NCBI RefSeq assembly: GCF_005217605.1
Contig: NZ_SZPX01000006.1
Coordinates: 161,286-225,285, forward strand
Direction: 5' to 3'
DNA: 64,000 bases
Source: Sulfurimonas crateris
GTDB taxonomy: Bacteria; Campylobacterota; Campylobacteria; Campylobacterales; Sulfurimonadaceae
The position numbers and the translations under genes were made by a program. Below the pieces are notes generated by a model that did not search any database, was not told the origin of the DNA, and saw only the letters and a program-made list of their open reading frames with translations. Shown in pieces: positions 1 through 64,000 of this stretch (positions within the stretch are counted from its first letter, which is position 1; every line of letters begins with the position of its first letter).

Positions 1-96
1 GAGGCTTGTTTTTAGGGATGGGTTTGATATTTTTAGCACTACTGCATAACTTTGTTCTTTAGTTTTTGCAGTTGCTATTGTAAAAATCTTCTTCAT
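1..96 (-). CDS. Hypothetical protein, N-terminal fragment (cut by window edge)
   Basis: Thirty-two codons run from an ATG at 96 to the window edge with no stop. The start is preceded by AAGGAG four bases upstream. The fragment is lysine-rich and begins MKKIFTIATAKTKEQ. It follows the 97-residue gene on the same strand after 25 bp, so it is probably the last visible gene of the operon that begins with the 15-residue-repeat protein. No function can be assigned from the fragment. Confidence 0.55.
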   Translation of the reverse strand, partial: MKKIFTIATAKTKEQSYAVVLKISNPSLKTSL

Positions 97-121
97 ATAA
101 CTCCTTGTTGTTTACAATGGG

Positions 122-415
122 CTATCTGCGTTTTCTAAAAATAGTCGGTTCATCAAAATCTGCACTTAAATCTATTTTATTCCCATTGCCCTCATTCATT
201 CGCAATGACTCATTCCCTAAAATGGGCTCTTTTATCTTCATCATCTCTTCTACGCTCACTCCGCCATAAGCTGATAAAATCTGCTCAAGCGTTGTGCAAA
301 ACCCCTTAATATGTGCAAGTATTACTTCGCTTTTACCCTCGGCTTTGGATTTTTTATACTCTTTATAACCCTCTTCTAGGCTCTGTAGCATCTCTTGTGT
401 TGGTATTTGCATCAT
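122..415 (-). CDS. Hypothetical 97-aa protein downstream of the WYL regulator
   Basis: This is a small, charged, soluble protein with a predicted helical N-terminal half (QEMLQSLEEGYKEYKKSK) and an acidic then basic tail. The ATG at 415 is chosen because AAAAGGA lies about eight bases upstream. The frame is open back to a TTG at 454, which would add 13 residues but has no ribosome binding site. The gene follows the WYL regulator by about 40 bp on the same strand and is likely co-transcribed with it. I do not recognise a family. A small partner of the regulator is possible but unsupported. Confidence 0.6.
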   Translation of the reverse strand: MMQIPTQEMLQSLEEGYKEYKKSKAEGKSEVILAHIKGFCTTLEQILSAYGGVSVEEMMKIKEPILGNESLRMNEGNGNKIDLSADFDEPTIFRKRR

Positions 416-454
416 TGGTTTATTCCTTTTTGGCGTTTTAATATCTCTGATCAA

Positions 455-1492
455 TCATTCAGGTAAAATATACTCTCTTAACTCATTTTCTATCTTCTCT
501 TTAAGCGACAACGGCTCAATTACTCTTATGTGCGGCAACCATTTTTTGATAAGCTCTTCAATCTCAAGCTCTTGTGTTACCCTAAAAGAAAGCACTAAAT
601 CTCCATCCGGTTTTTGTTCGACTATGCGTTGTGATGGAAGAGCGTTTTTGGCTTTAAAAAAACGAGCCTTCTCTTTTTTCACTTCTACGACGACATCTAT
701 CATATGCTTTTTATAACCACTTCTGTAGGTCGAAAATGGTGTTTGTATCTCTTTGATGAAATCTTCTATCTCGTAGTTTTTATGAAACTGCTTAGGAACC
801 ATCTGTACTTCGGCTATATTTGAGACTCGTAACTGAGTTAATTCATATTGGCTATCTACCACTTCGCATACAAGATAGAAGTTTTGGTTGATAAAGAGGA
901 TTTTATAGGGTTTGACATCCATAACTTCTGTTTTATCGTTTACGCCGTATTTGACCATAAGGTGCTGTTGATGATGTATTGCATTTTCCATCTCTTTGAA
1001 GAGTTGATAGTCACTCTTTTTGTTCTCATAGGGCTTGTCTATAAACATATAGCAATCTTTAGACTTTTTAAGCTGCGACTCTAGTAGTCTTTTGTCTGAA
1101 TCACATAAATCTATGTTTGCAAAAAGATTGCTCTTTTGTGCAACATTGTAAACCTGCGCCATCATGGAGATGGTCTCAGGAGTCAAAAAGTTCTCAAACG
1201 CTTTTTTGGTGATGGCTTTATAGCATCCCTTATCACCACGAATCAGCTCAAATGATTCCGGAAAAATAAGCTTTATGACATCCAAATCTCTGCGAATAGT
1301 TTTATCTGAAACAGCATTGAGTATGTTTACTTCTTTTTTTGTATTTTTCTTTTTATCTTTGTAAGCCTCTTGATACCACAGATTAGTACTACCTTCTAGA
1401 TCAGCTTCCTCTCTCAGTTTATCTATACAAACTTTTTTTCCATCGTTAAATCGTTTTAAAAGTTCCAAAACTCTTGCTGTTTGGTTTGTCAT
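455..1492 (-). CDS. WYL-domain transcriptional regulator
   Basis: The protein has an N-terminal winged-helix region (TNQTARVLELLKRFNDGK ... SDKTIRRDLDVI), a WYL domain at roughly residues 170-245 (AIHHQQHLMVKYG ... VKPYKILFINQNFYLVCE) and a C-terminal WCX extension (WLPHIRVIEP). WYL regulators such as BrxR and CapW control anti-phage loci and are thought to sense nucleic-acid ligands. The ATG at 1492 follows GAGAGG; ATGs at 1522 (overlapping the upstream stop) and 1543 are alternatives. The gene is the second of an operon whose promoter (1890-1922) carries the element shared by the whole island, so it is the best local candidate for the factor that binds that element. That link is inference. 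Confidence 0.85.
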   Translation of the reverse strand: MTNQTARVLELLKRFNDGKKVCIDKLREEADLEGSTNLWYQEAYKDKKKNTKKEVNILNAVSDKTIRRDLDVIKLIFPESFELIRGDKGCYKAITKKAFENFLTPETISMMAQVYNVAQKSNLFANIDLCDSDKRLLESQLKKSKDCYMFIDKPYENKKSDYQLFKEMENAIHHQQHLMVKYGVNDKTEVMDVKPYKILFINQNFYLVCEVVDSQYELTQLRVSNIAEVQMVPKQFHKNYEIEDFIKEIQTPFSTYRSGYKKHMIDVVVEVKKEKARFFKAKNALPSQRIVEQKPDGDLVLSFRVTQELEIEELIKKWLPHIRVIEPLSLKEKIENELREYILPE

Positions 1493-1514
1493 CTCTGTTT
1501 TTCCTCTCTTTTTT

Positions 1515-1850
1515 TTACTCATCGACAGTAGTAAATGTCCCATCGCTATGATAGTAAGTGTTGCCTACTTTGTTGGAGTATGAACCGTCACTGTTGTAGA
1601 TGCTACTACCGACTTTGTTGCTGTAAGAACCATCACTGCGATGTACACTATTGCCGTTTATATTGCTGTAACTTCCGTCACTATGATAGACGCTGTTGCC
1701 ACTTTTTGTGCTGTAGCTTCCATCGCTATGGTACATGCTATTTCCACTACGAGTACCATAACTGCCATCACTATTTCTATAGCCTCCAGCACTTACCGCT
1801 TCAACACCCACTACCGCCAAAAACACCACTAATACTAATCTCTTGTACAT
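1515..1850 (-). CDS. Exported 15-residue-repeat protein
   Basis: A 111-residue protein with a typical signal peptide (MYKRLVLVVFLAVVGVEAVSAG, cleavage near residue 21) is followed by five 15-residue units of the form SDGSYSNKVGNSVYH and a partial sixth. The regular Ser/Asp/Gly/Tyr pattern suggests an extracellular or periplasmic repeat structure. The gene is the first of the operon containing the WYL regulator and overlaps the possible upstream starts of that gene. It is preceded by a promoter of the island type at 1890-1922. The function is unknown. Confidence 0.75.
   Translation of the reverse strand: MYKRLVLVVFLAVVGVEAVSAGGYRNSDGSYGTRSGNSMYHSDGSYSTKSGNSVYHSDGSYSNINGNSVHRSDGSYSNKVGSSIYNSDGSYSNKVGNTYYHSDGTFTTVDE
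1548..1772 (-). repeat. Five tandem 45-bp coding repeats
   Basis: Five in-frame 45-bp units encode the 15-residue SDGSY...GNS.Y. motif of the exported repeat protein. Units differ at several positions, so this is a degenerate protein repeat and not a recent expansion. Confidence 0.8.
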
Positions 1851-1889
1851 AAATCTCCTTTTTTAAAAGCTTTTTGCTTTTATGGGAGA

Positions 1890-1922
1890 ATTGTAGTTTT
1901 AATTATAGACATATTTTGACTA
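1890..1922 (-). promoter_or_regulatory. Island promoter 1 (17-bp element plus -10 box)
   Basis: On the minus strand the element TAGTCAAAATATGTCTA (1922-1906) is followed after exactly 10 nt by TACAAT (1895-1890). It lies 55 bp upstream of the repeat-protein/WYL operon. The 17-mer is identical to the one at 11698-11714. Confidence 0.7.
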
Positions 1923-1930
1923 AATGTAAA

Positions 1931-2626
1931 TCATTTTATTTTGTCTATATTTTTCAAGATTATCTCTCTTGCCTCTTTTGCTAAAAGCACATAGTATTCA
2001 TTCTGTGGCTCTATCAGCTTGATTTCTAAGTTGTATTGTGCTACGTCGAGTTGCTCAAGGCTGCTATAAAGCTTTTTTAAATCATCAAATGTGATAAATC
2101 TTGAGTAGAGAAGATTTTGTAGTATCGCTTCGTCTTTTGTGATGGCAACGGCAAGGTCAAATATATCTCTTGTTAAATTGTCCTCTTTGCGCCATTTCAC
2201 TTTTTTTGCGATGATATCTTCAACGCTTTCATAGTAAAGATCATAGCTCAAATCTAAAATGCTGTTTTTTATGGGCGGTTTTATGATGGACTCATTTAGG
2301 ATAAAATCCACTTTTATCTCATCTTTTGTTTTGAGTGCGACATGGTGGTTGAGTCCGTCAAATCTATATTCGCTCTTATTAAAGAGCGTGGTTTCATCGA
2401 TATACCATTTGGGGTTTAAAAAATCAAAAAGCTGACTCTCTGTTATAAAAATATCTATATCAAAAGATTTTCTATGTCCAAAGTGAAACATAGAGAGTGC
2501 AGTTCCGCCGCCAAATACCCACCAGTTTTTTATACTAGAGTGCATCTCTATAGGTTTTAAAAGCTCAAAATAGACTCTGTTTAAAGTCTCCATCTGGATA
2601 TCAAAGTTCTTCAAAAAGCCATTCAT
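1931..2626 (-). CDS. AbiEii/AbiGii-family nucleotidyltransferase toxin
   Basis: A 231-residue protein carries the nucleotidyltransferase signature of AbiEii-type toxins: GGGTALSMFHFGHRKSFDID near residues 40-58, with a further conserved acidic residue in EIKVDFILNE. The family transfers nucleotides to tRNA or other targets and acts as the toxin of AbiE-type abortive-infection systems. The start lies inside the 3' end of the upstream XRE gene (26-bp overlap), the usual coupling in such pairs. The mid region (DIFDLAVAI) is typical of the family. The pair faces away from the WYL operon and carries its own operator, so it looks like an independent module. Confidence 0.85.
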   Translation of the reverse strand: MNGFLKNFDIQMETLNRVYFELLKPIEMHSSIKNWWVFGGGTALSMFHFGHRKSFDIDIFITESQLFDFLNPKWYIDETTLFNKSEYRFDGLNHHVALKTKDEIKVDFILNESIIKPPIKNSILDLSYDLYYESVEDIIAKKVKWRKEDNLTRDIFDLAVAITKDEAILQNLLYSRFITFDDLKKLYSSLEQLDVAQYNLEIKLIEPQNEYYVLLAKEAREIILKNIDKIK

Positions 2627-3173
2627 ACTCTGCTATCGCCTTTGCATTAAATGTAGTAAGGTAAAACTCATAGAGCTTTTTAATGTTTGATTTTTTAATC
2701 TTATGCAGTTCACAATACTTGATAACATCTTCATAGCTTACTTCTTTAAAGAGTGTCGTGATGGCATAATGATATTTTGCTTCAGTCGATGCAAGAGAAA
2801 ATATATGAAACAAATCATCCACACTATAGTGAAGCTCTTTGTCGCTTATAGAGTTGTTGATAGATGAGAGTATCCATTTTGCACTGTTTGCTTTTTTATC
2901 TTCCATGCTTATCTCTACATAAGGCTTAATAAAGGCGTACTCCTCTTTATCTAAACTCAAATCATACTCGACTTGTTTCATAAGGATAAATTCGGGCTTA
3001 AGTCCAAAAAACTTTGCAAACTTCTTTGCAGTGTGCAGTGTAAAGCCTCGCTTATGCTGGTAAAGCTCACTAATAGTTTTTTTTCCTATGGCTAGTGACT
3101 TACAAAGCATATCTTGCGTAATGTTGTTTGGCTCTATATATTTTTCTTTTATAAAATCAATCGGTGCTACCAT
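2601..3173 (-). CDS. XRE-family (HigA-like) antitoxin of the AbiE-type pair
   Basis: The N-terminal 75 residues form a helix-turn-helix of the XRE/HigA type (NITQDMLCKSLAIGKKTISELYQHKRGF). They are followed by a helical C-terminal region of about 110 residues that probably contacts the toxin. The length of 190 residues exceeds a minimal antitoxin. The gene overlaps the nucleotidyltransferase toxin by 26 bp. A perfect 7-bp inverted repeat about 40 bp upstream (3213-3229) fits autorepression. Confidence 0.8.
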   Translation of the reverse strand: MVAPIDFIKEKYIEPNNITQDMLCKSLAIGKKTISELYQHKRGFTLHTAKKFAKFFGLKPEFILMKQVEYDLSLDKEEYAFIKPYVEISMEDKKANSAKWILSSINNSISDKELHYSVDDLFHIFSLASTEAKYHYAITTLFKEVSYEDVIKYCELHKIKKSNIKKLYEFYLTTFNAKAIAEYEWLFEEL

Positions 3174-3212
3174 TTATTTATCTCTTTATGATAATTTATA
3201 ATACTTCTAATA

Positions 3213-3229
3213 TTATCATAATATGATAA
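3213..3229. promoter_or_regulatory. Probable antitoxin operator
   Basis: TTATCAT-AAT-ATGATAA is a perfect 7-bp inverted repeat with a 3-bp spacer. It lies 40 bp upstream of the XRE antitoxin start, and a related half site (TTATGATAA) sits nearer the gene. Its sequence is unrelated to the island promoter element. Confidence 0.5.
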
Positions 3230-3279
3230 ATTACAGGCTAAATATCTTTATATTTTTTTCTACTATAGATTTTCTTACT

Positions 3280-3360
3280 CTATTTTACTCTTTCAACGGG
3301 ACTAAACGCCCAAGTGACTCTTGTTTTTGGTTTAAGGATTTTTATGGTTTGTTCTTTCAT
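3280..3360 (-). CDS. Possible 26-aa small protein
   Basis: An ATG at 3360 opens a 26-codon frame ending at TAG 3280, product beginning MKEQTIKILKPKTRVTW and ending PVERVK. GGAG lies six bases upstream, and an island-type promoter (3384-3416) lies 39 bp upstream with the usual geometry. That placement resembles the other genes headed by the element. The peptide is basic and I do not recognise it. It could instead be a leader or the untranslated start of a transcript running into the antitoxin gene. Confidence 0.4.
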   Translation of the reverse strand: MKEQTIKILKPKTRVTWAFSPVERVK

Positions 3361-3383
3361 AGCATGCTCCGACTTTTTTTGAA

Positions 3384-3416
3384 ATCATACTTTTTTATGT
3401 GGTCGCATTTTGGGCA
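3384..3416 (-). promoter_or_regulatory. Island promoter 2 (variant element)
   Basis: Minus strand: TGCCCAAAATGCGACCA (3416-3400), exactly 10 nt, then TATGAT (3389-3384). The outer bases deviate from consensus, most like the variant at 14095-14111, but the CAAAAT core and spacing are kept. Confidence 0.5.
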
Positions 3417-3417
3417 A

Positions 3418-5715
3418 CTATGAATCTTTGTTTTTGTGAAAATTGTGATGCTTTCCCTCTTTTTTTACATAAGGCAAATAATTAGGGGGTAATTTTATAT
3501 TATTTATAACTTTCTCTAGCAAATAAAACCACTTAGTAATATTTTCAGAAGAAACAGGTTCGTAATTCTCATTCGCATGTAAATAATCGTTTCTTCTTTT
3601 TATTAACAGATAAAAATCATAAGTTTCACACGAACCTAACTTTGAAAGCAATTTATTCAATTTGTCCTCTAATTTTTTTGAGCCATATTCTTCTTTGTCC
3701 CAAAAGATGTTGTCATATTGTCTTTCTTTTAAAAAAATACTTAAAATACTTTCTAATGAACTTGCGATGGATAGCATTGCATAGGCAAATTTGTTTTCTG
3801 TATCACTATCCATAATATCAAAAATGTATTTTGATTCATTTTTTAATCTTAACCAATAAAATTCATAAAGCTCTTTTTGAAGCTCATATTGCTCAAAAAT
3901 ATCATCTGAAAGTATATTCAAAAGTCTTTTTTGAATAATATAAACTTCTTTAAGATATTTTCTCTCCAATCCTTTATCAACTAAACTCACAAATTTATTA
4001 ATATTTTCTATAGTATCTATACTTTTATCTTCAGGATGTTCTTTTTTGACATAACCCAATATTTTTTTCTCATAAAGTTTTTCTAAAATAGTGCTTTTAC
4101 TTGTAGCCGTAAGCATGATAACTTGAATGCCAGCGTTGATTTCGTGGATTTTTTGGAGGATTTTAACGCCAGAATAATTCTCTATATTATCATTTTCATG
4201 GTCTTGTTCTATTAATCGTAAATCAAGTATTACCACATCTGATTGTGCCACCTGTTCTTTTAGCTCTTTATAGTTTAGCTGTACAATTAAATTAAAATTT
4301 GATTTATCTTTAAAATCATATTCAAAAGCACTAAACTCTAAATATTCCTTAGTGAGGGTCTGGCTTAATATATCTTTCCATCCCTTATCCCACTCGTCAT
4401 CTATAAGTAATACCTTGCCCTCTTTTGTTGACTTAATGATATCTTTTAGTTTATTATCTTGGTGTTTATGTAAAGCTTTTAGGTATTTAAAATAAAGTTG
4501 ATTTTCTATTTCGTCTTTATTTTTATCTATCGCTTCACTTTTTGCACCCAAAAAATTAGCCCATCTATAGATGCTCCACTTATTTGCTATACCGTGGCTT
4601 CCTGAAGTGTCTCTTGGTGGAGAAACTTCTATCTTGGATAAAAACATATCGTAATTTGATACACCTTTTAGCTCAAGTGATTGATAATTTTGGATATCCT
4701 CTTTTGTGTTTTTGCAAAGGTAAATTCCCTCTGTAAAAAGTATATTTGCCTCATGGGTAAATCTATTTAGAGTGGCTTCATCAAAATCACTAATAATCAC
4801 AATGGGTGCAAACCGTTTATCTCCAAGTTCACTTGATAATCTAATATGATAAGCAACTCTTAGCCCATAAAGTTCAAGGTAGTTTGAAGAGAGATTGTCT
4901 TTTATAAAAATGGTATCGAACTCTTTTGAACCCAACTCGTTTATGATAATTTTTGAGATATATGTATCGATATCATCAGTACTGTCAAATTCAATATCAG
5001 CATAAAATTCAATATCTATGACATTGTTATGATGGATTTTAATAGCATTTTTGCTTTTTTTAGAGGGTTCATTTTTTTTAAAATAGCTGAGCAAACTATC
5101 TCTAAATTTTTCTATTTCACTCTTAGAGGTTCGATTATTTTCAATTTCAAGATTATAAAAACAGTAATCTATTTTATCTAGCTTCTTTATATCTACAAAG
5201 TTAGCAAATTTTAAATAAACAACTTTATCATCAATTTTGTTTATTAGCTTATTTGTCTTTTCAAATACATTTGCAACAATGTTTTGTTGCCATTTTTCAC
5301 CATAACAAAGCATCATAATATCTTCATTGTCAGCTTTTACAGCTTCTAAAAATAGCACTAAATTTTTACTATAAAAGATTTTTGAGTTAAGCTCTAGCAG
5401 TTCAAGTTCACTGTTATTATAGTAGTTTACAGATATACCCCCTGAGAAAAGAACTAGAATTTTTTGATGTTTTTTACAGTAATCTTTGAGATTACCCAAG
5501 ATTACCGTATTGTTTTCAACAGATTTATGGCAAATGACAATATCAAACTCCTGAAGATTAAAACTATCATTTATTATATTTTCAAGTAGATTATCCGCCT
5601 TTTCATTGATAAAGTTTTCTAAAATCTCTTCATATTCATCAAGATTGATATCGTTTTGTTCTAAAAAATTTCTTTGTCTTGAATATCTATCTTCTATAAG
5701 CGCAATTTTTTTCAT
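3418..5715 (-). CDS. Multi-receiver signalling protein with C-terminal HEPN domain
   Basis: The 765-residue protein has an N-terminal receiver-like fold (MKKIALIEDR ... FDIVICHKS ... KILVLFSGG), a second REC-like stretch around residues 255-330 (FAPIVIISDFDE) and a clear receiver domain near 425-560. That domain has VLLIDDE, the phospho-acceptor strand VVILDLRL, IQVIMLTATSK and GYVKKE. The last 180 residues are helical and contain RRNDYLH near residue 708, matching the R-x4-H catalytic motif of HEPN ribonucleases. I infer a phosphorelay-controlled RNase. The ankyrin gene begins its 3' end 50 bp upstream on the same strand. A weak island-type promoter may lie at 5728-5760. The receiver call is firm, the HEPN call moderate. 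Confidence 0.7.
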   Translation of the reverse strand: MKKIALIEDRYSRQRNFLEQNDINLDEYEEILENFINEKADNLLENIINDSFNLQEFDIVICHKSVENNTVILGNLKDYCKKHQKILVLFSGGISVNYYNNSELELLELNSKIFYSKNLVLFLEAVKADNEDIMMLCYGEKWQQNIVANVFEKTNKLINKIDDKVVYLKFANFVDIKKLDKIDYCFYNLEIENNRTSKSEIEKFRDSLLSYFKKNEPSKKSKNAIKIHHNNVIDIEFYADIEFDSTDDIDTYISKIIINELGSKEFDTIFIKDNLSSNYLELYGLRVAYHIRLSSELGDKRFAPIVIISDFDEATLNRFTHEANILFTEGIYLCKNTKEDIQNYQSLELKGVSNYDMFLSKIEVSPPRDTSGSHGIANKWSIYRWANFLGAKSEAIDKNKDEIENQLYFKYLKALHKHQDNKLKDIIKSTKEGKVLLIDDEWDKGWKDILSQTLTKEYLEFSAFEYDFKDKSNFNLIVQLNYKELKEQVAQSDVVILDLRLIEQDHENDNIENYSGVKILQKIHEINAGIQVIMLTATSKSTILEKLYEKKILGYVKKEHPEDKSIDTIENINKFVSLVDKGLERKYLKEVYIIQKRLLNILSDDIFEQYELQKELYEFYWLRLKNESKYIFDIMDSDTENKFAYAMLSIASSLESILSIFLKERQYDNIFWDKEEYGSKKLEDKLNKLLSKLGSCETYDFYLLIKRRNDYLHANENYEPVSSENITKWFYLLEKVINNIKLPPNYLPYVKKEGKHHNFHKNKDS

Positions 5716-5765
5716 AATTATCCCAATACATTATTTTTTTATTTTGTAATACACAGTCTATTACA

Positions 5766-8156
5766 TTATTTATAAAACCTCAAAATATGGGTAAATCCTA
5801 CTGGTTTGATTTCAAGTGGTTCTATATCTTTGACATTATTGCTATGTAAGAAGTTTACTCTAAAATTTTCACCCTCACAACTACTCTCTATACTCCAATC
5901 ACAGAGATTCGTAAGTGCCTTTTTGATTTCTGAAATATCTCCTGCAATATTTGCTCTGTCATATAATCCTTTTGCCTTATAACTTGAACATGAATCGATT
6001 TGAGTTATTTTTATTTCTATGCTTCTATCATCAAGTTCCGTAGTTTTTACTTCTATATTTGGATACTCTTTTCGTGTGCTTATATCATTGAATATATTAT
6101 TAAGAACATTTGAAAACTTCTCTACATCTGTATAAAATTGACGATTAAGCTGTGCAGCCGATAAATCAAGATTAAAAATTTCTCCTAAATTATCAACTTG
6201 GTTAGCAAATAGATTTTCTAAGTTTTTAAAGTTGTCTCTTACTTCTATCTCTTGTTTAAAAAGATTGATAATATCTTTAAATTTTGTTAGCTTAATCGTT
6301 TCAAAATCAACTTCATAAGAGATAGGTTTTGTAAGTACAAAATTATCAGGTTTATTCCCATTGTTGCACCACTCTTTTAGTCCATCTAAGCTTGACCAAC
6401 CGATATTTATATGAGTTTTACTACACCAATTATAGTTTTCTTCTGGATTAGTTTCTAGTAAAAATGCATATATCTTTTTGTATAGATTTGGTGAAAGCTC
6501 TTCAAGCTCATTTTTCATACCATCAAACTGTTTTTTGACAGCACTCATATATCCATCAAAATCCCCATACTCTTTTTTAAGTTCACCAAAATCCCAAGCA
6601 TGAGTGGTGTATTTGATAGGTTTGTCGATAGTGAAGTTTGAGAGGAGTTTTACTAGTTTTTGAGGGTTATTATTTTTGGTATCTTTTATAAGATTTTTTA
6701 TTTCATCATTTCCTGCTAATTCATATGCAGTCATTTCTGATTTTGCATTGATATCGGCACCATTTTCAAGTAAAATTTTTACAAGTCTGTCCTGACCTTT
6801 AAGTGCATAGTGCATCAGGGGGGTCATTCCAATATTATTTTTAGCGTTTATATCTGCACCATTATCTACGAGAAGTTTTAATATTTTTTCTCCATTGCTT
6901 TCATTGAATTTCTCAATTTCCCATTTACCATCATTGTCTTCTTGATACGATTCTTTATGAAACCATTCATCTTTTAAGAGAGCGATAGCACTATTGCCTT
7001 GTTTATTTTTATGATTTACATCAGCACCATTTTCAATAAGAATTCTTACTAATTCAAAGCCATTCATTCTATTCATAGCTTCCATTAGTATGCTTGTTCC
7101 ATCATAATTTGTATGATTTACATTTGCTCCTTTTTCAATCAATAGTTTTATAATGTCAAGATTCACATCGGCATAATGTTTATTTTCTAGTTTATTATCT
7201 TTAAAAGGCATACTAATTTTGGAATAATCTAATGAGCAAGCTACCATTAACGGACTATCAATATTCACATCAGCACCACTTTCTATTAAATACTCTATAA
7301 TATTTAATACTTCACTACCTAAAATATCAAGATTTGATGCACACTTACCACTTGGCTCAACCGTACTGTTTTGACATACAACACTCAGCGGATTATCTTC
7401 AATATCAAATGGAATTTCTTCAAGAATAGAATCGCCCTCATTGATAAAGTTTACTTCTGCACCATTTTCTACCAAAAGCTTTATCATCTCAAAATTAAGA
7501 TTTTCACAAGCTACAGCTAAATCTGATGTATTGAATTTATTTGCTCCTTTTTTTATCATGATATTTAAAAGCTTAGTATCATTATTGTTAATGACTTTTC
7601 TTAAAGTGCTAGACTTAAAAAATCCACCTTCTTGTTTTAATATTGAATCAAGACTATAAATAGATTCTTCAATATCTACACCATTTTCTATTAGCAATGT
7701 TATATTTTCACTATTGTAGTTTTCAAATGCGGTTCCAAATGATGAAATATATTTTTTATCTTCACTTTTAGGGGTTCGTTTGGTTTCAGACTCTTCAAGG
7801 TTAATACGCAATTTATCTTTCTTGGGGTCTAAACACAAATCATCATATATAATAAATTCTACTTTTTCATTCATATCAAAACCATTATTAATGAATACTT
7901 TAGTAACTTTTGCATCACCAAATAAAGTTGCTAGATGTGCTGGTAAAAAGCCTTTTTTTGTTGGAGATTTTTTATTGATATTGGTTTGAAGCAATAGTTT
8001 AAGAAATTCAATATTTATTTCTTTTTTTTGATTAAAAATTTCTGCTAGATATGTTACTAATTTAATTTCTGACATATCTATATTTTGGTCAATAATTTTT
8101 TTTAGTTCTAATATATTTTGTTCTTCTAAAATTTGCTCTATGTTTAAGTTTTCCAT
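5766..8156 (-). CDS. Ankyrin-repeat protein, possible kinase partner of the receiver-HEPN protein
   Basis: The 796-residue protein contains ankyrin repeats over roughly residues 65-510 (for example LDIIKLLIEKGANVNHTNYDGTS, here in part, and NNIGMTPLMHYALKG). The last 250 residues are not ankyrin. They contain VEKFSNVLNNIFNDIS and a following beta-rich segment that could be a degenerate histidine-kinase ATPase fold, but I see no clear G boxes, so this stays a guess. The gene is followed after 50 bp by the receiver-HEPN gene and headed by an island promoter at 8219-8251. Ankyrins plus a receiver-HEPN effector suggest a two-protein sensor-effector pair. Confidence 0.75.
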   Translation of the reverse strand: MENLNIEQILEEQNILELKKIIDQNIDMSEIKLVTYLAEIFNQKKEINIEFLKLLLQTNINKKSPTKKGFLPAHLATLFGDAKVTKVFINNGFDMNEKVEFIIYDDLCLDPKKDKLRINLEESETKRTPKSEDKKYISSFGTAFENYNSENITLLIENGVDIEESIYSLDSILKQEGGFFKSSTLRKVINNNDTKLLNIMIKKGANKFNTSDLAVACENLNFEMIKLLVENGAEVNFINEGDSILEEIPFDIEDNPLSVVCQNSTVEPSGKCASNLDILGSEVLNIIEYLIESGADVNIDSPLMVACSLDYSKISMPFKDNKLENKHYADVNLDIIKLLIEKGANVNHTNYDGTSILMEAMNRMNGFELVRILIENGADVNHKNKQGNSAIALLKDEWFHKESYQEDNDGKWEIEKFNESNGEKILKLLVDNGADINAKNNIGMTPLMHYALKGQDRLVKILLENGADINAKSEMTAYELAGNDEIKNLIKDTKNNNPQKLVKLLSNFTIDKPIKYTTHAWDFGELKKEYGDFDGYMSAVKKQFDGMKNELEELSPNLYKKIYAFLLETNPEENYNWCSKTHINIGWSSLDGLKEWCNNGNKPDNFVLTKPISYEVDFETIKLTKFKDIINLFKQEIEVRDNFKNLENLFANQVDNLGEIFNLDLSAAQLNRQFYTDVEKFSNVLNNIFNDISTRKEYPNIEVKTTELDDRSIEIKITQIDSCSSYKAKGLYDRANIAGDISEIKKALTNLCDWSIESSCEGENFRVNFLHSNNVKDIEPLEIKPVGFTHILRFYK

Positions 8157-8218
8157 CTCTATTTCCCTCTTTATTGTTTGTATTTTATCTAAGTTTGACT
8201 TTGTTCTTTTATTTTGAG

Positions 8219-8251
8219 ATTATAATAAACTTTATAGTCATATTGTGTCTA
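8219..8251 (-). promoter_or_regulatory. Island promoter 3
   Basis: Minus strand: TAGACACAATATGACTA (8251-8235), exactly 10 nt, then TATAAT (8224-8219), 62 bp before the ankyrin start. The element overlaps the stop codon of the upstream helicase gene. Confidence 0.7.
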
Positions 8252-9688
8252 TAAATAAATATTTTTCAACATCATATCAATATCATCAAATTTCTCTTTT
8301 GTATTGATTTTTGAGTCAGTTATAAATCTTTCTCGTGTATCAAGTTTTGAGATAAATACTTTGATATTGTATTTTGCTCTTGTAACTGCAACATATGTCA
8401 GTCTATATTTTTCTTCCATACTCATATATGGGTTATCCATCAAAGTAAAAACATCCACATAGGTAGTATCGCATGTGCTACCTTGTAGTTTGTGTATGGT
8501 TGAGGCATGGATATATTGAACATCGGCAAACATATCTCTTGTGCCATAAAATGTTTTCCATAATTTTGTATTATCAGGGTAATATGCCTTTTTTGCTTTT
8601 TGTGCTATTGTTTTTAACTTGTCGTTATAAGTGTCTAAACTGTCAGGATCAACCACTCTAAAGATCTGTTGTTCATGAGCATCCACGGCTCTGCATTCCC
8701 AGTACATAATATCTAAAGAGTCATGATGTTTTAAAGTTGCACTTTGAAGTTCTACAACTTGACCATTATGATAAAGTGTCGTATCGTTTGGGCTATAAGC
8801 CTCTTTAAATCTGAGCGTATCTCCCCTTAACAGAGTTGCAGGGTTGAAGGCTTTGTTTTGCTCCCAAAATTTAGCTCTTATGATTCTGTTAAAAGAGTCA
8901 ACATTTTGATTTTTATGAGTTGCTATTATCTTATCTTCTTTGTACCATTTTTCATTTTTGTAAAAATCATTGATAAAATCTTCTTGATTATGAAAAAATT
9001 GTATTTGCTCATGGTTATATTTGGCAAAAAGTTGATTTAACGGTATAAATTTTTTACTCTCTATTCTCTCTCTTAGCTGGGTCGCTATTTTTAATACATA
9101 GCTATCTTTTGCTTGTCTTACTACCTCTTTTAGTTCAAATTGGTTTTTTAATTCATAAATCGTATTTTCATTGTCATTGACAGGCAATAATTGGTATGGG
9201 TCACCGATAAATATCACAAAGTTGACTCTACTAGTTTCCAAAGCTTCTATAATATACTCAAATAATTCACTGCCGATCATAGAGCTTTCATCTACCAAAA
9301 GAATTGATGTCGTATCTTTTTGCTTTTTTGTTTTGTCAATTTTAAATAACTCAATTCCTTTTTCAAAATCTTTAAATGGCTTTATCCCTAAAAAAGAGTG
9401 AATAGTTTTACATGTTGCGTTTATGTTGTATTTGTTGAGCATTTGTGATATTACACCTGTTGCTTTGTGCGTCGGAGATGTAATCACAAAATCAAACTCT
9501 TCTTCTTTTTTTGCTTTGAAATATTTTGCAAGTTGAGCTGTTAAAAATGTCTTACCGGTTCCAGCAGGTCCCCTTAGAGATATCATATAATCTTCTATAT
9601 CATTACTTTTCAATACTGATTTCACTCTGTTTTCTACTGTAGTTGTGATTTTATTGAAGATTTCTAATTGATGGGCTGTTAATGTCAT
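8249..9688 (-). CDS. Dda-like superfamily 1B DNA helicase
   Basis: The 479-residue protein shows SF1B helicase motifs in order: Walker A GPAGTGKT near residue 40, Walker B DESSM near 134, motif III GDPYQLLPV near 160, IHKLQGST near 403 and YVAVTRA near 433. The length and motif set fit the T4 Dda / AAA_30-UvrD_C_2 group and not full RecD. Such 5'-3' helicases act in phage replication and recombination restart. The gene is a single-gene unit under island promoter 4. In this context it may be either a defence effector or a captured phage-like replication protein. Confidence 0.85.
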   Translation of the reverse strand: MTLTAHQLEIFNKITTTVENRVKSVLKSNDIEDYMISLRGPAGTGKTFLTAQLAKYFKAKKEEEFDFVITSPTHKATGVISQMLNKYNINATCKTIHSFLGIKPFKDFEKGIELFKIDKTKKQKDTTSILLVDESSMIGSELFEYIIEALETSRVNFVIFIGDPYQLLPVNDNENTIYELKNQFELKEVVRQAKDSYVLKIATQLRERIESKKFIPLNQLFAKYNHEQIQFFHNQEDFINDFYKNEKWYKEDKIIATHKNQNVDSFNRIIRAKFWEQNKAFNPATLLRGDTLRFKEAYSPNDTTLYHNGQVVELQSATLKHHDSLDIMYWECRAVDAHEQQIFRVVDPDSLDTYNDKLKTIAQKAKKAYYPDNTKLWKTFYGTRDMFADVQYIHASTIHKLQGSTCDTTYVDVFTLMDNPYMSMEEKYRLTYVAVTRAKYNIKVFISKLDTRERFITDSKINTKEKFDDIDMMLKNIYL

Positions 9689-9716
9689 GATTCATACCCT
9701 TTGTTATATTAAAAGA

Positions 9717-9756
9717 ATTATAATAATTTAAATAGACATATTTTGTCTATTTAAAT
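9717..9756 (-). promoter_or_regulatory. Island promoter 4 (most symmetrical copy)
   Basis: Minus strand: TAGACAAAATATGTCTA (9749-9733), exactly 10 nt, then TATAAT (9722-9717), 28 bp before the helicase start. The dyad extends to a perfect 13-bp inverted repeat, ATTTAAATAGACA / TGTCTATTTAAAT (9726-9738 and 9744-9756), and overlaps the stop codon of the LRR gene. This copy equals the consensus. Confidence 0.8.
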
Positions 9757-11202
9757 ATCTGGTATCTCAAATGGATCACTTTTATGTGAAAGCATGATAC
9801 ACCCCATCCCAAGATAATCTTTCTCATCCATCCAACTATCAGTATCAATATCTAATCCAAGAGTACTAATCTCATCATCAAATTCACTATATTTACTATG
9901 AACCAAATTTATAGTGTCTATATTTTTTAGCCGATGAAAGTTTTTTATAAACCATGGCAATAACCTATCATCAAAACTTATTTTTTCTAAGTTTTCTACA
10001 TGTAGATACTCTAGAGAGTTTTCATCTATTAGGGTATTTTCAATATCTAGCTCTTTTAAAGTAGTGATATTTGCGATAGATGCTGGAAGTTTTTTGATAG
10101 GATTATTTGATATTGAAAGATGTTTCAACTTTGTCAAATTATCCATATCATCTGGTAAAGATTTTATTTTATTTCCATGCAAACAAAGAGTATCAAGTTC
10201 TTTTAGTTCATAAACACTTTTTGGGAACTCTTCTATTTCATTGTTACAAAGCACAAGGATATTACATTTTGAAATTCCTATTCCATCTGGAAGTGATTTG
10301 ATTTTATTGTTTTTAAATTCAAGCAAGAAGCTGTTTTTTTTGATTTCAAAAAGCTCTTTTGGTATCTCTTCTAAATTACAATTTTCAAAACCCTCAATTA
10401 CATTACATTGATGAATAAATCCCCCTATTCTTGAGAATTTAATGTGGTCTATTTTATATTTATCTGCCCATTGGATTAATCTTTGTACTTGTTCTATTTT
10501 ATCTATATTCTTTTTTAAACAAATGGCTTGTAGATCTTCAGGCTCATCTTCATTTATTTTCATACTTACTTCATAGTTGTCTGTTTGAACATAGGTCAGA
10601 ATATTTTTATTTGCATATTCAAAAGTATCACATAGCTCATCTGGGAGATGAAAAATATAAGTCGTTTCTATATTCATAACTATACCATTGAAATATGTAG
10701 CAACATAAAAACCATACTCATCTTCAATTTCAATATCAAAGTAAGCTTTTTTATCATCACTATTTTGCGATATTATCTCTTGTCGTTTTTTTGAAAAATC
10801 TAAAAGTTCAAAAATATCAAGATCAAGCTTTTTATCTACTTCGTCAGGAATAATAAATCCAATATCGTCTAAATGCATAGTTAGATTATCTAAAATTTTT
10901 AATGTTGTGCGATGACTAACATTAAAAATATCCAATATATTTAAAGCGATTTTAGTCTTCTTTGAATCATCCCCAAAAAAACTATCCTCTTTTGCATAAA
11001 ACGGTAGATACTCATATATCTTTTTATTTACAGTAAAAGTAAAATCATCAGCTTTAATCTGACTTGTGATTTTTTCAAAGTTCTCTTTTGATTTATACAT
11101 AGAAGCTATGATTCTAAACTCAATATCTCTTAAATGTATGATATCTATTTGCGATTCCTTTTGCCAACAGCTTGCATCTATCGTAATATTTTTTTCTTCC
11201 AT
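9751..11202 (-). CDS. LRR protein with N-terminal DnaB-N-like domain
   Basis: Residues about 18-115 resemble the DnaB helicase N-terminal helical domain: RDIEFRIIASMYKSKENF followed by KADDFTFTVNKKIYEYL, matching the family pattern of a helix, x-x-DF, then K-x-IYEYL. A middle region of unknown type leads to QRLIQWADKYKIDHI, a cap shared by the other LRR proteins of the island, and then about eight LRRs between residues 255 and 440 (LKHLSISNNPIKKLPASI). The DnaB-N fold binds primase and loaders, so the protein may monitor replisomes; that is inference. It follows the small zinc-ribbon gene and probably shares its promoter. Confidence 0.7.
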   Translation of the reverse strand: MEEKNITIDASCWQKESQIDIIHLRDIEFRIIASMYKSKENFEKITSQIKADDFTFTVNKKIYEYLPFYAKEDSFFGDDSKKTKIALNILDIFNVSHRTTLKILDNLTMHLDDIGFIIPDEVDKKLDLDIFELLDFSKKRQEIISQNSDDKKAYFDIEIEDEYGFYVATYFNGIVMNIETTYIFHLPDELCDTFEYANKNILTYVQTDNYEVSMKINEDEPEDLQAICLKKNIDKIEQVQRLIQWADKYKIDHIKFSRIGGFIHQCNVIEGFENCNLEEIPKELFEIKKNSFLLEFKNNKIKSLPDGIGISKCNILVLCNNEIEEFPKSVYELKELDTLCLHGNKIKSLPDDMDNLTKLKHLSISNNPIKKLPASIANITTLKELDIENTLIDENSLEYLHVENLEKISFDDRLLPWFIKNFHRLKNIDTINLVHSKYSEFDDEISTLGLDIDTDSWMDEKDYLGMGCIMLSHKSDPFEIPDI

Positions 11203-11284
11203 ATTTTATTTACCTTTTTTATTTTCTATCCAAGATGATAAAGTTGTAGCAGTTTTAGGCGATATCCCCTCAACTACATCTATA

Positions 11285-11629
11285 TTATGCAATCTCAAAC
11301 CTCTCTATTTGCAACTCCGCTAATATCTGTTCAACTTCATTGACTAACCTTTCATCAACATCTATAGATAAAATTTTAGGGTATTCATTTGATATGAATT
11401 TTAAGAAAGTCCAAAAAGCTAAGTTTTTATCGTTCGTATTTTGCTGGATTTGAACTATAACGTTTCCAAATTTAGATAAGACATCTTCTGAAAAGTGCCA
11501 ATCACTGAATAAAATATCTAAATCCATATCTCCCGTTGATGCAATACCACATTTATCACATTCACACAATGCACCAAATTTGACATTTCCACAATTAAAA
11601 CATAATGCTAATGACATACATATTCCCAT
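11285..11629 (-). CDS. Small zinc-ribbon-like protein
   Basis: The 114-residue protein starts with paired cysteines, CFNCGNVKFGALCECDKCG, typical of a zinc ribbon, followed by an acidic helical domain (DMDLDILFSDWHF). Either the ATG at 11629 or the one at 11617 may be the start; GGGAAT precedes the second. It is the first gene under island promoter 5 and is followed by the DnaB-N/LRR gene after 82 bp. That gap contains an open stretch in another frame that could be a lost C-terminus (see findings). No family is recognised beyond the ribbon. Confidence 0.6.
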   Translation of the reverse strand: MGICMSLALCFNCGNVKFGALCECDKCGIASTGDMDLDILFSDWHFSEDVLSKFGNVIVQIQQNTNDKNLAFWTFLKFISNEYPKILSIDVDERLVNEVEQILAELQIERFEIA

Positions 11630-11681
11630 TTAGTATATTTTTTTGTGTTCACTGTTTTTTCTCCTTTTAAGTTATAGTCAA

Positions 11682-11714
11682 AGTATATTGATTAAAATAG
11701 ACATATTTTGACTA
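11682..11714 (-). promoter_or_regulatory. Island promoter 5
   Basis: Minus strand: TAGTCAAAATATGTCTA (11714-11698), exactly 10 nt, then TATACT (11687-11682), 52 bp before the zinc-ribbon start. The 17-mer is identical to that of promoter 1. Confidence 0.7.
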
Positions 11715-11721
11715 TTTTAAA

Positions 11722-13248
11722 TTAAATTGGAGGTATTTTTATATTTTTTTGCGAGACATACTCATCAAACCAAGCCTTTATGATGTTTGTATCTTCTCTT
11801 GAGAGCTTTTGGTTCTGTTTTGAACTGGCTTGAACTATTTGGTTGTTTTTAACCTCGACTGCCATGTGTAAAACACCATCTTTGAAAAACCCATACACCG
11901 TGGTGCGTTTGTTTTTTATGAGTTCTCCATATCCTGAGAGGCAGTTTTGAAGAGCTACTGACCACTCGTAGAGTTCAAGTCCATTTTGTGGGAGTTGCAC
12001 GCTGTATGGCTCTTTTATGACACACCCTCTTTTTTGTGCTACACTATATTCAAAGCTCACTTCAAACAGTTTTTCATGCACTAACCTTCTATGTATATAT
12101 GTAATCACATCATGAAACTCCAAACACCTCGGCTTTACTTTTTCGATTTTTTGTATCATTTCATCATCAAATTGACTAAACATCTCTAATGTATCAAAAA
12201 ATAGATATGCAGCTTTGCAGCTAAAATCATTCATAAGCATCTCTATTTGCTTTTGCGTATAAGTTTGCGATAGATAAGCAAAAAGCTCTTCAATACCCTC
12301 ATAAGAGCGATTTTCAATCCATTCATCTTCAAATTTGAGTGTCACCATCCTTGTTGCAATATTGACATCAGATATATATTTGCACACGGAGAAAATATAA
12401 TAAAAATTGTATTTTTTAATTGTACTAATCTGCTCTTTATAGTCTTGAAACACCGCTTTTTGAAGTGACTTCTCTTTTCTGTAGCTTAAAACATATTCAA
12501 GTCCTTGCTTGATAGTAAGCGGTTTGTTATCAGGAAGCAAAAGCACCTCTTGCCACGCTATAAAACCATACTCTTTAAGATGTGGATATGCAAGAAAAAA
12601 TGAGATATCTTTGATGGAGGTGCAATCGTATTTTACAAGTGCCAAATCATCGCATAAAGGGTGCTTTATTAAGAGTTGTAACATCTGCTTTTTAAAAAAA
12701 GCGAGTAAGGGGTGTCTGTTTATTACTTCACTTTGAGATGGATCCTTACCATAAAAATAATGATCATCAATTAAAAAGTCCAAATCAAACTCAACCATAG
12801 GTTTTTCATTGCTTCGACCGTTTTTATCCACAAATAAAGAGTAAATAGTTTTATCGTAATATTCAACTTTTTCACTTGAGAGATCTATGAAGTTTGGAAT
12901 CTGAAGGTTGAGCAAAAAAAGCAAATTGTTTTCATCTGTGCTGTGCTCTATCTCTATTTTTAGATTTTCTTGCAGCAGATCATAAAAAGGAATCTTCTCT
13001 ATAGGGACATACCACGCATGATTGGAAATATAATAGAGTGCATCATAAAAAACATCATTGCCACATTCACTGCATTGGTATTGTTCTAGTTCCTTTTTTG
13101 CTTGCTTGATGATTCTCTTTTGCAAACCGCATGAGCAGATATAGAGCTCTATCTCGTAAGGTAACTTCTCATTATTGCAAGAAAAGAGATTGCGAGTGGT
13201 GTTGATATCAATGGTAGTTTTCCACGGTATGGCGGTTTTCATCTGCAT
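11722..13248 (-). CDS. PcfJ-like protein
   Basis: The 508-residue protein has an N-terminal zinc-binding pair (CSCGLQ ... CSECGND near residues 38-65), a long unassigned helical middle and a C-terminal segment near residues 425-495 resembling PcfJ-like proteins: GLELYEWSVALQNCLSGYG, then a beta-rich part ending VQASSKQNQKL. PcfJ-like proteins occur on conjugative elements, phages and defence islands and their function is unclear. The gene is a single-gene unit under island promoter 6. No ribosome binding site is obvious at either ATG (13248 or 13242). Confidence 0.65.
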   Translation of the reverse strand: MQMKTAIPWKTTIDINTTRNLFSCNNEKLPYEIELYICSCGLQKRIIKQAKKELEQYQCSECGNDVFYDALYYISNHAWYVPIEKIPFYDLLQENLKIEIEHSTDENNLLFLLNLQIPNFIDLSSEKVEYYDKTIYSLFVDKNGRSNEKPMVEFDLDFLIDDHYFYGKDPSQSEVINRHPLLAFFKKQMLQLLIKHPLCDDLALVKYDCTSIKDISFFLAYPHLKEYGFIAWQEVLLLPDNKPLTIKQGLEYVLSYRKEKSLQKAVFQDYKEQISTIKKYNFYYIFSVCKYISDVNIATRMVTLKFEDEWIENRSYEGIEELFAYLSQTYTQKQIEMLMNDFSCKAAYLFFDTLEMFSQFDDEMIQKIEKVKPRCLEFHDVITYIHRRLVHEKLFEVSFEYSVAQKRGCVIKEPYSVQLPQNGLELYEWSVALQNCLSGYGELIKNKRTTVYGFFKDGVLHMAVEVKNNQIVQASSKQNQKLSREDTNIIKAWFDEYVSQKNIKIPPI

Positions 13249-13325
13249 ATGTTGTATCGCTTTTTTTCTAATTTATCGACTAAGTTTTGATATTTTAATA
13301 AATATTTTCAAATTTCACTTTTCAT

Positions 13326-13358
13326 ACTGTATCAAACTATATAGTCATATTATGTCTA
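13326..13358 (-). promoter_or_regulatory. Island promoter 6
   Basis: Minus strand: TAGACATAATATGACTA (13358-13342), exactly 10 nt, then TACAGT (13331-13326), 77 bp before the PcfJ-like start. Confidence 0.65.
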
Positions 13359-13371
13359 AATATATTTATTG

Positions 13372-13530
13372 TCAGAATGGTGGTTCTTCAAATTCATCAT
13401 CAAAAGGGTTATACTCCGGTGTTTGTTCTTTAGATTTTTGTTCTGTGTTTGCTATCGCCAAGCCGCCTTGAGTAAAACGCATCTCTATATCTTTTGTTAG
13501 GTGTCCTACCATGATTACTTTGTTGTACAT
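13372..13530 (-). CDS. Mini-SSB: internally deleted single-strand DNA-binding protein
   Basis: An ATG at 13530 (AAGGA six bases upstream) opens a 52-residue frame. It begins MYNKVIMVGHLTKDIEMRF, the first strands of an SSB OB fold, continues QGGLAIANT, and then jumps to a short linker and an acidic tail NPFDDEFEEPPF like the SSB C-terminal tip. Normal SSBs are about 150-200 residues, so most of the OB fold and linker is missing while reading frame, start and tail are intact. It has its own island promoter (13560-13592). It may be a remnant, or a peptide that presents the SSB tip to SSB-binding proteins. DNA binding is unlikely with so little of the fold. Confidence 0.65.
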   Translation of the reverse strand: MYNKVIMVGHLTKDIEMRFTQGGLAIANTEQKSKEQTPEYNPFDDEFEEPPF

Positions 13531-13559
13531 TTTTTTCCTTTTTTTGTTTTTTCTTTGTC

Positions 13560-13592
13560 ATTTTAGTGAAAATGATAGTCAGATTATGTCTA
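13560..13592 (-). promoter_or_regulatory. Island promoter 7
   Basis: Minus strand: TAGACATAATCTGACTA (13592-13576), exactly 10 nt, then TAAAAT (13565-13560), 29 bp before the mini-SSB start. Confidence 0.65.
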
Positions 13593-13623
13593 TGATTTAT
13601 TTTTAATTTTATGCGCGCTTAGT

Positions 13624-14052
13624 TTACAAAAGTATCTTGCAGCCATTTTCTGCAAGCTCTTGAAGCCACTTTTGTTGTAACTCGCTCAATTGTAAATTCG
13701 GGTTTTCGCATAGACTCAGCCATCTAAGATTTTTTAATTCTATTATATTTTGCGGTAGCTCAAAGAGCTTATTACCAGATAAATACAAACTTTCTAACAT
13801 TTGCAATTCGCCCATGTTTAGTGGCAAGTAGCGAAGTTGATTATCTGAGAGTATGAGAGTTTTTAAATTATGTAACTTTGTGATTGACTCAGGTATCTCT
13901 CGCAACTTATTTTCACTTATATCAAGCTCTTCAAGATTGACAAATAAAAAAATCTTTTCATCCAAGCTCTGCAAATTTGAGTTTGAGAAATTACATCTAT
14001 TACTAGTGATAAACTCTAAAAGTTTATGATTGTACAATTCGTGAATCGACAT
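13624..14052 (-). CDS. Short leucine-rich-repeat protein
   Basis: This 142-residue protein consists almost entirely of LRRs of the LxxLxLSxNxLxxLPxxI type (for example LHNLKTLILSDNQLRYLP), about four to five units. A C-terminal cap QLSELQQKWLQELAENGC recurs in the larger LRR proteins at 18.4-19.3 and 20.6-23.7 kb. No effector domain is present, so it may act as a binding module for another island protein. AGAGGAG precedes the ATG. The gene is a separate unit under island promoter 8. Confidence 0.8.
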   Translation of the reverse strand: MSIHELYNHKLLEFITSNRCNFSNSNLQSLDEKIFLFVNLEELDISENKLREIPESITKLHNLKTLILSDNQLRYLPLNMGELQMLESLYLSGNKLFELPQNIIELKNLRWLSLCENPNLQLSELQQKWLQELAENGCKILL

Positions 14053-14078
14053 TATACTTCTCCTCTATTTTTGAGGAA

Positions 14079-14111
14079 ATTATAAAAGATTCCATGGTCA
14101 CATTTTGGCTA
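14079..14111 (-). promoter_or_regulatory. Island promoter 8 (variant element)
   Basis: Minus strand: TAGCCAAAATGTGACCA (14111-14095), exactly 10 nt, then TATAAT (14084-14079), 26 bp before the short LRR gene. The element overlaps the stop codon of the methyltransferase-like gene upstream. Confidence 0.6.
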
Positions 14112-16028
14112 CTTTAAAAGTTTTTTATCTGTAAGTTCATTTAAAAAACTCACCAGTGCAATAACCATCAAATGTGCATCAAGTTTCTGTTTGCCGGTAT
14201 CTCTATCTTCTTCATGGACGCCTCGGTTGCCTATGGTTCTAATCGTCTGCACATAGTTTGTAATCGTTTTGTCAAATACTTTTTTCTCATACGAGAGATA
14301 GCGGATTTTATCGTTAAAAGAGATAGTTCTTTCGTTTTTTTCATATTGGCTATAAATCTTAGAGGTGATAACCTCGGCAACTTTTCGTATTTTAAAGATT
14401 GCGTATTCAGGATCTGAGTTTATAGAGTCTTCTAAGATTTTCATATTCAGTATCGGTACAACATAGTTCGAATAATTGTTTAACGCATCCAATATATCGA
14501 GCTGATAACTTTTTTGAACTATTTGTATCTCGTCTCTTTTTTCTTGAACCACCTCTTCGGATATCTGTTTTACTTCAAAGATTTTTTCATATCTTGTTGT
14601 ACCGTTGATGTCGGTATCTCTTGAAGCTATAAGCTCTGTATCGAAATTTTCATCGAAATAATTGAAAAATAGATCAAGCCTATTGTTAAGTTTATCGTTT
14701 CTGTTTGGACTTACACACACGAAAATAGAAGCAGTATTGCTACCTTGAGAGACTTTTTTGAAAAAGTTAGTATCAAGCGAAAAGTTTTCAACATCAAGTA
14801 TATTTGAAAAAAGATGCAAAGTTTCTAAACCGTTGCTGCAATCTAACATGTCAGCGTCCAAGCAATCAAAATCACTGTTTATAGCACAGATGTTATACTC
14901 TTTTTGTTTAAGTACATCAACATGGAGCAAAGCTCTGCTAAGTGCGAGAGAAGATGGCTCTATGAGAGTGATGTTTTCTATGTTTAGCTCTATATTTCGC
15001 TCTTTAGCATAGTTTAAAAGTACAATGGTCGCCATACCTTGACCGCATGCCCAATCGACTATATTAAATTTTTCATATCGGAGTTTGTCTATGATGGCAT
15101 CATACGCACTGTAAAGTTTTGCTTTATGCTTACTGCCAAAAGAGGCGAGATATTTGTAGAGTAAGACTTCATCATCTATGATAGCTTCACCCCTTATAAG
15201 TCTGTCATAGAGTTCCTGCTTATCGCCAATACTTTGGATATATTTATATGCGATACTTTTTATCTCATCAAAAGTTGGATTAACGAGACTATAGAGTTTT
15301 TGCGAGTATGGGCTATTTTCTTTAGAGACGGTTGATGGTTCAAGTATACAAAGAAGCTTTTTGTGACTGATGGAGTTTAGTATATTTGTTGTAAGAAGAT
15401 AGCTATCCTCTGGATTTGTCTTGATGATTTGCTCATAAAAGTTTTTTAGCAATACATCTTGGAGAAACCCGTGCTCTGCTTTTTTCTCTAAAAGCATTTT
15501 TACAAAAAAACTAAACAACTCTTCATTGCCGACTCTTTGAAACTGAGCTATCGCTAATTGGCAAAAGTACAAAAATGTTTTGATAGCTTTAGTATTGTAC
15601 TCATCGACTTTTACAGAATTATCCAGTAAACCCAAAATTGCATCATATCTACTGAAGTAATCTTTTGAAATATCATTTACTCTGAGGTAGAGCTTTGCTG
15701 CTTCAAGCCTTAGTTTTGTTGCACCATTTGGCAGATAATCAGCTATGATAGTTATAGCACCTATGAGTGAAGTTTGTAAAAACTTTTCAGCAAGGAGTAT
15801 TAAAAAAGCATTAATAGTTTTGCTGTTATGGTTTTGTATAAGATTGTTATCCAATAAATTATAAAGCATATCTTCTATATCAAACTTTATTTTTTGAATC
15901 TCATCATCTGAAATATTTAGTAAGTACTCTTCAAGCTCCAGAAAACATGACTCAAGATAAGCACTAAAATCATCTTGTGTTTGTAAGCTTGCAATATCTT
16001 TTGAAAATTTATTAAAATCAAATATCAT
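14109..16028 (-). CDS. Methyltransferase-like protein with C-terminal DUF4145/HEPN-like helical domain
   Basis: The 639-residue protein has a helical N-terminal 240 residues, then a Rossmann-type methyltransferase-like region. It contains NSPYSQKLYSL, motif I VDWACGQGMAT near residue 322, IEPSSLALSRALLHV and CVSPNRND. The last 120 residues (FKIRKVAEVITSKIY ... TIRTIGNRGVHEED) resemble the DUF4145/HEPN-like domain seen with restriction and defence enzymes. The methyltransferase-like region is a paralogue of the one in the J-domain/LRR protein at 20.6-23.7 kb. It is the last gene of a tight minus-strand cluster; the next gene upstream ends 6 bp away. SAM binding is plausible from motif I; the substrate is unknown. 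Confidence 0.7.
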   Translation of the reverse strand: MIFDFNKFSKDIASLQTQDDFSAYLESCFLELEEYLLNISDDEIQKIKFDIEDMLYNLLDNNLIQNHNSKTINAFLILLAEKFLQTSLIGAITIIADYLPNGATKLRLEAAKLYLRVNDISKDYFSRYDAILGLLDNSVKVDEYNTKAIKTFLYFCQLAIAQFQRVGNEELFSFFVKMLLEKKAEHGFLQDVLLKNFYEQIIKTNPEDSYLLTTNILNSISHKKLLCILEPSTVSKENSPYSQKLYSLVNPTFDEIKSIAYKYIQSIGDKQELYDRLIRGEAIIDDEVLLYKYLASFGSKHKAKLYSAYDAIIDKLRYEKFNIVDWACGQGMATIVLLNYAKERNIELNIENITLIEPSSLALSRALLHVDVLKQKEYNICAINSDFDCLDADMLDCSNGLETLHLFSNILDVENFSLDTNFFKKVSQGSNTASIFVCVSPNRNDKLNNRLDLFFNYFDENFDTELIASRDTDINGTTRYEKIFEVKQISEEVVQEKRDEIQIVQKSYQLDILDALNNYSNYVVPILNMKILEDSINSDPEYAIFKIRKVAEVITSKIYSQYEKNERTISFNDKIRYLSYEKKVFDKTITNYVQTIRTIGNRGVHEEDRDTGKQKLDAHLMVIALVSFLNELTDKKLLK

Positions 16029-16034
16029 TTTTTC

Positions 16035-17300
16035 CTACTTCAAAAAAACTTTTTGTCTCTTTATTTTGAATTTTTCTATCGTGATATATTCCGTATCAAA
16101 ATATGTCTCTCTTTTAACACCATAGTTTTTATTTTGAGTTATTTTAACAGACTTTGGTTGATTAGGGTATGGAAGATATTCATACTCGTACCCTTTTATT
16201 TTGTCTTTAAAACAATAGTCATAAATAGTTTCGATAGTGATATAATCAAGCTTACTCTCAAGTGTAAACTTCATATTAAGCTTGTCTTTTTTAAAAAGTT
16301 TTTTGAAATACTTATCTTTTATCTCTACTTTCTCTTCTGATCTTAAAATTGTATATCCAAAATATATACCCAAAATAGCAAGTGATATTTCAGCCACTTC
16401 ATAAGGTATCAAGCTTTTTATATCTATTTTGAAATTGTCTTTTTTGTTGGAGTCTTTTTGCCTAAAATAGTACACTAGCCCTATAAGATAATGCTCTATA
16501 TCATTTTTTTCAAGTAAACTTTTGAGTGCTTTTCTTGTGCCTGTAGGGCTTATCATCTCTAAGAAGATACTCTTAAGTTCACTATCTTCAATCTTTTGCG
16601 ACTCTTTGATGATAAACTCTTTATCTATTTGAGCAGTTGAATATAATAGCTTTTTAAACTCTTCGTTTTGTTTGAGTATATTTAACTCTTCAAATATTTT
16701 ATCATCTAATGGTTTTTCAAGAAGTTTTGAAAGTGTACTAAAATAGCGTTCTGAGTAGTTGGCTATTTTGCTAACATCATCACAGTAGTAAACTTCACTG
16801 TTTTTCATAAAGGCAAACATCCCCATTCTTTTATCAAAAACTCTTATTTGCTCTTCAAAATTATCTATAGCGATATCATCTTGTAGTGGCTTATATTCTC
16901 TTTGTTCAAATATAGGCTTTTTATTTTTAAGATACACAGAAAAAAGATTTTTAGGTAAAAAGCCATTTTCTCCATTTTGGATTTGTACATCTATGTGTTT
17001 TATAATCTGTTGATTTTGCACATATACTTTTTTGATACGAGTTATAGGAAGAGGAAAATCAAAATAATAAATGCCATCCACTTCTTGAAGTCTCTTTTTC
17101 TCTTCATCGGTAAAAATAAGTTCTAAAAGTATTTGATACTCATCTAGCTCTTTTATATATCCATCAGATACAACTAAAAAGTTTGGATTTTTTGATTGGG
17201 TATCTATCTCTTTGTTTTCATCAAGATACTTATCTGGTACTATTAGTCCTCGTTGGATATAGTCTTGTAGTTTGATTCTATTTATTTGAAGTAGATACAT
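16035..17300 (-). CDS. Hypothetical protein between helicase and methyltransferase-like genes
   Basis: A 421-residue protein begins MYLLQINRIKLQDYIQRGLI. The ATG at 17300 is chosen because GAGG lies five bases upstream and the codon directly follows the helicase stop; an upstream ATG at 17327 would overlap the helicase gene. The protein is lysine and glutamate rich with mixed alpha/beta composition and shows no transmembrane segment or motif I can assign. Its position, 1 bp after the UvrD-like helicase and 6 bp before the methyltransferase-like gene, implies one operon and probably one complex or pathway. Confidence 0.7.
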   Translation of the reverse strand: MYLLQINRIKLQDYIQRGLIVPDKYLDENKEIDTQSKNPNFLVVSDGYIKELDEYQILLELIFTDEEKKRLQEVDGIYYFDFPLPITRIKKVYVQNQQIIKHIDVQIQNGENGFLPKNLFSVYLKNKKPIFEQREYKPLQDDIAIDNFEEQIRVFDKRMGMFAFMKNSEVYYCDDVSKIANYSERYFSTLSKLLEKPLDDKIFEELNILKQNEEFKKLLYSTAQIDKEFIIKESQKIEDSELKSIFLEMISPTGTRKALKSLLEKNDIEHYLIGLVYYFRQKDSNKKDNFKIDIKSLIPYEVAEISLAILGIYFGYTILRSEEKVEIKDKYFKKLFKKDKLNMKFTLESKLDYITIETIYDYCFKDKIKGYEYEYLPYPNQPKSVKITQNKNYGVKRETYFDTEYITIEKFKIKRQKVFLK

Positions 17301-17301
17301 T

Positions 17302-18390
17302 TTAACCTCTATTATCAACGAGTTCATAACTATCTTCTTTAAAATGAGTCATTATTTGAGGTATATCGTTTATAGCTAAAAAATAGACTTGATTTTTTGC
17401 CCTTGTCGCTCCCACATAATACTCTTCAGCTCTATTCATAGCACCATCAGGAAAATATGGGATGATAACTATGTCAAACTCTATCCCTTTTGCAGATTTA
17501 AAAGTAGTGATGATGATATTATTTAGCTCACTCGGTATGACGTCCTGATTTCTATATTTGCTCACTTCATACTCATCTGAAAGATTTTTAGCAAACTCAT
17601 CTACATGTAACCTTTGTTCAAAAAGTATCCCAATATTATCCGTTGGGTTTTCATCGATGATATCTCTTAGAGATTGATATACTCCATCAAGATTTTTTTC
17701 CAGATAAATATATGGCTTATCAGCACCAGAGTTTTTTCTTTTGAGTCTTTCAAGTAAGTTTTCATCATTGGCTCTTGCATTATTTGGCACAAACTGTATA
17801 GCAAAGCTGTATATCTCATAAGCACTTCTAAATATATCATCAAGCTCAAACTTCTTTAAACCTGCAAATAGTTTTAAAATCTCATTTTCATTGGTAGCTT
17901 CTTCATTATTGTTTATCTGTTGGGCATCATCGGCGCTAATTGACAGGCTTGGTGTGAGTTCTTTGAGTATTTTGTAAGTATTTAGCGACAAGTCTTGCCC
18001 CTCATCCACAAGTATCTCATCGTATGTTATCCCTTGGGCTTTAAGATGCTGTACTGTAGATATTATGTTTTCATCTTTTGTCATGATATCAAAGTATCTT
18101 CTCTGCCCATTACCTTGAGCATTCCACATCCAATTGTGAATATTATCGACCGGCATTTTAGGGTTGTTTTCAAGTTTCTCTTCTATAGTTTTTCTAAGAA
18201 GTTTTCCATAAGTAAAAATTATTCCTTTTTTGCCTTTGCTTGAAGCATATTGAAGTCGTTTGATAGATACTACAGTTTTTCCAGTACCAGGAACTCCACT
18301 TAAAAATATCGGCTCTCGTAAATCTATCGCTTGTCTTTGTATTCGTGTCAAGTTACCATCTGTTGGTAACCAAAATTGAAATCTTGGCAT
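17302..18390 (-). CDS. UvrD-like superfamily 1 ATPase/helicase
   Basis: The 362-residue protein carries Walker A GVPGTGKT near residue 34, Walker B DEGQDL near 129, a late motif TTFKSAKGIEFD near 295 and VGATRAKNQVY near 327. It is half the size of UvrD/PcrA and lacks most of the 1B/2B insertions, as in the small UvrD-like proteins paired with effectors in defence systems such as Gabija. The neighbours here are not the Gabija nuclease. Genes follow on both sides with gaps of 1-4 bp, so it is part of a tight operon with the hypothetical and methyltransferase-like genes. Confidence 0.8.
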   Translation of the reverse strand: MPRFQFWLPTDGNLTRIQRQAIDLREPIFLSGVPGTGKTVVSIKRLQYASSKGKKGIIFTYGKLLRKTIEEKLENNPKMPVDNIHNWMWNAQGNGQRRYFDIMTKDENIISTVQHLKAQGITYDEILVDEGQDLSLNTYKILKELTPSLSISADDAQQINNNEEATNENEILKLFAGLKKFELDDIFRSAYEIYSFAIQFVPNNARANDENLLERLKRKNSGADKPYIYLEKNLDGVYQSLRDIIDENPTDNIGILFEQRLHVDEFAKNLSDEYEVSKYRNQDVIPSELNNIIITTFKSAKGIEFDIVIIPYFPDGAMNRAEEYYVGATRAKNQVYFLAINDIPQIMTHFKEDSYELVDNRG

Positions 18391-18393
18391 TTT

Positions 18394-19320
18394 TTATTTT
18401 CTCCTATCAAATAAATCATCATCATAAATCACATCACAATAGTTTTGATTTAGTAATTTAATCCAATTTTTTTGCTCTTTTGATAAAACTAATTTTAGGT
18501 TATTTTTCAAAGATAATGATTTTAAGTTTGTTAAATACTCCACCTCTTCTGGTAATGATATTAAATTTCTATTATTTTCAAAATGAAACACCTTTAGTCT
18601 TTTAGGATTTTTAAAGAGATCTGGTAAAGTGCTTAAACCTATATTTTTTATATGTACTTCTTCTAAATTTTCCAAGTTTTGTATGTTTTTTATTACACCA
18701 TAATCATTTTTTGTGATTTCAGCTCTACTAAATGAGTTATTCGTTAGATTTATTTTTTTTATATTTCTTAATTTAAAAACATCCTCAGTTAATAATATAC
18801 ACTTATAACTCAAGTCTAAATTTTCAGTTTGCAATAATAAATTTCTTTTTCTGTGTATGCCATAGTGTGTCTTATGCAATTTTTTATTATGTTCTAATAT
18901 TTTTTTGATTATTTTAGATGGAAATTCTAATTCAAAATGGTATGGATTTTTATTTAAATCAATTGATAAAAAAGGCAAATTAATTATAAATGTTACTGCA
19001 TTTATGATATTTGTTATATTATCGGAAATAGCAGCTTCAATTCTCATCTGAATCATTAACTCATTCTTTGCACTTTCATTTTTTAAGTCACTGTTTATTT
19101 TTAATAATATCATTTTATTTATATTCTCGATAACATTATCCATATTAAAATTTATAAGTGCATCAGGAATATTTTTTTCATCCGCCCATTTTAAAAGTCT
19201 TTCAATCCATTCATTATCTTTTTTCTCAAGTATTCTATTGGTTATATTTAATAAACTTTTTGACTTACTCAAAGCCACTTTGGCATTCTGATTCGTACTA
19301 ACTAAACTTTTATCCATCAC
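18394..19320 (-). CDS. LRR protein with NQNAK-type N-terminal motif
   Basis: The 308-residue protein begins with NQNAKVALSKSKSLLNITN, a segment nearly repeated at the start of the WD40 protein at 24-25.3 kb. It continues with the shared LRR cap LLKWADEKNIPDALI, a helical region, and LRRs from about residue 185 ending in the cap LSKEQKNWIKLLNQNYC. The start is GTG at 19320 or ATG at 19317; the GTGA overlaps the stop of the DUF4143 ATPase gene, so translation is coupled. The short N-terminal motif shared with a different scaffold looks like a docking or oligomerisation tag. Confidence 0.7.
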   Translation of the reverse strand: MMDKSLVSTNQNAKVALSKSKSLLNITNRILEKKDNEWIERLLKWADEKNIPDALINFNMDNVIENINKMILLKINSDLKNESAKNELMIQMRIEAAISDNITNIINAVTFIINLPFLSIDLNKNPYHFELEFPSKIIKKILEHNKKLHKTHYGIHRKRNLLLQTENLDLSYKCILLTEDVFKLRNIKKINLTNNSFSRAEITKNDYGVIKNIQNLENLEEVHIKNIGLSTLPDLFKNPKRLKVFHFENNRNLISLPEEVEYLTNLKSLSLKNNLKLVLSKEQKNWIKLLNQNYCDVIYDDDLFDRRK

Positions 19321-20522
19321 AAAAATATCCCAAAAGGTATAGCTACCAAATCATCACTAAACTCAACCACCATCTCTCCATTATAAAACACTATACCCAA
19401 GCATCTCTTTTCATCATATCTATTTTGTAGGTCTATAATATGCTTGAAGTCCTCTTTTTTTACGCTACTACTTTGTTTTACTTCGATAGCCAATATCTCA
19501 TTGTTAACCTCTATGATGAAGTCTATCTCTTTTTTATCATTGGTTCTATAGTGAAACATTTGTGCCGATTTTTGTAAATATGAGAGATGTTTTTGAAGTT
19601 CACAAAATATATATGTCTCGTAAATTTGTCCGCTATATGTTGAACTTAGAAGTTTTTCTTTTGAATTAATACGAAGCAAACTACAAAGTACCCCAGTATC
19701 GTTGAAAAAAACTTTTGGAGACTTTACAAACTGTTTGCCGATATTTACAAAATATGGTTTTAGAAGTGTCGCTTGATAGATACGACTTATGATAGAAAGA
19801 TAGTTATCTGTAGTGATATCTTTTGTCCCTATATCATTACTTAGGCTTGATTTATTAAGTATCGTTCCACTTCTTGAAGCTAGTACATTTACAAACTTTA
19901 TAAAACTATCTATATCTCTTATATCAGCTAAATCTCTCGCATCTCTTTCTATATATGTGGCGATATAAGAGGTAAACCATAAATCTTTTGACAATCCCCC
20001 AAGCTCTAAAATCTCAGGATACCCACCATCTAAAATATGCTCACATACTTCATCGGTATAATCTTTTTTGGCTAGTTTAAAATCTCTTTTAAGTAATTTT
20101 TCTATGACATTTTCATCTGATTTATCATTTTTCTCTTTTGAGCTAAGTGGATGAAGTCGTAATTCACATAGTCTTCCAGCTAAAGTATCTTTGCTCTCTT
20201 TATGATCTAATACATTTGAACTGCCTGTAAGTAAAAAATCTCCATTTACTCTTTTTGAGTCTATATGCATTTTTATATATTCTAATAGTGTAGGTACCTT
20301 TTGTATCTCATCAAGACATATAGGAAAGTCTAGGTTTTTTAAAAAACCTTTTGGATTTTCCTTTGCATAAAGTCGAAGCTCCCCATCATCAAAGGTAAGA
20401 TAGTTTTGAAAATTATCAAGTGCAAGAGTTGATTTACCCACTTGTCTAGCACCGTTTAGAAGCACTACAGGAAAAGTATCAAGGGCGATTTTGAGTATAG
20501 ATTCTAATGTTCTTTTTTTCAT
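19317..20522 (-). CDS. AAA_14/DUF4143 family ATPase
   Basis: The 401-residue protein has Walker A GARQVGKST near residue 24, Walker B LDEIQK near 70, the sensor stretch LLTGSSN, and the C-terminal DUF4143 nuclease-like fold with DFIIEVN and AIEVKQS (a D...ExK pattern). Members are common in prokaryotes with unclear roles; the C-terminal fold resembles PD-(D/E)XK enzymes. It is the first of three such ATPases in the island. A 9-bp inverted repeat lies just upstream (20536-20560). It overlaps the following LRR gene by 4 bp. Confidence 0.85.
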   Translation of the reverse strand: MKKRTLESILKIALDTFPVVLLNGARQVGKSTLALDNFQNYLTFDDGELRLYAKENPKGFLKNLDFPICLDEIQKVPTLLEYIKMHIDSKRVNGDFLLTGSSNVLDHKESKDTLAGRLCELRLHPLSSKEKNDKSDENVIEKLLKRDFKLAKKDYTDEVCEHILDGGYPEILELGGLSKDLWFTSYIATYIERDARDLADIRDIDSFIKFVNVLASRSGTILNKSSLSNDIGTKDITTDNYLSIISRIYQATLLKPYFVNIGKQFVKSPKVFFNDTGVLCSLLRINSKEKLLSSTYSGQIYETYIFCELQKHLSYLQKSAQMFHYRTNDKKEIDFIIEVNNEILAIEVKQSSSVKKEDFKHIIDLQNRYDEKRCLGIVFYNGEMVVEFSDDLVAIPFGIFL

Positions 20523-20535
20523 TTTATCTCTTTGA

Positions 20536-20560
20536 TAGTATAATTTTTACCATTATACTA
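20536..20560. promoter_or_regulatory. Inverted repeat upstream of DUF4143 ATPase gene
   Basis: TAGTATAAT-N7-ATTATACTA is a perfect 9-bp inverted repeat 14 bp upstream of the ATPase start. On the minus strand it contains TATACT-like -10 sequences, so it may be a promoter with an overlapping operator. A related ATAGTAT...TATACT arrangement precedes the second ATPase gene. Confidence 0.4.
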
Positions 20561-20593
20561 TATAAAATTATAATTTATATACTTGGCTTTTTG

Positions 20594-23500
20594 CTAAAAT
20601 GGTATCGCATCACTATCTATATCTATTGTAGGAGTATTGTATATTGTTTCAGATACTGTAAATACCCTCTCATATTTGTCAAACATACCAATATTGCCAT
20701 TAAGTATAGACAAATCTTGTACATTCATAAAAATTTTAAAGTTTTCATACACTTCATCTACAAACTCTCTGTTTTCATTTGATACACACAAGACAAAATC
20801 TTTATCAAATATATCAAAATCTATCTCTAAAAAGTCTATAGGCATATTGTCATTTGCAAAAAGATGCAAAATAGTGTTATTTTTATTAGATTTTATTGTA
20901 TCTGAAATATTATTATCATCACTTTTTATAGGAGTAAATTTTATACTCTCTTGTGCTAATGCTTCTACTTGTGCCATGGCACGGCTGAGTGATTTTGTGT
21001 CATCATCTATGAGGATTACATCAGATACTTTTATATCTAGTTGTTTTTCTTTGATATAGTCAAGTACTAGCATAGAGGCTATTCCTTGAGAACATCCCCA
21101 ATCACACAATGTGATGGTTTCACCATTAAGATATTCTATAAATACTTCAAGGGAGCTATAGATAAGTGCTTTATACATCTTCCCGGTTTTACCTAACTGC
21201 TTTTGCATCTCATCGGCTTCATTTGCTTTTGAAAGATTTTCGCAATATTTTCTTATCCTTTCAAATTTGATGTTTTCAATAGAGTGGATATGTTTTGCGT
21301 ATGGGCTATTCTCTTTAGTAATGGTTGCTGATTTTTCTTGTTCTTTTTGATTTTTCTTTTTAACAATCGTTACACCTGTTTTTTTAGATATTTTCTTTTC
21401 TTGTGTAGTTTCTATATCTTTCCTACTCAATAAATCTTTATCCATTTCAAAATCACAACCATTTTCTTTAAGTTTTTTTATCCATTGTATTTGTTCATTA
21501 GTTAGAATCAACGATTTATTATCACGAAGTTGTAGTTTTTTTAGTTTAAGCTGTGTTATATTTTTTGGTAATTTTATCAGGTTGTTATTTGATAAAGTCA
21601 ATACCTCTAAAGAACTCATTGAGCTTATCTCTTCAGGTAATTCTACTAAATTATTTTTCCAAAGTTTTAGCTCTGCCAAATTAGATAAACTAGTAATTTC
21701 TTTTGGAATATGAGTAAGATTCTTATCGTTCAATCTAAGCCTTTTTATGTTTTCTAATTGATTTTTATGTTCTAGAATCTCATCTATATTGTTCTGTATT
21801 GCCCATTGAATCAATACATTATCTTCTATTTTCTCTTTCTCCTCCAAAACCTCTCTAGCTTCCTCTTCTAGCCTCTCTTTCTCTGCTTCCAATCCACCTC
21901 TTAACTCTTCAAAATACTCATCCCAATCATCAAGCTCTGCTATAGTTTGGTAGGTCTCATCCTCTTTTATCTCTTCTATTTCATATTTTATAGCTTCGAT
22001 GTTTTTAAGGTACTCTTTAATTTTTGCTTTTAGGAGTTCTTTATCTTCTATGGTCTCACTCGATACTTCAAAGCTTGTGCCGTTTTGGAGTGAGTGGAGT
22101 ATCTCTTTTACTTTTGATATATTTTTTTTGCTATAGGCATCATTGAGTTTTTGCATAAGCTCATGAGCTTTTTCTTTAAGCTCATCTGGTACTATATCTG
22201 GGTGGCATAGTCTTGCTGCTTGTTTGTAGAGTGATTTTAGCTCTTTTTTCTCTTCTTCATTGAGGGTTAGGGAGTTTTCAATAGACTCTTTTATATGCTC
22301 ATACTCACTCTCAAACTCTTCATAATGGCTCTTAACCTCTTCATACTCTTGCTCTAAAGTCTCATCTTCTATAAACTCTTTTGCAAGTTCAAGCTCCTCT
22401 TTTTGAAGCTCCAGTTCATCTTCTAGCTTTTTAAGCTCTTCCTTGAGTTCGTTGTAAGCTTTGGTAAGTTCTTCATAGTTTTCATCATCTTCATCTATAG
22501 TTTCAAGTGCATCTTCTAGTTCTGCTATGGTAGATTTTAGCTCATCTATGGTCTCTTTTGACTCTTGAAAAGTTTGGATATCTTCTTGGTATTTTACTTT
22601 TTGTTTTTGCTTTTTGATGGTTTTTTTATAGAGGATCTCTTTTTTGAGCTTGAGTATCTCTTTGACAAGCTCCCCTAAGTGAAGATTGTACTCACGGTTG
22701 AACTCTTCTATATCGTTTAGGTATTCTGTCTTTTGTTCTACTAACTCTTGGAGTTTGGATTCTAAGCTTTTTAGCTCTTTTTTTAGGTTTTCTAGTTCTA
22801 TATCTTTTTGAATTATTGGCTTTTTTGCTAGTTTTATTTTATTTTCTTTAATTAGCGAGTTAAGTTTTGACTTAATTGCATGAAAATATTCTAGATTTCC
22901 ATTTTTATAGTGCATTAAAAATTCATTTTCTAAAATATTATTTAGTTCCTCATTATTGTTTTTTAAAAATTCAATCTTATTTTTTAAAGCATCCCATGTT
23001 AACAGTTTTTCAGAATTTATAGTTTCTTTTGATGAAGTTGATTCAGAACTATAATCTATTGTTTGATGTAATTTTTCTGAAATCTTCATGTATTCTATTT
23101 TTGGATTTAACTCATCATCTAGTAAATCAAGCAGTTCTAAAACAATTGGATTAAACTCATCTAAAATATATTGACGAAAAGTATTTAACTCTATAACTAA
23201 ATTATTCATTTGCTCGATTTTTTGAGTTTTTTCATCTTCTAGTCTATCAAACTCATCTTTTGCTTGTTTGTATTCTGGATGCCTTTTGAATAATTTGTCT
23301 TTATATACACTGGCGATTAATGGATTGTTGTATTCATTTATATCATCAACCTTGGTATCAATACTTACTGTTTTTACTGCGTCTTTTGCAGTAGATAGAA
23401 AAAAAGATGCTTTTTCAAGAAAGGACTTTTCTTTATAAGACTCTCTAATAAAACTTGAGTTTATTTGTCTTAAAGAGTTAGACTCTCGACTAGGGAATAT

Positions 23501-23677
23501 ACTTTCTTTTTTTTTCGTTATAGTATTGTCGCTACACTCAGTATAATGATTAACAATTTTATTAAGAAATGTAAAATATTCCAATGTAATACCAATTGCC
23601 GGTGTGTTTATAATATGGAGAGGACTAAGTATCTTGTGTCTAATATATTGAATGTTATTATTGGTTGTTATAATCAT
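20594..23677 (-). CDS. Coiled-coil / J-domain / LRR / methyltransferase-like protein with SSB-type C-terminal tip
   Basis: The 1027-residue protein has, in order: an N-terminal region to about residue 270; a long coiled coil to about 475 (rich in EELKKLEDELELQKEEL-type sequence); a J domain around 478-535 with LYKQAARLCHPD and LNDAYSKKN; a second coiled coil; LRRs about 645-732 ending in the shared cap TNEQIQWIKKLKENGC; and a methyltransferase-like domain about 785-1005 with NSPYAKHIHSI and motif I LCDWGCSQGIAS. The C-terminus is DIDSDAIPF, like the SSB tip. The combination is unknown to me. The HPD motif argues that an Hsp70 is recruited. The gene sits 50 bp downstream of the small membrane-protein gene and is probably in the same long transcript. 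Confidence 0.75.
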   Translation of the reverse strand: MIITTNNNIQYIRHKILSPLHIINTPAIGITLEYFTFLNKIVNHYTECSDNTITKKKESIFPSRESNSLRQINSSFIRESYKEKSFLEKASFFLSTAKDAVKTVSIDTKVDDINEYNNPLIASVYKDKLFKRHPEYKQAKDEFDRLEDEKTQKIEQMNNLVIELNTFRQYILDEFNPIVLELLDLLDDELNPKIEYMKISEKLHQTIDYSSESTSSKETINSEKLLTWDALKNKIEFLKNNNEELNNILENEFLMHYKNGNLEYFHAIKSKLNSLIKENKIKLAKKPIIQKDIELENLKKELKSLESKLQELVEQKTEYLNDIEEFNREYNLHLGELVKEILKLKKEILYKKTIKKQKQKVKYQEDIQTFQESKETIDELKSTIAELEDALETIDEDDENYEELTKAYNELKEELKKLEDELELQKEELELAKEFIEDETLEQEYEEVKSHYEEFESEYEHIKESIENSLTLNEEEKKELKSLYKQAARLCHPDIVPDELKEKAHELMQKLNDAYSKKNISKVKEILHSLQNGTSFEVSSETIEDKELLKAKIKEYLKNIEAIKYEIEEIKEDETYQTIAELDDWDEYFEELRGGLEAEKERLEEEAREVLEEKEKIEDNVLIQWAIQNNIDEILEHKNQLENIKRLRLNDKNLTHIPKEITSLSNLAELKLWKNNLVELPEEISSMSSLEVLTLSNNNLIKLPKNITQLKLKKLQLRDNKSLILTNEQIQWIKKLKENGCDFEMDKDLLSRKDIETTQEKKISKKTGVTIVKKKNQKEQEKSATITKENSPYAKHIHSIENIKFERIRKYCENLSKANEADEMQKQLGKTGKMYKALIYSSLEVFIEYLNGETITLCDWGCSQGIASMLVLDYIKEKQLDIKVSDVILIDDDTKSLSRAMAQVEALAQESIKFTPIKSDDNNISDTIKSNKNNTILHLFANDNMPIDFLEIDFDIFDKDFVLCVSNENREFVDEVYENFKIFMNVQDLSILNGNIGMFDKYERVFTVSETIYNTPTIDIDSDAIPF

Positions 23678-23727
23678 ATTAATCCTTAAAAATATTTTTT
23701 TGTGCTATTTGCTTTACGAAATTTTTA

Positions 23728-23955
23728 TTATTTCTTTAGTTCATTTCCATTTCTTTTATTCAGGGTGTTTTTATTTTTCTTCTCATCATGTATAAAAAAT
23801 ATTAGTACAAGAAAGGCAATAAATCCCGTATGTGGCAATACTGCTATCAAGCACACTGGGTTAAAACATCCACCAAATAAAACTACTTGATTTAAAAATA
23901 AAATAATTCCCCAAATAATAAAAAATGATTCTAAATTTTCTTTAATTTTTTGCAT
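23728..23955 (-). CDS. Small membrane protein
   Basis: The 75-residue protein has two hydrophobic segments (FFIIWGIILFLNQVVLFG and VLPHTGFIAFLVLIFFI) and a basic, asparagine-rich tail. AGGAAAAACA precedes the ATG. It lies 8 bp after the WD40 gene and 50 bp before the J-domain gene, all on the same strand. I recognise no family; a small anchor or membrane-active partner is possible. Confidence 0.55.
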   Translation of the reverse strand: MQKIKENLESFFIIWGIILFLNQVVLFGGCFNPVCLIAVLPHTGFIAFLVLIFFIHDEKKNKNTLNKRNGNELKK

Positions 23956-23963
23956 TGTTTTTC

Positions 23964-25337
23964 CTAAAATGGGATTTCATCATCGTCGATGTCTATTTCT
24001 GGCATATCTGTATGTGGTGAATTTTTAGCATACGGATTTGCACCACCTATATAATCACTAAGCAATATCTCTTTTTTCTTTGCTTTATAGATAGGATGAT
24101 TTTGTGGTACAGCTTCAAGCGTATCTTTACTATCATCTACAAAAGAGAAATATTGATAAGCCCCATTAGAGCAGTTATAGTATCCATCTGGTGTCCAAGA
24201 GAGCCACTCCCCATCTTCATATGCCGCGTAAGAGCAAAGTAGTTTACCACTGTTTATCTCCCAAAGTTTTATGGTACCATCATAGCTACCGCTTACTATA
24301 TATTTCCCATCGGGAGTTATAGCTATAGAACTTACGCCAGACTTATGCCCCTCAAATGTTCGTACATCTTTGCCACTGTTTATATTCCATAGCTTGATGG
24401 TTTTATCCGCACTTCCACTGATTATATATTTCCCATCGGGAGTTATAGCTATAGAACTTACACTACGACTATGCCCCTCAAATGTTCGTACATCTTCGCC
24501 ACTGTTTATATTCCACAGCTTAATGGTTTTATCCCAGCTTCCACTTACAATATATTTTCCATCGGGAGTTATTGCCATAGAGCTTACACTACGACTATGC
24601 CCAAAAAATGATCGTGCCAGCTTGCCATTGTTTATATCCCACATCCTGATGATTCCATCTGCAACATCATGATATTGATCTGCATAATCATGATAATCAA
24701 CATCATCTTCTTCTCTATTAAAATAATCATCACTACTTAAAATATAATTTCCATCAGTGGTGATAGCTATAGAACTTACGCCAGACTTATGCGCATTAAA
24801 TGTTAGTAGCTCTTCGCCACTGTTTATATCCCACAGCTTAATAATTCCATTTGTCAAAGGAACTCCATTGCCACTTGCGATATATTTCCCATTAGGGGCA
24901 ATAGCTAAAGAGTTTACACTATCACTATGCCCATCAAATGTTCGTAACTCCTTGCCACTACTAATATCCCATAGTTTGATGGTACTACCCCAACCCCCAC
25001 TTGCTAAATATTTTCCATTAGGTGTTGTGGCTATAGAAAATATTTGACTACCATGTCCCTTAAATGTTCTCAATTCCATACCACTGCTTATCTCACATAG
25101 CTTGATGGTACCGTGCAAGCTTGCTCTTACTATATATTTTCCATCATGTGTTATAGTTATACAGCTTACAGAATTACTATAGCCAAGATTTAGAGAAAAT
25201 CTAAAATTTTCAAAGCTCTCAATTAGCTCTTTACTTGAACGATTTGCTAGTAAACCATTTGTAATATTAAGTAAACTTTTTGACTTGATTAGTGCTAGTT
25301 TTGCATTTTGGTTTGTGGTTGTTAGGTTGTTTTTCAT
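23964..25337 (-). CDS. WD40-repeat protein with NQNAK-type N-terminus and SSB-type C-terminal tip
   Basis: The 457-residue protein starts (ATG 25337, AAGGA nine bases upstream) with TTNQNAKLALIKSKSLLNITN, nearly the same as the LRR protein at 18.4 kb. Seven WD repeats form one propeller, with units such as SIAITPDGKYIVSGS almost identical to each other. The fourth carries an acidic insert rich in Asp/Tyr. After the propeller comes LSWTPDGYYN, common at the end of bacterial WD40 domains, then NPYAKNSP and the terminal EIDIDDDEIPF, a textbook SSB-like tip. No catalytic domain is seen. It likely senses a ligand and delivers the tag at either end. Confidence 0.8.
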   Translation of the reverse strand: MKNNLTTTNQNAKLALIKSKSLLNITNGLLANRSSKELIESFENFRFSLNLGYSNSVSCITITHDGKYIVRASLHGTIKLCEISSGMELRTFKGHGSQIFSIATTPNGKYLASGGWGSTIKLWDISSGKELRTFDGHSDSVNSLAIAPNGKYIASGNGVPLTNGIIKLWDINSGEELLTFNAHKSGVSSIAITTDGNYILSSDDYFNREEDDVDYHDYADQYHDVADGIIRMWDINNGKLARSFFGHSRSVSSMAITPDGKYIVSGSWDKTIKLWNINSGEDVRTFEGHSRSVSSIAITPDGKYIISGSADKTIKLWNINSGKDVRTFEGHKSGVSSIAITPDGKYIVSGSYDGTIKLWEINSGKLLCSYAAYEDGEWLSWTPDGYYNCSNGAYQYFSFVDDSKDTLEAVPQNHPIYKAKKKEILLSDYIGGANPYAKNSPHTDMPEIDIDDDEIPF

Positions 25338-25338
25338 T

Positions 25339-25848
25339 TTATCCATTTCCTTTTTTGTCTAATTCAAGCAATACTCGCCAATCTATACAATTTACCATAT
25401 TATCAAAAATTTCTCTATCTATATATCTTTTATGTACAGCTGGCAAAGTTGAACAGTAATCAACCATTTCAGTAATTTTCTCAGCAATTTTCCGATTGTC
25501 GTACGAAGACTTAATAGTTATTTTGCATAGAGTATCATCTACAGGGATAAATTGTTTAGTTCGTGTTTTTGTTATCCTTTTTTTATTAATTTGATAATAA
25601 AAACAGTTAATATAGATGAAATAATCTACATCTTTATAAAATCTTAAATACCCTATTATTTCATTATATTTCCAATCACCACCGAAATCTTTAAACAAAT
25701 TTTGATTTAAACTTTCTTCATATAGAGGGTCATTGTGAGGTATTTTTCTTTTTTGATAATGTTCATTTAAACTTTTATAATACTCATCTTCTGATACTCT
25801 ATAAATTGGTAATTCAAATAATGTTTTCCCATCTTTTGTTAAGCCCAT
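25339..25848 (-). CDS. Hypothetical protein upstream of the WD40 gene
   Basis: The 169-residue protein is aromatic-rich (YNEIIGYLRFYKDVDYFIYINCFYY in two halves of a beta-like stretch) with a helical C-terminus containing CIDWRVLLELDKK. Its start overlaps the stop of the preceding gene by one base (TAATG), and its stop lies one base before the WD40 start, so the three genes are translationally coupled. No family is recognised. Confidence 0.65.
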   Translation of the reverse strand: MGLTKDGKTLFELPIYRVSEDEYYKSLNEHYQKRKIPHNDPLYEESLNQNLFKDFGGDWKYNEIIGYLRFYKDVDYFIYINCFYYQINKKRITKTRTKQFIPVDDTLCKITIKSSYDNRKIAEKITEMVDYCSTLPAVHKRYIDREIFDNMVNCIDWRVLLELDKKGNG

Positions 25849-26474
25849 TACAGTTCCTTTTGAAAATCAACATCATTTATATATTCAAAAAAATCTGTTA
25901 AAGCATCTTCTAAATATTTAAAAACCAACATTGAATTTTTATATTTTTCTATAAATTTATCCACATCAATAAGTGCAACTGTGCCACTATATTCACTCTC
26001 TAAAAAACTATATTTTTGCTCTATTTCAATAGGCTTTTTATTTCCGTATCTAAATAATGTAGATTCCTCATCATATTCATCAAAAAAATCAATCAGCTCT
26101 TTGAGTTCTTTATAATATTTATCTGTATTATTTGTAATATCTTTTAGTGTTTCTCCTTGATTTTTCAAATCATATTTCTTAGCAATGGTTTGCCAATGCT
26201 GATTAAAACAATTATACAATCTGGATAGCTTGTGTCCATGTAGTTTTTCTTCTGTACACATTGAATTTGAATCAGATTTTTCACATAAATACAAGATTGT
26301 GCTTTTTAATCCAATTTCAATGGAATGTCTAATGAGATAAATAAAAGGTGCAGATATTTTATCACTTGTTGTGTTTTTATATAAAATATCAGCGGCATTA
26401 ACATATTCAATCAATATGTGATACAACTCTCTTTTATTTAAAAGTTGAGTTAAATTAATTTTTTTGTTTTTCAT
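25848..26474 (-). CDS. HEPN-like helical protein
   Basis: The 208-residue protein is all-helical in appearance. It has the pattern FIYLIRHSIEIGLKSTILYL followed later by HGHKLSRLYN, which recalls HEPN-like domains found next to nucleotidyltransferases and sensors. The usual R-x4-6-H motif is not obvious, so catalysis is doubtful. It is coupled to the next gene by a one-base overlap and belongs to the operon leading into the WD40 gene. Confidence 0.5.
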   Translation of the reverse strand: MKNKKINLTQLLNKRELYHILIEYVNAADILYKNTTSDKISAPFIYLIRHSIEIGLKSTILYLCEKSDSNSMCTEEKLHGHKLSRLYNCFNQHWQTIAKKYDLKNQGETLKDITNNTDKYYKELKELIDFFDEYDEESTLFRYGNKKPIEIEQKYSFLESEYSGTVALIDVDKFIEKYKNSMLVFKYLEDALTDFFEYINDVDFQKEL

Positions 26475-26496
26475 TTTACTAAATTGCCTTCATTAT

Positions 26497-26700
26497 TTAT
26501 TTTATATTGCTTTTAATTATTTCAGACATAAATTCATCACAGTAATCGTTTATGTTTGCCCAATATCCACCACTTGTTTTATTCCCATAAGTTATATCTA
26601 CTATCTTAATTTGATTTGGTTCTTTAAAGTCTAATACTCTAAATTTCCGTGTTTCATTGTATATAACAATATAGTTTTCAACTTTTTTACATTTGTACAT
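26497..26700 (-). CDS. Small hypothetical protein heading the WD40/LRR operon
   Basis: A 67-residue protein with a beta-rich pattern (ENYIVIYNETRKFRVLDF, KIVDITYGNKTSGGYW) lies 22 bp upstream of the HEPN-like gene. It is the first gene after the variant island promoter at 26729-26761. Gaps stay short from here down to 14109, so this promoter may feed a very long transcript. No family is recognised. Confidence 0.55.
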   Translation of the reverse strand: MYKCKKVENYIVIYNETRKFRVLDFKEPNQIKIVDITYGNKTSGGYWANINDYCDEFMSEIIKSNIK

Positions 26701-26728
26701 TTAATTTATCCTTTATTTTTTCTCTCAA

Positions 26729-26761
26729 ACCCTACCAAACCAAACACCCATATTTTGTGCA
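26729..26761 (-). promoter_or_regulatory. Island promoter 9 (variant element)
   Basis: Minus strand: TGCACAAAATATGGGTG (26761-26745), exactly 10 nt, then TAGGGT (26734-26729). The right half is degenerate and the -10 weak, but spacing and the CAAAATATG core are kept. Most of it is duplicated at 27412-27439. Confidence 0.45.
26731..26758. repeat. 28-bp direct repeat, copy 1
   Basis: These 28 bp (starting CCTACCAAACCAAACACC) recur exactly at 27412-27439. Each copy covers the promoter core, so this is a duplicated promoter upstream of neighbouring genes. Confidence 0.75.
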
Positions 26762-26765
26762 AACA

Positions 26766-26864
26766 TTATTTTTTATCTTCAAGCTGTATATCTAGCTTTC
26801 CATCAAATGATGTCATCGCATCTTGAGTTTGTTGTAGGAGTATTTCTAAAAATTTATCATTCAT
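26766..26864 (-). CDS. Possible 32-aa small protein coupled to the LRR gene
   Basis: An ATG at 26864 overlaps the LRR stop codon as ATGA and opens 32 codons, product starting MNDKFLEILLQQTQDAM and ending LEDKK. Composition is amphipathic and acidic, plausible for a helix plus tail. No ribosome binding site is needed if translation is coupled. It fills the gap between the LRR gene and the next promoter. No family is recognised. Confidence 0.4.
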   Translation of the reverse strand: MNDKFLEILLQQTQDAMTSFDGKLDIQLEDKK

Positions 26865-27361
26865 TCTTTATCTTCTTTCTGTTGATTTGTTATATTATAA
26901 ATCCAACTTTCATGACATAACAATAAGTTGTTTTTTACTGTACTATCAAAGCATATAGATTCTATGTTGTTAAGTTTTACAATATTTGGAGGCAACCTTT
27001 TTAATTTTGTATTGGAAACTTCTAAAACTTTTAGATTTATCAAATTATCTATATTTGTAGGCAATTCTTCAAGTGGGTTATGATCCAAATATAAATACTC
27101 CAAATTAACAAGCTTTGTAAATTCATCTGGAAGTTTTGATATTTGATTGTCATTTAGCCAAAGCTTTTTTAGATTGGTTAAGCAACCTATCTCTTTTGGT
27201 ATTTCAGTTAGTTCGTAACCTGATAAATCTAATGCTTCTATTTCTAAGATTTTACTTTTATCTTTTGGAAATCCAAATGATGATTCATCCGAAAGCCTTA
27301 CTAAGCCATTTTCAGTAGCCCAATCATATAGTTTATCAATCTCTTTTGTATGTTTTTGCAT
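26861..27361 (-). CDS. Leucine-rich-repeat protein
   Basis: The 166-residue protein starts with the cap LYDWATENGLVRLSD, related to the WADEKNI-type caps of the other island LRR proteins. It has five or so LRRs (TNLKKLWLNDNQISKLP, EYLYLDHNPLEELP) and ends with a degenerate form of the shared C-terminal cap (LLCHESWIYNIT). It is a free LRR domain without effector, driven by island promoter 10, and followed by a coupled small frame. Confidence 0.8.
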   Translation of the reverse strand: MQKHTKEIDKLYDWATENGLVRLSDESSFGFPKDKSKILEIEALDLSGYELTEIPKEIGCLTNLKKLWLNDNQISKLPDEFTKLVNLEYLYLDHNPLEELPTNIDNLINLKVLEVSNTKLKRLPPNIVKLNNIESICFDSTVKNNLLLCHESWIYNITNQQKEDKE

Positions 27362-27409
27362 TTATCGTATTTCCTTTATAAATGATACTTCACTTTTTTC
27401 CATTTCCAA

Positions 27410-27442
27410 ATCCTACCAAACCAAACACCCATATTTTGTCTA
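27410..27442 (-). promoter_or_regulatory. Island promoter 10 (variant element)
   Basis: Minus strand: TAGACAAAATATGGGTG (27442-27426), exactly 10 nt, then TAGGAT (27415-27410), 48 bp before the LRR start. The left half matches consensus fully and the right half is degenerate, as in promoter 9. Confidence 0.5.
27412..27439. repeat. 28-bp direct repeat, copy 2
   Basis: This is the exact second copy of the repeat at 26731-26758, again inside a promoter of the island type. Confidence 0.75.
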
Positions 27443-27453
27443 AACTATTCTAT

Positions 27454-28650
27454 TTAATACAAAAACCCAAAAAGCCAAAGTGGGACTTTGTGCTTATGTG
27501 TTGTAGTATCTACATCTATAGCCAGATAGCTTTTTTCTATATCTTTGACTTGTGAAAAGCTTTTACCCTTTCCACCCACTTCAAAAATAATTCCATCTAC
27601 TACAAAATCCCCTATATCACTATAGTAAATCTCTTTAAATGAGTTCACAAAAAAAGTCTCTCTTATGGCCCCTATATCTGTAGCTATTTTTTGGTCACTT
27701 GCTAGGGTATAGAGTATATTTGTATTTTGAAAGTAAAGTTTTTCTGGTTTTTTACTTTGTTTAGTACTTTGTTTTTTAAGAGTTCGAAAGATACCTGTCT
27801 TATCTAAAATATCAAGATAAGTATAAAGTGTCGGCTCACTCACCCCTAGCTCTTTTGCAAGTGAATCTATCTTTACACTATATGGCACTTTTGCAGATAC
27901 TACTGCATATATTAGCTTCTTAAATGATATAAGATTTTCAAACTTTATCTTTTGGGTTGAGGGTATATCTTCATAGATGATTTTCTCTATAGAGTTAAAA
28001 AGTTTACTAGCAAAACTCTCTTCACTTTTACTGATGGTAAAAAAGGGATAGGCACCGTTTTTTAGATAGTTTTTAAACTCTTTATAGAGATTTGGGTATT
28101 TACAAATGAGTTCGTAAGATATTTCATTGTGATTTGATAGTATATCTTCAAAAGAAAATGAAGAGAGTGTAGCATGGTGTTTAATCTCAAAATACTCTTT
28201 GAAACTAAGTATCCCAAGCTCCTTAGTGAGTATTCTTCTACTTAAATCATGACTTTGCATCAAAATATTTAACATAGACGAACCACTTATGCGAATAGTC
28301 AGATCAGGATAAAAGTCATAAAGGTTTTTGATATGTGCTGCCCACTCTTTAAACATATGCACTTCATCTATTACTACGATTCGCCCACCTAGTTTGTAAA
28401 ACTCTTCAACAATTTCAACGATACCAAACGCAGCAATGCTTATATCATCAGCACTAAAATACAGGGCTTCATCAAGTGAGTATTGCCCTAAATATTGTAG
28501 TAAAAGTGTAGTTTTTCCAACACCCCTTGCACCTATGAGAGCGATGAGTCTTTCATCGCTATTGATAAAATCAAACTCTTTTCTTAGGTAAGTGATGTTT
28601 TTGGCTATCGATACTAATTTTCTTTGTTTTTCTTGTAGTTGTTCTATCAT
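27454..28650 (-). CDS. AAA_14/DUF4143 family ATPase
   Basis: The 398-residue protein has Walker A GARGVGKTT near residue 40, Walker B VIDEVHMF near 96, RISGSSM, a winged-helix stretch (KELGVSEPTLYTYLDIL) and the C-terminal IFEVGGKGKSF ... WLFGFLY typical of the family. It is closely related to the ATPase at 29955-31139 (same length, same WLFGFLY end) and more distant from the one at 19.3 kb. Its promoter region holds nested inverted repeats. Confidence 0.85.
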   Translation of the reverse strand: MIEQLQEKQRKLVSIAKNITYLRKEFDFINSDERLIALIGARGVGKTTLLLQYLGQYSLDEALYFSADDISIAAFGIVEIVEEFYKLGGRIVVIDEVHMFKEWAAHIKNLYDFYPDLTIRISGSSMLNILMQSHDLSRRILTKELGILSFKEYFEIKHHATLSSFSFEDILSNHNEISYELICKYPNLYKEFKNYLKNGAYPFFTISKSEESFASKLFNSIEKIIYEDIPSTQKIKFENLISFKKLIYAVVSAKVPYSVKIDSLAKELGVSEPTLYTYLDILDKTGIFRTLKKQSTKQSKKPEKLYFQNTNILYTLASDQKIATDIGAIRETFFVNSFKEIYYSDIGDFVVDGIIFEVGGKGKSFSQVKDIEKSYLAIDVDTTTHKHKVPLWLFGFLY

Positions 28651-28673
28651 AATACACCTTTTAATTTATAAAG

Positions 28674-28696
28674 TATAGTTTATCATAAATACTATA
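28674..28696. promoter_or_regulatory. Inverted repeat upstream of second DUF4143 ATPase
   Basis: TATAGT-N11-ACTATA, enclosing TTAT-C-ATAA, lies 23 bp upstream of the ATPase start. On the minus strand it reads ATAGTAT-N11-TATACT, resembling the repeat before the ATPase at 19.3 kb. It may be an autoregulatory operator overlapping a TATACT -10 box. Confidence 0.4.
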
Positions 28697-28718
28697 AAAG
28701 CTAAAGTGTACTTTTGTT

Positions 28719-29729
28719 TTATATTATACTCTCGCTATTTGGATTTTCTAAATACTTTTGGTAGTTTCTCTTTGCTAACTCTTTAGAAGCGTTTGCATAG
28801 CAGTAGTTGCACTCATGTGGGCAAGTGTTGTAAGCTCCTATGTCTTTACTCATGATACAGCCACAATCTTCTCTTTGTCCTTTGTCTTTGAGTTTTTTTG
28901 TTTTGACAACTTTGCCATCGCTAAAGAGATCCGCAGGTTCTATCTCTACGCCTAAAAACTCCATCAGCTCTTTGTCATGCGAAAAAAGATCTACCATGAG
29001 ATCATCATCTATACATTTGTTGTGCGATATGCCGTAAGTATCAAGATCTATCTTTTCAGTACATGTTGCAAGCTCTAAACCCCACTTCTTATTAAGTTCG
29101 CTGAGGCGTTTGGCAAAGGTGTTCATAAGCGGTTGTGTCCACTCTATGTAGGGAACATGCTCTTTGTTTAGATTAGATTGAACTTTTTTATAGATGGAGA
29201 TATCTACAAAGCTAAAAACCAACTTGGCGGTGTACTCATGCAGCTCATCGCCGATATATTTCACTCTTCTTAAAAGCTCTTCTATGTCCAACTCTTGCGT
29301 AAGTATTAGCGGGTCAAACCGCCAAACAACTCTTTTTTTACCTAGTCTTTGGGATAACTCTTTAAATGTTTTTATTCGACTCTCAACTGAAGATATTTTG
29401 CCTTCATAGCCCTCTTTGTCGTAGTCATTGAGTGAAAACTGGAAGTAGTAGTTTGGTATATGTTCGTCTAACCAATCGAGATGTTTCATCATAGCTCGTG
29501 GATTTTTACTCCAAAAGACCACACATCTTACATTTTTAAAACTTACATAAAGAGGTTGTCCATTGAAAGGATTTGTCCATTTGAGATATCCATCCTCCCA
29601 TCTTTTGATAAACCATTCAGCATAAAAAGCGGGAATATCTGTCGCTCTGCTTGCAGAGATGATAACAGGGGTTTGAGCTTCTGCTTTAGTACCATCTTCT
29701 AAAATAATTGTTTCTTTTTTCCATTGCAT
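28719..29729 (-). CDS. DUF1848 family protein with C-terminal cysteine cluster
   Basis: The 336-residue protein has the DUF1848 hallmarks: an N-terminal ISASRATDIPAFYAEWF, the motif VVFWSKNPRAM, VWRFDPLILT, and a C-terminal cysteine cluster CGCIMSKDIGAYNTCPHECNYCYA in two CxxC-like groups, which could hold an iron-sulphur cluster. The enzymatic function of the family is not established; a radical-SAM-like fold has been suggested from the cysteines. GAGG precedes the ATG. It is a single-gene unit under island promoter 11. Confidence 0.85.
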   Translation of the reverse strand: MQWKKETIILEDGTKAEAQTPVIISASRATDIPAFYAEWFIKRWEDGYLKWTNPFNGQPLYVSFKNVRCVVFWSKNPRAMMKHLDWLDEHIPNYYFQFSLNDYDKEGYEGKISSVESRIKTFKELSQRLGKKRVVWRFDPLILTQELDIEELLRRVKYIGDELHEYTAKLVFSFVDISIYKKVQSNLNKEHVPYIEWTQPLMNTFAKRLSELNKKWGLELATCTEKIDLDTYGISHNKCIDDDLMVDLFSHDKELMEFLGVEIEPADLFSDGKVVKTKKLKDKGQREDCGCIMSKDIGAYNTCPHECNYCYANASKELAKRNYQKYLENPNSESII

Positions 29730-29811
29730 CTGTTTTTGTCCTCTTAATTTATAATAGATATGCTCAAAATCATTTGGTTGCCATACATATTGCCTTGAAT
29801 TTCTTGTAGTT

Positions 29812-29844
29812 ATTATATCTCAAAGCTTAGACGCATCTTGTCTA
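29812..29844 (-). promoter_or_regulatory. Island promoter 11
   Basis: Minus strand: TAGACAAGATGCGTCTA (29844-29828), exactly 10 nt, then TATAAT (29817-29812), 82 bp before the DUF1848 start. The 17-mer equals that of promoter 14 on the opposite strand, in the same orientation relative to the gene. Confidence 0.7.
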
Positions 29845-29954
29845 TTGTTAATAATGCTCAAATTTATCCTTAAAAGCGCACATACTATCTTTTTTTGGCA
29901 GAGATTTTTTAATCTGCTCTTTGGAGTTTAATTGTATTTATTAAATATTTTATT

Positions 29955-31139
29955 TCAATACAAAAACCCAAAAAGCCATAGCGGTATCTTATTGCCGCTT
30001 CCTATTTCTATATCATCAGATACGATATAACTCTTTGGCATATCTTTTATCTGGTTATAGCTTTTGGTTTTTCCGCCAACTTCTACTATGTAAGTATCTT
30101 CTACACTAAAATCGCCCTTTGATGATAGTGTTATATCTTTTTCATCAAACATACTCATAAAAAAGACCTCTCTAATAGTGCCGATTTCCACTTGATCACA
30201 GTAGCTATAGTGTAGATTTGTGTTGGCAAGATAGATTTTATCTGGCTTTACAAAGATAGAATCTCCTTTACTTTTGGCTCTTAAGAGATTTAAAATCTTT
30301 CCTCTTTTGAGATATTCTAGGTATTTATAGAGTGTTTGGTAGTCGCTTATGCCTATTTTTGCGGATAACTCTTTTATGTTGACTTTAAAAGGTTTCGATT
30401 GGCACACCAAACGAACAAGTTTTTTTAAGTTTATGATTTTGTCGTATTCTATGGGAAAGATGGACGGGATATCTACCTCTATAACAGTGTTTATGGTCTC
30501 TTGGAGTTTGAGCAGATAGCTTTGCTCATTTTCAAAATAAAACGGATAGTATCCATATTTTAGGTACTCTTGAAAAAACTCAAAAGGTTTAAAATCATTA
30601 CCCAGTTCATAAGCTATATCGATATGGTTACTAAATATTTCTTGTGTTGTAAAAGTGGGTAGTTTTATGGACTTTTTAAGCTCTATAAACTCTCTAAAAG
30701 ATAACCCTTTCATGTGGTAGAGCAATGCTCTTCTGCTTAAGTCTCCTTTTGAGTGGTCAAGCCTTATGGCACTACTACCGCTAAATATTACTTTGAGACT
30801 AAGCATGTCATATATCTTTTTTAGCTCTATTTCAAAGTTTTTATATTTGTGAATTTCGTCTATGATGAGAAGTTCTCCGCCCTCTTTGGAAAACTCAAAT
30901 GCTATATCAAAGAGTGAATCCAAATCTATGGCATCTGCACTAAAATAGAGCTTTTTTGAAAGTGGTAAATCGTTTTCTCTAAGATACTGAAGTAAAAAAG
31001 TGGTTTTTCCAACCCCTCTAGCACCTATGATGCCGATGAGTTTTTGGTTGAAATCTACTACGCCGTGTATATATCTTTTGTAGTTTGTATCTAACACTCT
31101 TAGATAGCTCTGTTGATACTCTTTAAGATTTTGCAGCAT
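29955..31139 (-). CDS. AAA_14/DUF4143 family ATPase
   Basis: The 394-residue protein has Walker A GARGVGKTT near residue 37, Walker B IIDEIHKY near 90, VIFSGSSAIRL, a winged helix (KIGISDYQTLYKYLEYL) and the family C-terminus IVEVGGKTKSY ... WLFGFLY. It is a paralogue of the protein at 27.5 kb. It is the last minus-strand gene before the strand switch. The gap downstream to the DUF1848 gene (29730-29954) contains island promoter 11 and otherwise nothing I can name. Confidence 0.85.
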   Translation of the reverse strand: MLQNLKEYQQSYLRVLDTNYKRYIHGVVDFNQKLIGIIGARGVGKTTFLLQYLRENDLPLSKKLYFSADAIDLDSLFDIAFEFSKEGGELLIIDEIHKYKNFEIELKKIYDMLSLKVIFSGSSAIRLDHSKGDLSRRALLYHMKGLSFREFIELKKSIKLPTFTTQEIFSNHIDIAYELGNDFKPFEFFQEYLKYGYYPFYFENEQSYLLKLQETINTVIEVDIPSIFPIEYDKIINLKKLVRLVCQSKPFKVNIKELSAKIGISDYQTLYKYLEYLKRGKILNLLRAKSKGDSIFVKPDKIYLANTNLHYSYCDQVEIGTIREVFFMSMFDEKDITLSSKGDFSVEDTYIVEVGGKTKSYNQIKDMPKSYIVSDDIEIGSGNKIPLWLFGFLY

Positions 31140-31235
31140 TTTTGTCCTTTTATGGATGGGTATATAAAATTATAGCCAAAAATTATGGTTACAACCACAA
31201 TCTACTACTTAGTGCATGTCATTAATATTTATTTA

Positions 31236-31268
31236 TAGACTAAATATGTCTAAACAAATCCCTACAAT
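31236..31268 (+). promoter_or_regulatory. Island promoter 12
   Basis: Plus strand: TAGACTAAATATGTCTA (31236-31252), exactly 10 nt, then TACAAT (31263-31268), 34 bp before the membrane-protein start. It lies at the point where gene direction switches; orientation assigns it to the plus-strand operon. Confidence 0.7.
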
Positions 31269-31302
31269 TTCCTCAGTAAAAATAATTAGCGAGGAAATAA
31301 CG

Positions 31303-31713
31303 ATGCTAGGATTTATCTTTAGAAGCGGGACTTACTACATTTTGTGGCAGAAGTTTAAAAAGCAGATTATCACACTCTTAGTCTCTGTCGGGCTTGTTCT
31401 GATAATAATGGGTGTCTATAATGATCTCTTTAGCGTACTTAAAATATCCAACAAAGAGAGCATACTTTATCTGCTATTTTTAAAATGGTTTTTAATCGTG
31501 CTAATAGTTGGCGTCAATATCTTGATGCTAAAAAGGCTAAACACCAAAGAGTTTAAAAAGGCTATAAAAATAGAGCAAGAAAAAGAGACTAAAAAAGATA
31601 AGCCAATCTTATCTGCTCATGAGAAGCTTGTACAAAAAGAAAAGCTGCTTAATACAACCGACCTTATCTTGGCAAAGTACGCAAAGAAAAAAGATGAAGA
31701 TGTGGCGAAGTGA
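31303..31713 (+). CDS. Small membrane protein at the head of the PLD operon
   Basis: From the ATG at 31303 (GAGG eight bases upstream) the product has 136 residues, with two transmembrane segments (ITLLVSVGLVLIIMGVY and FLKWFLIVLIVGVNILML) and a long charged, lysine-rich cytoplasmic tail. An upstream ATG would place the promoter inside the gene and is rejected. Its stop overlaps the start of the PLD gene by 4 bp. Family unknown; restriction-endonuclease-less membrane partners of this shape occur beside PLD nucleases. Confidence 0.65.
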   Translation: MLGFIFRSGTYYILWQKFKKQIITLLVSVGLVLIIMGVYNDLFSVLKISNKESILYLLFLKWFLIVLIVGVNILMLKRLNTKEFKKAIKIEQEKETKKDKPILSAHEKLVQKEKLLNTTDLILAKYAKKKDEDVAK

Positions 31714-32714
31714 AAAAACTTCTTTTTTTACTCTTTACAGTTGTTCTCATTGCAAAAGAGCAGCTTTTTGTACATGTGCCGAGCAGTTTACCTTCTAGTG
31801 CTACAAACACATCTTTTGGCAGAGAGCTTTTAGTGCTTATTGATGATGCTAAAGAGGAGATCAGTTTTGCTATCTATGGACTTAGAGAGCAAGATGCGGT
31901 TTTAGAGGCGCTTATAAGAGCAAAAAAAAGAGGCGTTACTATAAAAGCGGTTGTCGATAGTGATTCACATGGCAATAACTACTATACAGATACACATACA
32001 CTCTATAAACATTTTAGCGTTGTGAGTGATGGTAAAAGTTACATTATGCATAACAAATTTTTTATCATCGACAGAAAAACTCTTTGGAGCGGCTCGGCAA
32101 ACATAAGCGATACGGGTACGGGCGGCTACAACGCAAACAACGCCGTAACAACCGACGATAAAAGAGTTGTATCACTCTATCAAGAGGAGTTTGATGAGAT
32201 GTTTGATGAAAAAAAGTTCTCCAAAAAAAAGAACAAAAGAGGTTATGAGCGCATAAAAACAGAGGATTCCATAATCTCTGTTTACTTCTCTCCAAAATCA
32301 AACACTTACGAAGAGGGGATAAAAGAGCTTATCCGGAACGCCAAAGAGTATATTTTTGTACCGATTTTTTATTTAACACACAAAGAGCTCTCTTATGAAC
32401 TTATGCGAGCAAAGAAGAGAGGCGTTGATGTAAAAATCATCTTAGATGCAAGTGCCGCAGGCAATAAGTACTCCATGCATAAAAAGCTAAGAGAAGAAGG
32501 CGTAGAGGTAAAAGTTGAGAACTTTGGCGGCAAGATGCACTGCAAATCCATGGTTGTAGATGACAGCCACATCATCAGCGGCTCCATGAACTTCACAAAA
32601 GCAGGCAATAGCACAAACGATGAAAACACGCTTATCATACAAAATAGCACCTTAGCTATCAAGTATAAAAACTACTTTTTAGAGCTTTGGCAAAAAATAC
32701 CTGATAAACAATAA
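31710..32714 (+). CDS. Exported phospholipase D-like nuclease
   Basis: The 334-residue protein has a signal peptide (MKKLLFLLFTVVLIAKE) and two complete HxK(x4)D motifs, MHNKFFIIDRKTLWSGSANIS-type near residue 112 and MHCKSMVVDDSHIISGSMN near 276, each followed by the conserved GS(A/M)N stretch. Two HKD halves in about 330 residues fit the PLD/Nuc superfamily, with DNA or phospholipid as substrate. The leader points to the periplasm or outer face. It is the second gene of the operon beginning at 31303. Confidence 0.85.
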   Translation: MKKLLFLLFTVVLIAKEQLFVHVPSSLPSSATNTSFGRELLVLIDDAKEEISFAIYGLREQDAVLEALIRAKKRGVTIKAVVDSDSHGNNYYTDTHTLYKHFSVVSDGKSYIMHNKFFIIDRKTLWSGSANISDTGTGGYNANNAVTTDDKRVVSLYQEEFDEMFDEKKFSKKKNKRGYERIKTEDSIISVYFSPKSNTYEEGIKELIRNAKEYIFVPIFYLTHKELSYELMRAKKRGVDVKIILDASAAGNKYSMHKKLREEGVEVKVENFGGKMHCKSMVVDDSHIISGSMNFTKAGNSTNDENTLIIQNSTLAIKYKNYFLELWQKIPDKQ

Positions 32715-32725
32715 GTGTTACTAAA

Positions 32726-32758
32726 TAGACAAAATAAGTCCAACTAAATATCTACAAT
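32726..32758 (+). promoter_or_regulatory. Island promoter 13
   Basis: Plus strand: TAGACAAAATAAGTCCA (32726-32742), exactly 10 nt, then TACAAT (32753-32758), 20 bp before the next gene. Confidence 0.65.
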
Positions 32759-32778
32759 TACATAAAAAGGAGTTAAAC

Positions 32779-33027
32779 ATGCAAGAACTAGTAGAAAAAC
32801 TCAAAGGTATGAAAAGTGCCACAAAAGCGCAATATGATGTGATGATTGAGAGCCATGCATATAAGGAGGTGATTAAAAACCTTAAAGAGGCAGGACTTGA
32901 AAAAGATGATTTATCTGATGAGGAGTTTGATGCACTTTTGAGTGAGCAAAAAAAGAGAGCAAACTCCTTTGCAAAAGGTGCTTTAGGTGCTTCTGGGATA
33001 TTTCTCTTTTTAGAACTCTTAGGTTAA
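32779..33027 (+). CDS. Small helical protein of the MotAB-like operon
   Basis: The 82-residue protein is helical and charged (MQELVEKLKGMKSATKAQYD ... DDLSDEEFDALLSEQKKR) with a hydrophobic C-terminus GALGASGIFLFLELLG that may contact the membrane. AAGGAG precedes the ATG. It is the first of four closely spaced plus-strand genes (2-bp gap to the next) under island promoter 13. No family is recognised. Confidence 0.6.
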   Translation: MQELVEKLKGMKSATKAQYDVMIESHAYKEVIKNLKEAGLEKDDLSDEEFDALLSEQKKRANSFAKGALGASGIFLFLELLG

Positions 33028-33029
33028 TC

Positions 33030-33611
33030 ATGTCAAAGATAGCACTACTAGATGGACTCTTAAAAGAGTATCGTAAATGGACGCTCAAGCTCAAAAGCGC
33101 TTCTCAAAATATTGAAGACAACATTTTGCAAAAAGATATAAACTCTAAACTCGAAGAGAAGGTCGCAAGCATAATTATCTCTTCCGTACTTGTTTATATC
33201 GTCATTGGGGTTGTCGGTCTCTTTGGTGTTAGTGTCGGCGGAGTATGGGGTGTAGTTGTTTTTGCTATCGGGTGGCTCCTTTCTAAAGCAATCAACAAAA
33301 AAGTGTTTGGAAGTGAGCGCCCTGTAGAGTCACTCAAAGAGGAAGAGAAGCTTCTGCTTGAGAAGTTAGAGCAACTAAACCATAGACATGAAGAGATACG
33401 AAGTCACCTACCAGCGATGCCTGTCTTTTTTACGAACTATCCATCACTCAAAAGAGAGTTTGGAGAGATGATCAACAGACTTTTGACATATGATGCTTCA
33501 AATTTGGCACTTAAATATAGATACAGACATGCATATCTGGTTAAAAAGTATCAAAATGAAGTCAATACATTTCATAAAATCTACGCAAATAAAAAGGAAT
33601 CTAGCAAATGA
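33030..33611 (+). CDS. Membrane protein of the MotAB-like operon
   Basis: The 193-residue protein has two transmembrane segments near residues 45-85 (IIISSVLVYIVIGVVGLFG and GVWGVVVFAIGWLLS) between N- and C-terminal helical, charged regions. The layout suggests a small membrane scaffold. Its stop overlaps the start of the MotA/ExbB-like gene (ATGA). Function unknown. Confidence 0.65.
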   Translation: MSKIALLDGLLKEYRKWTLKLKSASQNIEDNILQKDINSKLEEKVASIIISSVLVYIVIGVVGLFGVSVGGVWGVVVFAIGWLLSKAINKKVFGSERPVESLKEEEKLLLEKLEQLNHRHEEIRSHLPAMPVFFTNYPSLKREFGEMINRLLTYDASNLALKYRYRHAYLVKKYQNEVNTFHKIYANKKESSK

Positions 33612-34240
33612 TGACCAATGCCATAACTTTAACAATCAGCATAATGATAGTAGCACTTTTTATCCAAAGCATGAAGAACAGAGGAAGAAATTTTAAAAAC
33701 GAGATAGTAAGCCTTGGGATACTAGGAACTTTTATAGGTATAGCTATCGGTCTTTATCACTTTGATGTAACAAATATAAAAGAGAGTATGCCACAGCTTC
33801 TTGAAGGGCTTAAGACGGCATTTGTTACATCTGGGATGGGGATATTTTTCTCCATACTTCTCTCCATCTTTAAGCCACAAGCAACGAAGAAAGAGGAAGT
33901 TATTTACGCGCTTGAGGAAGTTGTCAAAGATTTTAACAAAAACCTAACCGAGCAGTTTGGAGACAACTTCAAGCAGTTAAATGATGCGGTAAAAAATATG
34001 ATTCTCTGGCAGGATAACTATAAGAGTCATATTCAAGAGAGTGAACAAAGCATTAGCCATATTATAAAAGAGCTCAAACAGATATCACTTGCAAAAGAGA
34101 GTGAGCAGGCAAATATTCAAAAACTCATAGACAATCTTACCTCTTCAAGCGATAAGGTTAAAGTATCACTTGAAGAGACAACCGACATCGTCAAAGAAAA
34201 TATGCAGTTACTGTTGCGTGAAGCAAACGGGAGACTCTAA
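33608..34240 (+). CDS. MotA/TolQ/ExbB-like channel subunit (ZorA-like, compact)
   Basis: The 210-residue protein has an N-terminal membrane helix, then SLGILGTFIGIAIGLYHFD and LLEGLKTAFVTSGMGIFFSIL, matching the two pore helices of MotA/TolQ/ExbB proteins and of ZorA. The remaining 110 residues form a helical cytoplasmic tail (QFGDNFKQLNDAVKNM ... VSLEETTDIVKEN). ZorA is far longer, so this is a compact relative. It is followed at once by a MotB/ZorB-like gene, making a proton-channel pair likely. Confidence 0.7.
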   Translation: MMTNAITLTISIMIVALFIQSMKNRGRNFKNEIVSLGILGTFIGIAIGLYHFDVTNIKESMPQLLEGLKTAFVTSGMGIFFSILLSIFKPQATKKEEVIYALEEVVKDFNKNLTEQFGDNFKQLNDAVKNMILWQDNYKSHIQESEQSISHIIKELKQISLAKESEQANIQKLIDNLTSSSDKVKVSLEETTDIVKENMQLLLREANGRL

Positions 34241-34241
34241 G

Positions 34242-34862
34242 ATGCAAGATAGTGAGAGCAACTGGATCAATATAGCAGATGTTATGTCAGCGCTTATGAT
34301 GATATTTATGTTTATCTCCATCTCTTTTTTATACCAACTTCTTAGCGAAAAAGAGAACTATAAAATAGAGTTAAACAAAGCGCTCCATAAAGAGTTTGAC
34401 AAAGATTTAGTGAAATGGCAGGCTCTTATTACAGAAAATAACATTATGCGATTTAACTCACCATTTGAAACAGGCGGCGCACAAGTGCCAGAAGCTTTTT
34501 ATGAGATACTCCAAGATTTTTTCCCTCGCTATATAAAAGTCTTAAGCAACACTAAGTTTAAGAGCGAAATAGAAGAGATACGGGTCGAGGGACACACCTC
34601 TAATGGATGGGGAAGTATCGCTGACGCCAAAGAAGTCTATCTAAAAAACATGCATCTCTCTCAAGAAAGAGCTAGCAATGTACTCTCACTTTGCTATGGT
34701 TTGGATGATTTTTTTATTAGAAACAACATCAAGTGGCTCGAAGCAAACTTAAGAGCAAACGGGATGGCTTTTTCAAAACCGCTTTATGTTGATGGGTCTA
34801 AAACAGAGGATACTGAACGCTCCAAAAGAGTAGAATTTAAGGTTATTGCTAAAGATAAATAG
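34242..34862 (+). CDS. MotB/OmpA-like stator subunit (ZorB-like)
   Basis: From the ATG at 34242, directly after the channel gene, the product has 206 residues. The single membrane helix reads NIADVMSALMMIFMFISIS, with the aspartate in the position of the proton-binding Asp of MotB. The C-terminal half is OmpA-like: IRVEGHTSNGWGS, LSQERASNVL, and RSKRVEFKV, the pattern for peptidoglycan binding. With the preceding gene it forms a MotAB/ZorAB-like motor. No ZorC, ZorD or ZorE follows. Confidence 0.8.
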   Translation: MQDSESNWINIADVMSALMMIFMFISISFLYQLLSEKENYKIELNKALHKEFDKDLVKWQALITENNIMRFNSPFETGGAQVPEAFYEILQDFFPRYIKVLSNTKFKSEIEEIRVEGHTSNGWGSIADAKEVYLKNMHLSQERASNVLSLCYGLDDFFIRNNIKWLEANLRANGMAFSKPLYVDGSKTEDTERSKRVEFKVIAKDK

Positions 34863-34867
34863 GCTCA

Positions 34868-34900
34868 TAGACAAGATGCGTCTATAGTTTTTTCTATACT
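34868..34900 (+). promoter_or_regulatory. Island promoter 14
   Basis: Plus strand: TAGACAAGATGCGTCTA (34868-34884), exactly 10 nt, then TATACT (34895-34900), 88 bp before the first lipoprotein gene. The 17-mer is identical to promoter 11 in gene orientation. Confidence 0.7.
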
Positions 34901-34988
34901 TTTTTTATATTTGATTACCAAGGGGGTAAATATGTAAAAAACACTCTCATGCTATAAAAATAAAATCACAACAAAAGGAAGATACAAA

Positions 34989-35339
34989 ATGAGAAAAATA
35001 GTTTTGCCGCTAGCGGCAGCAGCAACACTCTTGATACTGTCTGGTTGTTCATCGCACAATGTAACTATTGCACCGAAGCAGCCAAAAAAATATGAAGTTT
35101 TAGGAAAAGCAGAGGGAAGTGCGAGCGGCTCTTTGGGAGTGCTTGGCACAGCGTACTATTTTATCCCGATGGGTTTAAATTCAAGAACTGAAAGGGCATA
35201 CGACAATGCACTAAAGAGTGTTCCTGGAGCTACAGGGCTTGTTAATGTAACTTATCAAGAAGATTGGCTATGGTGGATCATTGGCACAAGCAAAGATGTG
35301 ACAATCAAAGGTGATGCGATAAGGGAGATAAAAGAATGA
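34989..35339 (+). CDS. Lipoprotein
   Basis: The 116-residue protein has a signal peptide ending in the lipobox LSGC at residue 20. The mature part contains SGSLGVLGTAYYFIPMG and RTERAYDNALKSVPGATGLVNV, a pattern seen in small TRL-like lipoproteins of Gram-negative bacteria. AAGGAAG precedes the ATG. Its stop overlaps the next lipoprotein start (ATGA), and the two proteins share the same layout, so they are probably diverged duplicates. Confidence 0.8.
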   Translation: MRKIVLPLAAAATLLILSGCSSHNVTIAPKQPKKYEVLGKAEGSASGSLGVLGTAYYFIPMGLNSRTERAYDNALKSVPGATGLVNVTYQEDWLWWIIGTSKDVTIKGDAIREIKE

Positions 35340-35683
35340 AATACATAAGAAAAATAGTTGCAATTGCTTCTTTAGGGATATTTGGTTTTTTTATCGTAGG
35401 GTGTTCCGGCACTCCAATCTATATTGAAACTCCTGATCCAAAAGCATATGAGGGCTCAAAAGACAAAGGTAGAGAGATAAGTGCTTCTGCAAGTGGATTT
35501 CAGTTGCTACTTTTTATACCCATTGACATAAATGATCGTCATGAGAAAGCTTACCAACTGCTAAAAGCTCAAGCAGGTAACGGCTACTTGACAGATGTAA
35601 AGATTAAAGAGTCCTGGACATACGCATTTGTGGGAACAGTATATAAAACAACACTGACTGCGACGGTCTATCCTAAAGAGTAA
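35336..35683 (+). CDS. Lipoprotein, paralogue of the preceding one
   Basis: The 115-residue protein has a signal peptide ending FFIVGC (lipobox) and a mature part with ASASGFQLLLFIPIDIN and RHEKAYQLLKAQAGNGYLTDV. These align in order with the preceding lipoprotein. The pair is translationally coupled and lies under island promoter 14. Its role is unknown; an envelope partner for the peptidoglycan-binding motor upstream is conceivable. Confidence 0.75.
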   Translation: MKYIRKIVAIASLGIFGFFIVGCSGTPIYIETPDPKAYEGSKDKGREISASASGFQLLLFIPIDINDRHEKAYQLLKAQAGNGYLTDVKIKESWTYAFVGTVYKTTLTATVYPKE

Positions 35684-35694
35684 AATTTTTAAAT

Positions 35695-35725
35695 CCCAAC
35701 TTTCTTCTTTTTTATGAGAGTTGGG
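35695..35725 (+). terminator. Hairpin after the lipoprotein pair
   Basis: CCCAACT (35695-35701) and AGTTGGG (35719-35725) form a 7-bp stem around a T-rich loop, 12 bp after the lipoprotein stop and before the convergent SEC-C gene. There is no terminal T-run, so termination is only likely. Confidence 0.4.
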
Positions 35726-35746
35726 CGTAACTTCTTGCGGGATTTT

Positions 35747-36892
35747 TTACTCCCCAAGCCTCAGGACAACCCCATCTGCATCTCTAATACTTCTATACTC
35801 CTCAATCATATCTAGCAGCATATTATTCCCAATCTCAACACGGTTCACGCCCATCAAACCATCAAACACTATCCTCTCTTCATACTCTAAAAGTATCAAA
35901 GAGGCGATACAAGGCAACTCTTGAACGACCTCGGCAATAGGGTCATAAAGCCCATAAACCAGATATATCTTTTTATTTTGGACATTCCACGCAAGCACTT
36001 CGGAGTTGTTGATGCGTTCCATAATGATAAATTGGTCGTAGAGGATATTTTTAAAGTTTTTTATCGTCTTTAGTTCAAGTTCACTTAAAAAGTTTTGCTC
36101 TTTAGTTAAGTACTCATCGATAATTTTTGGATGCGAGGCAAAATAGTCTCTAATGTCGGATATCTCGCCACTCTCCATAAGATCTAAATCACAAAAATAT
36201 GTTCCGTTTTCCATGAGTTGAAAAATGGAGTCTCTTTTGGGGCGTTTTTTATATTTTTTACCGCTGCCACATGGGCATGGGTCGTTTCTCTTTGCCTTTT
36301 CAAAGTTCTGCTCTTCTAAATACTCCAGTTTTCTAAGTAAATCAAGTGTTGCGTAAGTCGGTATGGCATGTTGCACAAAATAGTCTAAAAATCCATCGAG
36401 TGTTTCGCCATCTTCTGAGAGTATCTTTGTAAACTCTTTTGTGTTGCACAAAGAGAGCATCGATATCACTCCTGCAATATCTTCACTTAGCCCCTCAAAC
36501 TCTTTATACTCAGCATGTATAGAGTGAATCAGATTTTTAAAGTCATCTACATCATACCCTTTAGCTTCAAAAGAGTTATAAAGAGGAGCAACGATAGAGG
36601 GAACATATCTCTCTCTGAGTGACTCATGTGTGAGTTTATCTAAAACTATTTTGCAAAGGTTTTTGCTCAGTGTTTGAATATCTCTGTTTTTAAAGTTGCC
36701 CTCCTCAAACTTCATCAGAGTAAAGCTGATATCATTGCTAAAGTTCATTATTTCGTTGATGACTTCTCTGGCTTCATCATCTGAATTAAATACGGCATTT
36801 TGAAAAAGAGTGTTAATGACATTGGTTGGTGCAAACCACTCCTCTAGTGCCATAGAGCCTAAAAGTGTAAAAAAGAGCTCAAAGGCTCCCAT
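35747..36892 (-). CDS. SEC-C motif protein, start lost or unusual
   Basis: The 381-residue protein contains the zinc-binding SEC-C motif DPCPCGSGKKYKK near residue 200 between helical regions. SEC-C modules bind zinc and often sit on nucleic-acid-associated proteins. The first ATG (36892) has no ribosome binding site, and coding-like sequence (ITAHTLKRIEKTLNKINSP) continues in frame upstream for 23 codons to a stop at 36962-36964 without any ATG, GTG or TTG suitable for initiation. Either the original start has been lost, next to an A7 run, or an ATT codon at 36949 is used. The gene may therefore be decaying. Confidence 0.65.
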   Translation of the reverse strand: MGAFELFFTLLGSMALEEWFAPTNVINTLFQNAVFNSDDEAREVINEIMNFSNDISFTLMKFEEGNFKNRDIQTLSKNLCKIVLDKLTHESLRERYVPSIVAPLYNSFEAKGYDVDDFKNLIHSIHAEYKEFEGLSEDIAGVISMLSLCNTKEFTKILSEDGETLDGFLDYFVQHAIPTYATLDLLRKLEYLEEQNFEKAKRNDPCPCGSGKKYKKRPKRDSIFQLMENGTYFCDLDLMESGEISDIRDYFASHPKIIDEYLTKEQNFLSELELKTIKNFKNILYDQFIIMERINNSEVLAWNVQNKKIYLVYGLYDPIAEVVQELPCIASLILLEYEERIVFDGLMGVNRVEIGNNMLLDMIEEYRSIRDADGVVLRLGE

Positions 36893-37102
36893 GGGAGAGT
36901 TGATCTTGTTTAGGGTTTTTTCAATACGCTTGAGTGTATGTGCGGTAATTTTTTTGGGTTGTTACATGTTTGAATCTTTTTTAGAGGTTATTATACGAAA
37001 TTCTACTTTAAAATCTCGTTGATAAAAGAAATCATTAATTATCTTGTAATTAAATAATTAAAAGTGTATTATATTAACTTCATTTATACCCAAGGTAATA
37101 AA

Positions 37103-37687
37103 ATGCAAATTATCATATATAATCAAAAAGGCGGCGTTGGCAAATCTATGCTTGCTACGCAGATAGCTCTTCATTTTGACACAACCATCATAGAACTTGA
37201 CCCATACGGTATGCTCACAAAAACACTTGATGACAGAGTAATAAAAATCGCACTTGATGCACAAGCACCAGAGATTGAAAGTGGGGATGTCGTTTATGAC
37301 TTTGGAGGGTTCGATGATATTCGTCTTGAGAGTATTGCTAAAAACGCGACTCTTATACTCCTGCCGTTTAATCCCACTATTAACTCTTTAGGAACAACCT
37401 TGCAGAGCTACAACCGTGTAAAAAATTTGGAACTTCCCGTTTTGTTTGTAGTAAATGGATATATCAAAGAGAGTGATATCGAGGATGCTGTTAGTTTTTT
37501 AGCAGAGCATACGCAAGATGAGATAGACTGTTTTGCTATTCCACATACAAGAGCACTGCAAACTGCCGAAAATGATGGAGTAAGCATTATAGAACTTGCC
37601 AAGAGCGGCGGACTCAAACAGCACACCTACAAAAAGATATCCTCTGTAATGCAAGATTTAATGAAAAAAATCGAGGAGTATAACTAA
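37103..37687 (+). CDS. ParA/MinD-family partition ATPase
   Basis: The 194-residue protein (start ATG 37103, AAGG seven bases upstream) begins MQIIIYNQKGGVGKSMLATQ, the deviant Walker A of ParA proteins. DFGGFDDI near residue 70 is the Walker A' / B region and LLPFNPTINSL follows. It is a small ParA as found on plasmids and integrative elements. The stop overlaps the next start (TAATG). The region upstream, 36965-37102, is AT-rich and divergent with the SEC-C gene, and may contain a partition site or operator that I cannot define. Confidence 0.85.
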   Translation: MQIIIYNQKGGVGKSMLATQIALHFDTTIIELDPYGMLTKTLDDRVIKIALDAQAPEIESGDVVYDFGGFDDIRLESIAKNATLILLPFNPTINSLGTTLQSYNRVKNLELPVLFVVNGYIKESDIEDAVSFLAEHTQDEIDCFAIPHTRALQTAENDGVSIIELAKSGGLKQHTYKKISSVMQDLMKKIEEYN

Positions 37688-37947
37688 TGGCTCGCGCAAA
37701 ATTTGATAAACTCATTACCGATGAGACAACAACACCGACTAAAACACACCTAGATCTTCAAAAAAAACAGGGTCGCCCAAAGGGGAGCAAAGTAAAAGCA
37801 GAACAGTCCACCGCCTCCATAACCATTGCCCTCACTCCTTCTCAAAAAAAAGAGCTTGAAGCATACGCCAAAAGTGAGTTTCGCTCGGCAGGAAGTGTTA
37901 TAAAGATGCTGCTTATCCAAAAAGATATCATAAAAATGAATGAATGA
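37687..37947 (+). CDS. Small DNA-binding partner of ParA (ribbon-helix-helix type)
   Basis: The 86-residue protein is basic, with a flexible N-terminus, the AT-hook-like patch GRPKGSK, and a C-terminal segment SITIALTPSQKKELEAYAK followed by a helix, consistent with a ribbon-helix-helix protein. It is coupled to parA by a 1-bp overlap, the usual place for the centromere-binding partner of a small ParA. Confidence 0.7.
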   Translation: MARAKFDKLITDETTTPTKTHLDLQKKQGRPKGSKVKAEQSTASITIALTPSQKKELEAYAKSEFRSAGSVIKMLLIQKDIIKMNE

Positions 37948-37986
37948 TTCTATTTATTTCTCTTGTATTTAAAGAGAATAATGTAA

Positions 37987-38775
37987 CTATAAGTAGTGCA
38001 AAGTAATACTCGCCCTATTATGCTTCATCTCATAACTCACCTGTTGCAGCGACTCTTCATAACCGTAGCCGGCTTGCGCATACTCAAACATCCGTCTTTT
38101 TGCAAAGTTCCATCTAAGCCCATGAGAAGCTTCAGGGGTTTCGTTTGAAAGAAGTGCTGCTTGTTTGATATCTTCATAGTAGGCTTGACGGTTGATTTTA
38201 AATTTTGGATTTTGTAATAGATAGTTTTGAAGCTCATTGTATGTATTAAGCGATACTAAAACTTCTCCCTCTTTACCACCTTTTTCTTTTGTGAAAATGA
38301 TGCCCTTTTGAGTGTTGGTAATATTGTCTTGTTTAGTTCCCAAAAGTTGTTCGGTCTTTATAAGTGCCACACCCTCAATTCTGGCTCCACCCTCATGCTG
38401 AATTTTTGCTGCAAGTTGATGGAGTGGGTTTTTGAAATTATGGATTAAAAGTTCAGGTTTTCTATAAGCACGGTTATGATAGTTGTTGACAACATATTTT
38501 AAATCTCTTGCTTCATCTAAAATGGTTTGTCTGATAGAGAAATCATACTCTTTTTCAACTCCATGAATATTTTTTGCAAAACGCTTGAGTGCGATTTCAA
38601 GTTTGCCGAGTGCGGCACTTATCTTTTCTAAGTACTGTTTAGATGGATAGTACTCTATTTTGTAGTCCATGTAAGCTGCTATATGTTCGGCAGATATCTT
38701 TTCAAAGTCTTTTATGCTCCAGTGTTCTTGCAAGTAGTTAAAAAAGTTATTCCATATATTTCTATAGCTCTCCAT
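37987..38775 (-). CDS. Tyrosine recombinase / integrase, start codon missing or ATT
   Basis: From the first ATG (38775) the product has 262 residues. Recombinase features are GGARIEGVAL with the first catalytic Arg, SHGLRWNFAKRR with the HxxR pair, and a terminal YEMKHNRASITLHY with the nucleophile Tyr three residues from the end. Coding sequence continues upstream in frame for 42 codons (GSVYYQSAQLAKQIFEAG ...), which looks like the true N-terminus, but no ATG, GTG or TTG exists there. An ATT at 38901-38899 lies six bases after AGGA. Either ATT is used or the start has mutated. The gene neighbours parA and is presumably the element's own integrase. Confidence 0.7.
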   Translation of the reverse strand: MESYRNIWNNFFNYLQEHWSIKDFEKISAEHIAAYMDYKIEYYPSKQYLEKISAALGKLEIALKRFAKNIHGVEKEYDFSIRQTILDEARDLKYVVNNYHNRAYRKPELLIHNFKNPLHQLAAKIQHEGGARIEGVALIKTEQLLGTKQDNITNTQKGIIFTKEKGGKEGEVLVSLNTYNELQNYLLQNPKFKINRQAYYEDIKQAALLSNETPEASHGLRWNFAKRRMFEYAQAGYGYEESLQQVSYEMKHNRASITLHYL

Positions 38776-39018
38776 TGTTTTAAAAGAGGCGACCTTTTGA
38801 AAATGGGGATTATTAGGATTGATTCTATCCTCTTTTTTTGCTCCGGCTTCAAAGATCTGTTTAGCTAATTGTGCACTTTGATAATAGACGCTTCCTCTAA
38901 TTTTTTATCCTTTTTTTTTGTTTTAACTTTTGATAGATTTAGCCGCTATCTGAGGCAAAGTTTGTTTAGTCAATCTGCATTTGTTTTATAAAACTTGCAT
39001 CTGTTTTAGCTCTTTTAG

Positions 39019-39207
39019 TTACGATGGTACATATACCCTTGGGCATATTGAGCTCCAACGATTAATTTCATGTGTCATAAATTTAATAACAAACTTTAGC
39101 ATAGAAATTTGTTCGATTAAGGTTTTGACTTTTTCTAAGAGGTGCGAATGTTTTTTACGGTTTCCTTTTTGAAAGAGAGTGATTTTTAAATCTCCAAAAG
39201 ATGGGAA
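39019..39207 (-). pseudogene. Possible gene fragment
   Basis: A frame of 62 codons is open between stops and has protein-like composition (GNRKKHSHLLEKVKTLIEQ, then FVIKFMTHEINRW), but no start codon with a ribosome binding site. It lies directly upstream of the recombinase gene on the same strand, in a region that also shows start-codon loss. It may be the tail of a deleted gene. Confidence 0.25.
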
Positions 39208-39355
39208 TTAGTGCTGTTTTAATAAAATTTGTAAAAAACACTCAAAAATACAGTTTTGAAACATCCTAAAAAACACTTTTTTTATAGTTCAATCGATGGT
39301 TTTTGCTCAAACAGTTATATTGAAGATAACTACTATTTTATATATCAAATATTAG

Positions 39356-39372
39356 CTATAATATCACTATAG
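39356..39372 (+). promoter_or_regulatory. hipBA promoter with overlapping inverted repeat
   Basis: CTATA-N7-TATAG overlaps a TATAAT -10 box (39357-39362), 17 bp upstream of the hipB start. HipB proteins repress their own promoter through such repeats, so this is a likely operator. The island element is absent here. Confidence 0.4.
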
Positions 39373-39388
39373 TTTATTTGAGGTTAAT

Positions 39389-39703
39389 ATGTTATCTATA
39401 AATATAAACACACCCCAATCGGTAATGCAACACTTAGCAGAAAACTTTAAGCAAAAAAGACTTGCGTTAAACCTAACGCAAGAGGGCTTGGCAAGCAAAA
39501 GCGGAGTGAGTCTCGGGAGTCTAAAGAGGTTTGAAAACAGCTCACAGATCTCTTTAGAGTCACTCTTAAAACTCTCTGTCGTTTTAGGTTGTCTTGATGA
39601 TTTTATGAATATCGCAAAAACCAAAGAGAACTCTTTTAGCTCTTTGGATGAGTTGCTTCAAACCAAAAAGAAACCTTTAAAAAAGAGAGGCAAGTTAAAA
39701 TGA
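39389..39703 (+). CDS. hipB: HipB-like XRE antitoxin
   Basis: The 104-residue protein contains a classic XRE helix-turn-helix: NFKQKRLALNLTQEGLASKSGVSLGSLKRFE, here residues about 20-50, and a basic tail ending KKRGKLK. Its stop overlaps the hipA start by 4 bp (ATGA). It should bind the operator upstream and neutralise the HipA kinase. Confidence 0.85.
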   Translation: MLSININTPQSVMQHLAENFKQKRLALNLTQEGLASKSGVSLGSLKRFENSSQISLESLLKLSVVLGCLDDFMNIAKTKENSFSSLDELLQTKKKPLKKRGKLK

Positions 39704-40911
39704 GCATCAAAGTTGTCAATGTTTATTTGCACACACAATCTCAAAAACTCAAAGTCGGGCGACTTGCTTTGAAAGAGAGGCAGATATATTTTGAATATGA
39801 TGGTAACTTTTTAAAAACAGGAATTGAACTCTCGCCATACAAACTTCCTCTTAGTACAGGTGTAAAAGTGTGTGATGATAGAGTATTTGATGGATTGTTT
39901 GGAGTTTTTGCAGATTCATTGCCTGATGGCTGGGGAAAGCTGCTGATTGACAGACATCTTATGAGTCAAGGGGTCAATTTTGCTCAGATTTCACCGCTTG
40001 ATAGACTTATGATGATAGGTGAATTTGGTACAGGGGCGCTAAGTTATGAGCCGCTTATGGAGGGTGTAAGTGCAAAAGAGACAATAAATTTGGATGAGTT
40101 AGCTCTTTCATCACAAGAGATTTTAAAAGGTGTAAGTGCCAAAAATATCGAAACTCTCATAGCAAACAACGGCTCAAGCGCAGGTGCAAGACCAAAAATC
40201 ATGGTGCAGATAAATAAAGATGCTCAAATACTCCCATCAAATCAACCTCTTGTGGATGGATTTGAGCACTATATGGTCAAATTTGCAGGAAGTACAGATA
40301 GCCCACATATTGGGAAATTAGAGTATATCTACTCTCTTATGGCAAAAGATGCGGGTGTAGATATAAGCGAAACGAAACTGCTTCAAGGTAAAGAAAATAG
40401 CTATTTCGCCATCAAGAGATTCGATAGAAGCGGTGATAAGAGAGTTCACATCCACTCATTAGCAGGGTTAGTTCATAGCGATTTTAGATTGCCAAGTATT
40501 GACTATGACGACATTTTAAAACTTACTCTTAATCTTACAAAAGATATGAGCGAGGTGTTAAAGGTGTATAGATTAGCGGTATTTAATCTGCTCACACATA
40601 ACCGTGATGATCATGCCAAAAACTTCTCTTATCTTTTAGATGAAAACAATAATTGGATATTTGCACCTGCGTATGATTTGACATTCTCTTTTGGTCCAGG
40701 CGGTGAACATAGCACAACGTATCTTGGAGAAGGCAAGAATCCAGGCAAAAAATATCTTGAAGAGCTTGCAAAAAAGCATGGAGTTAAAGAGTATAAAAGT
40801 ATCATCGATGCAATGCGCAGTGCTGTGTCAAACTTTAAAAAATATGCGACTGATGTGCAATTACCGCAAAAATATAGTGATGAGATTTGTGGTCAGTTTG
40901 TAGAGGTTTAA
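39700..40911 (+). CDS. hipA: HipA-like serine/threonine kinase toxin
   Basis: The 403-residue protein has the HipA order: an N-terminal subdomain (VFDGLFGVFADSLPDGWG), the Gly-rich loop NNGSSAGARPK near residue 152 with the regulatory serine, YFAIKRFDR, the catalytic loop HNRDDHAKNFS near 302 and the metal-binding DLTFS near 327. The family phosphorylates tRNA synthetases (GltX in E. coli) and causes growth arrest. Length and all key residues look intact. The gene is coupled to hipB and ends in a strong hairpin. Confidence 0.9.
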   Translation: MSIKVVNVYLHTQSQKLKVGRLALKERQIYFEYDGNFLKTGIELSPYKLPLSTGVKVCDDRVFDGLFGVFADSLPDGWGKLLIDRHLMSQGVNFAQISPLDRLMMIGEFGTGALSYEPLMEGVSAKETINLDELALSSQEILKGVSAKNIETLIANNGSSAGARPKIMVQINKDAQILPSNQPLVDGFEHYMVKFAGSTDSPHIGKLEYIYSLMAKDAGVDISETKLLQGKENSYFAIKRFDRSGDKRVHIHSLAGLVHSDFRLPSIDYDDILKLTLNLTKDMSEVLKVYRLAVFNLLTHNRDDHAKNFSYLLDENNNWIFAPAYDLTFSFGPGGEHSTTYLGEGKNPGKKYLEELAKKHGVKEYKSIIDAMRSAVSNFKKYATDVQLPQKYSDEICGQFVEV

Positions 40912-40926
40912 AATCCTCTACAAACT
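40895..40926. terminator. Perfect 12-bp hairpin at the hipA stop
   Basis: AGTTTGTAGAGG (40895-40906) and CCTCTACAAACT (40915-40926) form a perfect 12-bp stem with an 8-nt loop containing the hipA stop codon. It lies between convergent genes and probably terminates both transcripts, although no long T-run follows. Confidence 0.6.
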
Positions 40927-40929
40927 CTA

Positions 40930-41757
40930 TCAAACACCAAAATCTTTTAGTGCATAAAGAGATTTTCGAGAAGGCGTTATCGTGCTAAAGCTAGGCAATA
41001 ACTTTTGCTCATGATAGTGATGTTCAACATAAGGGTACTCTTGCGCAAAGCGTTTTGCGCTCTCAAAATAAAAGTTGATAAAAGAGAACTCTTCATCATA
41101 CTCTTTTATTTTTTTAATCATTTGAAACACATATTCTCTCTGCCATGTTTCGTTTTTCATAAAAGATTGTGCTACCAAGGTGCATTGTTCAACTTCATCT
41201 TTAGTTTCGTTAGTCAAATACTGCCACTGTCTCATCTTTTGCATATAGACAAAAGCCGTTGCTAAAAGAAGCGCTTGCATTGTATGTTTACCATATTTGC
41301 TTTGAGTGTCTTGAAAAAGACTCAACAATGTCCTAAAAATCAGCTCTTTTATGGAGTATACCAAATAAGCACTCCCTTTCTCACCACTGTTTCTTATCTT
41401 GAGTTTAAACTCTTGCGTACGATTACTTTTGATAAAGTCATCATTTTTATCCAAAAAAAGCAAAATATGAACAAAAGTCGTGTGAAACGGCTCCTCGATC
41501 ATCGCGTACGCAACGATAATATTTTTATATAGCTCAAGAGACTCTTTTGAGTGAAATATATAAATAGGGTAAAAATAGTATTTCATGGGACTTTTATCAC
41601 CAACTAAAACATAGTGTTTGTGAGGCGGAGAAGCCGCCTTGCTAGTACAAGTTTTTATAGGTGCATCCCTCTTTTTAATTGACTCAGTATCTATTTTTCT
41701 GTATTTCAAAAAGAGGTAAACAAGGAGTGCAACAAAGATAAAAATATATAAGACCAT
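40930..41757 (-). CDS. Membrane-anchored hypothetical protein of the mobile element
   Basis: From the ATG at 41757 the product has 275 residues: an N-terminal transmembrane helix (VLYIFIFVALLVYLFL) and a helical cytoplasmic or periplasmic domain without recognisable motifs (YPIYIFHSKESLELYKN, TMQALLLATAFVYM). The start is placed two bases after the stop of the preceding gene; an ATG at 41808 would overlap that gene by 49 bp. It is the last gene of a five-gene minus-strand operon. Single-pass proteins of this kind are frequent in transfer modules, but no specific role can be given. Confidence 0.6.
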   Translation of the reverse strand: MVLYIFIFVALLVYLFLKYRKIDTESIKKRDAPIKTCTSKAASPPHKHYVLVGDKSPMKYYFYPIYIFHSKESLELYKNIIVAYAMIEEPFHTTFVHILLFLDKNDDFIKSNRTQEFKLKIRNSGEKGSAYLVYSIKELIFRTLLSLFQDTQSKYGKHTMQALLLATAFVYMQKMRQWQYLTNETKDEVEQCTLVAQSFMKNETWQREYVFQMIKKIKEYDEEFSFINFYFESAKRFAQEYPYVEHHYHEQKLLPSFSTITPSRKSLYALKDFGV

Positions 41758-41759
41758 AA

Positions 41760-42239
41760 CTATTTTCCAAGCTTTAATAAGTTGCTTTGATATAGCATAT
41801 CCGTCCAACTCTCTAGCGTCTGAGTGTTTTCATACTCTAGGATCCTTGCAAACGAATATCCCTGCATCGCCATATTCCAGATATCAACAATAGCTTTTGC
41901 TTCGGATTTTGAGATATAGATTTTTTTACCATCGTCCAAAGAAAGCTCCAAGCTAATCACCTTTTTACCGTTTAACTCTCTTTGTACAACTTTAAAAAAT
42001 GTGTTTTGCTCATCGCCTTTGTCAAACAGTTTTAACTCCTCTTTCAACAAAATCGTGTCTGCAAAATTATCTGTAATAACCTCATTGCCTACTATAAAAA
42101 GGACATTTCTCATATATTTTTTAGTGTTTTTGACATCAATCTCAAAGCCTCTTAGTATGCCTATTTCCATATGATTGTTAAGTGCCACAACAGTAGGCTC
42201 CGGCATATTTGTATCATCTCTTTTGATTAATTCATCCAT
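41760..42239 (-). CDS. Hypothetical protein of the mobile element
   Basis: The 159-residue protein (ATG 42239, AAGGAG seven bases upstream, just after the preceding stop) is mixed alpha/beta with NHMEIGILRGFEIDVKNTKK and KVISLELSLDDGKKIYISK, reading like a small beta-barrel or sandwich followed by helices. I do not recognise a family. It is tightly coupled to both neighbours in the operon. Confidence 0.6.
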   Translation of the reverse strand: MDELIKRDDTNMPEPTVVALNNHMEIGILRGFEIDVKNTKKYMRNVLFIVGNEVITDNFADTILLKEELKLFDKGDEQNTFFKVVQRELNGKKVISLELSLDDGKKIYISKSEAKAIVDIWNMAMQGYSFARILEYENTQTLESWTDMLYQSNLLKLGK

Positions 42240-42240
42240 A

Positions 42241-42705
42241 TTAATTTTCTCCTTTAGCTTCATTTTTTATGGTTTCTAGCTCACTCCAGAATTTATAAAG
42301 CGTGGAGTGTGCGACCTCTAATTTGTGGTACTTTTTGAGGTACTGTGCAATTTGTCTAAAACTAAGATCTTGTTCTAACTTTAAAGTACGAATAACAGCC
42401 CAGTATCCGAACAGTTTGTCTCTTTTTGCTTTTTGCCTGACGCTTTTATTTTTTAGCTTGATTACATTAAGATTTACGGTATCAAGCTCTTTTAAAACAT
42501 CATCAATCGCCAAAATCAAGCTAACTAACGTTAGTATTGCATTTTCAACATTGCTATAAGAACTCCTGAGCTTGTGAAAAATTGGCTTTTGTCGCTCAAG
42601 AATTTTTAGTTTTGTACTCGTGTCCACTCGTGCAAAAAGTCTAAGTTTTTGGTTTTGAACTTCTCTATTCATCTTTGTAAATTGTTCTATCAAAGACTCA
42701 CTCAT
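42241..42705 (-). CDS. Helical protein with C-terminal helix-turn-helix
   Basis: From the ATG at 42705, which follows GAGG and overlaps the preceding stop, the product has 154 residues. The N-terminal part is a long helix. The C-terminal part GYWAVIRTLKLEQDLSFRQIAQYLKKYHKLEVAHSTLYKFW (given here as the domain extent, residues about 100-140) has the pattern of a helix-turn-helix as in plasmid mobilisation regulators. Confidence 0.6.
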   Translation of the reverse strand: MSESLIEQFTKMNREVQNQKLRLFARVDTSTKLKILERQKPIFHKLRSSYSNVENAILTLVSLILAIDDVLKELDTVNLNVIKLKNKSVRQKAKRDKLFGYWAVIRTLKLEQDLSFRQIAQYLKKYHKLEVAHSTLYKFWSELETIKNEAKGEN

Positions 42706-43351
42706 CCTGCACCTCAATTTCACACAATTTATCTTGATTTTCAAACATCCACTTCCAAGCTTTTTTGGCTTCATCAGGTGACAAATCTTGCATAGAATGT
42801 GTATTAAACAGATAGCCTTGTGTAGTGACTTTTATCCCTGTGCTGGTTTTAAAATCCAAAGCACCGTAACATACAATTTGATCTTTGTACGCATTCACTA
42901 TAAAATTTTTGAAAAACTGAAAATCATGCAACCAGAGAGATTTATTCTCTTTTACTTTAGTCTCTTGTTGTCTATTATGTGCAACATGTGTCTCAGAACC
43001 GTTTAACATGTCTTGAACTGAGTGTAATTGACTCAATTCTAAAAGTTGTTGTTCCTGCTTTAATTTTCTTTTTTTTGCAGATATTTGCCCAGCAATCTGA
43101 TTCTTCTTCTGTTTTTCAATATAAGGTACCATTAAACCATTTAATAATGGGGATACAAACATTTCTCCATCATCAGTTGTAAAAAGTTCAAAAAAACCAT
43201 AACTTGTAATGACAGTTTGCAATATTGGTAAACTTATTTCAAACTCTGATGCCAACAGATCCAAATCTTTCATTGCTCGCTTCATTCTTCTTTCATTTCT
43301 TAGGTTGGCAGGATGTGGAAACCAATGTTTGTGTTTCAAATTATTGTTCAT
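42698..43351 (-). CDS. Replication-like protein (Lin1244/DUF4373-like N-terminus)
   Basis: The 217-residue protein begins with KHWFPHPANLRNERRMKRAMK, resembling the Lin1244/Lin1753-type domain at the start of phage and element replication proteins, followed by a winged-helix-like region, a basic linker and a C-terminal helical part (LSPDEAKKAWKWMF). It may initiate or load for element replication. The 5' end overlaps the AlpA-like gene by 11 bp. Confidence 0.55.
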   Translation of the reverse strand: MNNNLKHKHWFPHPANLRNERRMKRAMKDLDLLASEFEISLPILQTVITSYGFFELFTTDDGEMFVSPLLNGLMVPYIEKQKKNQIAGQISAKKRKLKQEQQLLELSQLHSVQDMLNGSETHVAHNRQQETKVKENKSLWLHDFQFFKNFIVNAYKDQIVCYGALDFKTSTGIKVTTQGYLFNTHSMQDLSPDEAKKAWKWMFENQDKLCEIEVQDE

Positions 43352-43538
43352 AACCTACTACCTCGTGCTCTTCGAACCACTGATCAATTTTCAATCGATC
43401 ATATCTAACAAATTTCCGTCCAATTTTGCTATATGGTATTCTTTTTTCACTTCTCATTTTTTTCTGCGTTTCAACACAAATAGCAAATTCCTCTTCAAAT
43501 TCAACAGGTGTTAACCATCGCTTTTGGTTCTCTTTCAT
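43341..43538 (-). CDS. AlpA/excisionase-like DNA-binding protein
   Basis: The 65-residue protein has the compact MerR/AlpA-type fold (RWLTPVEFEEEFAICVETQ, KRIPYSKIGRKFVRYDRLKIDQWFEE split across helix and wing). These proteins activate integrase genes or act as excisionases. It is the first gene of the minus-strand operon and is transcribed from the divergent region 43539-43849. Confidence 0.75.
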   Translation of the reverse strand: MKENQKRWLTPVEFEEEFAICVETQKKMRSEKRIPYSKIGRKFVRYDRLKIDQWFEEHEVVGYEQ

Positions 43539-43849
43539 CTTGTTTGTCCTTTAAGTGTTTTAAGGCGCCTTTGAATTATCAATTGATGTCGTTATTGTAC
43601 CGTTCAGAGATTTTGGAGGGAATGCAGGGACGGTCAAAGTTGACTATGCTATACTTGACATTATTATTAAATTGTGCTAGAGAGTTACTTGCAAATTCAA
43701 CTAAGCAGCTAGGTCAATGTCTATTTAGCCATTAGCTGTAATTTTGCAGTTCCTTTTACAAGGTGTACTTTTGTGCTAACATATCACTGCAAAAAATATT
43801 AGATTAGCTTCTCTGATTTAATAACAAAAAGTTTTTAGAAGGGTCAAAA
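43539..43849. other. Divergent intergenic region
   Basis: The 311 bp between the AlpA-like gene (minus) and the GTG-started gene (plus) contain the 10-bp palindrome ATCAATTGAT (43578-43587), which may be an operator for the AlpA-like protein, and a ribosome binding site at the right end. I see no gene in it and no copy of the island promoter element. Confidence 0.45.
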
Positions 43850-44545
43850 GTGATAAATATTTTTGATAATTTTACAGAATTAGAAGCAAACGATAATACT
43901 GAAATACTGAATAAATTAGGTATCTTACAATTTACGCCTGAAACATTAGAAACAATGATTCATGTAAATGGATTATCGAGCTATGAATTACAAATACTAG
44001 ATTACTTTATAGAAAAAACCCTTAAACTTTTTCCTCAATTGTTTCCTTGTATAATACTAGAGCAATCTCAATCCCAATATAATCTAACAAAGAGAAGAAA
44101 CAAACATAATCATAGGATGCAAAAAAGAGCGGAGAACAAAATCACACAACGAAGACCTGCAAATGAGATTTTTAATTCTTATAATGAAAAAGAGTATTTA
44201 TCATCTTGTGAGGAGGATAAATTTTTAGACCTTATTGACAAAGATTTTACTTTTAAAGATATTGAGAATGAGATATTAAAAATAGTTCAAGAAAAATTTC
44301 ATCAACAATTTTTAAATGATGAACTTGCAAAGCTATCAAAAATTATCACCGCAGAAATATATCTTAGAACATTAATGCCAGAAGAATACATCAATACTGA
44401 AGATTTTAAACGATTTAAAGATGCTTACAATACTGCTATCAATCAACATACTATACAAATTATTGAAAAAGTAGAATTAATGCAGGATAAAGGAAGCAGC
44501 ACAAAAGAATTATGTGAGCTACTTCAAAAAGAACTTCTTAAATAG
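43850..44545 (+). CDS. Hypothetical protein of the mobile element
   Basis: The 231-residue protein starts at GTG 43850 with AGAAGGG seven bases upstream. It is rich in Asn, Glu and Lys, with a basic central stretch (TKRRNKHNHRMQKRAENK) and helical flanks. It has lower GC than the core genes nearby. No family is recognised. A hairpin follows the stop directly. Confidence 0.6.
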   Translation: MINIFDNFTELEANDNTEILNKLGILQFTPETLETMIHVNGLSSYELQILDYFIEKTLKLFPQLFPCIILEQSQSQYNLTKRRNKHNHRMQKRAENKITQRRPANEIFNSYNEKEYLSSCEEDKFLDLIDKDFTFKDIENEILKIVQEKFHQQFLNDELAKLSKIITAEIYLRTLMPEEYINTEDFKRFKDAYNTAINQHTIQIIEKVELMQDKGSSTKELCELLQKELLK

Positions 44546-44546
44546 C

Positions 44547-44577
44547 ATGAGCATACTGAACTTTTAAGTATACTCAT
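44547..44577 (+). terminator. Hairpin after the 231-aa gene
   Basis: ATGAGCATACT and AGTATACTCAT form an 11-bp stem with one mismatch, beginning two bases after the TAG stop. No T-run follows. Confidence 0.45.
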
Positions 44578-44661
44578 CTGATATTATTAATCACTTATTT
44601 TCATTAAGGCTTACTAATCTGGATAAACATCAAATCGAAATATAAATCATTCATATTTTAC

Positions 44662-44677
44662 ATTTGTTTAAACAAAT
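44662..44677. promoter_or_regulatory. 16-bp perfect palindrome
   Basis: ATTTGTTTAAACAAAT is a perfect palindrome in a non-coding stretch. It has the form of a dimeric repressor site, but no adjacent gene start supports a specific role. Confidence 0.3.
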
Positions 44678-44690
44678 TATTCTTATCTAT

Positions 44691-44720
44691 GATGGGTCTT
44701 GCTTAAGATTCCCATCTTTT
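44691..44720 (+). terminator. Rho-independent terminator
   Basis: GATGGG (44691-44696) pairs with CCCATC (44711-44716), with further inner pairing TCTT/AAGA, and TTTT follows. This is the better of two terminator-like structures after the 231-aa gene. Confidence 0.55.
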
Positions 44721-44786
44721 ATACATTTACGTGCTTGACAGACTATATTGTTCGTAATTAACGAATGTTGAAACCTTTATTATTTA

Positions 44787-44972
44787 TCATGATGCACCTC
44801 CTTTAATCATTAGTATTGCATCTGAAAATCTATCTAAAGATTTTGCAAGTTTTAGTAGAACTTTTCGGTCTACTTCTGAAAACTCTTTTTGTTCTAACAA
44901 CAAATCAGTTTTGGCTCTTATTCTCGCCAAGATATTGTCGACTCTTTGAAACATATTGTCTAAATTCAACAT
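44787..44972 (-). CDS. Small hypothetical protein
   Basis: The 61-residue frame encodes a helical charged protein (NMFQRVDNILARIRAKTDLLL ... RKVLLKLAKSLDRFSDAILM) with gene-like composition. No ribosome binding site is seen before the ATG at 44972 or the internal ATG at 44954. It could be a fragment of a coiled-coil protein left between the element and the tRNA. Confidence 0.4.
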   Translation of the reverse strand: MLNLDNMFQRVDNILARIRAKTDLLLEQKEFSEVDRKVLLKLAKSLDRFSDAILMIKGGAS

Positions 44973-44994
44973 GTTGTTAAAGTAACAATTTGTT

Positions 44995-45412
44995 CTGTTT
45001 ACAAATCAGCAAAAATTTGTCTTACCAATAAAGCAATTAGGTAAGTAGCGCACTTTTTATTTTAGTTCTATGCAAACTCTTATACATATTTACTGTGAAC
45101 TTTATAATTTTAGTTTGCTCGGAAACATGCATTGCAAGAGACCAACACTCAACTAATTAAAGCTTGTGTTTCCGTTTCATTTGTGTGTTTTATAACCTAA
45201 CTTTTACTTCTTTTTTTTCTTTCCATGTATGCCAATTCTTTTGGCTTATTCATGAAATGAACATAATTATATAGTTTTTTTATTAAAAATGTCAATAAAG
45301 GGCAATTATTTTTTTTCAAAAGTGGGACTTAAAGTGGGACAAGTACAAAACTTAAACAATTTTTCTACTTTTTAAATTTCTTTGAAAGTTCGTTGTTGAG
45401 GGAGTTTTTTAA
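44995..45412. other. Non-coding stretch next to tRNA-Arg
   Basis: About 420 bp of AT-rich DNA lie between the small gene and the 3' end of tRNA-Arg. No gene is supported on either strand. The only structured part is the pair of GTGGGAC repeats at 45321-45340, described separately as att-like. Confidence 0.5.
45321..45340. repeat. 12-bp-period direct repeat, possible integrase arm sites
   Basis: AGTGGGAC occurs at 45321-45328 and 45333-45340, a period of 12 bp, about 75 bp from the 3' end of tRNA-Arg. The integrase next to tRNA-Val has repeats of the same period (57537-57561) at a similar distance. I infer arm-type sites of a tyrosine recombinase whose gene is no longer beside this tRNA. Confidence 0.4.
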
Positions 45413-45489
45413 TGGTGCGCCCGACACGATTTGAACGTGTGACCGCTGGTACCGCAAACCAGTGCTCTATCCAGCTGAGCTACGAGCGC
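45413..45489 (-). tRNA. tRNA-Arg (anticodon GCG)
   Basis: A complete 77-nt cloverleaf: acceptor GCGCTCG / CGGGCGC, D arm GCTC...GAGC, anticodon stem CTGGT / ACCAG with loop TTGCGGT, T arm ACACG-TTCAAAT-CGTGT, and an encoded CCA end. The anticodon GCG reads CGC. The 3' end faces the accessory DNA at lower coordinates, as expected for a tRNA used as integration site. Confidence 0.95.
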
Positions 45490-45554
45490 ACACCATCTCT
45501 ATTAAAGAGACCGAAATTATATCACTCTTAGCTTATATAATAATAAATTTTGTC

Positions 45555-45773
45555 TTAAAATTCTAATTTTTTTGTGATCTCTTCTATCCTCTGCTCTTGG
45601 AGAAAAAGTTCGTGGTTTTTACGAACATAAGCCTGAAGCAATGTCTTTAGGTCGTTGTTGCCCTCTACATTGAAATCTTTTCTCATCTGCTCTTGCAAAA
45701 AAATGGCAAAACTCTCTTCAACATCAACATCAAAACGACGTCCGCCAATATTTAAACCAAGCTTTTTACTCAT
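45555..45773 (-). CDS. zapA: ZapA-like cell division protein
   Basis: The 72-residue protein (KLGLNIGGRRFDVDVEESFA ... EQRIEEITKKLEF) has the N-terminal strand pattern and C-terminal helix of small ZapA-like FtsZ-associated proteins, though it is shorter than E. coli ZapA. It follows a ZapB-like coiled-coil gene by 4 bp, and this pairing supports the call. ZapA would cross-link FtsZ filaments at the division ring. Confidence 0.6.
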   Translation of the reverse strand: MSKKLGLNIGGRRFDVDVEESFAIFLQEQMRKDFNVEGNNDLKTLLQAYVRKNHELFLQEQRIEEITKKLEF

Positions 45774-45777
45774 ATTT

Positions 45778-46005
45778 TTAAACCATTATACTTTCTAATT
45801 TTTCTACTATAGCCTCTATCTCCAGCTCTTTTTGAGCATTCTGTTCTATCAATCTTGCTATCTCTTGATTTTTTATCTCACTCTCGGCTTTTAATTTTAC
45901 AAGTTCGAGTCTAAGCGCCTCGTTCTCCTCTTTAAGAGAGTTGTGCTTCTCGACAATAGATGAGATCTTTTCGCTTAATTTTGCCAAGGTAGTTTGGTTT
46001 TGCAT
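45778..46005 (-). CDS. ZapB-like coiled-coil protein
   Basis: The 75-residue protein is one continuous coiled coil (LSEKISSIVEKHNSLKEEN, EALRLELVKLKAESE) of the size of ZapB. With the following gene it forms a likely division-factor pair. A short coiled coil has little family-specific information, so the name is tentative. Confidence 0.5.
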   Translation of the reverse strand: MQNQTTLAKLSEKISSIVEKHNSLKEENEALRLELVKLKAESEIKNQEIARLIEQNAQKELEIEAIVEKLESIMV

Positions 46006-46181
46006 AAAACAGTCCTATAAATCGTTATCTGAACATAATTCTATCATAATTTAGTGTAGGAGATTAACCTTTTCTTCCCATTTGCGTTAGTTTTTTTTTA
46101 AATTTTTTTATAAATTTTCTGCCGCTTAGCGCGGCAAACTTTTCTAAAGAAACTTTGTTTTGTCCCACAGCGGCTAGCGTA

Positions 46182-46206
46182 ACTAAATGGGCTCTGCTCA
46201 TTTAGT
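46182..46206. promoter_or_regulatory. Hairpin upstream of proB
   Basis: ACTAAATG (46182-46189) and CATTTAGT (46199-46206) form a perfect 8-bp stem that extends inward through a G-T and two G-C pairs to a TCT loop. A second small hairpin, GCCGC-TTAGC-GCGGC, lies near 46122-46136. Both sit in the 296-bp gap between the divergent zapB-like and proB genes, which has no other gene. They could be terminator or leader structures. Confidence 0.35.
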
Positions 46207-46301
46207 GTTCAAACTAATAAAAACTAAACCTTTAACTTGTTACAATTGGGGCCAAAAGCTCAGTTGATTATAAACGAGCTGCGAAAAACAAAGGAAAATT
46301 A

Positions 46302-47078
46302 ATGAAAAGAGTTGTTATTAAAGTCGGTACTGCTGTCCTGACGGAGAATAATCATATTGCGAAGGAGCGTATGTTAAACCTGGTTACACTTATTGTTATG
46401 CTTAAAAAGAAGTATGACGTAATATTAGTAACATCGGGGGCAGTCGCTGCGGGATATTCTATTTTAAAACTTGACAAAAGAAAACAGATCGGCAAAAAAG
46501 CACTAGCGGCTGCGGGACAGCCTATTTTAATGACCGCATACAAAAAGAAATTTGATATTTATGATATTACAACGGCGCAAATTTTACTTACAGAAGATGA
46601 TTTTGACTCACGAAAACGTACTAAAATGTTTCAAGAGATCATAGATGCGCATCTGGAGAACGATATTTTACCTATAGTAAATGAAAACGATATTACATCT
46701 ACACCTGAGCAGCTTTTTGGAGACAATGACCAGCTCTCTGCAAATGTAGCTTATGCCGTAGAAGCAGATTTGCTGGTCATACTTAGCGATATTAACGGCT
46801 ATTACACTAAAAATCCTCAAGAGTACAAAGACGCAAAACTCTATAAAACCGTAAATGAACTTCCAAAAGAGGCTCTAGCAGACACCTCGACTGCGAACAA
46901 CGAATTTGCGACAGGCGGGATCGTGACAAAACTAAAAGCTGCTGATTTTTTAATAAAGCGCGGAAAAAGAATGCTTCTGTGCAACGGGTTTGATCTGAGT
47001 GCCGCAAAATCTTTTCTGCTTGAGGATAATCATACTCTTGGAACTCTCTTTGAGCCAAAAGTCAAAAGCGAGAAGTAA
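46302..47078 (+). CDS. proB: Glutamate 5-kinase
   Basis: The 258-residue protein catalyses ATP-dependent phosphorylation of glutamate, the first step of proline synthesis, in the cytoplasm. The amino-acid-kinase fold is clear: MKRVVIKVGTAVLT at the start, LVTSGAVAAG near residue 45, VNENDITST near 127, FGDNDQLSANVA near 138 and TGGIVTKLKAA near 205. It lacks the C-terminal PUA domain, as in many Campylobacterota. AAAGGA precedes the ATG, and a strong terminator follows. Confidence 0.95.
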   Translation: MKRVVIKVGTAVLTENNHIAKERMLNLVTLIVMLKKKYDVILVTSGAVAAGYSILKLDKRKQIGKKALAAAGQPILMTAYKKKFDIYDITTAQILLTEDDFDSRKRTKMFQEIIDAHLENDILPIVNENDITSTPEQLFGDNDQLSANVAYAVEADLLVILSDINGYYTKNPQEYKDAKLYKTVNELPKEALADTSTANNEFATGGIVTKLKAADFLIKRGKRMLLCNGFDLSAAKSFLLEDNHTLGTLFEPKVKSEK

Positions 47079-47090
47079 ACATCTATTTAT

Positions 47091-47114
47091 CGGTAGCTTT
47101 TTTATATGCTACCG
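47091..47114. terminator. Bidirectional terminator between proB and a convergent gene
   Basis: CGGTAGC (47091-47097) and GCTACCG (47108-47114) form a perfect 7-bp GC-rich stem, with T-rich sequence after it on the plus strand. Confidence 0.7.
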
Positions 47115-47124
47115 AAGTATCTTT

Positions 47125-47373
47125 TTATTCATAATCGTCTGAATATTTGTTTCTATGTGAGAATTTCTCTACGTGTTCATACTCGTCATCTTCATCGTCC
47201 CATGAACTCTCAAGCTCGTTTTCGATAATTCTCTCATACCCCATTTTATTGAGCTCATCATCGATCTGCTCTACATCTATGCCGTTTTTTCTGCTAAAGT
47301 CCAAAATGTAATCAACATCCTTTCTCATTACACCGTTTAACTCTAACATAAACTCTAAATCTTTAAAAGTCAT
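47125..47373 (-). CDS. Acidic hypothetical protein
   Basis: The 82-residue protein has a helical N-terminus (TFKDLEFMLELNGVMRKDVDY) and a very acidic C-terminus (ESSWDDEDDEYEHVEKF). GAGGG precedes the ATG. It is a single gene convergent with proB, in core chromosome surroundings, and probably conserved among relatives. Function unknown. Confidence 0.7.
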   Translation of the reverse strand: MTFKDLEFMLELNGVMRKDVDYILDFSRKNGIDVEQIDDELNKMGYERIIENELESSWDDEDDEYEHVEKFSHRNKYSDDYE

Positions 47374-47590
47374 ATTTGCCCTCTTAACAAATACAGTTCA
47401 TACCCCCTCAAGGGCTTAATCTCTTCTAGCATAAAGCCACTACTACCCATAACTAAACTTTTATTTTATGCAAAATTATACTCTCAAATGAGTTTTTTTT
47501 TGCTAAAAGTAACTTTAAGAAAGCCTCTTTTTTTTAATGCTCTTGACGCTCATATATGATATAATCTGCTTAAAACATCGGATTGATTTA

Positions 47591-48013
47591 ATGACAGAAA
47601 AAAAGATTATCGGTACTAGAGAGCTTATCTCGATCCCTGATCTGGATCTTTATGATCTTGATGTAAAGATCGACACCGGTGCCGACTCAAATGCCCTTCA
47701 CTGCGATGATATATCCGTAGATGAAGATAACATCGTCCACTTTAGGCTGCTTGATGAAGTACATCCCGCATATAGTGACAAAAAGATGGCGGTTCCTCTG
47801 TATGCAATGAAAAAAGTGCGCAGTTCAAACGGAGAACTTCAACACAGGCCATCCATAAAAGTAAATGTCGAGTTCTTCGGCAAAACCTACAAAACAGTTA
47901 TATCTCTTACTAACCGTTCGGATATGAAGTACCCTATGTTGATCGGCAAAAAGTTTTTGGCAAACAAATTTTTAGTTGATGTTTCAAAAGAGTATCTAAC
48001 AAAAAAAATATAA
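47591..48013 (+). CDS. RimB-like retropepsin-type protease (ATP-dependent zinc protease family)
   Basis: From the ATG at 47591 the product has 140 residues with the retropepsin-like core: DVKIDTGADSNALHC, where DTGA is the active-site Asp motif, a central beta hairpin (RSSNGELQHRPSIKV) and YPMLIGKKFL. Members (RimB) trim poly-glutamate tails added by RimK, and the next gene here is RimK, which supports the assignment. An upstream in-frame ATG at 47537 lacks a better ribosome binding site. It heads a five-gene operon. Confidence 0.8.
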   Translation: MTEKKIIGTRELISIPDLDLYDLDVKIDTGADSNALHCDDISVDEDNIVHFRLLDEVHPAYSDKKMAVPLYAMKKVRSSNGELQHRPSIKVNVEFFGKTYKTVISLTNRSDMKYPMLIGKKFLANKFLVDVSKEYLTKKI

Positions 48014-48026
48014 ATCAGGAAAAAAT

Positions 48027-48959
48027 ATGAGAGTCTATATATTATCAAGAAACAAAGAGCTCTACTCTACAAAAAGATTAGTTGAAGCAGCGCAGGCAAA
48101 AGGGTGGGAAGTCAGGGTCATAGACTACTTAAAGTGCAGTATCGAAATAGCAAAGGGCGAGCTAAAAGTGAACTATCAGGGCAAAGAGCTTCCTGCACCC
48201 GATGCTATTATTCCAAGGATCGGAGCAAGTAGAACTTTTTACGGAACTGCAATGGTGAGACACTTTGAGATGATGTCCGCTTTTTCGACATCAGGAAACT
48301 TAGCTATTGCAAGAAGCAGAGATAAGCTAAGAAGTCTTCAGATCTTATCAAAAAACGGCGTAGATATGCCAAAGACCGTTTTTGCTTCAAACAAATCAAG
48401 CGCTAAAGATGTCATAGAGCTAAGCGGAGGAGCGCCGCTTATACTAAAAATATTAGAGGGCACTCAGGGTGTAGGAGTTGTTTTGGTAGATAGCGAAAAG
48501 GCGGCAAAATCGGTTCTGGACGCATTTTACGGGATGGATGTAAACCTTCTTGTTCAAGAGTATATTGAGGAAGCCGGCGGAGCCGACATCAGAGTTTTGG
48601 TCGTAGGCGGAAAAGTTGTCGGAGCAATGAAAAGACAGGGAGCAGAAGGTGACTTTCGCTCAAACCTGCATCAGGGCGGAAGCGCAACTGCACACAAGCT
48701 CTCAAGAAAAGAGAAAGCAACAGCACTTGCAGCTGCAAAAGCGATGGGTCTTGGAGTCTGCGGAGTCGATATGATCCCATCATCAAGAGGTCCGCTTGTA
48801 ATGGAAGTAAACTCTTCACCCGGACTTGAGGGAATTGAGAAATCCACACAGATAGATATAGCCGGAAAGATCATGGAGTATATTGAGAAAAACGTAACTC
48901 CAAAAAATGGGGCAAGTTCAAAAAAAAGAAAACTAAAAAAAGATAGTATCGGAGCTTAA
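48027..48959 (+). CDS. rimK: RimK-family ATP-grasp ligase (glutamate ligase)
   Basis: The 310-residue protein has the RimK order: N-terminal PreATP domain (RVYILSRNKELYSTKRL), IPRIGASRTFYG, the ATP-grasp loop LKILEGTQGVGV near residue 150, VQEYIEEAGGADIRV near 180 and the metal site MEVNSSPGLEGIE near 265. In E. coli it adds glutamates to ribosomal protein S6 or makes poly-glutamate. It follows the RimB-like protease by 13 bp. All catalytic segments look intact. Confidence 0.92.
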   Translation: MRVYILSRNKELYSTKRLVEAAQAKGWEVRVIDYLKCSIEIAKGELKVNYQGKELPAPDAIIPRIGASRTFYGTAMVRHFEMMSAFSTSGNLAIARSRDKLRSLQILSKNGVDMPKTVFASNKSSAKDVIELSGGAPLILKILEGTQGVGVVLVDSEKAAKSVLDAFYGMDVNLLVQEYIEEAGGADIRVLVVGGKVVGAMKRQGAEGDFRSNLHQGGSATAHKLSRKEKATALAAAKAMGLGVCGVDMIPSSRGPLVMEVNSSPGLEGIEKSTQIDIAGKIMEYIEKNVTPKNGASSKKRKLKKDSIGA

Positions 48960-48962
48960 CAT

Positions 48963-50012
48963 ATGCCTAGTGCAAATTTTTTTCTAGGTTCGCAGGAGAT
49001 ACCAAAAGGTGCAAACCTAACCGTAAATATTGAACTCCCAAAACTCTACAACACACCGACTCAGCTTCCGATCCACGTAATAAGAGGAAAAAAAGATGGT
49101 CCTACTATTTTTATAAGCGCGGCGATTCACGGAGATGAGCTAAACGGCATAGAGATAATAAGACGGCTTAGAAAACTAAGCATTTTAAAAAAGATAAAAG
49201 GCACACTGTTGCTTGTTCCTATTGTAAATGTTTATGGAATTATGACGCTCTCAAGATATCTGCCTGACAGAAGAGACTTAAACAGAAGTTTCCCCGGGAG
49301 TCTAAAGGGCTCTCTGGCAAGCAGAGTGGCAAAAATATTTTTTGACGAGGTCGTAAGAAAGTGCGACCTCGGCATAGACCTTCACACCGCCTCGATCCAC
49401 AAATCAAATCTTCCCCAAGTTAGAACGAACATAGACAACGAGTACGCTTTTTCTTTGGCAAAAGTATTTGGAGCTCCCGTTGTTCTTCACTCAGAGCTTC
49501 GAGACGGCTCTTTGAGGGCAGTTGCTCAAGAGGAGGGGATACCTATACTTCTTTATGAAGCGGGCGAGGCTCTGAGGTTTGATGAAACCTCGATAAGAAT
49601 AGGAGTTCACGGAATAGTCAGCGTACTTAGAGAAAACGGTATGCTGCCAAAAGCAACAAAGAAAAGAAGCATGAAGAATCCTATAATCACAAGAAACAGC
49701 CAGTGGATACGCTCAAGCGAGAGCGGAATGCTTAGAACCATAAAGGCTCTAGGAGATACGGTGCGAAAAGATGAGATCATCGCCTTTATTGATGAACCGC
49801 TTGGAGATAACAGTTTTGAGCTAAGCGCGCCGTATGACGGTGTTATTATCGGTAAATCTGAAATACCGCTTGTGCAAGAGGGAGATGCCATCTTTCATAT
49901 AGCAAAACTTAGAAATCTTGAAGTGGCAGAGAACAAGATCGAGCGTTTCAATGAGAACGTAACCGAACTGAGCGAATTTTTTGAACTCAACAACGAGGAT
50001 ATAATAGAGTAA
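48963..50012 (+). CDS. Succinylglutamate desuccinylase/aspartoacylase family protein
   Basis: The 349-residue zinc carboxypeptidase-like protein has FISAAIHGDELNGIE with the zinc-binding HxxE near residue 56, DRRDLNRSFPG, and the second zinc ligand in GIDLHTASIHKS near 142. LLYEAGEALRFDE carries the catalytic glutamate. The C-terminus (SGMLRTIKALGDTVRK) adds a biotinyl/lipoyl-like beta barrel. The genomic link with RimB and RimK is recurrent in bacteria, suggesting a role in amino-acid or peptide trimming; the exact substrate is unknown. Confidence 0.88.
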   Translation: MPSANFFLGSQEIPKGANLTVNIELPKLYNTPTQLPIHVIRGKKDGPTIFISAAIHGDELNGIEIIRRLRKLSILKKIKGTLLLVPIVNVYGIMTLSRYLPDRRDLNRSFPGSLKGSLASRVAKIFFDEVVRKCDLGIDLHTASIHKSNLPQVRTNIDNEYAFSLAKVFGAPVVLHSELRDGSLRAVAQEEGIPILLYEAGEALRFDETSIRIGVHGIVSVLRENGMLPKATKKRSMKNPIITRNSQWIRSSESGMLRTIKALGDTVRKDEIIAFIDEPLGDNSFELSAPYDGVIIGKSEIPLVQEGDAIFHIAKLRNLEVAENKIERFNENVTELSEFFELNNEDIIE

Positions 50013-50014
50013 TC

Positions 50015-51046
50015 ATGGAACTATTTTACGATATATTAAAACAACTTATCCGCATACCAAGCGTCGTTGGAGAGGAACACCCGTTCTTTATGTTTATAAA
50101 AAGAGAGCTTGAAGAGCTGGGCGTAAAGGTCGAGTATTACGACGGTGTACTTATCGCAAAGGGAAGTGACCCGCAGAGTGGCTACATCTCTGCTCACGCC
50201 GACAGACACGGTCTTATCTGCACTGGGCATAACGAATTTCAGTATGCTGCATTTATTGCAAAAAACAAGGCGGACTTGACGGGTGATTCAAGCTCTGAGC
50301 AGCTTCTTCACAACTTTACTGCAAGATTTGTCGATGAAAAAGTTCAGGCGTACGAACCTTGGTCTGGAACCTACTTGGGGCTTGGCTCCATCAAGGATGC
50401 TTTTTTATGCCAAAGAAGAAAGAACATTATCTTTAAAATAGAGGGTTTTGACTATCTTTTTCCAGGAACACCGATAGCTTTTACCGATAAACTTGAGATA
50501 AAAGATGACCTCATCTCGGCACAGCTTGACAATGTCGTAAGTATAGCCATCATTATATATATGTATGCCGTCGGTTATAAAGGGACAGCTTTTTTTACCG
50601 CTTCTGAGGAGGCTGGAAGAAGCTGGAGATTTTTGCTGGAGTGGTTTAGACGTTTTGATATAAAAACAGATGAGCTGCTTGTCCTTGACACAAGCCCATA
50701 CCCTACTCTCGATGAGATCAGAAATATAGATATAGTTATGAGAAACAGAGATTCAAATGCCGTATTTAGATCGCCTTTAAAAAATAGGATAAAGCAGATA
50801 GCTATAAAGAACAAGATACGATATGATTTTAAAGACAGCTACCTAAAAGCTAAAATGGCTAAGAACGGCACTATCAGCTCTCTTGGAACTACAGAGCTTG
50901 GAAGACTTATTCACGCAACAAAAGGGGAGATTCAGGGAACTACCCTGCAGATCCCGACAATAGGCTACCACACAGTCCATGAGACTACTACTAAAACTGC
51001 CGTTGAGAGCATGATAAAGGTTTTAAAAAATCTGTATATAACTTAA
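50015..51046 (+). CDS. M20/M42-type metallopeptidase
   Basis: The 343-residue protein has ISAHADRHGLICTG with first metal ligands near residue 63, SAQLDNVVSIAI with the bridging Asp near 170, FFTASEEAGRSW with the catalytic Glu pair near 196, and the last ligand in IGYHTVHETTTK near 325. This pattern fits M42/M20 aminopeptidases. The gap of 2 bp to the previous gene makes co-translation likely. Peptide or modified amino-acid hydrolysis is the expected role. Confidence 0.8.
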   Translation: MELFYDILKQLIRIPSVVGEEHPFFMFIKRELEELGVKVEYYDGVLIAKGSDPQSGYISAHADRHGLICTGHNEFQYAAFIAKNKADLTGDSSSEQLLHNFTARFVDEKVQAYEPWSGTYLGLGSIKDAFLCQRRKNIIFKIEGFDYLFPGTPIAFTDKLEIKDDLISAQLDNVVSIAIIIYMYAVGYKGTAFFTASEEAGRSWRFLLEWFRRFDIKTDELLVLDTSPYPTLDEIRNIDIVMRNRDSNAVFRSPLKNRIKQIAIKNKIRYDFKDSYLKAKMAKNGTISSLGTTELGRLIHATKGEIQGTTLQIPTIGYHTVHETTTKTAVESMIKVLKNLYIT

Positions 51047-51063
51047 GATATAAAAGGAAAACA

Positions 51064-51849
51064 GTGAGCAATGTACATAATCTGGTAGATAACCTTCATA
51101 TAGAAGACTTGCAAAACGAAACGCATCCATCTATTTTTGATGAAAATGATGGTTATGAGATGTTAATCCTCAGGCTCCCTGTTCTTTTAGATGAGATGAA
51201 AGTTACCTCTACGGGTTTTATTATAACACCTGAGAATAGCTATCTATATATGAGAGACAAAAAAGAGCTCAAGCCCTTGGGAAGCCGCTTTGAAGCCCCT
51301 TATGAGATTCTAGACGGTATAGTCGATGAGCTTTTAAAAGCTTTTGATAGTTACCGCGATCTTATAGAGGATATAGAGGAGAGTCTCTACCTAAACAAAG
51401 CTACAAACTCTTTTATGAACAGATGGCTAAAACTTAAACGCAATATCGTGCGAATCGAGAGAATACTTACACATGCATCTTCGACCATGGATGAGACGAT
51501 TGCATATTATAAAAAGTGTGATGATTTTCCGCTGAACCACTACCTAGATCTTCATGAGCACCTTGAGAGAACATTGCGCTCTGCTTCACTACAGCTCTCA
51601 AAACTTGACTATATCTACAAGTTTTACACAACTCAGACAAACGAGAGAATAAACCGCTCGATCTTTGCACTTACCATTATCTCTGCAATATTCTTGCCTC
51701 TAAATCTGATAGTAGGCTTTTTTGGGATGAATACCAGCGGCTTGCCTTTTTCAGATGGATTATCGGGAACAAACAGCGTTTTAATACTAATGGTCTCCTT
51801 GTCGGTTATAGCTTTTTTGGCTATCTATTTTATGAAAAGAAAAATCTAG
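51064..51849 (+). CDS. CorA-family magnesium/metal transporter
   Basis: The 261-residue protein starts at GTG 51064 with AAAGGA upstream. A cytoplasmic domain with long helices is followed by two C-terminal membrane helices. The first ends in the signature FFGMNTSGLPF near residue 222 (the GMN selectivity loop), the second is VLILMVSLSVIAFLAIYF. The N-terminal domain is shorter than in E. coli CorA. It acts in the inner membrane as a pentameric channel. Confidence 0.9.
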   Translation: MSNVHNLVDNLHIEDLQNETHPSIFDENDGYEMLILRLPVLLDEMKVTSTGFIITPENSYLYMRDKKELKPLGSRFEAPYEILDGIVDELLKAFDSYRDLIEDIEESLYLNKATNSFMNRWLKLKRNIVRIERILTHASSTMDETIAYYKKCDDFPLNHYLDLHEHLERTLRSASLQLSKLDYIYKFYTTQTNERINRSIFALTIISAIFLPLNLIVGFFGMNTSGLPFSDGLSGTNSVLILMVSLSVIAFLAIYFMKRKI

Positions 51850-51870
51850 GGGGTTTTGAAGAGTGTCACT

Positions 51871-51894
51871 AAAACAGGCCAAAAGACCTATTTT
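51871..51894. terminator. Probable bidirectional terminator
   Basis: AAAACAGGCC-AAAA-GACCTATTTT forms an imperfect hairpin (two mismatches) with A/T runs on each side, between the convergent corA and small secreted-protein genes. Confidence 0.5.
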
Positions 51895-51919
51895 AGAAGG
51901 AGAAATAAAATTTTAGATA

Positions 51920-52051
51920 TTAATAAATATCTGAGCTTGGATGGTTAGGCTTACTAATGGGAGTTTTAGCCTCTTTTGTATCGTAGTGGACTACGTTGTC
52001 TGCTTGAAGAGCACCTAATGTCAATGCGATTAATAAAATGATGTTTTTCAT
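51920..52051 (-). CDS. Small exported protein, 43 aa
   Basis: An ATG at 52051 with AAGGA seven bases upstream opens a 43-residue frame. It has a signal peptide (MKNIILLIALTLGALQA) and a short hydrophilic mature part (DNVVHYDTKEAKTPISKP...). The mature peptide would be about 26 residues. It stands alone between corA and the oxygenase gene with its own terminator. No family is recognised. Confidence 0.65.
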   Translation of the reverse strand: MKNIILLIALTLGALQADNVVHYDTKEAKTPISKPNHPSSDIY

Positions 52052-52267
52052 TTTGGTTTCCTTTGGTAAGAACGCGTTACGCTCTAAATTTTTAAATCAG
52101 AGTAATTTTATCCGATTTAACTTTTATGTTTCTTATCACTTTTTAACTACATAACAGTTTTAAGATTTTTTTAATTTTTTTGAAATATTCCTAATCACAA
52201 TTTACTCTAACTCAGATACAATTCTAAAATTATAAATTACATAACAAAACCTCTTTTAAACATAGGT

Positions 52268-53005
52268 TTGCAAAGTAGCCAAATGCACCAGATAAGCAAC
52301 CACATATTTTGCGACGACTTCATCGCAGAACTAAAACTTGAAATGCGTCTGTTAGCAAATCCATACTATGACTATCCATATCTTATTATTAAAAATTTCT
52401 TCTCAAAAGCGATCTGCCATGAGATCTCGGAGTACGCCTATAACACCTCAGAGGGAGAAAAAGCAAAGGTAAAGACAAGAGTTTTGGGCAGTGTAGTAGA
52501 TCCAAGCGTGGATGAGAGCATCAGAAAGACTCTCATTCATAAACTATCTGAACTTCATCAGGGGCTCTATGAAGAGAACTTTAAAATATATCAGCCCCAA
52601 ATTGAGCGCTTCTTCAGCGTAGCACTCACTACATCTACAACTCTTCAGGCGCTCGAATACACAAAAGGGTCATTTTATATAAAACATTCGGATGATTCAA
52701 ACGAGCTGGTAGATGCCCATGGCAGAACGGTAGGCTTTGTTCAGGTGGCACCACAACGCAAGATCACCACAGTTCTATTTACAACCCCGCATAAAAACCA
52801 TAGCCGTGAGGAGTACAGTTTTAGCGGCGGAGAACTGGTTTTTAATTATCTCTTCGATGCAGAAGGCAAGCAGATAAAACTCTACCCGGAGGCGGGAGAT
52901 ATGATAGTTTTTCCAAGCAACCCCATATATAGCCATGAAGTACTGCCCATAAAAGACGGCTACAGGCTGACTCTAGTTCAGTGGCATAACGCCATTGTCA
53001 ACTAA
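52268..53005 (+). CDS. 2-oxoglutarate/Fe(II)-dependent oxygenase (prolyl 4-hydroxylase-like)
   Basis: The product (up to 245 residues) has the double-stranded beta-helix signature: the HxD iron pair in FYIKHSDDSNEL near residue 140, FSGGELVFNY, PEAGDMIVFPS, the distal His in YSHEVLPI and the 2-oxoglutarate-binding Arg in GYRLTLVQW. The 5' end is uncertain: the frame opens with TTG at 52268 just after AGG, while the first ATG is 52283 without a clear ribosome binding site. It likely hydroxylates a protein or small molecule. Confidence 0.85.
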   Translation: MQSSQMHQISNHIFCDDFIAELKLEMRLLANPYYDYPYLIIKNFFSKAICHEISEYAYNTSEGEKAKVKTRVLGSVVDPSVDESIRKTLIHKLSELHQGLYEENFKIYQPQIERFFSVALTTSTTLQALEYTKGSFYIKHSDDSNELVDAHGRTVGFVQVAPQRKITTVLFTTPHKNHSREEYSFSGGELVFNYLFDAEGKQIKLYPEAGDMIVFPSNPIYSHEVLPIKDGYRLTLVQWHNAIVN

Positions 53006-53051
53006 ACTACATTGAGAGTTTGAGATAACCCCAAATCCGCTATAATTTCAC

Positions 53052-55025
53052 ATGTCAAAATTTAAAGTTTATTCAGATTATTCGCCTGCAGGCGACCAGC
53101 CTACAGCCATTAAAACCCTAAGCGATTCTATTTTAAAAGGGAACCGTTACCAAGCCCTAGAGGGCGTGACCGGAAGCGGAAAGACCTACACAATGGCAAG
53201 TGTTATAGAAAAAGTGCAGATGCCGACCATCATAATGACGCACAACAAAACTCTTGCTGCTCAGCTCTACTCTGAGTTTAGACAATTTTTTCCAAACAAC
53301 CATGTAGAGTATTTTGTCTCCTACTACGACTACTATCAGCCCGAGGCTTACATCCCGCGTCAAGACCTCTTTATTGAAAAAGACAGCGCCATAAACGATG
53401 AGCTTGAGCGTCTTCGCCTCTCCTCAACCGCAAATCTTCTCAGCTATGATGACGTTATCGTCGTGGCTTCCGTCTCTGCAAACTACGGTTTGGGAGACCC
53501 TGAAGAGTATGAAAATATGGTGCAGTCCATTGCCATAGGCGACACAATTGCACAAAAAAAGCTTCTTCTTCGCCTTGTCGAAATGGGCTATAGTCGAAAC
53601 GATACCTACTTCGACAGCGGGCATATACGCGTAAACGGCGAGACTCTAGATGTTTTTCCGCCCTACTTTGAACAAGAGGCTATCCGCATAGAGTTTTTTG
53701 GTGACGAGATAGAGGCAATCTATACCTTTGATGTAATAGATAACAAAAAGCTTGAAGAGCATAAACAGTTTACCATCTACGCAACCTCGCAGTTTAGTGT
53801 TAGCCAAGAGAAAATGGCAGTTGCGATAAAGCGCATAGAAGAGGAGCTTGACGAGAGGCTTGCTTACTTTCAAAAAGAGGGCAAACTAGTTGAGTATCAG
53901 CGCCTAAAACAGAGGGTAGAGTTTGATCTTGAGATGCTGCAAACGACGGGAATGTGTAAAGGTGTAGAGAACTACTCACGACTGCTCACAAACAAAAAAC
54001 CCGGAGAAGCACCCTACACTCTGCTTGATTACTTTGCTCTGCACCATAAAGAGTATCTCGTAATAGTTGATGAGTCACACGTCTCACTTCCACAATACCG
54101 AGGAATGTACGCAGGGGACAGAGCAAGAAAAGAGGTTCTTGTAGATTACGGTTTTCGTCTGCCAAGTGCGCTTGACAATAGACCATTGATGCTGGATGAG
54201 TATATACACAAAGCTCCTCACTACCTTTTTGTCTCTGCAACGCCCTCCTTGTACGAGCTTGAGATGTCAAGCACTATAGCAAAACAGATCATCCGTCCAA
54301 CTGGACTTCTTGACCCCGTTTTGGAGATAAAACCATCTACAAATCAGGTGGAAGATATACATGATGAGATAAAAAAGGTCACAGTGAAAAATGAGCGTGT
54401 TTTAATAACCGTTCTTACAAAAAAGATGGCAGAGGCACTTACGAAATATCTCGCAGATCTTGGAATAAAAGTGCAATATATGCACTCAGATATTGATACG
54501 ATTGAGAGGAATCAGATAATCCGCTCACTGCGTCTTGGCGAATTTGACGTTCTCATAGGGATCAACCTTCTGCGTGAAGGGCTTGACTTGCCAGAAGTGA
54601 GTCTTGTAGCAATATTGGATGCCGACAAAGAGGGGTTTTTAAGAAGCGAGACATCACTTATCCAGACGATCGGAAGAGGTGCTAGAAATGCAAACGGCAG
54701 AGTTATTCTGTATGCAAATAAAATCACTTCCTCTATGCAAAAAGCTATTGACATCACTAATGCCAGAAGAGAGATGCAGGAGAAGTACAACAAAGAGCAT
54801 AATATTACGCCGACAACTACCATCCGCAAACTTGATGAAAATCTCAAAGTAGAAGATTACGGCGGTATTTACCAAAAGCATAAAAAAATGGATAAAATTC
54901 CTCCTGCAGAGAGAAAAGCGATGGTAAAAGAGCTATCACTAAAGATGAAAGAAGCAGCTCGTGAGCTAAACTTTGAAGAGGCTGCACGACTTCGTGACGA
55001 GATAACAAAAATTAAAAAACTATAG
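53052..55025 (+). CDS. uvrB: Excinuclease ABC subunit B
   Basis: The 657-residue protein is full length for Uvr[11 protein letters not shown] (Walker A) near residue 38, the beta-hairpin [12 protein letters not shown] near 93, [10 protein letters not shown] (Walker B) near 337, [13 protein letters not shown] near 500 and [10 protein letters not shown] near 537. A C-terminal UvrC-binding coiled coil closes it ([14 protein letters not shown]). It loads with UvrA at lesions in nucleotide excision repair. All helicase motifs look intact. Confidence 0.97.
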
Positions 55026-55036
55026 GACAAAAACTG

Positions 55037-55603
55037 ATGGAAGATACATTTAGCAATCTTGCTACTTACGGATATATAGGACTTTTCCTCTACTCTCTTG
55101 GCGGAGGGTTTGTAGCGATCATTGCAGCAGGGGTCCTCTCTTTTATGGGCAAAATGGACTTGACGACATCTATTCTTATCGCTTTTGTTGCAAACGCACT
55201 TGGCGACTTTTTACTATTTTATATGGCAAGATACCAAAAAACAATGATGATGGACGGTCTAAAAAAACATAGAAGAAAACTTGCCCTTGCACACATCATG
55301 ATGAAGAAAAACGGCTCATGGATAATACTTTTTCAAAAATTTGTGTATGGGATAAAGACACTTATTCCAATAGCGATCGGTCTAACCAAATATGACTTTA
55401 AAAAATTTGCCATTCTTAATGTTTTAAGTGCAGGAGTTTGGGCACTTGCTTTTGGGCTTGGAAGTTACTATTCTGGAAGTTTCTTGATGAATATAGCCGA
55501 GACAATAAGTCAAAAGCCTTGGATCGCGCCTATTGTTTTAGTTGTGCTTGGTGGGGCTTTATGGTTATATATGACTCACGCGACGAAAAGAAAGGTCAAA
55601 TAG
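55037..55603 (+). CDS. DedA-family membrane protein
   Basis: The 188-residue protein has about five hydrophobic segments and the DedA/SNARE-associated pattern: GFVAIIAAGVLSFMG, FVANALGDFLLFYMARY, and FVYGIKTLIPIAIGLTKYDFKKF containing the conserved G-x-x-x-x-x-P stretch. DedA proteins are flippase-like transporters of undecaprenyl phosphate or lipids in the inner membrane. It follows uvrB by 11 bp and ends in a terminator shared with the convergent pckA. Confidence 0.88.
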   Translation: MEDTFSNLATYGYIGLFLYSLGGGFVAIIAAGVLSFMGKMDLTTSILIAFVANALGDFLLFYMARYQKTMMMDGLKKHRRKLALAHIMMKKNGSWIILFQKFVYGIKTLIPIAIGLTKYDFKKFAILNVLSAGVWALAFGLGSYYSGSFLMNIAETISQKPWIAPIVLVVLGGALWLYMTHATKRKVK

Positions 55604-55622
55604 AGAGTTTTTTAACTCTCTA
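55601..55622. terminator. Bidirectional terminator between dedA and pckA
   Basis: TAGAGAGTT-TTTT-AACTCTCTA is a perfect 9-bp stem with a 4-nt loop that overlaps the pckA stop codon and the end of the dedA-family gene. Confidence 0.7.
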
Positions 55623-57198
55623 TCTTTGGTCCTGCTGCAGAGTAGTCAAATTCGCTGTCCTCACTCTGATACTTTTTAAAGTTCTCTATAAACATCTCAG
55701 CCAATGTATCTCTAGTTTTGTCAAACTCCTCTTTATTAGCCCATGCATTACGAGGGTTGAGGATCTCAGGATTTATCTCTCCTAGAGTCTTTGGAACATG
55801 AAGACCAAACGTTCTTGTTACATCAAACTCACTGCTTTTTATGCTTCCGTCTAGTATCGCGTTTATACAAGCACGAGTGTCTTTGATGCTCATTCTGTGA
55901 CCAACACCGTAAGCACCGCCTGTCCAGCCTGTATTTACAAGATATACGTTTACGCCGTGTTTATCGATCTTCTCACCTAAAAGCTTGGCATACACCGTAG
56001 GGTGAAGCGGCAAGAAAGCCTCTCCAAAACATGCGCTGAATGTTGCTACAGGCTCTGTTATACCGCGCTCTGTTCCTGCAACTTTTGCAGTATATCCGCT
56101 TAAGAAGTAGTACATTGCTTGTTCACGAGTAAGTTTTGATACCGGAGGAAGAACGCCAAAAGCGTCCGCAGTTAAGAAGATTATGTTTTCAGGGTGACCC
56201 GCGCCCAAAGATGGTTCGTGGTTGTCTATATGCTCTATCGGGTAAGAGACTCTGGTGTTCTCTGTTTTACTTGAGTCTTCGTAATCGACCTCGCCGTCAC
56301 CATACATGACGACATTTTCAAGCAGAGCACCAGGCCTAATGGCGTTATAGATCTCAGGCTCGCTCTTGCCGTCAAGGTTTATGACCTTGGCGTAACAGCC
56401 TCCCTCAAAGTTAAATACACCTTCATCATCCCATCCATGTTCATCATCGCCGATAAGTCTTCTGTGCGGATCTGTTGAGAGAGTAGTCTTTCCTGTACCG
56501 CTAAGTCCGAAGAAAAGTGCAGTATCACCGCGCTCTCCGACATTTGCAGAACAGTGCATAGAGAGCTTGCCCTCTAGTGGCAGCCAGTAGTTCATCATAG
56601 AGAAGATGCCCTTTTTCAGCTCGCCGCCGTACCATGTACCGCCGATAATAGCCAGATTGTTCTCAATATCAAAAAGGACAAAAACCTCAGAGTTAAGCCC
56701 ATGCTCCATCCATTTATCATTAACGGCTTTGCAAGCGTTTAGTACCGTAAACTCAGGCTTGAAGTTCTCTAATTCTTCCTCATTAGGGCGGATAAACATA
56801 TTTTTAACAAAGTGAGACTGCCATGCTATCTCTGTTACAAAACGTATTGATTTTTTTGAAGCTTCGCTTGAACCGCTGAAAACATCAGTTATATAAAGAT
56901 CTTTTCCAGAGAGTTGCTCTCTTGAGAGATCCAAAAGTTCATTGAATATCTCTTCGCTGATCTTTTGATTTACATCGCCCCAAGCGATATATTGATTTGA
57001 CGGATAACGATCTACAAAATATTTGTCTTTTGGACTGCGACCGGTAAAAATTCCCGTGTCCACAGCTGTTGCACCTTTTTTTGTTACAACACACTCATCA
57101 TTTTCAATCTCATGTCGAATTAGTTCATCATAACTTAGATTATGATAAATCTTACCAACACTTTTTAAGCCTATCTCTTCTAACTCGGTTAAGTTCAT
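55612..57198 (-). CDS. pckA: Phosphoenolpyruvate carboxykinase (ATP)
   Basis: The 528-residue protein is full length for ATP-dependent PEPCK and converts oxaloacetate and ATP to PEP, linking the TCA pool to gluconeogenesis in the cytosol. Visible motifs are [12 protein letters not shown] near residue 54, [14 protein letters not shown] near 189, the P-loop [12 protein letters not shown] near 231, [21 protein letters not shown] (metal site) in pieces near 250, and [14 protein letters not shown] near 345. AAGG precedes the ATG. It is a single gene on the minus strand in core surroundings. Confidence 0.97.
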
Positions 57199-57359
57199 AA
57201 CTTGCCTTATGGTACTTTTTAATTATGGGTGGAATTATACACTTAATAAACATAAATTAAAAGTAAATATCGAGCATCAATTCTATTTTTTAATAACTTT
57301 TCCAATAGGTTAATTGCAGAAAATTTACTTTAAGAATTTTTTGGTAAAATTTCGCTCTT

Positions 57360-57435
57360 GCTCGCATAACTCAGTTGGTAGAGTGTTACCTCGACAAGGT
57401 AAAAGTCACTGGTTCGAGTCCAGTTGTGAGCACCA
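57360..57435 (+). tRNA. tRNA-Val (anticodon GAC) with C at position 33
   Basis: A complete 76-nt cloverleaf: acceptor GCTCGCA / TGTGAGC, D arm ACTC/GAGT, anticodon stem TTACC / GGTAA with loop TCGACAA, T arm ACTGG-TTCGAGT-CCAGT, and an encoded CCA. The anticodon reads GAC (codons GUC/GUU). The base before the anticodon is C in place of the almost universal U33. The integrase gene begins 152 bp after its 3' end, so it is the element's attachment site. Confidence 0.9.
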
Positions 57436-57536
57436 CTATTTATTACTACTAATTACTTATTTTAGGCACTTTCAGCTTCCCCTATGTTTTACTTGTTACA
57501 ATTTCCATATATCCATTTACTACTAAATACTGATAA

Positions 57537-57561
57537 AATGTTGCGGTAAATGTTGCGGTAA
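57537..57561. repeat. Tandem 12-bp-period repeat, probable integrase arm sites
   Basis: AATGTTGCGGTAA occurs twice with a 12-bp period (57537-57549, 57549-57561), 26 bp before the integrase start and about 100 bp from the tRNA end. Such repeats beside an integrase are the usual arm-type sites of attL/attR. A second role as integrase operator is likely from the position. Confidence 0.6.
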
Positions 57562-57586
57562 GATTTTAAACAAGGTAGAAATAAAA

Positions 57587-58687
57587 ATGTCTGATTTGAT
57601 AAAAACAAAATTTGCAGGTATTTACTATAAAGAAGAGCCTAAAACAAAGGTTAAAACCTACATTGCCAGAATAAATATAAGAGGTCTTATTAACACGGAA
57701 CAGATAGTCGGGTACTCTAATGATACAATAAGAACAAACCCCTCTATAGCCTTTCAAAAGAGAAATGAACTCATACAAAAAATAAAAGCCGGAGACTCTA
57801 TAAGAGCAGAGGATAATCCGACACTTGACTCATATTTTAATGAGTATATGGATTTTAAAGAGAGCGGCAATTTGTTATCCGCTAAAAAAATAACTGTCTA
57901 TAAATCATTTTACCGCAACCATATACCGCAACATTTGAAGTCAAAAAAGCTCAAGCAGATTACAAAAGACGATTTTCAAAAGGTAATAAATATTATGGTT
58001 AAGAATGGATCTAAACCAAGTTTTATAGAAACCGTAAAAACTTGTTTCTCTCCAATCTTCAATGATGCAATAGAAAAGAGCATTATTGCTAAAAATGTAA
58101 TTAAAGGTTTGAAGTTCCCGGACTACGACCCAAACAAATATTTTAACTTACCTGACAATAAAGTAAAAGCTCTTTTTGAAGCAATTATGAATATTGCAAA
58201 TAATAAATATAGAGTTATGTTTATGTTTTTACTCAGAGGCAGAAGAGCCGGAGAAGTTTTAAGTATGCAATGGTCTGATTTAAACTTTGAAAATAAAACT
58301 TATAATATTCGAGACTCTCAATCTAAAGTAAGAAAAAATCTTACTTTTTCTCTTGATGATGAGCTTTTGGCACATTTTGAATACTTAGATAAAAAAGAGA
58401 GCGGCTTTATCTTTATAAATCCAAAAACAGATAGACCATATTTTACATTTCCAGTTCGAGTATGGAACCGCATTAGAAAAGATGTAGGAATAGAAGAGAT
58501 GACTATACATGATTTTAGACATTTGCTAGGATTTACGCTTGTGAATAATAATGTGCCGTTAGAGCATATCTCTAAAGCTCTGGGACACTCTAAAATCACA
58601 ACTACACAAAGATATAGCAATCAAAAAGAACTAATGGCTAAACAAGCTGTAGATGTATTTTTGGGGATTATTCAAAAAAATAGTTAA
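57587..58687 (+). CDS. int: Tyrosine integrase of the tRNA-Val element
   Basis: The 366-residue protein has an N-terminal arm-binding domain, a SAM-like core-binding domain (TLDSYFNEYMDFKESGNLLS) and the catalytic domain with Arg in LRGRRAGEVLSMQW near residue 221, HDFRH near 307, LGHSKITTTQRYS with His near 330 and the nucleophile Tyr near 338. All catalytic residues are present. It should integrate the element at the 3' end of the adjacent tRNA-Val. The far att site is outside the window. Confidence 0.93.
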   Translation: MSDLIKTKFAGIYYKEEPKTKVKTYIARINIRGLINTEQIVGYSNDTIRTNPSIAFQKRNELIQKIKAGDSIRAEDNPTLDSYFNEYMDFKESGNLLSAKKITVYKSFYRNHIPQHLKSKKLKQITKDDFQKVINIMVKNGSKPSFIETVKTCFSPIFNDAIEKSIIAKNVIKGLKFPDYDPNKYFNLPDNKVKALFEAIMNIANNKYRVMFMFLLRGRRAGEVLSMQWSDLNFENKTYNIRDSQSKVRKNLTFSLDDELLAHFEYLDKKESGFIFINPKTDRPYFTFPVRVWNRIRKDVGIEEMTIHDFRHLLGFTLVNNNVPLEHISKALGHSKITTTQRYSNQKELMAKQAVDVFLGIIQKNS

Positions 58688-59113
58688 TTACTCTTTATTT
58701 ATATCGCCTAAATAAGCCGGCTTAGGATACATAGTCATTACTGCTTCATGCAAGCTCTTTTTTGTCTCTTCTCGACGTTCTTCTTCTGTCATATCATGAT
58801 AACTTTTTTCTTTTTTTGCAGTATTGCTCTTTTGCTGTTGCTTTTCATCTGAATTAACTGTTTTTATCAATGGCTTTATCGAGATAATTTTTTCAGGATC
58901 AGACTGTAATTTGGTTTTGTTTCTTTTGAGCCATTTGCTCAAATTTGAATCAGTAATACCTGTTTTATTTTTTGATACACTTCTAAGATACTCTATAACC
59001 TGCTTTTGAGAATACTCTTTCTCCAGCAGTGTAAAAATAGTATCCCTATGTTTTTCAAATACGCTTTTTCTCTTATTTGGCTCGTTATTCGTTAAAAATT
59101 CCTCCAAAGACAT
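58688..59113 (-). CDS. DNA-binding accessory protein beside the relaxase
   Basis: From the ATG at 59113 (GGAG six bases upstream; an ATG at 59125 is the alternative) the product has 141 residues. The N-terminal half carries a helix-turn-helix-like pattern (YSQKQVIEYLRSVSKN ... TDSNLSKWLKRNK), and the rest is a charged, disordered linker with KKEKSYHDMTEEERREETK. It is divergent from the relaxase gene, and the shared promoter region holds phased TTGAATA boxes. This suggests a relaxosome accessory factor or repressor that binds them. That role is inference. Confidence 0.6.
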   Translation of the reverse strand: MSLEEFLTNNEPNKRKSVFEKHRDTIFTLLEKEYSQKQVIEYLRSVSKNKTGITDSNLSKWLKRNKTKLQSDPEKIISIKPLIKTVNSDEKQQQKSNTAKKEKSYHDMTEEERREETKKSLHEAVMTMYPKPAYLGDINKE

Positions 59114-59125
59114 ATTTGACTCCAT

Positions 59126-59235
59126 TTGAATAATTTTGACTAATTATAGCATTTATTTTCCTTATTTTGAATGTTATTTACCTTAGTTGAATATATATGA
59201 AATAAATTGAATAATAATTGAAACAAACTTGAATA
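59126..59235. repeat. Array of six phased TTGAAT(A) boxes
   Basis: TTGAAT(A) boxes begin at 59126, 59167, 59187, 59207, 59218 (TTGAAA) and 59229. The spacings of 41, 20, 20, 11 and 11 bp are close to whole helical turns, so the boxes lie on one face of the DNA. The array sits between the divergent accessory and relaxase genes. It may be an operator, or the accessory-protein site of oriT or an origin. Confidence 0.55.
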
Positions 59236-59323
59236 TTAATAATCAGGTATGGGCATAAAAAAATTATGATATAATTTTCTATACTTTTTGCTATATGCTC
59301 AACTGTCGTCGAGCTTGAAAGAG

Positions 59324-60922
59324 ATGATAATGAAAGAGAATTTTAGAGTTGATTTGCATATCCTAGACCATGCGGATACAATCAAGAATGACATAAAAGA
59401 GTACAACTCTACTATTCACAAGCATCATTTTAAGTGTAGCATTGATACATCTCAACTTATTGTAAAAGGCCATAACACTAAAGACAAGATCAATAAAGTC
59501 ATGAGAGATCTGCTGGATGAGATTACAAATACAGAATATGAATTTAGAGTAAAAACAAGAACATATACGGATAGGCACGGCAATAAAAAAGAGTACTACT
59601 CTACAAAGAGATTCAATTTAAAAGATGATGTGCTTGCAGCATATCATAACCGGTCGTTTAATTCTGATGCAGAGTTTGATAACATAGAGCCTCATTTTCA
59701 TTTTCTTTTTTCAAACAGAGAGATGGGCAGAAGCTTTTATCATCTTAAAAAACATTTACAAGAGAAAGCCGGCAAGTATGGTTTGGTTTTTCATTTTGCA
59801 GAAGATAAAGAACACGGAACAAATAGATATAAAGGTCTTATGCAAAAATGCAGTAATTTTTCCTGGTGGACCCAGAAAATGAATGATAAAGTGTTTTCTA
59901 ACTATGTCAACCGCAAAAGCGAAGATATGACAAATAATTTAGATCTTTTGCTGGAGTATACACAAAAGACTGGAAATCTACAGTTTTATATCAAAGTTAT
60001 GAACAATTTAAAAAAGAGGCTTCTTGAGAATGATTTATCGTTTGAGTATAGAGGCAATGATATATCAAAGCTCTATCCGATACCGTTAAATGAGCAGATG
60101 AGCGAAACATTAGAGGCAATAGCTAGAAAAGACAAGAGAGCACTTGAGAGACTTAATGATAGAGATAACTTTTTATCAAGAGATTATATAAAGTACTGCA
60201 ACGGTTTTCAATCAACTATTATAGGGGAACTTGCAGCAAGAGGCTACAATCTTGAAGTAATGGAGTTTGATTATTCCGGCATGCAGGCAAAAAAGAAGAG
60301 TAAAAAAGAGAGACCGTTTGAAACGTTTAATGAAGCCGTAAAAAAGGACTTGCAAGAAGCTTTAAAGTATGCAAGAAATGAACGTGAGCTCAAACTGTTT
60401 TTACAAAAAAGCGGCTATGACGGTATCGGTTTTAAAAGTAAAAATATCAACGGAAAACGGCAAAACATAGGTCTTAAATTTAATTTTAAAGGCAAGGAGT
60501 ATAGTGTATATTATAACCAGATAGACACTACGTGGAGTGAGATCACAAGGCAGCTTATGGATTCAAACAAGCAGCATTTGCCCGAAGAAGCGCTTGCAAG
60601 TAATTTAGCAAATCTGAAATTCTTTGATTCTTACCAAAACAAGATATTTAAACAGATATACGACATAGATGCGGACATGGACCTATCTAAGTACTTTATT
60701 AAAAAAGAGAGCGACCATATTGTTATCAGTTCAAAAGATTCCAAAATTATAGACAGTGCACAAAGAATAGAAGCAGAATATAGCGATGATGAAGAGATTA
60801 AGCTTATTGCACAAATGCTTATTAATAAAGGATGGACTGATTTTGAGAAGCTTGAATTTAACGATAGCGATGAGGATTTTATATTAAAATTGAAAAATGA
60901 GATGGAAGGTTATAATTATTAA
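59324..60922 (+). CDS. Relaxase / mobilisation nuclease
   Basis: The product (about 532 residues from the ATG at 59324; ATGs at 59288 and 59330 are alternatives) contains IEPHFHFLFSNREMG near residue 135, the His-hydrophobic-His metal site of HUH relaxases, preceded by a helical N-terminal region. The middle part is helical. A C-terminal segment LKLFLQKSGYDGIGFKSKN continues KRQNIGLKFNFKGKEYSV, a pattern frequent after relaxase domains. It should nick at oriT and lead transfer. The active tyrosine cannot be identified with confidence. Confidence 0.75.
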   Translation: MIMKENFRVDLHILDHADTIKNDIKEYNSTIHKHHFKCSIDTSQLIVKGHNTKDKINKVMRDLLDEITNTEYEFRVKTRTYTDRHGNKKEYYSTKRFNLKDDVLAAYHNRSFNSDAEFDNIEPHFHFLFSNREMGRSFYHLKKHLQEKAGKYGLVFHFAEDKEHGTNRYKGLMQKCSNFSWWTQKMNDKVFSNYVNRKSEDMTNNLDLLLEYTQKTGNLQFYIKVMNNLKKRLLENDLSFEYRGNDISKLYPIPLNEQMSETLEAIARKDKRALERLNDRDNFLSRDYIKYCNGFQSTIIGELAARGYNLEVMEFDYSGMQAKKKSKKERPFETFNEAVKKDLQEALKYARNERELKLFLQKSGYDGIGFKSKNINGKRQNIGLKFNFKGKEYSVYYNQIDTTWSEITRQLMDSNKQHLPEEALASNLANLKFFDSYQNKIFKQIYDIDADMDLSKYFIKKESDHIVISSKDSKIIDSAQRIEAEYSDDEEIKLIAQMLINKGWTDFEKLEFNDSDEDFILKLKNEMEGYNY

Positions 60923-60970
60923 CGGTCTCTAATTATTGCTTTTTTATTATTTTTGATGTATAGTATTTGT

Positions 60971-60993
60971 AATGTTTGAAACACTCAAACATT
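60971..60993. repeat. Perfect 9-bp inverted repeat after the relaxase gene
   Basis: AATGTTTGA-N5-TCAAACATT forms a stem of 9 bp, 48 bp after the relaxase stop. It can act as terminator or belong to the oriT-like block that follows. TGCCTA (60993-60998) and TAGGCA (61017-61022) make a further pair. Confidence 0.45.
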
Positions 60994-61030
60994 GCCTAAA
61001 AAACGACAAATTGGAATAGGCACTGATAAT

Positions 61031-61080
61031 TATGAATAGTCGAAATTCAACTAAATAAATGTTGAATAAGACTATTCATA
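61031..61080. other. oriT-like nested hairpin
   Basis: TATGAATAGTC (61031-61041) and GACTATTCATA (61070-61080) form a perfect 11-bp outer stem. Within it ATTCAAC (61045-61051) and GTTGAAT (61061-61067) form a 7-bp inner stem. The inner stem contains the same TTGAAT box as the array upstream of the relaxase. No gene occupies 60923-61118. A transfer origin next to the relaxase is the likeliest reading; a regulatory RNA or terminator is the alternative. Confidence 0.45.
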
Positions 61081-61118
61081 AAATTTAAATTTTAAAAATA
61101 AAAAAGTAGGATTGGGTT

Positions 61119-61808
61119 GTGACTATAGAGTCAATATTAAATAGTACTGAAAAAATTAAATCAAATAAATATGCCACACCTATAAGCGTACCAACACATT
61201 TGGAGTATCCAAAATTACAACATATTGATTTTCAATTAATAAAGGAAGCTGCTTCTAAACTCTTAGAAAAACAAAAACAAGAAATTGAAGAATCAAATCA
61301 AAAAAAAGATCCTAATTGGAAGACAAAATTAATATTTAAAATAATAATAAAGCACATACTTATACTTTTTTTTATGATCTATTTATTTGCATCTACTTCA
61401 CGAGATGCAGAGCTTTTTTTGTCAGTTGTTAGTTTTTTTTTAATTCTATATGCTTTATATGATATTTCTTATGCATTAGGTACATTAGGTAAAGAAAAGT
61501 CGCCTTATTCACTAGAAGAATTGGAGATAAAAATATATAAAAATTTTCTTCATATAACATCAATAAATCAACTAGGAAATGATATAAAATTTGAAACTTT
61601 AGGGGTGGTAGAAAATCATTCAAGTGAGTCAAGTAATCGAGAACAAATATACATTCAAGCCTATAAAATGGGTGCTGATGCTATTGTTGGATTTAAAACT
61701 GATCATTCCGCATCAACAACTGTATCACATAGTAGAACCACTAACCGTATAGCTTCAGAAGTAAACCACTACTACCATGGTCAAGGAACCGCGATTAAAC
61801 TTATTTAG
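61119..61808 (+). CDS. Membrane protein with YbjQ-like C-terminal domain
   Basis: The 229-residue protein starts at GTG 61119 with AGGA seven bases upstream. After a charged N-terminus come two membrane helices near residues 72-120 (IIIKHILILFFMIYLFAST and LFLSVVSFFLILYALYDIS). The C-terminal part ETLGVVENHSSESSNREQ then IQAYKMGADAIVGFKTDHS resembles the YbjQ/heavy-metal-binding family core. It is cargo or accessory in the element; a specific role is not evident. Confidence 0.6.
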   Translation: MTIESILNSTEKIKSNKYATPISVPTHLEYPKLQHIDFQLIKEAASKLLEKQKQEIEESNQKKDPNWKTKLIFKIIIKHILILFFMIYLFASTSRDAELFLSVVSFFLILYALYDISYALGTLGKEKSPYSLEELEIKIYKNFLHITSINQLGNDIKFETLGVVENHSSESSNREQIYIQAYKMGADAIVGFKTDHSASTTVSHSRTTNRIASEVNHYYHGQGTAIKLI

Positions 61809-61899
61809 AAACAACTGCATACAAAAAGCAGATTGCTTCTTAGGCTTGATCTGTTTATAATACTTAAGCATATCTTTTTATGCACATTTATACTGGCAC

Positions 61900-62271
61900 T
61901 TAAAACAAAATTTCCTTTGCCACTATCAAAACAGCTGTAACAGATAGAACCGCAATCGTGGCGTTAAGCACCGAAAACGGTTTTTTGTAAGTATCTTTTT
62001 TTGAATATTGTTCAAGTTCAAATTTCTCCAGTGCCGTTGATATTTTCGCATCTATCTCAAGCTGCGTATTTGCGCTTGAAGTTCTATACATTATGTCAGT
62101 AATTTCAAGCACAAGTTCATTAACATTGCCTACGGTCTGTATCATATTTTCGATTCTTTGCTCATAACTGTTCAATCTATCTTCCGTCTGTTTTATAAAC
62201 TTTACAAGAATTGCCTCTTGCAGCTTTTCATATTTTGCATTGTCTTCAGTATGTGTGGGTGTCTGACTCAT
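61900..62271 (-). CDS. Membrane-anchored coiled-coil protein of the transfer-like operon
   Basis: From the second of two adjacent ATGs (62271; AAGGAG seven bases upstream) the product has 123 residues: a long helical part (ILVKFIKQTEDRLNSYEQRI) and a C-terminal membrane helix VLNATIAVLSVTAVLIVA. It is the last gene of a four-gene minus-strand operon. Size and layout suit a small transfer-apparatus component, but no family is recognised. Confidence 0.6.
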   Translation of the reverse strand: MSQTPTHTEDNAKYEKLQEAILVKFIKQTEDRLNSYEQRIENMIQTVGNVNELVLEITDIMYRTSSANTQLEIDAKISTALEKFELEQYSKKDTYKKPFSVLNATIAVLSVTAVLIVAKEILF

Positions 62272-62740
62272 CATATATCTCCTTTTGTGTATGTTTTTGT
62301 TCGTTTTTTGCAGATATTCCAAAACTCGCATCTAACATTTGACTGATTTTTTCATTACTTAATATGTCAAGCACATTGTTTTTGGCCAAAAAGTCGTCAA
62401 GCTCATGTTCTGTAGCCTTTTGAATTATTTCTACTCTATCAACTACTGCACTTAAAAGATTGTCTCCTTCTATTTTTTTCTTAAGATCATCTGCAAGTCT
62501 TCTCTCCAGTTCTTGAGTGTGCATCTTTTTTATTTCTTGAGCTATTAACATAAGAAAATAGAATGGATTGAGGGCAGCAACATCGTTACAGGCATTTATT
62601 TTTAAAGGCTCTTGGCGGCTTTCTCGCTCCTGTCTTAGTATTTGCAAGTTTGCATTAATAGTCTCTTGCTCACTTTGAAGCATGTTTTTTATGCGACTAA
62701 GTTTTGCCATATCTGTATTTTTTATTTTTCTCGTTTTCAT
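62246..62740 (-). CDS. Hypothetical protein of the transfer-like operon
   Basis: The 164-residue protein is mostly helical (AKLSRIKNMLQSEQETINANLQ, EIKKMHTQELERRLADDLKKK) with a basic N-terminus. Its start overlaps the preceding stop (ATGA), and its 3' end overlaps the following gene by 26 bp, so the operon is tightly coupled. No family is recognised. Confidence 0.6.
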   Translation of the reverse strand: MKTRKIKNTDMAKLSRIKNMLQSEQETINANLQILRQERESRQEPLKINACNDVAALNPFYFLMLIAQEIKKMHTQELERRLADDLKKKIEGDNLLSAVVDRVEIIQKATEHELDDFLAKNNVLDILSNEKISQMLDASFGISAKNEQKHTQKEIYDESDTHTY

Positions 62741-63126
62741 CTTTCTGTCTCCTCTTCTACAGCATCAAATTCATTAATTAGCTCCACGCTTTTAGTTACT
62801 GCTTCTATACTGGTTGTCTGTTCCAGTATGAAATTAATCTCTTCATAACAACCGACAATTTCTTTTGAAATCATTATTGATTTTTTTAGTTCTTCCTCTC
62901 TTTTAAGCGCCTCTTGCTTAGAAATATTAGAGTCGGCCATAACAGTGATATTAAAGTCGAGAGCGAGCGCTTCGTCCATAGCTTCTACCGATTTATGAAC
63001 TGTCGCATTTAGCTCCCACATCATAGCTTGAACTATAGCACATCCGCAGCAGACGGCTTTCAGAGAATTTGGAACAAACAATAGAGACAATAATATGGCA
63101 AGGGAGCTCAAGCTTGTCTTTTTCAT
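62737..63126 (-). CDS. Exported hypothetical protein of the transfer-like operon
   Basis: The 129-residue protein has a signal peptide (MKKTSLSSLAILLSLLFVPNSLKA) followed by VCCGCAIVQAMM and a helical mature domain of about 100 residues. AAGGAG precedes the ATG. Exported helical proteins of this type in an operon beside a relaxase resemble periplasmic components of type IV secretion (VirB5/TrbJ-like), but the likeness is only in layout. Confidence 0.55.
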   Translation of the reverse strand: MKKTSLSSLAILLSLLFVPNSLKAVCCGCAIVQAMMWELNATVHKSVEAMDEALALDFNITVMADSNISKQEALKREEELKKSIMISKEIVGCYEEINFILEQTTSIEAVTKSVELINEFDAVEEETER

Positions 63127-63139
63127 TTTTTTTGTCTCC

Positions 63140-63553
63140 TTAATAGTGAAAATGAGGATCAGGTGTAGCAGTCACATCCTGAAACTTTTTTTGAGATTCG
63201 TATTTAATATGACTAAGTCCTGCTATCTCTCTTTTAATGTTTGCAAGTTTTTCATAATCCACTAAAAGAGTCTCATACTCTTTTATGAGTTCTTGAGCCT
63301 TCTCATGTGCAAGCTGCATCATCTTGACATCTTGCCGGTGTTGTGCGTCATCCATCTGTTTTCTGATCTCTGCCTGACGAAGAGACAAGCGATACTCTTC
63401 TCTGTATACCCTACTCTCCAGCCCTACGGTTTTTAATTCTGCCGCCACGCTCATAATGGAAGATTTTTTAAATGTTTGATGAGCGTCCAACTGCTTATGA
63501 ACGCGCTCAGCTGTTTTATTACCGGTTAAAAAATTAAAAAATTTACCGAACAT
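63140..63553 (-). CDS. Coiled-coil hypothetical protein of the transfer-like operon
   Basis: From the ATG at 63553 (AAGGA five to six bases upstream) the product has 137 residues, mostly a coiled coil (ESRVYREEYRLSLRQAEIRKQ, AHEKAQELIKEYETLLVDYEK), with a short Phe-rich N-terminus (MFGKFFNFLTG). It is the first visible gene of the minus-strand operon, directly beside the IS110 insertion. The IS may have separated it from earlier genes. Confidence 0.55.
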   Translation of the reverse strand: MFGKFFNFLTGNKTAERVHKQLDAHQTFKKSSIMSVAAELKTVGLESRVYREEYRLSLRQAEIRKQMDDAQHRQDVKMMQLAHEKAQELIKEYETLLVDYEKLANIKREIAGLSHIKYESQKKFQDVTATPDPHFHY

Positions 63554-63589
63554 GTATATCCTTCGTATAATATATTTATCAACCAAATA

Positions 63590-63804
63590 GTTAAAATATG
63601 GTTGTGTGTTCTTAAAGACTCATAGTTTTCACAAAAGCTAATAATAAACAGGTTTCTTTCCTTTTTGGACTTAAGTACCAGCACATAAAACGTCTTGTGT
63701 TAGCTTTATAAAATCATCTATAGGATGCTAAGGGGAGATTAACACTCTTTACCTTTTATAACACGAAGCTATGAGATCTACAAACTAACTACAAGAGGTG
63801 TATT
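63590..63804 (+). ncRNA. IS110 left non-coding end, possible bridge RNA region
   Basis: About 200 bp without a gene precede the IS110-type recombinase start. In IS110-family elements the non-coding end next to the recombinase encodes a structured bridge RNA that pairs with target and donor DNA. Position and length fit, but I have not folded it or found the element boundary, so the RNA is proposed only from family knowledge. Confidence 0.3.
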
Positions 63805-64000
63805 ATGTATTACGTTGGGATTGATGTTGCGAAAGAGAAACATTATGTTTGTATCTTAGATGATACTAATGAGTTTGCTGTTAAACCGTTTTGGATATAT
63901 TCAGATATTTTAGGTCTTAGAGAACTACTCAAACGATTAGCTGAGTTATCTTTAGATAGTGATGATTTTATCATAGGAGTAGAATCTACGGGTGCATTTA
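63805..64000 (+). CDS. IS110-family recombinase (transposase), N-terminal fragment at window edge
   Basis: From the ATG at 63805 (GAGGTG five bases upstream) 65 codons are visible. They begin MYYVGIDVAKEKHYVCIL, the RuvC-like DEDD start of IS110 recombinases with the first catalytic Asp, and reach FIIGVESTGA, which contains the conserved Glu. The gene runs off the window. The IS lies in or beside the transfer-like operon. Confidence 0.85.
   Translation, partial: MYYVGIDVAKEKHYVCILDDTNEFAVKPFWIYSDILGLRELLKRLAELSLDSDDFIIGVESTGAF

Follow-up and report, generated by a model that had tools for sequence, protein, structure and literature searches.

Gene content and boundaries of the island

The window, that is, the whole stretch of DNA analysed (64,000 nucleotides from Sulfurimonas crateris), carries part of an element of 49.5 kb that encodes a tyrosine integrase and has inserted at tRNA-Arg (Table 1). 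The right attachment repeat lies within the window, and the left copy (L079:13204-13253), with the integrase beside it, is found 4.08 kb to the left of the window; the two repeats are identical at 47 of 50 bases, as counted on the alignment. The integrated element also takes in the segment from 37 to 45.4 kb; past tRNA-Arg, housekeeping genes begin. Moreover, the gap between trpA and RimK measures 52.2 kb here versus 2.8 kb and 3.2 kb in two relatives (G115 and G218); in the remaining six of the eight relatives having both genes, the two are separated or on different contigs. The locus thus shows direct repeats of a tRNA 3' end, an integrase, and an empty site in relatives, as befits an integrated island. 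Its cargo differs among relatives, with a Zorya-like motor, DarT, Cas genes, SSB, and helicases.

Table 1 Features of the island in window coordinates. Rows headed "Element" cover the 17-bp element, the 10-nt spacer (N10), and the -10 box; the lowest element coordinate is given in parentheses for minus-strand sites.
Feature	Position	Strand	Remarks
WYL+WCX regulator, predicted wHTH-WYL-WCX activator, 345 aa	455..1492	-	Pfam WYL and WCX over cut-off
111-aa YHSDGSY-repeat protein	1515..1850	-	First gene after site 1906, upstream of regulator gene
Element, -10 TACAAT	1890..1922 (1906)	-	Precedes 111-aa gene, then WYL gene
XRE-like HTH (2601-3173) and AbiEii-like (1931-2626) pair	1931..3173	-	Pfam
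Element, -10 TATGAT	3384..3416 (3400)	-	Precedes 26-codon ORF; XRE/AbiEii-like pair further downstream; XRE homologue of G105 also has an element upstream
iREC protein (3418-5715) and ankyrin/HisKin-conflict protein (5766-8156)	3418..8156	-	Domain search
Element, -10 TATAAT	8219..8251 (8235)	-	Precedes ankyrin/HisKin-conflict gene, iREC gene next
AAA_30/PIF1-like helicase	8249..9688	-	Domain search
Element, -10 TATAAT	9717..9749 (9733)	-	Precedes AAA_30 helicase
LRR, 114-aa, PcfJ-like, short SSB-like, LRR genes	9751..14052	-	Domain search
Element, -10 TATACT	11682..11714 (11698)	-	Precedes 114-aa gene, LRR gene next
Element, -10 TACAGT	13326..13358 (13342)	-	Precedes PcfJ-like gene
Element, -10 TAAAAT	13560..13592 (13576)	-	Precedes short SSB-like ORF
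Element, -10 TATAAT	14079..14111 (14095)	-	Precedes LRR gene
Same-strand run: DUF4145, 2CompART, UvrD-like, LRR, AAA_14, large LRR protein, WD40, others	14109..26700	-	
Element, -10 TAGGGT	26729..26761 (26745)	-	Precedes same-strand run down to 14109
LRR, AAA_14, DUF1848 genes	26861..29729	-	Domain search
Element, -10 TAGGAT	27410..27442 (27426)	-	Precedes LRR gene
Element, -10 TATAAT	29812..29844 (29828)	-	Precedes DUF1848 gene
AAA_14 gene	29955..31139	-	Without own element
Element, -10 TACAAT	31236..31268	+	Precedes 136-aa gene (start 31303), PLD-like gene
PLD-like (31710-32714), ZorA2-like (33608-34240), ZorB2-like (34170-34862), small genes	31303..34862	+	
Element, -10 TACAAT	32726..32758	+	Precedes 82-aa, 193-aa, ZorAB-like genes
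Element, -10 TATACT	34868..34900	+	Precedes two lipoprotein-like genes
Two lipoprotein-like genes	34989..35683	+	Last genes served by an element
Right attachment repeat	45411..45460	.	In 3' end of tRNA-Arg (45413-45489, minus)

A promoter element confined to the island

The earlier note had described 14 copies of an element that is followed, after exactly 10 nt, by a -10 box (TAGACAAAATATGTCTA-N10-TANNNT and variants). When positions, spacers, and -10 boxes were checked, all 14 were confirmed. In a leave-one-out analysis, where each site was scored with a matrix built from the other 13, every site reached 16.6–32.3 bits, the weakest being that at 3384..3416 (16.6 bits); with the full matrix, the best score in the window outside the 14 sites was 14.4 bits (site 9733 in reverse reading), followed by 12.0 bits. 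A weak fifteenth site proposed at 5728-5760 was not borne out and was excluded, scoring -1.7 bits. A degenerate pattern with up to two mismatches gave 21 matches in the window, several of them the same palindromes counted on the opposite strand, versus 2.34 expected from dinucleotide shuffling; no shuffle out of 100 gave as many as 21. TAGACA was set aside as an ordinary -35 hexamer, because a 21-nt spacer to the -10 box would result.

In the whole genome (2,209,279 bases), all 10 matches to the pattern with at most one mismatch fell inside the island, and four of the nine matches with two mismatches fell outside it; the reversed control pattern matched seven times. This pattern picks up 12 of the 14 sites, those at 3400 and 26745 being too divergent. 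Outside the island, the element is thus found at a rate not above that of the reversed control, and the absence of copies at 37-64 kb, claimed in the earlier note, agrees with both the window matrix and the genome scan.

The WYL protein encoded in the island

The island holds one WYL gene; the two other WYL matches of the genome are 26–28% identical and lie on other contigs. A longer ORF of this gene starts at 1543, and homologue alignments begin at residue 18 of the long ORF. In profile searches of the WYL protein, DriD was the only solved PDB family with a significant E-value (1.5e-4); in a single-sequence PDB search, it came up only at E 0.05. Foldseek likewise ranked DriD best for the structure model, followed by PafBC, CapW, and BrxR; its alignment spans the whole of DriD (E 3.1e-15) at a low TM-score (0.44), probably because the domain arrangement was not fitted. 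The N-terminal half of the model is of low confidence, and the wHTH, placed with modest confidence in the model, had no Pfam match. The recognition helix (S-E/D-K-T-I-R-R-D) hardly varies among 57 aligned homologues. The first Arg of the RxxR pair of the WYL domain, whose correspondence we read off the DriD profile alignment, is kept in 57 of 57, and the second is replaced by Asn (32), Lys (23), or Gln (2). No NCBIfam family matched the protein, CRISPR-associated WYL profiles of PADLOC matched it (E 6.8e-20), and a tblastn search of 121 candidate stretches of viral contigs gave no relatives of the regulator.

Co-occurrence of the element with the WYL subfamily

Among 228 genomes of the same family, an element of at least 20 bits was found in 13 of 13 genomes with a close WYL protein (a 45% identity rule, chosen after looking at the homologue list) versus 13 of 215 others, with one to a few candidate rows scored per genome (Fisher test, 2e-14, or 1.8e-13 when the own genome is left out). 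With the threshold at 22 bits, the counts were 12 of 13 versus 9 of 215. Eight further rows, seven from genomes lacking a close WYL and one from G105, gave none at 20 bits. Order-wide, a strict pattern matched 38 times in 20 of 398 genomes, in nine families of the order, and its reversed control not once; outside the own family, it was present in 10 of 38 WYL genomes (E<=1e-40) versus 6 of 314 others (p=3e-7).

Across Campylobacterota, 26 of 37 WYL loci fetched by the protein alone carried the element, with 79 sites versus 0.2 expected from Markov shuffles; organism labels are as deposited, and one Helicobacter pylori and two Gracilibacteria may be binning errors. The other 11 loci had no site of at least 18 bits, and a looser pattern, run on 12 loci in all, gave sites in just two of nine element-less loci tried. 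The element lay 64–77 nt upstream of the WYL start in 16 of 34 loci (37 less L147, L148, and L155). On these sequence comparisons, the element is linked to this WYL subfamily across Campylobacterota.

Half of the 26 family genomes with a strong element lack a close WYL, which would suit some other reader of the element, such as a host factor, an alternative sigma factor, or the XRE regulator encoded in the island itself, with the WYL gene a mere passenger of such islands. We consider this improbable: WYL and the element remain associated in the genome-wide tests, the GAC-N7-GTC palindrome fits a DriD-like dimer, and an XRE homologue was found in one of 49 sources versus WYL in 41, a count biased by the many sources that were WYL-fetched. 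To our knowledge, no sigma factor fits such a palindrome. Three genomes of the 13 (G211, G092, and G082) encode a WYL protein of 28–32% identity within a few kb. Four (G059, G061, G078, and G083) have one recurring sequence common to all of them.

Spacing and promoter geometry

Spacing was analysed in 26 of the 37 WYL loci; seven contigs fetched by the motif as well had been removed, as had the four closest relatives. TANNNT stood at offset 10 for 51 of 114 element ends, other offsets having a mean of 5.8 and a maximum of 17, and of 57 elements located with the -10 box disregarded, 49 had TANNNT at a distance of exactly 10 nt. Across sites, the sequence of this spacer carries almost no information. 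In 140 oriented sites, a set mixing motif-fetched and WYL-fetched loci, positions G3, C5, G13, and C15 of TAGAC-N7-GTCTA are kept at 96–99%; the promoter reads TG(T/A)C-(T/C)A-N10-TANNNT. The -10 boxes are near consensus, so that basal activity without an activator is possible. Among 144 distinct sites (duplicates removed; matrix including the -10 box), 114 had a Shine-Dalgarno-preceded ORF within 200 nt, and 95 of these ORFs start 20–39 nt past the -10 box.

Some promoters are identical between relatives, the site at 1890..1922 recurring unchanged or with 1–2 different bases in G105, G121, G115, and G133, and sites 26745 and 27426 have the element tail and spacer in common, as expected if a single promoter cassette had been copied around by recombination with no common regulator. 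Such an origin seems barely credible, since most sites have spacers and flanks of their own yet retain the element, spacing, and -10 box, and the sites stand before 56 blastp clusters of genes (some contigs entered twice, under G and public names; matrix including the -10 box) in nine families of the order. Restriction to the island, the spacing kept in independent genomes, and a WYL candidate together support the earlier proposal of one regulator for the whole island, acting over the -35 region.

Proposed mechanism

We consider it quite probable that the WYL protein encoded in the island binds the 17-bp element; acting from the -35 position, it is predicted to switch on the island operons together. 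A DriD-like activator is suggested because of the GAC-N7-GTC core, the -35 placement, the constant -10 distance, and the nearest structure. A WYL homodimer would bind TAGAC-N7-GTCTA, its two winged helices flanking the -35 position, and, as DriD does, anchor RNA polymerase where a promoter has a -10 box without a recognisable -35 hexamer. The trigger, put forward more tentatively, may be single-stranded DNA (ssDNA) arising from phage infection, damage, or uptake and bound by the WYL domain. Both activation and ssDNA sensing are thus proposed by analogy. Since the regulator gene itself lies behind such a promoter, positive feedback would result. About 30 genes, many of them predicted anti-virus defences, are likely switched on together in this way.

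The same protein might instead repress, blocking RNA polymerase at -35, with derepression of the whole island once a ligand releases the protein. In the text available to us, those WYL regulators of phage defence that had been identified by 2023 are repressors (PMC10693628), as are CapW (PMC9122588) and BrxR (PMC9122601); the near-consensus -10 boxes and an element ahead of the regulator's own gene, suiting negative autoregulation, point the same way. A repressor, however, does not need a fixed spacing, yet TANNNT follows at exactly 10 nt behind a nearly free spacer; CapW operators overlap the -10 box and BrxR repeats lie downstream of the predicted one, as far as the same two papers were available, unlike the sites here. 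In position and core, the sites agree with those of the activators DriD and PafBC, which are also the nearest structures in that order. Repression is accordingly judged unlikely.

No match to the LexA DNA-binding domain was obtained in the own genome (100% complete), in a search whose control set gave matches in 10 of 14 genomes, and SOS control by LexA was therefore excluded for this genome. Presumptively, and with somewhat more doubt than belief on our part, Campylobacterota like this LexA-less one may carry a movable replacement, namely, an ssDNA-sensing WYL activator on integrated islands that fires every island operon through one -35 code. Cargo would join by arriving behind TAGAC-N7-GTCTA-N10-TANNNT, a phage attack or the uptake of DNA would set off CRISPR-Cas, DarT, Zorya-like, and other weapons simultaneously, and the co-induced SSB could be a brake soaking up the signal.

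Much is still to be learned about how multi-system defence islands are switched, and among WYL regulators of defence, CapW and BrxR act by repression. One promoter code, legible in the sequence itself, extends over an entire island here and is met again in many Campylobacterota; the question of whether defence genes form one inducible regulon thereby becomes directly testable, and the motif could also flag new defence genes via their promoter instead of homology.

Comparison with known systems

A literature search, drawing on partly available sources, gave no match for the element, in agreement with the earlier note, which knew of no described regulon with it. Its design is nevertheless known in kind from the DriD site (PMC12340889) and, in the available text, from the recA P1/PafBC motif tTGTCRgtg-8nt-TannnT (PMC5656591), whose TGTC-12nt-TANNNT geometry is the same here. 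PafBC of mycobacteria is, by the available account, a WYL activator turned on by ssDNA (PMC11804915); it is a heterodimer from two adjacent genes with one subunit on DNA, in contrast to the palindrome and single island WYL gene here. SiwR of Mycobacterium smegmatis, as far as described in the accessible part of PMC10693628, is a homodimeric WYL activator that responds to genotoxic stress and binds a palindrome and ssDNA, but it serves one adjacent operon and no defence island. CapW (CBASS) and BrxR (BREX) are likewise encoded beside anti-phage genes and bind palindromes or inverted repeats (PMC9122588 and PMC9122601, available text); they repress one system or island from operators over or downstream of the -10 box, whereas all 14 elements here end 10 nt upstream of it. 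The Gac/Rsm system of Pseudomonas also places many defence factors under a single regulatory pathway, but this pathway is genome-wide and host-encoded rather than island-borne, according to the text available of PMC11888443.

The closest counterpart is DriD of Caulobacter crescentus, a homodimeric WYL activator of an SOS-independent DNA damage response, which is activated by ssDNA and binds ATACGAC-N7-GTCGTAT over -35 at a constant distance from -10 (PMC12340889). The island WYL protein, whose nearest PDB structure is DriD, shares the wHTH-WYL-WCX architecture (WYL and WCX by Pfam, full length by Foldseek), and its putative site shares the GAC-N7-GTC palindromic core, the position over a poor -35 sequence, and the constancy of the -10 distance, a comparison that does not extend to DriD's distance in nucleotides. 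The two differ in that the outer bases are ATAC.. for DriD and TA.. here, that DriD does not activate its own gene (PMC12340889) whereas the WYL gene here often has an element ahead of it, and that the second Arg of the RxxR pair is not kept here, the pair being required for ssDNA binding by PafBC (PMC11804915) and SiwR (PMC10693628), as given in the available parts of both papers. Finally, the targets of DriD are a handful of genes for repair and division, versus 14 promoters of one island here; by analogy, a whole island of predicted defence genes may constitute the regulon of a DriD-like activator.

Promoter elements within an integrated island

Sequence checking of the window confirmed all 14 elements listed in the earlier note, that is, the 17-bp TAGAC-N7-GTCTA motif followed by N10 and a TANNNT -10 box, together with their spacers and -10 boxes. 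Each site scored 16.6–32.3 bits against a leave-one-out matrix of the other 13, and the two best non-site places in the window reached 14.4 and 12.0 bits with the full matrix; a weak fifteenth site, previously claimed at 5728–5760, scored -1.7 bits and is not a member of the set. The degenerate form with at most 2 mismatches matched 21 times in the window, versus 2.34 in window shuffles. In the 2.21-Mb genome, a search pattern that recovers 12 of the 14 sites (3400 and 26745 were missed) gave 10 matches with at most 1 mismatch, all inside the island, and 9 with exactly 2 mismatches, 4 of them outside; the reversed control pattern matched 7 times genome-wide. The earlier note had named an equal element rate at core genes as an argument against an island-wide regulator. 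Since matches with at most 1 mismatch were confined to the island, the genome scan does not refute that proposal.

The island is a 49.5-kb integrated element bounded by two 50-bp direct repeats of a tRNA-Arg 3' end (47 of 50 bases identical, counted on the alignment), with housekeeping genes on its flanks: panB and trpA lie to the left, and genes for an amino-acid kinase and RimK to the right. The trpA–RimK distance is 52.2 kb here versus 2.8 kb in G115 and 3.2 kb in G218, two of the 8 relatives (25 searched) in which both genes were matched at the thresholds used; in the remaining 6, the genes lay apart or on separate contigs.

Features of the island and of related loci (L numbers, fetched loci or contigs; L079, the same contig left of the window)
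Feature	Location	Strand	Remark
Left repeat	L079:13204-13253		tRNA-Arg 3' end copy, 4.08 kb before the window (contig position 157203)
Tyrosine integrase	L079:13420-14562	+	PF00589, 6.5e-16; just inside left repeat
WYL+WCX protein	window 455-1492	minus	gene 2 behind site 1906
Small repeat proteins	window 1515-1850; L127:9524-9841		N-termini signal-peptide-like by eye
iREC gene	window 3418-5715		50 nt behind gene served by site 8235
SSB-like genes	window 13372-13530; L087:13433-13942		window copy 52 codons only
AAA_14 gene	window 29955-31139		not behind any element
ZorA2/ZorB2-like motor pair	window 33030-34862		includes two small upstream genes (82, 193 aa)
Right repeat	window 45411-45460		3' end of tRNA-Arg
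92-aa protein	L151:2993-3271		no Pfam match
ORFs with WYL-like part	L084:5650-8088; L093:2553-5048		812 and 831 aa; elements on same contigs

Genes behind elements and their predicted functions

Genes behind elements occupy about 455–35683 of the window, where almost all lie directly behind an element or in a same-strand run from one, with one clear exception (AAA_14, see table); from strand and gaps, we infer operons behind the elements. No element was found in the 37–45 kb part of the integrated element (ParA-like, HipA/HTH genes). The families served include iREC, ankyrin/HisKin-conflict, 2CompART, helicases, LRR and WD40 proteins, AAA_14/DUF4143, AbiEii-like, DUF1848 and PcfJ-like proteins. 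Also served are a PLD protein with matches to DrmC profiles and the ZorA2/ZorB2-like pair, which scores under the NCBIfam cut-offs; several genes gave no family match. The term "defence island" is thus a prediction based on gene families.

In relatives, a family scan of 20 of the 56 cluster representatives (3 without any family) placed DarT, SSB, Cas6, Cas2, reverse transcriptase, an RNase_T exonuclease, a MYG1-like protein, and VWA and AAA proteins directly behind elements. With some contigs counted twice, the commonest first gene was the WYL gene (23 of 176), followed by that of the 92-aa protein (12 sites). SSB-like genes were also among the commonest (10 sites, same double counting), which is odd for a defence island, and small repeat proteins stood directly behind an element in several relatives. 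Elements precede Cas6, Cas2 and reverse-transcriptase genes in L099 (G211:C16:15001-35000), L107 and L109, so that a WYL switch may drive a CRISPR-Cas locus; the G211:C16 contig carries 13 sites across 40 kb.

Co-occurrence of the WYL gene and the element

Among 228 family genomes including our own, an element of at least 20 bits occurred in 13/13 with a close WYL homologue (at least 45% identity; one being a 62-residue contig-end fragment) versus 13/215 others (p=2e-14; p=1.8e-13 without our own genome). In the order as a whole (398 genomes), the strict pattern matched 38 times, in 20 genomes that belong to 9 families; its reversed form gave no match. Outside the own family, the strict element was present in 10 of 38 WYL-profile genomes (E<=1e-40) versus 6 of 314 others (p=3e-7). 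Two strong WYL matches, in G303 (L173) and G456 (L174), each contain one in-frame TAA; neither genome has a strict element.

When 37 public loci were collected by the WYL protein alone, without the motif (11 being contigs already sampled), 26 contained elements, amounting to 79 sites versus 0.2 expected, under labels including Sulfurospirillum, Sulfurovum, Aliarcobacter, Arcobacter and Poseidonibacter. The element lay 64–77 nt upstream of the WYL start in 16/34 loci, and one of at least 18 bits lay within about 50 nt behind the WYL match end in 7/34. A looser pattern applied to 12 loci found no site in 7, found sites also in L149, and added a Campylobacter gastrosuis locus (L152; WYL 37% identical). 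Its two sites near WYL have changed outer bases (TGACA-N5-TGTCA type, N10, TATAAT) and keep GAC-N7-GTC-N12-TANNNT; possibly, regulator and outer half-site bases co-vary.

Comparison with known WYL regulators

WYL proteins are already known as activators (DriD, PMC12340889; PafBC, PMC11804915; SiwR, PMC10693628) and as regulators of defence (CapW, PMC9122588; BrxR, PMC9122601). Within the portion of the open-licence literature covered, a WYL activator-type promoter code extending over a whole island (14 promoters) and found Campylobacterota-wide with changing cargo did not appear. The island system resembles DriD in architecture, core site and geometry; by this analogy, the switch would be a DriD-like variant, with putative ssDNA sensing and activation.
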